Source: a virus
Reading direction: 5' to 3' (one strand)
Virus record (IMG/VR): IMGVR_UViG_3300017963_000772
Coordinates: 1 to 22,700 of that record
Length of the DNA: 22,700 nucleotides
Below, piece after piece: positions 1-22,700 of the stretch (position 1 is its first letter; every line of letters starts with the position of its first letter). The notes under the pieces were generated by a model. That model ran no database searches, was not told the DNA's origin, and saw only the letters and a program-made list of their open reading frames with translations. The position numbers and the translations under genes were made by a program.

Positions 1-191
1 CTAAGAGCGGAGTATCGAGAGAAGAATATGATAATTGGATATTGAATATGACCTTTAAAAAAGAGGTGGAAAGAATCAATGAGATGAGTATCGATTTTGT
101 GGAAAACCAATTGATGAGAAAAATCAATGATGGAGATTTGGCAGCAATCCAATTCTATCTAAAAACTAAAGGAAAAAAGAGAGGATACTAA
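1..191 (+). CDS. terS: Terminase small subunit, C-terminal part (5' end outside window)
   Basis: The open frame enters from the left edge (first full codon at 3) and stops with TAA at 189-191. The 62 visible residues begin KSGVSREEYDNW, then a helical stretch with FKKEVERINEMSIDFVENQL, and end in DGDLAAIQFYLKTKGKKRGY. This ending (a helix, then 'DG.LAAI.FYLKTKGK.RGY') is the typical C-terminus of phage small terminases of the phBC6A51-type helix-turn-helix family, and 'GVSRE.Y..W' is the end of their DNA-binding region. The protein recognises phage DNA and loads the large subunit for packaging. terL lies about 370 bases downstream, as expected. The N-terminal DNA-binding helices are outside the window, so recognition specificity cannot be read. 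Identification is from the motif and the position; confidence is high for the family. Confidence 0.85.
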   Translation, partial: KSGVSREEYDNWILNMTFKKEVERINEMSIDFVENQLMRKINDGDLAAIQFYLKTKGKKRGY

Positions 192-192
192 T

Positions 193-324
193 ATGGCGAA
201 GAATCAAGCATCTGCAAAAATAGAGAAAAAGAAAATAAGAAGAAAAGGGGTTCATGCAAAAACTAAAACCTCGAAAAATAAAAACTCAAGAAACTATAAA
301 AAACTCAATATAGGTCAAGGATAA
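193..324 (+). CDS. Small, very basic conserved phage protein between terS and terL
   Basis: A 43-residue frame starts with ATG one base after the terS stop and ends with TAA at 322-324. It is extremely rich in Lys, Arg, Asn and Ser and contains RRKGVHAKTKTS, then a run of NK/NS residues, ending NYKKLNIGQG. I recall very similar short proteins ('RRKGVHAKTKTSK...NYKK..GQG') next to terminase genes in Bacteroidetes phages, which is why I call this a real gene despite its size. No function is known to me. The charge suggests nucleic-acid or packaging-machine contact, which is inference only. The tight spacing to terS supports co-translation. Confidence 0.7.
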   Translation: MAKNQASAKIEKKKIRRKGVHAKTKTSKNKNSRNYKKLNIGQG

Positions 325-340
325 AAAGATATTGGAAATT

Positions 341-562
341 ATGAAAAACTATAAAGGAAGTACAAGATATATGATATTCAAGGATGAAGTTGAATCTCGA
401 TTAGGATACTCTCTATCTGAAGAAGAATTTGATTTATTTGGAAGATGGTTGGATGAAAATCTAAATGCTCAATTGGAATCAACTTTAGACTTTCAAATTG
501 ATTTCTGGGAAACCATGCGATTTGAAGAACCACCAGCAAAAATAAGTTCTAAAGTTATCTAA
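341..562 (+). CDS. Small hypothetical protein upstream of terL
   Basis: A 73-residue protein is read from the ATG at 341. A TTG at 332 in the same frame would add three residues, but ATG is preferred because every other gene here uses it. It is acidic and probably helical: MKNYKGSTRYMIFKDEVE, then a region with SLSEEEFDLFGRWLDENL and DFQIDFWETMRFEEPP. There is no signal peptide, membrane segment or known motif. It ends 2 bases before terL (TAA 560-562, ATG 565), so it is probably translated with it. I do not recognise the family. The packaging-gene neighbourhood makes a packaging or regulatory role possible but unproven. Confidence 0.6.
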   Translation: MKNYKGSTRYMIFKDEVESRLGYSLSEEEFDLFGRWLDENLNAQLESTLDFQIDFWETMRFEEPPAKISSKVI

Positions 563-564
563 AG

Positions 565-1719
565 ATGAAGGTTCAAACGACTATAGTATTTGAGGAGTTG
601 CTCAAATCTGATGAATTGGAAAAAAGACTAGTGGTTGCTCAAGGGGGAAGCCGCTCAGGGAAGACATATAACATTCTAATTTATTGGATATATAAATTGC
701 TTCAAGAAAATGGCAAAACTCTCTCTATAGTCAGAAAAACTCTCCCCTCATTGAAGAATACGGTACTAAAGGATTTGCAAGAAGTACTTGAGAAATTTGA
801 AATCTTTGACCCTTCAAAATGGCATAAGCAAGAAGGATATTATGAGTTACCAAATAAATGCATCATCAATTGGTTCTCAGTCGATGAACCTCAGAAGATT
901 AGGGGTTCAAAGAGAGATTATCTCTATTGCAATGAAGCAAATGAATTATCGATAGATGATTGGAACCAATTAATTTTTAGAACCACTGGCAAAGTGATTT
1001 GCGATATGAACCCTAGTGAATTGAGAAGCTGGGTATATGATTTGGAAAATAGAGATGATTGCTATTATTTCATTACGACATGGAAGGATAATCCATTCAT
1101 TGATAAAAACATCATCAAGGAATTGGAGAGTCTGAAATTCAAAGATGAGAACCTTTATCGAGTATATAATTTAGGTATCAAAGGGTTACCAACTTCACTG
1201 GTCTTTACCAACTTTAATACCATTGAGCAGATACCCCCTCAATCAAAGTTATTAGGAAGAGGATTGGACTTTGGATATAACGAGCCGACCGCATTGGTGG
1301 AAGTCTATAAGGATGATGATAATTTATATCTAAGAGAATTAATCTTTGCAAAGAATTATACAATGACTGATTTGATTTATCAGATGGAAAAATTGAATAT
1401 TGAAAAAACCGATACCATTTGGTGCGATTCAGCAAGTCCTCAGAATATTGAAGAGCTGAGAAGATATAGATTCAATGCAAAGCCAGTGAATAAGAAATCC
1501 ATTTTGCATGGTATAGATTTGATGAAAAGGCATAATCTCTTTATTGAGAATAGTTCTGAGAATATGAAAGTCGAATTTGCATCTTATAAGTGGAAGGTTG
1601 ATAAAAATGGTATATTATTGGATGTACCTGAGGATTCCAATAACCACTCAATCGATAGCATTCGATATGTCTTAGAAAGCGAACTAAATAAAAAATCAGG
1701 GAAAATAACTATAATATGA
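565..1719 (+). CDS. terL: Terminase large subunit (packaging ATPase and nuclease)
   Basis: This is the motor that pumps DNA into the prohead and cuts it. The 384-residue protein has an N-terminal ATPase with Walker A GGSRSGKT at residues 27-34. A Walker B-like strand KRDYLYCNE (about 116-124) carries the catalytic Glu at 124, followed by a coupling-type segment around NP 149-150. The C-terminal RNase H-like nuclease shows three acidic metal-ligand candidates: D235 in GLDFGYNEPTA, D288 in WCDSA, and D364 in HSIDSIRYVLE. The length is a little under the usual 400-550 but all motifs are present, so it looks intact. The ATG is two bases after the previous stop, and the TGA/ATG region overlaps the next gene by 4 bases (1716). 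The motifs resemble PBSX/Terminase_3-type large subunits. Confidence 0.95.
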   Translation: MKVQTTIVFEELLKSDELEKRLVVAQGGSRSGKTYNILIYWIYKLLQENGKTLSIVRKTLPSLKNTVLKDLQEVLEKFEIFDPSKWHKQEGYYELPNKCIINWFSVDEPQKIRGSKRDYLYCNEANELSIDDWNQLIFRTTGKVICDMNPSELRSWVYDLENRDDCYYFITTWKDNPFIDKNIIKELESLKFKDENLYRVYNLGIKGLPTSLVFTNFNTIEQIPPQSKLLGRGLDFGYNEPTALVEVYKDDDNLYLRELIFAKNYTMTDLIYQMEKLNIEKTDTIWCDSASPQNIEELRRYRFNAKPVNKKSILHGIDLMKRHNLFIENSSENMKVEFASYKWKVDKNGILLDVPEDSNNHSIDSIRYVLESELNKKSGKITII

Positions 1720-2399
1720 TTAAATTAGAAATTGGAAAATATAAGGTTGATTTGCCAGAGCAGATAACCATTGGTCAGTATTTGGAATATGAAAAAAATA
1801 GAAGCATTTATGTTAATAATCCTTCAAGGGTATTATCTCTATTCACCGGCATTCCATATGATGAAATGAAGAAGTTACCATTAGTGGATATCAGAGAAAT
1901 CGATGAGATAATCGGTCAGTTGATGAATATGGAAGTTGATAATCAGTTGGCAATCTATATCACTCATAATGGAAAAGAATATGGATTGGAAAAAGATTTC
2001 AGCAAACTCAGCTGGGGTGCATGGATTGATTTGGATGTCTATTCTCAAGATATCCTCAATAGTCTGCATAAGATATTGGCCATTCTATATAGACCTATCA
2101 AGCAAAAGAAGAAGGATGATTATATTCTTGAGGATTATGATAGCAAAGATATGGAAGAGAGAGCAACTGAATTTTTATCATTGCCGGTCAGCATTTGGTT
2201 CGGAGTCAGCAGTTTTTTTTTTCTAATCGCAAACTCATATATCAAAGATATGGAGGCTTCTTTGAAGTTTCAGATGAAGATGAACAAATTGATAGAGAGG
2301 GGGAAGAGAGTGATACCAAAGAGGCTCCATCGATATCTGCCGCAAGATTCTATTTCACCCTCACTTATGAGTTGGCAAAGCAGAATGTTTCACAAATGA
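1716..2399 (+). CDS. Tail assembly chaperone, short (0-frame) product
   Basis: A 227-residue frame overlaps terL by 4 bases. The N-terminus (IKLEIGKYKVDLPEQITIGQ, then LSLFTGIPYDEMKKLPL) matches a family I associate with tail assembly chaperones of Bacteroidetes siphophages: a small beta strand, 'P..ITI.QYLEYE', then a helical domain 'LFTGIP...K.LPL'. A hydrophobic helix containing SSFFFLIANSYIKDMEASLK lies at about residues 164-184. The 0-frame then becomes basic and atypical (KRVIPKRLHRYLPQDS) and stops at 2399. The -1 frame carries a much more protein-like continuation to 2512, the arrangement of lambda gpG/gpGT. The chaperones would coat the tape measure during tail assembly. They sit far (6 kb) from the tape measure gene here. 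The family call rests on recall; the frame arrangement is seen directly. Confidence 0.7.
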   Translation: MIKLEIGKYKVDLPEQITIGQYLEYEKNRSIYVNNPSRVLSLFTGIPYDEMKKLPLVDIREIDEIIGQLMNMEVDNQLAIYITHNGKEYGLEKDFSKLSWGAWIDLDVYSQDILNSLHKILAILYRPIKQKKKDDYILEDYDSKDMEERATEFLSLPVSIWFGVSSFFFLIANSYIKDMEASLKFQMKMNKLIERGKRVIPKRLHRYLPQDSISPSLMSWQSRMFHK

Positions 2400-2512
2400 A
2401 AGAAGTGGAAAAGGAACCATTATACTTATGCTTGAGTGTAGCTGCTCTAATGAAAGATAGAATCGAAGAGCAGAAAAAAGAAAATGAAAAAATGAAAAGG
2501 AATTTAAGATGA
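2195..2512 (+). CDS. Tail assembly chaperone, -1 frame extension (GT-like), probably made by ribosomal frameshift
   Basis: The frame -1 to the preceding gene is open through 2512. Its first ATG (2195) lies inside the upstream coding region and is unlikely to be the real start. The convincing part begins near 2303: an acidic linker (GEESDTKEAPSI), then SAARFYFTLTYELAKQNVSQ, a segment containing EVEKEPLYLCLSVAALMKDR, and a charged helical end. This looks like the second domain of a two-frame tail chaperone ('F..L.Y.LAK...S.M..VE..PLYLCL..LA...DR'). Joining the frames with one -1 slip gives a 265-residue fusion whichever slip point is used. The stop overlaps the next ATG by 4 bases (2509). Without frameshifting this frame would have no credible start, so expression as a separate protein is doubtful. 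Confidence 0.65.
   Translation: MVRSQQFFFSNRKLIYQRYGGFFEVSDEDEQIDREGEESDTKEAPSISAARFYFTLTYELAKQNVSQMKEVEKEPLYLCLSVAALMKDRIEEQKKENEKMKRNLR
2213..2222 (+). promoter_or_regulatory. Ten-T run inside the chaperone gene: alternative slip site
   Basis: Ten consecutive T (AG-T10-CTAA) are read as AGT TTT TTT TTT CTA in the 0 frame. It contains the classical slippery heptamer T TTT TTT and lies in the region where both frames are open (2195-2399), so a -1 slip here would also give the 265-residue fusion. It is also a place where transcriptional slippage or a sequencing length error could occur. Confidence 0.4.
2298..2306 (+). promoter_or_regulatory. Proposed -1 ribosomal frameshift site (G-run)
   Basis: 0-frame codons AGG GGG AAG form AGGGGGAAG. 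A ribosome with GGG (2301-2303) in the P site can slip back one base to GGG (2300-2302) with perfect re-pairing and continue in the -1 frame at GAA (2303). I prefer this site because the 0-frame protein up to here looks real and uses the window's normal codons, whereas the -1 frame between 2223 and 2300 uses rare codons such as CGC. It is not a perfect X XXY YYZ heptamer, so the exact site is inferred. Confidence 0.45.
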
Positions 2513-3213
2513 ATGAATATATAAGTTTTCATAAGATATTAGATTTGATAAAGCAGTACCAGCAATCATCAGCAAGATTGCATGATTTTGGATATGGAGA
2601 TATTGTCTACTTTATGAATGATAGTGGTACCACCACCAATTATCCATTTTTATTTGTTACTCCTCAGCTTATTTCATATGATGAAAATATCACCACTTAT
2701 TCTTTGCAACTCATTTTTGCCGATATCGTTAATACTGATTTATCCAATGAAGCAGATGTTGTTAGCGATATGAGCTTAGAAGCTAGAAGATTTCTCTCAG
2801 AAATAAGAAGGGGGTTTCTGTTCGATGATTTTGACTGTTCCCTTCCTGCATCGGCAACCCCTTTCTTTGAGAGATTTAACGACCATGTTGGAGGAGTGGT
2901 CTTAGATGTTGATATCACCATCTTTGAAGATATCAATGCATGCGATTTCTATCCATCTCCAACTGCGACTGGTACTGCGACTCCAACTCCGACTCCGACT
3001 TTTACACCAACCCCTTCAGTCAGTTGCAAGAATTATAGAATAACTAATACAAATGGTTTCTCCACTGATTATGATTATATTGATTGCGGTGGAAATCCTC
3101 AATCTGGTCAGGTTCTGGGGTACTTGAGTGCAGATATTTGCGCTCAATTAGGTACTGTTGTAATAACTAATGGTGCGACAGGAACAATAACTGATTTAGG
3201 AACAAGTTGCTAA
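2509..3213 (+). CDS. Neck/tail-completion protein with Pro-Thr linker and C-terminal Cys-rich module
   Basis: The protein has 234 residues. Residues 1-148 form a compact domain (helical start, then YPFLFVTPQLISYDEN, LQLIFADIV, DLSNEADVVSDMSLEARRFL and VGGVVLDVDITIFEDINACD). It resembles tail-terminator or connector proteins of Bacteroidetes phages ('FADKV..DLSNE.DVVSDM', 'DL.IFEDLNACDYP'). That family normally ends at this 'NACDF/Y' point. Here a linker of Pro/Thr/Ser repeats (about 149-171) follows, then a 63-residue domain starting SCKNYRITN and ending TDLGTSC, with YIDC.G and an IC.. motif. The same domain type occurs three times in the gene at 3761. The ATG overlaps the preceding stop. 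The core probably sits at the head-tail joint and the extra module would be displayed on the virion surface. The core role is inferred from neighbours and family recall; the added module is plainly visible. Confidence 0.7.
   Translation: MNEYISFHKILDLIKQYQQSSARLHDFGYGDIVYFMNDSGTTTNYPFLFVTPQLISYDENITTYSLQLIFADIVNTDLSNEADVVSDMSLEARRFLSEIRRGFLFDDFDCSLPASATPFFERFNDHVGGVVLDVDITIFEDINACDFYPSPTATGTATPTPTPTFTPTPSVSCKNYRITNTNGFSTDYDYIDCGGNPQSGQVLGYLSADICAQLGTVVITNGATGTITDLGTSC
2953..3021 (+). repeat. Pro-Thr repeat linker 1
   Basis: The DNA is built from ACT/CCA/CCG/GCG codons encoding PSPTATGTATPTPTPTFT and on to TPSV. It separates the conserved neck domain from the Cys-rich module. Words such as ACTCCGACTCCGACT recur in the other linkers of the window. 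Confidence 0.85.
3022..3210 (+). repeat. Cys-rich module, copy A
   Basis: This is a 63-residue domain with the pattern C-x2-Y-x-I-x-N ... Y-x-D-C-x-G-x2-Q ... IC-A ... G-x-x-x ... C. It is the first of four related copies (others at 4706, 4955 and 5192) and is C-terminal after linker 1. The copies are clearly divergent at protein level, so they are old or were separately acquired. Confidence 0.7.
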
Positions 3214-3219
3214 TAGATT

Positions 3220-3759
3220 ATGGAAGAAAGAATCCTAAATCAAATTGCAGATACCGTAAAAAAAAGCATTCAGGCTGAGTTGAAGATTCCTCGCAGAAGC
3301 AAGTCATATGATGGCTCAGTCAATAAGAGGGGTACCTCTGCACCTATATCATCAGGGAATCTCTATAAGAGTGTTAATGTATTCTGGGAAAATGATTTTG
3401 ATGACCCCTTTCCAACTTTGATAATTGATTTTGGAAATGCGGATTATTGGTACTGGGTCAATTATGGAAGAAGACCAGGAAGATATCCACCACTCAAAGC
3501 GATAGATAAGTGGGTAACTCAAAAAAAAGGTTTTGCTCAAATCATCAGAGGGCCTGGTGGAAGATTTACAAAAAGAAAATCTTTGGTATTCCTTATTAGA
3601 AGAAGCATTGCAACATTAGGATATCGAGGAACCTTTTTTATTGAAAATGCTTTGGAAAAAAGCAAAAATAAAGTTTTAGAAGAAATTGGAGAAGCTGCTG
3701 CTCTATATATAGACAAAATAATCTCTCAGGGCTTAGTATTCACTCAATCAGAAAATTGA
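3220..3759 (+). CDS. Neck/head-tail joining protein, HK97 gp10-like
   Basis: A 179-residue protein starts at ATG 3220, 6 bases after the previous stop. The N-terminal helix (MEERILNQIADTVKKSIQAE) is followed by a variable strand region. Then come WYWVNYGRRPGRYPPLKAID with a following KWV, a short insertion with GPGGRFTKRK, then FLIRRSIATLGYRGTFF and a long C-terminal helix with ALEKSKNKVLEEIGEAAALY. 'NYGR.PG..PP...I..W' followed by 'I...G..G..F...A' is the hallmark of the HK97 gp10/tail-completion family, which forms a ring between connector and tail. It sits with another neck-type gene (2509) and before the tail-tip genes. It looks intact and of normal length. Assignment to gp10-like is by motif. 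Confidence 0.7.
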   Translation: MEERILNQIADTVKKSIQAELKIPRRSKSYDGSVNKRGTSAPISSGNLYKSVNVFWENDFDDPFPTLIIDFGNADYWYWVNYGRRPGRYPPLKAIDKWVTQKKGFAQIIRGPGGRFTKRKSLVFLIRRSIATLGYRGTFFIENALEKSKNKVLEEIGEAAALYIDKIISQGLVFTQSEN

Positions 3760-3760
3760 T

Positions 3761-5374
3761 ATGATAGATATAATTGATTCACCTCTCAAGTTTCAACCTG
3801 TATATTCTGACGGGTTGTTTTTCACTATTTCGGCAGATACTTCCGACAAATATAAATTTAGATATACTTATGATGTCTATATCAATAATGAGGTGGTCTT
3901 TAGAGGAAAGACTAATCCTAATCCATATGACTTAGGGGTTGTTGATATTTCAAGAATCGTAAAAACCTATACCAGCAATAATCCAATCAGTGATTATAAT
4001 GGTACTCCGATTTATACTCATCAGACTTTTCCATTTTCTAGACCCTATCAAAGCGAAACCATTCCATATCAAGTATATTTTGGATATGAATATGCCAACT
4101 CAGCAGATGGTGCAATAACTGGTTTCACTGGCTCAGGTGATACCATCGGAAATCCATCGATAACCAATGGAACTTATAAGACCTTCTATTCGACAATGGG
4201 CGTTAATGGAAGAGCAACTCAGCAGGATTTTGATATCGGCCCATTTGTTCTTTCAGGTTCTCCTATAGGTCAATATCCAACCACTTCAGGATTATTCCTG
4301 ACCAATTCGCCAAGGATTAGAAATATTCAATCATCAGAATATTATACTTTAGCATTCACCAACTATTATCTTTCTGAGGATATTCTCTCAGAACCTTATT
4401 ATGTTGAATATAATTATTATGATTCAGATGGAACTCTAATCGATACTGAGCAATATAGCAATTTGACCTTCAATGGAGGAGGCCCAATGGTTGATTGCAC
4501 CACCGTATATCCATCCTATTATAATGTTATTCTGACCGGAAATACTGATTGGAATACTCTATATGTTGGAGCAGGCCCTGCTAATAATCCTAATTTCCCT
4601 GCAAATTGCACTCAATATACAGTTCAATTATTTGGAAAATTCACTGGTTCGACTTCTCCGATACCAGGAACTCCGACTCCAACCCCGACTCCTTCGATAA
4701 CTCCTGGATGCGGTACTTGCTATACTTATGATATTGAGAATCCTAGTCTGACGACTTATTGCGATGTCTATTATACTCAATGCTCATTTGGACCAGTAAC
4801 TAAGATAACCATTCCACCAGGTCAGATTGCAAGGATTGATTGCGCTTGCGATGGTTCATTGATTTATGAATGCGCATTGATAGTAACAGTGGTTTCTTCT
4901 TGTACCTCAGAACCAACTCCAACTCCTAGCTCCACTCCAACTCCGACTCCTGCATGTATTTGCGAAGCCTATACTGTCGATAATAACTCATTGGAATCTC
5001 AAGCATTTGTTCAATTCCTTGATTGCAGCGGAGTAACTCAGAATTTGGTATTAGACCCTGATACTGGATTATCCTTCTGTGCATGTTTAGGTTCAATTCA
5101 GACCACTGGTGATACCACCACTTATGATGGAGGATTATGTAACCCCGAACCTAGTCCAACTCCAACCCCGACTCCTTCGGCGACACCTCCTTATTGCGAA
5201 TGTATCGAATATCTCCTTGAGAATGAAGACCCCTTCTTCCAAAGTTATTCTTATACTGATTGTTATGGAGATGTTCAAGTTGGTTCTTTGGCTGGCTTCC
5301 AGCAATTGATTATATGCGCTTGTAGAGATTCCGTAAGTGGTTCTATAATAATAAGTGAAATAGGAGTCTGCTAA
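3761..5374 (+). CDS. Tail-tip structural protein carrying three PT-linked Cys-rich modules
   Basis: The protein has 537 residues. Residues 1 to about 298 form a beta-rich domain (MIDIIDSPLKFQPVYSDGLF, YKFRYTYDVYINNEVVFRGK, NPYDLGVVDISRIVKTYTS). It resembles the N-terminal half of a Bacteroidetes-phage tail/baseplate protein. Its usual C-terminal half ('NRYGHFDYYTF') is found here as the separate next gene at 5400. After residue 298 comes an alternation: PT linker, module B (4706-4903), PT linker, module C (4955-5140), PT linker, module D (5192-5371), stop. The modules share C..Y...N, (D/Q)C.(F/G) and CAC.(G/D)S patterns with the module in the gene at 2509. The modules probably project from the tail tip. 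It is separated from the previous gene by one base. Role is inferred from location and family resemblance; the modular build is direct observation. Confidence 0.65.
   Translation: MIDIIDSPLKFQPVYSDGLFFTISADTSDKYKFRYTYDVYINNEVVFRGKTNPNPYDLGVVDISRIVKTYTSNNPISDYNGTPIYTHQTFPFSRPYQSETIPYQVYFGYEYANSADGAITGFTGSGDTIGNPSITNGTYKTFYSTMGVNGRATQQDFDIGPFVLSGSPIGQYPTTSGLFLTNSPRIRNIQSSEYYTLAFTNYYLSEDILSEPYYVEYNYYDSDGTLIDTEQYSNLTFNGGGPMVDCTTVYPSYYNVILTGNTDWNTLYVGAGPANNPNFPANCTQYTVQLFGKFTGSTSPIPGTPTPTPTPSITPGCGTCYTYDIENPSLTTYCDVYYTQCSFGPVTKITIPPGQIARIDCACDGSLIYECALIVTVVSSCTSEPTPTPSSTPTPTPACICEAYTVDNNSLESQAFVQFLDCSGVTQNLVLDPDTGLSFCACLGSIQTTGDTTTYDGGLCNPEPSPTPTPTPSATPPYCECIEYLLENEDPFFQSYSYTDCYGDVQVGSLAGFQQLIICACRDSVSGSIIISEIGVC
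4658..4705 (+). repeat. Pro-Thr repeat linker 2
   Basis: It encodes PIPGTPTPTPTPSITP between the N-terminal tail domain and module B. It shares ACTCCGACTCC-type words with the other linkers. Confidence 0.85.
4706..4903 (+). repeat. Cys-rich module, copy B
   Basis: This is a 66-residue module: CGTCYTYDIENPS ... YTQCSFGPVTK ... RIDCACDGSL ... VVSSC. It keeps C..Y.I.N, a central C.(F/G), CAC.GS and a terminal C. It is the most divergent of the four copies. Confidence 0.65.
4904..4954 (+). repeat. Pro-Thr repeat linker 3
   Basis: It encodes TSEPTPTPSSTPTPTPA between modules B and C. Confidence 0.85.
4955..5140 (+). repeat. Cys-rich module, copy C
   Basis: This is a 62-residue module: CICEAYTVDN ... 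VQFLDCSGVTQNLVL ... SFCACLGSIQ ... GGLC. It matches copy A closely at DC.G..Q. Confidence 0.7.
5141..5191 (+). repeat. Pro-Thr repeat linker 4
   Basis: It encodes NPEPSPTPTPTPSATPP between modules C and D. CpG codons (CCG, TCG, GCG) are prominent. Confidence 0.85.
5192..5371 (+). repeat. Cys-rich module, copy D
   Basis: This is a 60-residue module: YCECIEYLLEN ... YSYTDCYGDVQVGSL ... IICACRDSVSG ... IGVC, immediately before the stop codon. It has the same cysteine pattern as copies A and C. Confidence 0.7.
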
Positions 5375-5399
5375 TAAATAAAAAATAGAGATATAAGAT

Positions 5400-5933
5400 A
5401 TGGCAATAGTTCCGCAACCAGTACCAAATACCGCAATACCTGGCATCTGCTCAGGATATACCGCAGTCAGTGAAATATTCACTTTCAATGTCGAAGAAAT
5501 TTGCACCAGAGCAGGTGCGACTCAATTGCAATTGATGTGGTTGAATAGATATGGTCACTTTGACTATTACACTTTCACTGCAGGAAAAGATGAGGGTCTA
5601 AATATTGAAAGGCAGACTTATAAGCAATGGAATGTCGACTGGGGTTCTGATAATCCATTGAAGACTCGATATTCAAGGGGAACCACCGATTATTCAGTTA
5701 GCATGGTTGAAACTCATGTTATCAATTCAGGATTTATCAATCAGGCTGATATGGTATTTTTAGAAGAATTATATACTTCCAATGATGTATATGAAATAAC
5801 CACTGATGGAGAACTTAGACCAATCTCAATAATTTCAACTGAGTATATTAGAAAAAATAAGGGAAATAAATCCATCGTCAATTTGGAATTGACTAATACC
5901 TATTCAAATAACATTAAACTCTTAGGTCAATAA
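5400..5933 (+). CDS. Tail-tip protein, C-terminal-half homologue (split partner of the gene at 3761)
   Basis: A 177-residue protein starts at ATG 5400, 25 bases after the previous stop behind an A-rich leader. It contains FTFNVEEICTRAGATQLQLM then WLNRYGHFDYYTFTAGK, ERQTYKQW and a C-terminal part with INQADMVFLEELYTSNDVYE. In the Bacteroidetes-phage tail proteins I recall, 'C....L.(W/F)LN(R/K)YG..D(Y/F)(Y/F)TF ... R..Y' forms the second half of one longer polypeptide whose first half looks like residues 1-298 of the gene at 3761. The two genes here look like a fission, with the Cys-rich modules added at the break. The two products probably assemble together in the tail tip. It is followed after one base by the next tail gene (5935). 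Confidence 0.6.
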   Translation: MAIVPQPVPNTAIPGICSGYTAVSEIFTFNVEEICTRAGATQLQLMWLNRYGHFDYYTFTAGKDEGLNIERQTYKQWNVDWGSDNPLKTRYSRGTTDYSVSMVETHVINSGFINQADMVFLEELYTSNDVYEITTDGELRPISIISTEYIRKNKGNKSIVNLELTNTYSNNIKLLGQ

Positions 5934-5934
5934 T

Positions 5935-8484
5935 ATGGATACCACTCTGCTTCTATATTTGGATGAAAAGTGGCAACGAGTTGATTTATATGAGGATATT
6001 TCAATCAATGTTGTCATTCAAGAACTTGCGGTCAATAATCTGCAGAGCAGAAAATCACCCTATTCAAAGCAATTTGTAGTTCCTGCAACTTCAGCTAACT
6101 CCAATCTATTTGAACATTATTTTGAGGTCAATGGAACTGATTTCAATCCTCTAATCAAGATTCCTTGCTCAGTTGATTTCAGAGGTACCAATATCTTCGT
6201 TGGAGTATGCAGATTGAATGCGGTTATCAACTATCCAAATTATACTGATTTCGAACTTTATATAATCAGTGAAATAGGTGACTTCATAAGTGAATTATCT
6301 AATACCACTCTTCAGGATTTAGATTGGACTGAATATCAGCATGAGCAAAATTATGATAATATCACTCTGAGCTGGGAAGCAAAGAATGATGATACCACCG
6401 GATTATTCGAAGGTGATATCCTCTATCCAATAATAAATTATGGATTGGAATATACCGGTACTGGTACTGGTGCAACCCCTATCTTCACTTATACTTTCGG
6501 TGAAACTTATTCATTCGATAATCCTTCCTATGCAGTTCCTGAGAGATTCTTCAAGCCAGCAATTAGAGCAAAAGCAATCCTTGAGAAAATATTTGCAAAT
6601 ACCAATTATGAAGTTCAAAGTGAATTCTTTGAAACTGATTATTTCAATAGTATTTATATTGATTTATTCACCAATGGTCAATTAGGTATCCCGGCTCCTG
6701 AGGATGTTGAAAATCAGAATATCTTCAAAGCAGCATCGACTGAAAAAACATTAACTTATAATGGAGGAGTCTTTAAACCATTTCCTTTTTCAACTAGATT
6801 TGGTGGAACTTATGACCCTCTAAATAACTTCAATAGCTTAGGGTCAGGAAGTTTCAGAGCTCCTTATACTGGTCAGTATTTCTTCAATGTTCGATTCGAA
6901 TATGAAAGCTTAGACTTTGTTCAAGATAGGGGGTCTTTCAATGTAGTTGCATTCAGCAATACCGGTGCATTATTATATATTAGTCCAACCTATCAAGTTG
7001 GATATAGGTCTTTCGTAAAACAGCAAGCCGAAATCAATTTATTCTTTGATGTTGCGATGACTGTTGGTCAGACTATTACTCTTCTTATTCAGGAGAACTT
7101 GCCTTATAGTTCTTTACCTTTAACGGTGAATACTAATCCTGGCAGATATATCATCAAGCCATATAAGGGAATAACCATCAATGAAAATCTTCTAATCTGG
7201 GAATTATATTCATCTCCAACTATTACTGAAGGAACAGTAGATATTGCATTAGGTCTGCCTAATATCAGTTCAAGTGATTTCCTCAAAGGACTAATAACCA
7301 TGTTCAACTTAGTGGTGGTTGAAGAAGGTACCCCTAATATAGTGAAAATCGAACCATATAATTGGTACTTCAATGAGGATGATAGGGCTGAAAAAGATTG
7401 GACTAATATCTTAGATTTGAATTCCAACTATAGAGTGGAACCTCTTTCATTTGAACTTCCTAAAGAAATTAATTTCACTTATGCTAGTGGAGATGAAGAA
7501 TATCTAAATAAGATATTCGAGCAAGAAAAGGATTATGTCTTTGGAAGATATAAGTTCATTAGTTCTGCGAATCTTCTATCGGGGGTATCAGATTATGAAT
7601 CACCATTTGCAGCTCTTCCAACCACTGTAGTCAATGGAAGCGATGATTTCATCATGCCAGCAGTATATAGAGAATTAGAGAATCAATTGCAACCATATAG
7701 TTCGAAACCTCATATCTTCTTTTGGACTGGAAATAGATGGTGTTATGAAGACCAAAATAAGCAGATACCTTTGAGTTGGTATATGCTCTCAGGAGTAACT
7801 GCAGTGGAGCAGAGTACCTATCCATGCGTATCGCACCTATCCTCATTGGATGTTCAAATACCATTCTTGATTAGTGATTTGAACTTTGGGCCAAGTTTCG
7901 ATTTCTTTGGTAACTATAATACCTATATCAATCAATATACTCCTTATGATTTATATAATAATTTCTGGCAGAATTATGTTGAAGATACCTATTCTTTAGA
8001 AACCAGAAGATTGAGTGGAAAGTTCTTCTTGAAACCATTGGATATATATGATACTTCATTGACCGACAAAATCTGGGTGAAAGATAGTTTCTATAGAATT
8101 GAGAAGATAACCGATGCAGATTTGATGTTTCCAAAATTGACTGATGTTTCACTCATCAAAGAAAGAAGTGGTTATTATAGAACTGATTTAGTTGCACCTT
8201 ATAATGTTTTATCAGGAAATACTCCTCATCCTGGCCCATTGAGTGCATATACCGCAAATACTTATACTGCAACCACTATATCTCCTGTTTGCGATGAAAC
8301 CGCAAATATTGGAAATGTTACCACTTTCGGAATAACTGGATTCACCAATTATCAGGAGGTCTGGTACGATAAAGGAGCTGTAATGGCCCCCCTTCCTTTA
8401 GGAACTTATTTGAAGCCAGTCGGAGATACCACTACTTATGTAGTAATAGATAAATCAGGGAGAATATTAGAACAAGAGTGTTAA
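5935..8484 (+). CDS. Large tail-tip/baseplate structural protein
   Basis: An 849-residue protein starts one base after the preceding stop. The N-terminus (DEKWQRVDLYEDISINVVIQ, then RKSPYSKQFVVPATSANSNL, FEHYF and FRGTNIFVGVCRLNAV) is a recognisable start of a large tail protein common in Bacteroidetes phages ('DLYEDI.I...I......R...YSK....P.T..N...F...F'). The middle holds a long helical segment with FFKPAIRAKAILEKIFANTN and many beta strands. The last 70 residues (from about CDETANIGNVTTFGITGFTN to GRILEQEC) form a small domain bounded by cysteines, after a Thr-rich stretch. No enzymatic motif or membrane segment is seen. It lies between other tail-tip genes and the tape measure, so a hub or distal tail role is likely. 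The precise role is not determined. Confidence 0.65.
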   Translation: MDTTLLLYLDEKWQRVDLYEDISINVVIQELAVNNLQSRKSPYSKQFVVPATSANSNLFEHYFEVNGTDFNPLIKIPCSVDFRGTNIFVGVCRLNAVINYPNYTDFELYIISEIGDFISELSNTTLQDLDWTEYQHEQNYDNITLSWEAKNDDTTGLFEGDILYPIINYGLEYTGTGTGATPIFTYTFGETYSFDNPSYAVPERFFKPAIRAKAILEKIFANTNYEVQSEFFETDYFNSIYIDLFTNGQLGIPAPEDVENQNIFKAASTEKTLTYNGGVFKPFPFSTRFGGTYDPLNNFNSLGSGSFRAPYTGQYFFNVRFEYESLDFVQDRGSFNVVAFSNTGALLYISPTYQVGYRSFVKQQAEINLFFDVAMTVGQTITLLIQENLPYSSLPLTVNTNPGRYIIKPYKGITINENLLIWELYSSPTITEGTVDIALGLPNISSSDFLKGLITMFNLVVVEEGTPNIVKIEPYNWYFNEDDRAEKDWTNILDLNSNYRVEPLSFELPKEINFTYASGDEEYLNKIFEQEKDYVFGRYKFISSANLLSGVSDYESPFAALPTTVVNGSDDFIMPAVYRELENQLQPYSSKPHIFFWTGNRWCYEDQNKQIPLSWYMLSGVTAVEQSTYPCVSHLSSLDVQIPFLISDLNFGPSFDFFGNYNTYINQYTPYDLYNNFWQNYVEDTYSLETRRLSGKFFLKPLDIYDTSLTDKIWVKDSFYRIEKITDADLMFPKLTDVSLIKERSGYYRTDLVAPYNVLSGNTPHPGPLSAYTANTYTATTISPVCDETANIGNVTTFGITGFTNYQEVWYDKGAVMAPLPLGTYLKPVGDTTTYVVIDKSGRILEQEC

Positions 8485-8488
8485 TAAG

Positions 8489-11400
8489 ATGGCAGATAAT
8501 ATAAAAAGATTTTCGATAGTATTAGATGGAAAAGAGCAGGTCTTCAATTCCGTTAAAGATATGGCTGCTGCTGTAAGGCAGGCAAGAAAAGATTTCGAGG
8601 AATTTGGAGTAACAGGTTCAAGGTCAGCAAAGCAAGTTGCAAGAGAAATTTCACTTGCAGATGCTCAAGTCAAAGATATTCAGAAGAGTACCAAAGCAAC
8701 CAATCTGAATGAGAATTTCGATAATCTTGCAAAATCATTGACTGCAGTCAGTGCAGGATTTGGAGTTGCTCAATCAGCAATCGCATTATTCTCATCTGAT
8801 TCAGAAAAGGCAAGTGAAGCCGCAACCACTGCTCAAGGTGCATTAGCATTTGCATTAGGAGTATCATCTTTGGCTCAAATCAAATTAGGTGAAAAGACTA
8901 TTGCTGCAACTATTGCTTTGAGAGCTGAAACAGCTGCTGCTAATACTTCCAATGTTGCAATGAAGGCATTGAATAAGACCATTGCCGCAAATCCTGTCGG
9001 TGCATTGATAGTTGGAATCACCGCATTAGTCGGAGTAATATATCTATTATCAGATTCAATAACTCAAGCCGAAAAAAATCAGAAAGCCCTCAATGATGCA
9101 TTATTAGATGCTCAAAAAAGTACTAGGTCACAAGTCAATGAAATTAGACTATTAGAATCAATTGTAACTGATTATAATAAGACTGAAGAACAGAGATTAG
9201 GGGCTTATACCAAATTGCAAAAGTTGATTCCATCTTTGAATGGTCTTACAATGGAGCAGGCTCTCGCTCAAGATGAATTATCAAAGGCAACTGAAAGATA
9301 TATCAAATATGCTGAAGCAAAAGCGATAGTTGATGTATTTGGAAAGAAAATTGCTGAAGAAGAACTCAAGATACTCGAGGCAAAAAATAAAACTAGTGGA
9401 GAAACTATCAAATGGTACGATGAGATAGTAAAGGTTCTCGCAAAAGGATTGATTCCAATTTCAGGAGAATATGTTGCTCAGGAATATGAATTATCCAGAG
9501 CAACCACTATCAAGAATAATACTATTAGAGAATCTAATGAATTGATTGCTGCTCTTAAACCTATTTTGGAAGAAAATGCAGGAATAGTCACTCAATTTGA
9601 AGGAGAAGAAGAAGCAAATGCTTTAGCCGCAAAAGCAAGAGCAGCCGCATTAGCGAAAGCTGAAAAAGATAGGGCTGCAAGGTTGAAAGAAATCAATGCT
9701 CAATTGGAAAGGCAATTCCAATTAGAAAAAGACTTATTAGACCAATTAGCAAAAAGAGCAAATCTTCAATTCAAATTTGATGAGCAAATCATCAAAGATG
9801 CAGAAGCAGTTTTAGAGAGTCAGGAAGAACTTCTCAAATCATTAGGAATTCAATTCGAAACTCCTTTGATGAAATTGCAAAGAGAACTAAGAGAAACCTA
9901 TCTTAGTGCATTACCATCCAATCAAGTTTTAGATAAGAGCTTAGAGTACTTCACTGAATTTTGGAGTGGTATGCAAAATATGGTGAAGAGTGGTGCATTG
10001 ATTATCACCGGCAATTTAGATGATATCCTCAAAGAATTCGTTAAAAACTCATTGAAAGAAACTGAAGGACTATCTGAGGAAACCATTAGTTTTATAGTGG
10101 ATTCTCAAGTCAAAGCTTTCAAAGCATTTGTTCCTGAATCTCTTCAGCAGCAGACAGTGGATTATTTCAATAACCTTCAGCAAATAGTTATTCAACTTGA
10201 AAAATTGCAAGCAACTGATGCAGGATTATTGGTATCAATTCCAAAGAATGTTGATACCACTCAAGAACTGATTAACCTGACTGAATATTATGCAAATCTA
10301 ATTGAGAATAGAAAAGAATTAGGATTGGATGAAGTTCAAATTCAAAGAATGATTTCTGAAAGGGTTGTCGAGCAATTTGGTCTAAAGCAATTGATGCTTC
10401 CATTAGAGGAAAAGGGAGTCAAATTGAGTGAAACTGAAATTGCGGTCAGAACCAAAAATAATGAATTGGTTTTGCAGTTGGCAGAAACTATAGTAACCAC
10501 TATTACCAATCAAGGATTATTCAATGCAGAATTATCGGTTGGTGCTGCTAGATTGGCAGATATTATCAAAAAGATTCAAGAAGCAAGAGAGGAGCAAATG
10601 GCTTTATTGAGAGAGCAAGCATTCCCCTCATTCTTCAATGAATTTGAAACTGCAGTGAAAGCGGGTGGAGAATCATTGGATAACTTCTTCAAGATTCTAT
10701 CAGATAACTTTGAAGATTTATCAAAGATATTCACTCCTGAGCAATTTGCATCTTTATTCGAAGCATTAGATAATGGATTGATTGATACCACCAAATTATC
10801 AAAAACTCAATTGCTTGATTTGAAAAATACTCTATTGAAGTATCAAGAAACCTTTGACCAGAGCATTGAAGATAGTGGTGAAAATATTGATAGTACCATT
10901 GAGAAAATCAATAAGAGTCTAAGAAAAATCAAATGGCAAGAATTAGGTGATGCTGCAACTAAATTCCTTCAAGAATTCACTGCAGCATTGAATTCATTGG
11001 ATAATATTCTGACTGAAAAAGCAGCATTCAAATTGGAGAAATTGACTAAGACTTATGAAAGAGAAAGAGCAAAGATAACTAAGACTGATGAGGCGAGCAA
11101 TCAGAAGAGATTAGAATTAGAAAAAGAATATCAAGCCAATAAAACAGCTTTCGAGAAAAAAGAAAGAATCAGAAGTCTAAAGTTCTCTGCAGTTCAAACA
11201 GTTGCAAATGGAGCTCAAGCGGTTATCAAGGCTCTGGCTGATTTAGGCCCAATAGCAGGTGGTATTGCAGCAGGAGTAACTGCCGCATTGACTATAGTTC
11301 AATTAGATTTAATCAATCAGCAGATTCAGGCAGCTCAATCTCTAAGAAGAGGTGGTCTTATAAGATTTGCCGGAGGTGGATATGTTCAAGGGTTATCGCA

Positions 11401-11680
11401 TGAATATGGTGGAGTCAAATATCAAGGAGGGGGTATTGAATTAGAAGGAAAAGAGAGTATTATCAATAGACAGAGTACTTTGCAATATGGCGGATTATTA
11501 TCTCAAATCAACCAATCAGGAGGAGGAAAACCAATAGTGGTTGAAACTGCAATGGATTCGAGATTGATTGAGGTACTGGCTAAAGAGAGAAATACTCCAA
11601 TAAGAGCATATGTTATTGAGCAAGATATCACCAGAGCTCAAGCAATCAATAAGCGACTTGAAGAACTTTCAACATTATAA
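8489..11680 (+). CDS. Tape measure protein
   Basis: This 1063-residue protein sets tail length and is probably delivered into the host envelope during DNA entry. The N-terminus (KRFSIVLDGKEQVFNSVKDM) is followed by Ala-rich coiled-coil helices. A membrane segment spans about residues 169-187 (NPVGALIVGITALVGVIYLL). Long Glu/Lys/Gln-rich coiled coils run to about 890, then comes a second hydrophobic Ala/Gly-rich region (about 897-940). The tail end is Gly-rich (RRGGLIRFAGGGYVQGLSHE, ELEGKESIINRQS), a motif seen near the C-terminus of many tape measures, and finishes VIEQDITRAQAINKRLEELS, a typical Bacteroidetes-phage ending. At the usual roughly 1.5 angstrom per residue it would imply a tail near 160 nm, which is an inference. 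It is separated from upstream tail genes by 4 bases. The chaperone pair is unusually distant. Confidence 0.92.
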   Translation: MADNIKRFSIVLDGKEQVFNSVKDMAAAVRQARKDFEEFGVTGSRSAKQVAREISLADAQVKDIQKSTKATNLNENFDNLAKSLTAVSAGFGVAQSAIALFSSDSEKASEAATTAQGALAFALGVSSLAQIKLGEKTIAATIALRAETAAANTSNVAMKALNKTIAANPVGALIVGITALVGVIYLLSDSITQAEKNQKALNDALLDAQKSTRSQVNEIRLLESIVTDYNKTEEQRLGAYTKLQKLIPSLNGLTMEQALAQDELSKATERYIKYAEAKAIVDVFGKKIAEEELKILEAKNKTSGETIKWYDEIVKVLAKGLIPISGEYVAQEYELSRATTIKNNTIRESNELIAALKPILEENAGIVTQFEGEEEANALAAKARAAALAKAEKDRAARLKEINAQLERQFQLEKDLLDQLAKRANLQFKFDEQIIKDAEAVLESQEELLKSLGIQFETPLMKLQRELRETYLSALPSNQVLDKSLEYFTEFWSGMQNMVKSGALIITGNLDDILKEFVKNSLKETEGLSEETISFIVDSQVKAFKAFVPESLQQQTVDYFNNLQQIVIQLEKLQATDAGLLVSIPKNVDTTQELINLTEYYANLIENRKELGLDEVQIQRMISERVVEQFGLKQLMLPLEEKGVKLSETEIAVRTKNNELVLQLAETIVTTITNQGLFNAELSVGAARLADIIKKIQEAREEQMALLREQAFPSFFNEFETAVKAGGESLDNFFKILSDNFEDLSKIFTPEQFASLFEALDNGLIDTTKLSKTQLLDLKNTLLKYQETFDQSIEDSGENIDSTIEKINKSLRKIKWQELGDAATKFLQEFTAALNSLDNILTEKAAFKLEKLTKTYERERAKITKTDEASNQKRLELEKEYQANKTAFEKKERIRSLKFSAVQTVANGAQAVIKALADLGPIAGGIAAGVTAALTIVQLDLINQQIQAAQSLRRGGLIRFAGGGYVQGLSHEYGGVKYQGGGIELEGKESIINRQSTLQYGGLLSQINQSGGGKPIVVETAMDSRLIEVLAKERNTPIRAYVIEQDITRAQAINKRLEELSTL

Positions 11681-11698
11681 AAAATAATATTTATCATT

Positions 11699-13981
11699 AT
11701 GGCATGGAAAATAATTGATTTGGATATTGATGAGGCCCTCTCAGCAGATACTTCGGTATCCGCAGTGGCTTTGGTTGAATTTCCAGCAATAGAAACTGAA
11801 TTTATGTATTTCGCAGCAGAAACCTTTGTAGTGACTGATGAAATATCCAATATTGCTTGCAGAGCAAGAAAGTATAAAGAAGAGAATGGTTCATCTTGCG
11901 GAACCAATATAGGTTGGACTCGTTCAGCCCAATTATGCAATAAAGAGAATATCTCCTTTGAAACTGTTCAAAGAATGTATTCTTATTTATCTCGCCATAA
12001 GGTTGATTTGGAATCATCCACTGATTATGAAACTGGATGCGGAAAATTAATGTATGATGCCTGGGGGGGAGAACCCGCATTGGAATGGTCTAAGAGAATC
12101 ATCGAAAGATATGAGGAAATGGATATCAATGTTTCCAATCTCCCTGAATATGTAAATTATCCAACTGGAGACACTAAAAATGATATGTTGATAGAGGATG
12201 TTGGATTTATCGAGAAAATTCCTTATGAGAGAAAAGAGGATTATATTTCTAGATGCATTGCATATCATATTGATAAAGGATATGAAGCAAGTCAGGCTTC
12301 AGCAATCTGCTATCAGCAGGCTGAAGAAGATTTTGCTGATGAAATGGAAAATCCATGCTGGGAAGGATACGAGCCATATGGTACTAAGATAGTCGATGGA
12401 AGAGAAGTACCAAATTGCGTTCCGGTAAAGCAAGGAGCTCATTTTGGAATTATGGGCTATTTAGGTGATATACCAGTCTTTGCAACTCCTGAAGATGCGA
12501 TTGAATATGGTAATGCATATTATAATTGCGATGGATACCATGAGCATGAATTGGAAAATGGTGAAGTGGTCTATATGAGTTGCTCTTCGCATGATGATAT
12601 GATAAATGCCGAATATGGTGAAGATGATTTGGAGAATTTGGAAGCATTATATGCTTTGAGTTCTTATAGTACTGAATTTGATGTTATCCTCAATGATTAT
12701 GTTTTAGGATATGATAGAAATCAGGTTATTGGAATGAACCATAAGAATCCAACCATCTATTTCAGATATGATAGAGTTGCAAATAGCAAATCAAATGACC
12801 ATCGAGATTTCTGCATGGAGAATGAGGGAAGATACTTCAGAAGAATGCAGATTGACTTGATGAAGAACTCCAATCTCCAATTTGGTCATAATCAGGAACC
12901 ATATTCTAAGTGGCTCTTCAAGGGTGGGCCGAACTGTATTCACGGATGGAGGAAGTTCATTGTTCAAGAAGGAAATTTCGCTGACTTAGGAATAGTACCA
13001 GGATTGCCAGGAACTGCACCAAAGGAGATGAAGAATAATGGTTATTATTCAGAAGAGACAAAAAGAAGAAGCGAGATTGCTTATATTATCACTCAGAAGC
13101 AAAGAGAAGGATTTAGCAGAACCTCGAGAAAAGCAATTATAGTGGATATCGATGGAACTTTGGTGGATGGTATATCTCCAAAGCAAAGTGTTATTGACTA
13201 TATCAATGAAAAGTGGAGCAATAATAGAATCATTGTTATCAGTGGAAGAAGAAGTTCTGATTTATTATCAACTAAAAGAGAGTTGATGAGAATTGGATTG
13301 AAATATGATGAGATATATCTCAATGATGGAAATCTATCATCCAATAACTTCAAATATGAAAAGGCTGATAAATTGATGAATAAAGGAATTGAAATTATTG
13401 AAGCAATTGATGATAATGTTGCGGCAAGAACTCAATATGGAAGATTAGGAATCAAGGTTAGCTCCCCTTCTAATTTTTCATCCATAATGAAGAAATCAGT
13501 ATCATTCAAGGCAGATGATGAGAAAAGAATGATATATTCCCCTTTGATGGTACCTGGTATTTTGATACCTCGAATTGATGAAACCACTAATGAAAGGTTC
13601 TTCGTCAGATTCAGTGAAGATGCTATTGAAAGAATCCAAAATAAATTTATGATTGAAATGAGGCTCAGAGAAACCAATTATGAGCATTCAGAGCAAAAGT
13701 TCAATGATATTGCAATGGTGGAAAGTTGGTTGGTGAAAGGGGAAAATGATAAAGCATTTGAATTAGGATATAATAGAAGTGAAATTCCAAATGGTACCTG
13801 GATGGTTGGATATAAGATATTAGATACTCCTGAGGGTGATAATATTTGGAATAATTATATAAAAACAGGAAAAGTCAGAGGACTTAGTTCTGAAGGTAAC
13901 TTCCTAATGAATTTCTCTCAACAGAAAAATGGAGAATATTTATTGGAACAAATCATAAACATTCTAGAATCAATAAATTAA
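11699..13981 (+). CDS. Prohead protease of XkdF type fused to several phage head-associated domains and a HAD phosphatase
   Basis: The protein has 760 residues. N-terminus: WKIIDLDIDEAL..VSAVALVEFPAIE, typical of XkdF-like proteins. About 45-140: CRARKYKEENGSSCGTNIGW, then RSAQLCNKE, VQRMYSYLSRH and AWGGEPALEWSKR, a domain often found beside phage proteases. Next are short Cys motifs: RCIAYHIDKGYEASQASAIC (186-204), CWEGYEPYGTKIVDGREVPN (220-239), and CDGYHEHELENGEVVYMSC (277-295). About 325-465 is a minor-head-like segment (RDFCMENEGRYFRRMQ, FKGGPNCIHGWRKF, GTAPKEMKNNGYY). About 477-590 is a HAD domain. About 605-735 is the protease core: VPGILIPRIDE, H663 in NYEHSEQ, VESWLV, PNGTWMVGYKI, and S730 or S731 in RGLSSEG; His and Ser are the likely catalytic residues. 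The protease would cleave the scaffold and capsid products of the two following genes. It starts 18 bases after the tape measure stop. Confidence 0.8.
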   Translation: MAWKIIDLDIDEALSADTSVSAVALVEFPAIETEFMYFAAETFVVTDEISNIACRARKYKEENGSSCGTNIGWTRSAQLCNKENISFETVQRMYSYLSRHKVDLESSTDYETGCGKLMYDAWGGEPALEWSKRIIERYEEMDINVSNLPEYVNYPTGDTKNDMLIEDVGFIEKIPYERKEDYISRCIAYHIDKGYEASQASAICYQQAEEDFADEMENPCWEGYEPYGTKIVDGREVPNCVPVKQGAHFGIMGYLGDIPVFATPEDAIEYGNAYYNCDGYHEHELENGEVVYMSCSSHDDMINAEYGEDDLENLEALYALSSYSTEFDVILNDYVLGYDRNQVIGMNHKNPTIYFRYDRVANSKSNDHRDFCMENEGRYFRRMQIDLMKNSNLQFGHNQEPYSKWLFKGGPNCIHGWRKFIVQEGNFADLGIVPGLPGTAPKEMKNNGYYSEETKRRSEIAYIITQKQREGFSRTSRKAIIVDIDGTLVDGISPKQSVIDYINEKWSNNRIIVISGRRSSDLLSTKRELMRIGLKYDEIYLNDGNLSSNNFKYEKADKLMNKGIEIIEAIDDNVAARTQYGRLGIKVSSPSNFSSIMKKSVSFKADDEKRMIYSPLMVPGILIPRIDETTNERFFVRFSEDAIERIQNKFMIEMRLRETNYEHSEQKFNDIAMVESWLVKGENDKAFELGYNRSEIPNGTWMVGYKILDTPEGDNIWNNYIKTGKVRGLSSEGNFLMNFSQQKNGEYLLEQIINILESIN
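13127..13468 (+). other. HAD-superfamily phosphatase domain inserted in the protease gene
   Basis: Residues about 477-590 contain IIVDIDGTLVDG (nucleophile D483, acid/base D485) and IIVISGRRSSDLL (motif II Ser515). A Lys-bearing stretch YEKADKLMNKG follows, then EAIDDNVAARTQYGRLGIKV (motif IV acids D571/D572). The layout resembles the phosphatase half of T4 polynucleotide kinase-type proteins (SGR motif, 'DD...'). The substrate is unknown; nucleic-acid 3' phosphate is one possibility. It sits between the minor-head-like segment and the protease core in one open frame, so it is a fusion and not a separate gene. Confidence 0.75.
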
Positions 13982-13984
13982 ATT

Positions 13985-14593
13985 ATGACTGCAAAAGAAG
14001 CAATTGAAAGAATTTCTGAATTATTGAATCTTAAATTTGGTCAGCAAAAATTCGCAACCACTTCATTGGTTGATGGAACTGAAATTACAAATAATCTTGA
14101 TGAAGAATTCAAGATTGGTCAGGAGTTATTCATTGTTAATGAATCAACTCTTTCACCAGCTCCTGAGGGAAAACATGAGACGAGAGAAGGCCTCTTGCTA
14201 ACTGTAGATTCCTCATCTGTAATTATCGCAATCGAGCAAAAAGCAACTGAAGCTCCTGCTAATGAAGGTGGAGATGCATCAGTTGAAACAACCGATGAGG
14301 CGATGGCTGAAGAAATCGAAGTTGAAGTACCAACCGAAGCTGCTGATGTAATGACCGAAGAGGTTGTTCAAGCGGTTGTCGAGGCTTTGGCTCCGATAGT
14401 TGAAGAAATTAAGATGATATCTGAAGAAATGAAAAAAATGAAAGAGAAAATGATGAATGATTATTCAGCATTAAAGAGTGATTTCGACTCTTTCAAAAAA
14501 TCACCAGAAAAGTTCTCAATTATGGAGAAAAAAACATTCAAATCCTCAGCCGAGGATTATAAATTGGACATTATAAAGTCCTTCAAAAAATAA
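13985..14593 (+). CDS. Scaffold-like protein
   Basis: A 202-residue protein starts 3 bases after the protease stop. Residues 1-88 include a helix (AKEAIERISELLNLKF) and a beta-rich domain (QQKFATTSLVDGTEITN, KIGQELFIVN, APEGKHETREGLLLTVDS). Such domains start many phage scaffold or delta proteins in Bacteroidetes phages ('LADGT.I......L..G......DG..APDG.H.L.DG'). Next comes a disordered acidic Ala/Glu/Thr stretch, a coiled coil containing VEEIKMISEEMKKMKEKMMN, and a basic C-terminal end with DIIKSFKK, which suits capsid contact. Position between protease and major capsid protein, high charge and the coiled coil all fit a scaffold removed by the upstream protease. It could also be a capsid accessory protein. 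Confidence 0.7.
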   Translation: MTAKEAIERISELLNLKFGQQKFATTSLVDGTEITNNLDEEFKIGQELFIVNESTLSPAPEGKHETREGLLLTVDSSSVIIAIEQKATEAPANEGGDASVETTDEAMAEEIEVEVPTEAADVMTEEVVQAVVEALAPIVEEIKMISEEMKKMKEKMMNDYSALKSDFDSFKKSPEKFSIMEKKTFKSSAEDYKLDIIKSFKK

Positions 14594-14618
14594 AAATAAA
14601 AAATAAGCAATAATAAAA
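14594..14618 (+). promoter_or_regulatory. A-rich translation leader of the capsid gene
   Basis: This 25-base spacer is almost only A and T and leads into an AAAAATG start, with no Shine-Dalgarno. Flavobacteria are known to favour A-rich, Kozak-like positions before the start codon instead of SD pairing, so this probably marks strong translation. Confidence 0.45.
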
Positions 14619-15575
14619 ATGGAAAATAAAAAATCTTTTTCGTTCAATTACGATTTATCAAATTTACCATCGTTCAACTCGTATGGTTCAGATATGTTGA
14701 TTAAATCGATTCTTGGCTTGACTCTTCCTAAGTATAGTACCATCCGTCCGAATTTGCGCGGAACCACTGAAAAGGTTGGATTCTTGACCAATGATGTTAT
14801 CTTACAAGACCTCAGTTGTGGATTCGAACCAACAGGGGACACTGTTCAAAATTTAGTAACTGTCGACCTTTGTAATAAGAAGGTGAATCAATCTCTTTGT
14901 CCATATTCTTTATATGATACGTACCTTTCTCAGTCTTTATCAAATTCGAATTTTCAGGAGCAAGTTCCCTTTGAAGAGGTTATCTTAACAGACATAAGCA
15001 ATAGAATCGCTAACGCAGTCGAAAAGCAGCTTTTCTTGAACTCAGCTGGTGCAACTTCATTAGGTGGTGCATCTTATACTGGTGCATGTTTCAATGGAGT
15101 AACTCAGTTGATTACTGCAGCTAATGGTGCAACTCCAGTGACTTATTCAGCAGCAACTGCATCGAATGGTTTGGAAGTATTCACTACTATTTATGAAGCA
15201 ATTCCTTCAAATGTTTTGCATAGAGATGACCTAGTTATCTATTGTTCGTATTCGAATTACAGAGGGTTGGTTGCTAGCATGAGAAATAGTTCATATGTAA
15301 ATCTCTTTACGATGGATTCTGCAGGTGCAGCTTCAGGTGAAGAATGGAAGTTGATGTTACCGGGTACGAATGTTGCGGTTATACCTACGGTTGGACTTGA
15401 GGGCATTAGTGCCTATTATGCAGGGCCAGCATCGTACTATATGGTCGGAATGAACAGTGAAATCATGACTGTAAAATCAATCTATGACCCATTCGAAGAT
15501 GAAGTTCGTATCAATGCTCATGTTTCTTATGGATTAGGAGTATTCGATGTTGCATCATTCGCAGTATGCATCTAA
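14619..15575 (+). CDS. Major capsid protein (HK97-like fold)
   Basis: The protein has 318 residues. The N-terminal arm (MENKKSFSFNYDLSNLPSFN) is short, so the scaffold function is supplied by the preceding gene. It is followed by a long region rich in beta strands and helices: PLFE-like QEQVPFEEVILTDISNRIAN, VEKQLFLNSAG, GLEVFTTIYEAIPSNVLHRD, LVIYCSYSNYRGLVASMRN, PGTNVAVIPTVGLEG and AYYAGPASYYMVGMNSE. The ending DPFEDEVRINAHVSYGLGVF is typical: a 'D....E.R......G....D...' strand closes many HK97-type capsid proteins. Neighbours (protease, scaffold, tail tube) agree. It has more CGT/CGC arginine codons (3 of about 7) than the surrounding genes, consistent with high expression. The A-rich leader fits this too. 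Confidence 0.85.
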   Translation: MENKKSFSFNYDLSNLPSFNSYGSDMLIKSILGLTLPKYSTIRPNLRGTTEKVGFLTNDVILQDLSCGFEPTGDTVQNLVTVDLCNKKVNQSLCPYSLYDTYLSQSLSNSNFQEQVPFEEVILTDISNRIANAVEKQLFLNSAGATSLGGASYTGACFNGVTQLITAANGATPVTYSAATASNGLEVFTTIYEAIPSNVLHRDDLVIYCSYSNYRGLVASMRNSSYVNLFTMDSAGAASGEEWKLMLPGTNVAVIPTVGLEGISAYYAGPASYYMVGMNSEIMTVKSIYDPFEDEVRINAHVSYGLGVFDVASFAVCI

Positions 15576-15613
15576 TCAATCTAAATAAACCAAAACTAAA
15601 AAAATAATAAAAA
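15576..15613 (+). promoter_or_regulatory. A-rich leader of the tail tube gene
   Basis: This 38-base AT-only-like spacer ends in an A-rich stretch just before ATG 15614. No SD sequence is present. It is similar to the capsid gene leader; both precede genes needed in hundreds of copies. Confidence 0.4.
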
Positions 15614-16162
15614 ATGGCAAATTGTTTTATAAGTACCGGATATACCTTAGATTGTAGAACCTCATCAACAGGTGGTTTAAAGACCATGTGGGTATTAGGT
15701 GCAAATCCAAATGCAATCACCGGTTATACGGTAACAAATTCAGAAGTATCTGCTATTAGTGGTGAAGGAACATGGTTCAAGTTCGACCTTCCAAAGCAGG
15801 CAGCTTCATTAACAGAAACTTTAGGAGTGAATACTACTACTCAGAATGTTACTTTCCAACCTGAGTTGGTGGTGAATCTTCCAAAGCTTCAGACAGAGCT
15901 AAGAGATGTTTTTGTTGATTTAGTATCTCAAAATGAGATTTACGCATTAGTGGAAGACAACAATAACAGATACTGGCTCGTATTCCTTGATAATGGAGGA
16001 ATGGTTTCAGCAGGTTCGCTTGCAACAGGTCAAGCATATACCGATTTGAATGGAGCAACTATTACTATCTCTGGTGGAGAACCAACAAGTATCAGAGAGG
16101 TAACTGTTACTACTACTATTAGTGATGTATTCACTACTGGTGGATTCACTTTCGAATCATAA
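15614..16162 (+). CDS. Major tail tube protein
   Basis: A 182-residue protein: MANCFISTGYTLDCRTSSTG, then LKTMWVLGANPNAITGY, FKFDLPKQAASLTETLGVNT, FQPELVVNLPKLQTELRDVF, LVEDNNNRYWLVFLDNGGMV and AYTDLNGATITISGGEPTSI. This series ('LDC..S.GG.K..W', 'F..PKQ..SLTET', 'VEDN.GRYWL.G...G', 'DLNG...T..G.EP') is the signature of a tube/major structural protein that I know from many Bacteroidetes siphophages, a beta-sandwich that stacks as hexamers. It follows the capsid gene, and a strong terminator follows it, so capsid and tube probably share the most abundant transcript end. No sheath gene is present, supporting a non-contractile tail. Confidence 0.8.
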   Translation: MANCFISTGYTLDCRTSSTGGLKTMWVLGANPNAITGYTVTNSEVSAISGEGTWFKFDLPKQAASLTETLGVNTTTQNVTFQPELVVNLPKLQTELRDVFVDLVSQNEIYALVEDNNNRYWLVFLDNGGMVSAGSLATGQAYTDLNGATITISGGEPTSIREVTVTTTISDVFTTGGFTFES

Positions 16163-16190
16163 AAATAATCAAAATACTCCCTATTTTGGA

Positions 16191-16221
16191 GGGGGGGTCT
16201 TCAGCAACCCCCCCTTTTTTT
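16191..16221 (+). terminator. Rho-independent terminator after the tail tube gene
   Basis: Seven G (16191-16197) plus T pair with A plus seven C (16207-16214), giving an 8-bp stem with an 8-base loop, followed directly by seven T (16215-16221). It is the strongest stem in the window and lies 28 bases after the tube stop codon. It closes the highly expressed capsid/tube block and would lower expression of the tip/fibre genes. A weaker CTCC/GGAG hairpin just upstream (16177-16191) overlaps it by one base. Confidence 0.9.
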
Positions 16222-16246
16222 AGCCAAGAAATATTACCAATATATT

Positions 16247-17413
16247 ATGATTAAATGGAATGGAAGGCAGTTATATCCTGCAAGAAAAACCCCTTATAAA
16301 GCAGATATCAATGAATTGATGAAACCTTTGAGTGAAAAAGGATTCAAAGGAAATTTGTGGGGTTCTGTTATTTTGAATGTTGAAAAGGAGGTTGAAACTA
16401 CTCCTGCGGTGACTCCATCGAATACTCCGACTCCTACGATAACTCCTTCAGCAACTGCTAATCCAACTCCGACTCCATCGGCGACCGCTAATCCAACTCC
16501 GACCCCGACTTATACTCCATCATCGACTCCTCTATCATATCTATTAGACTTATATTCAACTGATGTATATAATGCTCATTCACTTAGATTATTGAGTTCA
16601 AGTTATGTTGGTGATGCGATTAGAGTCAGAAGAGATTTAGACCAGGCTGAAACTGATATTGGATTTATCGGTCAAGATTTGGATATAGCAACTTTGGAAA
16701 CCTTTATGTCAGGTTCAACTAGAGGATATATCACCACCTGGTACGACCAGACAGGAAATGGAAGAGATATGGAACAAGCAACTGCATTAGGTCAGGCAGT
16801 TATTTATGAGAGTGGTGCAGTATTAGTTGATGGAAATGGAAAAGCAAGAGCTAAGTTCAATGGAAATGCTGGAAATAATAATCCTAATTGGTATAGCAAT
16901 AATTCAGGTATTGCGACAGCAAATCTCGCAGTATTTGCAGTTGCTGAAAGAAATACAACATCAGGTGTTGAATTTACCTTATGGACATCATCTGACCCCT
17001 TATTGAATAATGATGCTACTAATAAGGGAACTCCAATTTTGACCACTGAATTGAATAATGTTGCAGATACCTTAGGAACCTTCAATAACTGGGTTAGCTA
17101 TACTGGTCAAGTAACTGTATCTCAATCACCTGATTCAATAACCGAACCATTCATTGGAACTTATGATAGAAGTGGAACTACCGTAACTATCACTTCAGTA
17201 TCCGCTAATGTTAATGTAACTAATTCAGGTACTCAAACTTGGAGTTCATCACCAACAGGAAATAATAAGCAAGCAATGGGCTTATCAGGTACTATTGCAG
17301 GAGTTAACTGTTGGGCAGGATATATTCAAGAAATGGTGGTATATGACCAATCAAAGACAACATCAGCATCAGGAATAAAAACTAATATGAATTCTTATTA
17401 TGGCATCTATTAA
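16247..17413 (+). CDS. Tail-tip protein: anchor, Pro-Thr linker, concanavalin/arabinofuranosidase-like lectin domain
   Basis: The protein has 388 residues. Residues 1-50 form a short anchor (IKWNGRQLYPARKTPYKADI, then GFKGNLWGSVILNVEKE). Residues 51-95 form a Pro-Thr linker with an internal 10-residue repeat (SATANPTPTP twice). Residues about 96-388 form a beta-sandwich domain: AHSLRLLSSSYVGDAIRVRR, DIGFIGQDLD, GYITTWYDQTGNGRDMEQAT, and an end with AGYIQEMVVYDQSKTTSASG. 'YSLR.L...Y.G.AIRVRR..D....DIGF......T.WYDQSGNGR.A.Q' is the pattern of the GH54-like arabinofuranosidase/concanavalin-fold domain often found in phage and Bacteroidetes surface proteins. It probably binds or acts on a cell-surface glycan. 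Whether it is catalytic cannot be read here. It is preceded by the terminator and a short AT-rich gap, so it may have its own promoter, though none was recognised. Confidence 0.7.
   Translation: MIKWNGRQLYPARKTPYKADINELMKPLSEKGFKGNLWGSVILNVEKEVETTPAVTPSNTPTPTITPSATANPTPTPSATANPTPTPTYTPSSTPLSYLLDLYSTDVYNAHSLRLLSSSYVGDAIRVRRDLDQAETDIGFIGQDLDIATLETFMSGSTRGYITTWYDQTGNGRDMEQATALGQAVIYESGAVLVDGNGKARAKFNGNAGNNNPNWYSNNSGIATANLAVFAVAERNTTSGVEFTLWTSSDPLLNNDATNKGTPILTTELNNVADTLGTFNNWVSYTGQVTVSQSPDSITEPFIGTYDRSGTTVTITSVSANVNVTNSGTQTWSSSPTGNNKQAMGLSGTIAGVNCWAGYIQEMVVYDQSKTTSASGIKTNMNSYYGIY
16397..16531 (+). repeat. Pro-Thr repeat linker 5, with a 30-base tandem repeat
   Basis: This 45-residue linker is rich in TP, SAT and NPTPTP. 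Two 30-base units lie in tandem (16448-16477 and 16478-16507), encoding SATANPTPTP twice and differing mostly at third positions (TCA GCA ACT against TCG GCG ACC). This implies an older duplication. Confidence 0.85.
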
Positions 17414-17669
17414 TATTATAGGATATAAATTTTTAACAGAGCAATCAGGAATCGATGCAATTGAATCATTGAATGTTCATTATGGATTGCCTCAATCAGC
17501 AACTGACGAAACTCAGGATTGGTGTTTTTTATATACCGCTGATATGGATAATCCAACATTTTGGTATATTTCATTTGATGAGAGCATGAGAGTGGTATTA
17601 GGTAACCCTGAAACTTTTGATGTTACCTATCCTGACCCCTATCAATTAGATGGATATGTTGGTGCATAA
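17400..17669 (+). CDS. Small conserved phage protein of unknown function
   Basis: An 89-residue protein has its ATG at 17400 inside the end of the lectin gene (14-base overlap). The sequence reads INIIGYKFLTEQSGIDAIES, then NVHYGLPQSATDETQDW, NPTFWYISFDESMRVVLGNP and ETFDVTYPDP. I recall similar short proteins ('...E..A..A...CN..YG.P..PDD.T..W......PKFWYI.YDESL.PVLG.P..F.V..PDP') in the tail-fibre regions of environmental phages, but know no function. A compact alpha/beta fold seems likely. Overlaps on both sides suggest co-translation with the tip proteins, so a fibre assembly or attachment role is possible. Confidence 0.65.
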   Translation: MASINIIGYKFLTEQSGIDAIESLNVHYGLPQSATDETQDWCFLYTADMDNPTFWYISFDESMRVVLGNPETFDVTYPDPYQLDGYVGA

Positions 17670-17883
17670 AAAAGTAACCATTGATGGAATTGAATATGAA
17701 AGATATGAAATTAACAAAGTTGAATGGACTTTTGCAAAGAATTTGGTCGGGGTTCTGGTTATTTATTATGATGATGAAAATAAGAGCGGTTCTCTTATTA
17801 GAACTCATTATTTCAAGGGTGAAGAGGAAATCAGTGTAAATAAATTAATTGAGCAAGTAATAAGGATTCACGATGGGCTATAG
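17650..17883 (+). CDS. Small hypothetical protein
   Basis: A 77-residue frame overlaps the previous gene by 20 bases. An ATG at 17656 is an equally good start and would give 75 residues. Visible pattern: [20 protein letters not shown], a strand region with [16 protein letters not shown], then [20 protein letters not shown]. It looks like a small alternating-strand fold with a final helix. No motif of known function is seen. It also overlaps the next gene by 11 bases, so the three small genes from 17400 to 18247 form one overlapping chain. Confidence 0.6.
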
Positions 17884-18247
17884 ATTCAGACCAACCATTT
17901 TCAGTGACTATTTAGGTGAAGAAAGACCATTATTAGGAATCAAAATTTCTAATGTTCCTGATGGGCCTGCACCGACTCCTAGTCCGACTGCGACTCAGCC
18001 AGTCACTCCGACTCCAACTCAGACTCCTAGTGGAACTCCTAGCATTACTCCTAGTAATACTCCAACTTATACTCCGTCAGGAACTCCTAATCCAACTCCG
18101 ACTCCGACAATAACTCCGTCAGAAACTCCTAATCCGACTCCGACTCCGACTGTTACACCATCGCCAGCAGTTTTATTCGATATTCTAACGGAAGGCAGTG
18201 ACCCTATTTATACAGAGAGCGATGAAGCCATAAATTATGAACATTAA
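17873..18247 (+). CDS. Anchor plus long Pro-Thr linker with a short acidic tail, lacking an obvious terminal domain
   Basis: The protein has 124 residues. Residues 1-31 ([29 protein letters not shown]) look like a short virion anchor. Residues 32-98 are almost wholly Pro/Thr/Ser repeats. The remaining 26 residues are [20 protein letters not shown] and a YEH end. The tail resembles the 'ILTEDGD.I.TE...' motif that ends or links many phage structural proteins. Compared with the gene at 16247 (anchor, linker, lectin), the expected large display domain is missing. Either this is a stalk for a partner protein, or a display module was lost. The stop is 10 bases before the fibre gene at 18258. Function is not recognised; the architecture is clear. 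Confidence 0.6.
17966..18166 (+). repeat. Pro-Thr repeat linker 6, with a 42-base tandem repeat
   Basis: This is the longest linker (67 residues). Two 42-base units lie in tandem (18074-18115 and 18116-18157), encoding [14 protein letters not shown] and [20 protein letters not shown] codon pairs dominate. Confidence 0.88.
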
Positions 18248-18257
18248 AAAATAAAAA

Positions 18258-19895
18258 ATGAGTGCAGTAAAGATATCTCAATTGCCAGAATGGTCAGGTA
18301 CCCCCTCTGACACAAGATGGTTTGTTATGAATAATTCGGGGGAAACAGAGACTTTCAAATTCTCAGGATATACATCTTTGATTGGGCCCGGAACTGGTAC
18401 TCAAAGTATTAGGTCAATCTATTATGGTGCAGGTGCATCAACAGGTGATTATAATGTAGTTTTAGGAGGTATAAATAACCAAATCAATAGTGGTGTTGAA
18501 CAGACTTTATTAGGGGGGCATGCTAACTATATCCAATCAACAGGAACAGGAAATTCGGGGCATACGATTGTAGGTTCTTATAGTTCTTATATTGACCATA
18601 CGGGTCAATGGCCTGGTCTTGCCGGAATCTATAACTCATATGATTCTTATATCTATGGAGAAAGTTGGTCAAATGTTCTTATTGGTGGAACTAATAATTA
18701 TACATCACACGCTCCTATGGCTGTTGTTATTGGAGGACAAGACAATAGTGTCAGAGGACAACCTGGTGGATTTGCTGGTGGCCGAGGTGTTGTTATTGGT
18801 GGATTTGGAAACTACATAAATGAATGGAGTGCTCAAGAAAACTCTGGTATTTTTGTTGGATATAATTCATATATAGACACTGCAGCAAAGTCAGTCCTAG
18901 TTGGTGGTGCTTCAAGTAATATTCAGTCAGGTGGTCCAGCAGGTATTTTTATGTCTGATAATACAAGTATTGTTGGTGCTAACTATAATACATCAGCTGT
19001 TGGAACAACCGCAGGTTCTTTGAGTTCTTGTTCTCACGGACATATGGCGGGTGGTTATGGTAATACTTTAACTCAAGGAAACTGCTTGTTTGTATCAGGA
19101 AGAGGAAACCAACTGACAGGAAATTATAATGATTGCGATAGTGGTATCTATCAGTCTTGGAATTCAATTTCATATCAAGCGGGTAAAGCTTCAGTAATAT
19201 TAGGTGGATATTATAACAGATTATATGATTCTTCGCATTATGCACTTATTGCGGGTGGTGAAGGAAACTATATATATAATACTAGTGAAAGTTCCGCAAT
19301 CATTTCCTCAAAATATTCAACTATTCGCGATGTTGATGATACTTGTGTAATATTAGGAGCATCAGGGGGAACTATAAATGGTATTAGTTCTGGAGCTCGT
19401 AATATTGTTAATATTGGTTCTTATAATACTGATTTCACTGCATATGGTACTATACCAACAAATACTATTATGCTTGGTCTATTCAATAGAACTGTTGATA
19501 GTACTTCTCAAGTACCAGTATCAGCAACTACATTTACTGAAAATCTCCATATCTATAGAACCGAGAGTAAAGAAACTCTTACAGGTCAAACAGCGACAGG
19601 TGATGTGACGGTTGACTTATCGGCTCAATCAGTCTTTGAATTTGAGATTACAGGTGATATCACTTCAATCACCTTTACTAATTGGAGAGAAGGTGGTATT
19701 TACGAATTTGTAGTTCATAACACAGGTTCATATACCATTACCGCAGCAGGTGTGACTTTAGGTGGAACTGCTAACACAGTCTATGCGAAAGGTGGAGCAA
19801 TCAATCCAACCAACAACGGATACACTTTCTATCATATGATGATTATAAATGGTAAAGGTTGGTTGAATGAGCATCTCAATTTCCAAGCATTATAA
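18258..19895 (+). CDS. Tail fibre with YadA-like/beta-roll repeat shaft
   Basis: The protein has 545 residues. The N-terminus (MSAVKISQLPEWSGTPSDTR, MNNSGETETFKFSGYTSL) is the common phage fibre start 'KISQLPE....SD...V...G.T.KF....L' that ties a fibre to the tail. Residues about 60-400 hold irregular repeats of the kind VVLGGINNQINSG, NVLIGGTNNYT, AVVIGGQDNSV, VILGGYYNRLYDS and ALIAGGEGNYIYN (hydrophobic pair, (I/G)GG.xN), like the left-handed beta-roll of YadA-type heads. Residues about 430-545 (ATGDVTVDLSAQSVFEFEIT, SITFTNWREGG, NNGYTFYHMMIINGKGWLNE) form a C-terminal domain found on other phage fibres. It is probably trimeric and receptor-binding. It uses ACA codons more than the tail genes, hinting at a different history. 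An A-rich leader precedes ATG. Confidence 0.75.
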   Translation: MSAVKISQLPEWSGTPSDTRWFVMNNSGETETFKFSGYTSLIGPGTGTQSIRSIYYGAGASTGDYNVVLGGINNQINSGVEQTLLGGHANYIQSTGTGNSGHTIVGSYSSYIDHTGQWPGLAGIYNSYDSYIYGESWSNVLIGGTNNYTSHAPMAVVIGGQDNSVRGQPGGFAGGRGVVIGGFGNYINEWSAQENSGIFVGYNSYIDTAAKSVLVGGASSNIQSGGPAGIFMSDNTSIVGANYNTSAVGTTAGSLSSCSHGHMAGGYGNTLTQGNCLFVSGRGNQLTGNYNDCDSGIYQSWNSISYQAGKASVILGGYYNRLYDSSHYALIAGGEGNYIYNTSESSAIISSKYSTIRDVDDTCVILGASGGTINGISSGARNIVNIGSYNTDFTAYGTIPTNTIMLGLFNRTVDSTSQVPVSATTFTENLHIYRTESKETLTGQTATGDVTVDLSAQSVFEFEITGDITSITFTNWREGGIYEFVVHNTGSYTITAAGVTLGGTANTVYAKGGAINPTNNGYTFYHMMIINGKGWLNEHLNFQAL

Positions 19896-19925
19896 ATAAA
19901 TCATAAATCATAAAAAAATAAAAAA
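19896..19925 (+). promoter_or_regulatory. A-rich leader before the small gene at 19926
   Basis: This 30-base spacer consists of two near-copies of ATAAATCATAAA-type sequence and an A-rich end before ATG, without SD. It is the same style as the capsid and tube leaders. No promoter motif was recognised. Confidence 0.35.
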
Positions 19926-20165
19926 ATGAATTCAGCAACTATTATAGAAATCGTACCAGTCAATTATCCTGTTTCTGCAGTTACCATTAATAATGTAATG
20001 GTTCAACTCGACCAGACAGCTCAAATTGGTGGTCATATATATGGCGATATAGTTTCATTGCCCTATCAGGTGAATTTGACTCAAGAAGAGTATGCCGCCT
20101 GGGGAAGCGATGATAATTATATTAGCAATTTGGTTATTAATAAATTAGGATATACAAAGGCATAA
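19926..20165 (+). CDS. Small hypothetical protein
   Basis: A 79-residue protein: SATIIEIVPVNYPVSAVTIN, NVMVQLDQTAQIGGHIYGDI, YQVNLTQEEYAAWGSDDNYI, then a short helix ending NKLGYTKA. It is beta-rich in the first half, and 'LTQEEYAAWGSDD.Y' suggests a helix packing on the sheet. I do not recognise a characterised family. It stands between the fibre gene and another small structural-looking gene (2-base gap to 20168), so a minor virion or fibre-associated role is likely but unproven. Confidence 0.6.
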   Translation: MNSATIIEIVPVNYPVSAVTINNVMVQLDQTAQIGGHIYGDIVSLPYQVNLTQEEYAAWGSDDNYISNLVINKLGYTKA

Positions 20166-20167
20166 GA

Positions 20168-20599
20168 ATGGTCTATTTGAATGTTGGAGAAAACAATCAG
20201 GTGATTGCGACTTGCTCAGTGAATAAGCAATTGAGCAGTCCAACCTATTTGTGGAGCATGAGGCATAAGCTAACCAATGAATCCTGGAAATTCATTCCAT
20301 TTCGGGTGCAACCTTCTGTTTCTTATTCTCCATCTTATGACCAATTTATGATAAATTGCGATTATAATTCACCTCAGGTATATACCGCATCGACTGCAAA
20401 TGATACTGCCAATTTACATTTGACTGCGGGTGATTACTTTATAAAGGTATATGAGCAGACTTCAACCACCAACCTCAATCCAATGCTCTCATATGATGTT
20501 GTATATGAAACTATTGGAAGGGTGATTGGAACTGGAACCACTGCTCCTAATATTTCTTATACGGGGAGTACCGACATATTTAAAGTATATAAAGGATGA
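20168..20599 (+). CDS. Conserved phage protein of unknown function, probably a minor structural protein
   Basis: A 143-residue beta-rich protein: VYLNVGENNQVIATCSVNKQ, SSPTYLWSMRHKLTNESWKF, then IPFRVQPSVSYSPSYDQFMI, LTAGDYFIKVYEQTSTTNLN and VVYETIGRVIGTGT. The pattern 'L..G..N.V..T......L..P.YL(F/W)....(L/N)TN......F', then 'L..G.Y...VYEQ' and 'E.G...V', is familiar from many Bacteroidetes phages near tail-tip genes, where it is annotated hypothetical. It looks like a single immunoglobulin-like sandwich. Its stop overlaps the portal start (ATGA at 20596-20599), so the two are translationally coupled. Confidence 0.65.
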   Translation: MVYLNVGENNQVIATCSVNKQLSSPTYLWSMRHKLTNESWKFIPFRVQPSVSYSPSYDQFMINCDYNSPQVYTASTANDTANLHLTAGDYFIKVYEQTSTTNLNPMLSYDVVYETIGRVIGTGTTAPNISYTGSTDIFKVYKG

Positions 20600-21666
20600 T
20601 ACAATTAGAAAAATTTAATTTTGGAACCAATACCCTTACATCATTCAAAGAGGTATCCAATAGAAATGAGTTATTCATTCGCTGGGGCGATGATAATCTC
20701 TTCGTTAACGAATTATATAAGTACCTTGATGCTTCCCCTATCCATAATGCTTGCATTCGCTCCAAAGTTGATAATTCCTTTGGTCAAGGGTATATCACTG
20801 ATTATAAGATTAATAATAGGCAGTATATCAATGATATCGGAAAGCAGTTATTCTTTGAATTATATGTTACTGGTAATATCTTCTTAGAGATAGTCTGGAA
20901 GCAAAATAGAGCAGAGGGAATTCACGGGTTTCATGTTATTCCATCGAAATTTATGAGGGTTCATAAGCCAGCTGAATTAGGTGGAGAAGTAACTAAGTAT
21001 CTTTATTGCGCAGACTGGGAGCAATGGAGAAAAGCAGGTATAGTTGAATTTAGTGAATTTGACCCGATGAATTTCACTGATAGACAGATTATTCATATCA
21101 AGCAATATCAACCTGGCTATCAATATTATGGTACTCCTGACTATCTGTCAGTTATCAATGATATCAAATTGAACCATGAAATCACTGTCTATAACCTCTC
21201 CAATCTTATCAACGGGGCTAATCCTAGCTTGTGGGTGCATTTCAATGTTCCGGCACCAGATTCTCAGAATGAGCAAGACCAAATTATGAGAAGCATTGAG
21301 GATAGATATGTTGGTTCCGATAAAAGTGGAAGGGTGATAGTTTCTTATGGTGATTCAACTGAGAAACCCGATATCACTCAAATCACTTCCAACTTGACTC
21401 AAGGATTCTATGCTGAAGTATTTGAATTGGTTCAAAAACAAATTATGTCGGGTCATAAGATTGTAGATGGAAGTCTAATCGGATTGCCCAATCCTGGCGG
21501 GTTTAGCAGCTCAGCAGAGCAATTAGAAACCGCTTATAGATTATTTATGAATACCTCTATAGTACCAACTCAGAAGTTCATTGCAAGAGAACTTCAGGTG
21601 GTTTTAGAACTAATGTATCCAGGAGAACAGATAACCCTTGAAATCCAACAAAATCAAATACTATAA
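20596..21666 (+). CDS. Portal protein (HK97/PBSX-like)
   Basis: A 356-residue protein: LFIRWGDDNLFVNELYKYLD, ASPIHNACIRSKVDNSFGQG, then LFFELYVTGNIFLEIVWKQN, IHGFHVIPSKFMRV, IIHIKQYQPGYQYYGTPDYL, VINDIKLNHEITVYNLSNLI, GANPSLWVHFN and LVQKQIMSGHKIVDGSLIGL. 'GDDN..P/VNEL' followed by 'S...ACI..K....G.G', 'L...GN.F.E......' and 'YG.P.Y......I.L......YN...I.NGA.PS..I.F' is the standard layout of small PBSX-type phage portals. It forms the dodecameric DNA channel that the terminase docks on. The start is coupled to the previous gene, and the stop overlaps the connector gene by one base (TAATG). Position far from terL is unusual. The length is near the low end for portals but the fold core is complete. 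Confidence 0.85.
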   Translation: MIQLEKFNFGTNTLTSFKEVSNRNELFIRWGDDNLFVNELYKYLDASPIHNACIRSKVDNSFGQGYITDYKINNRQYINDIGKQLFFELYVTGNIFLEIVWKQNRAEGIHGFHVIPSKFMRVHKPAELGGEVTKYLYCADWEQWRKAGIVEFSEFDPMNFTDRQIIHIKQYQPGYQYYGTPDYLSVINDIKLNHEITVYNLSNLINGANPSLWVHFNVPAPDSQNEQDQIMRSIEDRYVGSDKSGRVIVSYGDSTEKPDITQITSNLTQGFYAEVFELVQKQIMSGHKIVDGSLIGLPNPGGFSSSAEQLETAYRLFMNTSIVPTQKFIARELQVVLELMYPGEQITLEIQQNQIL

Positions 21667-22298
21667 TGAATAATGTTTTGCTCATATCAGAAGAGATTCT
21701 GAAGAACTATACCGCAATCAACGAGAATGTCCAATCGGATGAGCTCCGTTTCTGCATTCTCCAAAGTCAAAATATCTTTATACAGGAGTCATTAGGTACG
21801 AACCTCTACAATAAGATGCTTGATTTGGTCAATACTGGAGATATATATGATTCTTCAAATAGTAACTATAAAGCCTTATTAGATAACTTTATTCAACCAA
21901 CTCTTATTAGTTACTCTTATTATTTAGGACTTGATAATTTTGCAGTCAAATGGATTTCAGTTGGATTGGTTCATAATTCAAGCGAGCAAGGTCAGAGCAT
22001 CGATTTCAAGATGTTCCAATATCTAAAGTCAAATTCGAAAAATCAGGCAGAGTTCAATGATAATCTTCTTAGAAGGCATTTGGTATTCAAGAATTATTTA
22101 TATCCTGAATATAATGATGGAAACTTAAATGACGGTCAGTTACCCCCTGAGTCAAATAATGGTTTCAAATCGAGTATTACTTTACCAGGTGCAGGATATT
22201 ATTGGTATCGCCAAAATAATAAGTATAAATCATCTGGTACCAATCTATATGTTGGAGATTGTCCTTTTCCAGAATGGTACGGTCACTCAAATAACTAA
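21666..22298 (+). CDS. Head-tail connector, gp6-like
   Basis: A 210-residue protein starts inside the portal stop (TAATG). The helical N-terminus reads VLLISEEILKNYTAINENVQ, DELRFCILQSQNIFIQESLG, TNLYNKMLDLV, then KALLDNFIQPTLISYSYYLG and a long helical middle. 'L..E..K..T.I..NV......I..AQ...I...LG..LY..L...' followed by '...Y..LL...I.P.L....' is typical of adaptor proteins of the gp6/DUF6712 kind in Bacteroidetes phages, which attach under the portal. The last about 50 residues (PPESNNGFKSSITLPGAGYY to CPFPEWYGHSNN) are Gly/Pro/aromatic-rich and likely extended. Coupling to the portal gene supports the role. Confidence 0.75.
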   Translation: MNNVLLISEEILKNYTAINENVQSDELRFCILQSQNIFIQESLGTNLYNKMLDLVNTGDIYDSSNSNYKALLDNFIQPTLISYSYYLGLDNFAVKWISVGLVHNSSEQGQSIDFKMFQYLKSNSKNQAEFNDNLLRRHLVFKNYLYPEYNDGNLNDGQLPPESNNGFKSSITLPGAGYYWYRQNNKYKSSGTNLYVGDCPFPEWYGHSNN

Positions 22299-22302
22299 TT
22301 AG

Positions 22303-22602
22303 ATGGAAGTGATTCTGACTAGTATTCTGACTTTCGCAGCAACTATAATTGGATTCTTCTTTGGTCAAAGAAAGAATAATGCTGAAACTGATAGTATCGT
22401 AATAAAGAATGTTAAAGAGATTCTTGATGTATATTCAAGAACTATTACTGAATTAAGAGATGAGGTTCATTCTCTCAAAGAAAAGATTATGGAATATGAG
22501 AAGCAGATTGAGCAATTGAATTGTGAATTGACCGCATTTCGCAAAGAAATGAAAAAACCCTCAAGCCGAAGCAAGAGGGTTCTTGAAGAGAAAAACAAAT
22601 AA
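22303..22602 (+). CDS. Small membrane-anchored coiled-coil protein
   Basis: A 99-residue protein. Residues 3-21 (VILTSILTFAATIIGFFFGQ) form one transmembrane helix with a positive RKN next to it. Residues about 28-85 form a coiled coil (TDSIVIKNVKEILDVYSR, ELRDEVHSLKEKIMEYEKQI, EQLNCELTAFRKEM), then a basic end with SSRSKRVLEEKNK. It is the last gene of the rightward operon, 4 bases after the connector stop. Similar short TM plus coiled-coil proteins occur in phages near lysis or virion genes. Holin-accessory, inner spanin-like or host-envelope roles are all possible, and no lysis enzyme is in this window to decide. Its 3' end overlaps a terminator of the opposing gene. Confidence 0.65.
   Translation: MEVILTSILTFAATIIGFFFGQRKNNAETDSIVIKNVKEILDVYSRTITELRDEVHSLKEKIMEYEKQIEQLNCELTAFRKEMKKPSSRSKRVLEEKNK
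22552..22581 (-). terminator. Rho-independent terminator for the leftward gene, UUCG-capped
   Basis: On the minus strand AACCCTC (22581-22575) pairs with GAGGGTT (22562-22556). The loop contains a GC-TTCG-GC mini-hairpin, a UUCG tetraloop, and the stem is followed by a T run (complement of the A run at 22552-22557). It lies about 30 bases past the stop of the minus-strand gene and inside the last codons of the + strand gene. Confidence 0.7.
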
Positions 22603-22612
22603 CTAAAAATAA

Positions 22613-22700
22613 TCAGGAGGTATAATAATCTCCGCAGGATAATTTTCTCGACTTTGCCAAACCTAATAATGCAAAGTATAATTTATCATCCAAATCGAAG
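22613..22700 (-). CDS. C-terminal end of a convergent minus-strand gene, product unknown
   Basis: Read on the minus strand, an open frame enters from the right edge and ends with TGA (22615-22613). The 28 visible residues are FDLDDKLYFALLGLAKSRKL then SCGDYYTS. Codon choice (TTA/TTG Leu, GAT Asp, AGA Arg) is like the rest of the phage, and a well-formed terminator follows the stop, so I take this as a real gene. The segment is too short to name a family. It marks the switch from the rightward structural block to a leftward block. The GGAGG-like bases at 22616-22620 are only the complement of its last codons. Confidence 0.6.
   Translation of the reverse strand, partial: FDLDDKLYFALLGLAKSRKLSCGDYYTS

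Follow-up and report, generated by a model that had tools for sequence, protein, structure and literature searches.

Clade-wide loss of GATC in uncultured tailed phages

The window analysed in this study is the whole 22,700-bp stretch of an IMG/VR virus fragment that carries terminase, neck, tape measure, head protease, probable capsid and portal genes (Table 1). It spans most of the structural gene region of a small tailed phage whose complete relatives are ∼28–31 kb; therefore, ∼6 kb of the window's genome, mostly small genes, lies outside the record. The relatives' contigs are circularly permuted with respect to the window, and those of G005, G007 and G008 possessed terminal overlaps of 87–119 bases. 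The XkdF-like protein has a long N-terminal part containing a weak HAD/polynucleotide-kinase-like stretch at residues ∼467–587. Threonine-proline repeats of the form PTPTPSxTPTP occur in structural-region proteins encoded at 2509–3213, 3761–5374, 16247–17413 and 17873–18247.

Table 1. Coordinates of genes and sequence features in the 22,700-bp window.
Feature	Coordinates	Strand	Details
GATC-free whole window	1..22700	.	0 found, 77–98 expected
Terminase large subunit	565..1719	+	PHROG 2, E 2e-34; query for collecting and ordering clade members
Asp GAC codons before C (26 in total)	808..21282	+	808, 2881, 3403, 5054, 5228, 6814, 7750, 9740, 10856, 12797, 14808, 14865, 15228
Same 26 Asp GAC codons, continued	808..21282	+	15486, 15785, 16640, 16745, 16994, 17345, 17634, 18200, 18594, 20010, 20339, 21061, 21277
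Tail completion/Neck1-like protein	3220..3759	+	PHROG 5, E 1e-11
Tape measure protein	8489..11680	+	PHROG 25337, E 1e-14
XkdF-like head protease region	11699..13981	+	Peptidase_S78_2, residues 604–733
Probable major capsid protein	14619..15575	+	158 viral relatives, best 80 at 76–87% identity
Portal protein	20596..21666	+	PHROG 33693, E 5e-26

According to an exact count, the window contains no GATC. A Markov expectation calculated from trinucleotide counts was 97.9 (∼98) sites. When synonymous codons were permuted among the 24 open reading frames, which preserved the proteins and codon usage, 77.2 ± 6.0 sites were expected. The original prediction that GATC is wholly absent was thus borne out by the count and by both nulls (98 and 77); it had named a near-zero expectation in codon-preserving shuffles as the contrary outcome, and the minimum among 300 shuffles was 62. 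As GATC is its own reverse complement, the absence holds for both strands. As a control that needs no model, we counted the non-palindromic orderings of A, C, G and T: these occurred at a mean of 72 per strand, and GATA, GATT and GATG were present at normal or high frequencies.

GATC was by far the strongest absent tetranucleotide of the window under the Markov null, and it was the only word eliminated under both nulls. The palindromes previously listed as still present were correctly identified; ACGT and CGCG, which did not appear in that list, were rare (1 and 2 copies, respectively) and had low expectations (3.6 and 6.7). The non-palindromic words ATCCC, CTACC and CTCAC were low under the Markov null, and we make no claim regarding them. 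Overall, GATC is far below expectation after correction for composition and coding, as is characteristic of restriction-site avoidance. TTAA was partly depleted in the window, with 51 copies versus 133 (Markov) or 159 (codon shuffle) expected, perhaps reflecting an old or weak second avoidance. TTAA was also low in L014, L029, L033 and L034.

The avoidance was visible in all three codon phases of the window. As originally predicted, Asp switched to GAC before a C-initial codon: GAC was used in 26 of 26 such cases versus 33 of 374 elsewhere (Fisher p = 8e-25). The sites cited in support of this switch (near 811, 3403, 5053, 6812, 9738, 10857 and 14869) were real and 0–4 bases off, their exact positions being 808, 3403, 5054, 6814, 9740, 10856 and 14865. 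Ile and Ser, not mentioned in that prediction, provided equally clean signs. More specifically, ATC was never used for Ile after G (0/98 versus 154/456 elsewhere; p = 6e-16), and TCN was never used for Ser after NGA (0/18 versus 411/572 elsewhere; p = 3e-10).

Relatives were gathered using three queries: the terminase, the capsid protein and the methylase of one relative. The terminase query, from which 80 viral relatives were kept, provided the comparison with relatives that had been proposed as a check and revealed that the loss is clade-wide. GATC was exactly 0 in 61 of the 70 distinct leaves of the terminase-defined clade (summed expectation 2,024). In terms of the observed/expected ratio, 63 of the 70 leaves were at or below 0.1, five were partial and two exceeded 0.4. 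Among the best 80 of the 158 capsid relatives, GATC occurred only in L137 (4 of 15 expected) and L180 (1 of 10). Seven complete or near-complete genomes (G001, G002, G005, G006, G007, G009 and G011) had 0 of 52–120 expected sites. In distant terminase relatives (L057–L080, mostly 34–42% identity), GATC was ordinary or reduced but not eliminated, the exceptions being short or closer loci, and four named phages carried 47–122 copies. GATC was also missing from phages with very different structural genes, whose terminases are ∼34% identical.

GATC was back in approximately five scattered lineages, at observed/expected ratios of ∼0.1 to 0.85. These returns, read off the leaf order of the terminase tree without a fitted model, were located at L005, the L022/L029/L033/L034 group, L233/L256, L052 and L237. 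L237 contained 37 of 62 expected GATC sites yet lacked seven other palindromes, indicating that the pressure is site-specific. L237 and L220, in which GATC was 0 of 63, derive from the same sample (IMG 3300042868). The occurrence of both states in one sample excludes a library artefact.

We also examined the sites at which GATC-tolerant relatives (G008, G003, G004 and L237) align with the window. None of 91 aligned GATC sites was kept in the window. For G008, the window retained 0 of 48 GATC sites, as compared to 19 of 64 GATA and 26 of 65 GATT sites. Both amino acids were the same at 24 of the 91 sites, as in the change from GATCCA to GACCCG, indicating that the site was lost there by synonymous change. 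The remaining sites lie where the protein sequences themselves differ, which is expected for relatives this divergent. The claim that selection acts on GATC itself was therefore upheld by the codon shuffles, the phase-specific codon switches, the permutation controls and the homologous sites of G008. Together, these data demonstrate that the absence of GATC is conserved across the clade, is independent of codon usage and is specific, inasmuch as other palindromes vary independently. They also demonstrate that GATC has repeatedly come back, partly or fully, in some lineages.

The relatives eliminated further words in member-specific sets that included ACGT, CATG, GTAC, TGCA, AGCT, CTNAG, GANTC, ACNGT, TTTAAA and others, with up to ∼20 motifs eliminated in a single genome. 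Gapped palindromes (CTNAG, GANTC, ACNGT, TCNGA, GTNAC and GGNCC) and six-base palindromes (TTTAAA, ATTAAT, AAATTT and TATATA) were among those lost. Codon shuffling alone flagged CG-containing words in control phages and we therefore relied only on words that were low under both nulls. In G002, ACGT, AGCT, CATG, GTAC, TCGA and TGCA occurred in 0–2 copies versus 41–86 expected for each (Markov). L261 had zero copies of ACGT, CATG, GATC, GTAC, TCGA and TGCA, while its non-palindromic orderings of A, C, G and T had a mean of 45 per strand and a minimum of 34.5. In L207, 22 motifs passed the codon test, almost all of which were low under the Markov null too, and 14 sites remained of ∼720 expected. 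In L186, L152 and L160, essentially GATC alone was eliminated. Whereas ACGT, CATG, GTAC, TGCA, AGCT and TCGA flipped between present and absent among close relatives, GATC was missing almost everywhere.

The eliminated words look like Type II sites and differ between members; they are Type II-like palindromes and not the non-palindromic permutations of these. The non-palindromic orderings of the four bases stayed common in relatives with one exception: in L099 (G004), positions 1–19916, AGTC/GACT was present at 0 of ∼57–60 expected copies, which is unusual for an asymmetric four-base site. The non-palindromic CATCC was eliminated in several members. AATT was nearly eliminated in L022 (part of G003, L097–L098; 5 of 133) and L014 (2 of 82), and was normal in the window.

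Evidence bearing on the host came from start-site context and terminase relatives. In the window, a Shine-Dalgarno-like word preceded 2 of 22 genes, no more than the 13.5% background, and the leaders were A-rich. Few Shine-Dalgarno words and A-rich leaders are typical of Bacteroidota. Flavobacterium and Phocaeicola phages ranked first among the terminase matches, and a genome scan with the terminase yielded 12 matches, mostly in Bacteroidota, none of which exceeded 42% identity. A capsid search of 395 Bacteroidota genomes gave no match, capsid and tail protein searches in Bacteroidota genomes found nothing, and no close named phage relative was found. Overall, start-site context and terminase similarity suggest that the host phylum is Bacteroidota, the host probably being an aquatic member.

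We then considered GATC restriction genes, a search for which had also been proposed. Sau3AI-type and DpnII-type systems exist in Bacteroidota but are uncommon. Sau3AI-like genes occurred in 4 of the 296 genomes sampled. One of these four was tested: it belongs to the Sau3AI family (E 6e-169) and adjoins a cytosine-5 methylase. For DpnII, 7 of the 296 genomes had matches above the cut-off, of which 1 was strong; this gene is flanked by a Dam-type methylase on one side and another adenine methylase on the other.

In 17 related records, no Dam-type D12 methylase (PF02086) was found. This fits the claim that the phage does not rely on Dam-type methylation, with the qualification that the window's genome is incomplete by ∼6 kb. 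Other methylases were present in G001, G004, G005 and G008. A DPPY methylase is common to the GATC-tolerant G008 and G004, but its family also occurs on >50 contigs with 0 GATC. We rejected this enzyme as an explanation of tolerance as most contigs with the family have no GATC. No methylase motif was found in G003, although this genome is tolerant. Overall, no methylase exclusive to GATC-tolerant members was found, contrary to what protection by a phage-encoded methylase would predict. On the methylase tree (L107:1984–2808, relatives L193–L261), tolerant contigs cluster in places. This family combines a constant core with an insert that follows 'DKR' and ranges from a few to >100 residues.

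GATC loss very probably represents restriction-site avoidance against host Type II systems, of which the GATC-directed one would be near-universal. In the proposed mechanism, hosts of the clade would carry a GATC-cutting Type II system (DpnII/MboI- or Sau3AI-like), the phage DNA would lack protective GATC methylation, and selection would remove GATC sites, in part visibly through synonymous changes. The agent of selection is inferred to be a restriction endonuclease encoded by the host. The original proposal already took a GATC-specific restriction system of the host as the simplest cause, and it remains so given the elimination, in relatives, of many other restriction-type palindromes in member-specific sets, a pattern that is the signature of Type II restriction-site avoidance.

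The conservation of the loss could also reflect selection by a non-orthodox host defence that reads GATC, such as a phosphorothioation-linked or BREX-like system. Loss of GATC is far more conserved than that of other motifs (63/70 leaves at or below 0.1 versus 29/59 assessable for ACGT, the next by count), pointing to a system unlike the others, which are patchy. We nevertheless consider such a defence unlikely. The window contained the Dnd-linked words GAAC and GTTC at normal frequency (89/102 and 98/79 found/expected, respectively), and the remaining eliminated words resemble ordinary Type II sites in their behaviour. Moreover, reports of site elimination concern almost exclusively orthodox Type II systems (PMC6286503). 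A phage-encoded nuclease that cuts GATC, for example in degrading host DNA, would force the phage to be GATC-free and would account for clade-wide conservation of a single motif. This is very unlikely: no gene family was found that is shared by the seven GATC-free genomes compared and missing from the three tolerant ones, which argues against such a nuclease, and GATC is also missing in phages with the very different structural genes described above. The nearest to such a pattern was a small structural-region protein (6/7 versus 0/3) that is not recognisable as a nuclease.

For phiX174 and other enterobacteria phages, GATC loss has been proposed to allow escape from methyl-directed mismatch repair (MutH/Dam); in the present clade, this appears extremely improbable. 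phiX174 does lack GATC, and restoring ∼20 sites lowered its mutation rate eightfold, but its authors themselves call the selective forces unclear (PMC5014478). Such escape would cover GATC only, leaving the loss of many other palindromes, which differ from member to member, unexplained. The MutH domain occurred in 4 of 296 Bacteroidota genomes, only in proteins of 463–481 aa, the layout of the Sau3AI restriction enzyme. That classical MutH was not seen in this sample weakens the mismatch-repair idea, and bears on the host only if the latter belongs to Bacteroidota. Finally, composition, codon bias and sequencing artefact found no support and are refuted by the counts: none of the 300 codon shuffles came near zero, words of the same composition are common in the window, and L220 and L237 differ within one sample.

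Site avoidance, including complete GATC loss, is already known, but it is unusual for the loss to be nearly fixed across an entire clade and accompanied by large, changing sets of further lost sites. Among prokaryotic viruses, avoidance is strongest in non-temperate phages, and the compositional bias of GATC was <1 in every one of the 46 phages with hosts encoding corresponding REases (Rusinov et al. 2018, PMC6286503). As in our clade, palindromic Type II sites were eliminated in those phages. However, elimination (bias <0.1) concerned 3.9% of phage-site pairs, as compared to almost the whole clade for GATC here, and single clade genomes eliminate up to ∼20 motifs. Staphylococcus phages K and fRuSau02 (Twort-like) have no GATC sites, which was attributed to host restriction enzymes (PMC5618024). 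These are large myoviruses of a Gram-positive host, whereas the clade comprises small phages with Bacteroidota-type genes, among whose relatives many other motifs besides GATC are eliminated. phiX174 shares the complete loss with the window, but is a 5.4-kb phage of a Dam/MutH host (PMC5014478), for which mismatch repair is a candidate cause, one that does not fit the present clade. Flavobacterium psychrophilum phage FPSV-S2 and Phocaeicola phage BV200P1, whose terminases are each ∼34% identical, contain GATC (47 and 122 copies, respectively), unlike the window. According to the codon test, each nonetheless eliminates a few palindromes, namely CATG (2/58) and CGCG (0/28) in FPSV-S2 and CCGG (0/48) in BV200P1.

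Descriptions of site loss are usually confined to a single phage and a single site. The well over a hundred uncultured relatives constitute a natural experiment on the gain and loss of sites, in which GATC was lost almost everywhere and came back in approximately five lineages, while a dozen or more other motifs come and go. The clade would let the restriction repertoire of an unidentified host be read from virus DNA alone, and would allow gains and losses of host restriction systems to be ordered. It also raises the question of why a single specificity would be near-universal in one host group if such systems appear to be uncommon across the phylum. As GATC systems are uncommon in Bacteroidota and GATC loss is nearly universal in the clade, the host group would be unusual. 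Tentatively, this group may possess a near-universal, long-conserved GATC-reading defence, unlike the usual patchy Type II systems, together with an exceptionally large, strain-variable restriction arsenal; each phage genome of the clade might then read as a list of the restriction specificities of its recent hosts, a possibility that we consider rather doubtful. As a separate observation, the non-structural regions of L095–L112 encode a family of small cysteine-rich proteins (YFCRxCGDY...); each of the ten fuller genomes that were compared contained it, often in multiple copies.
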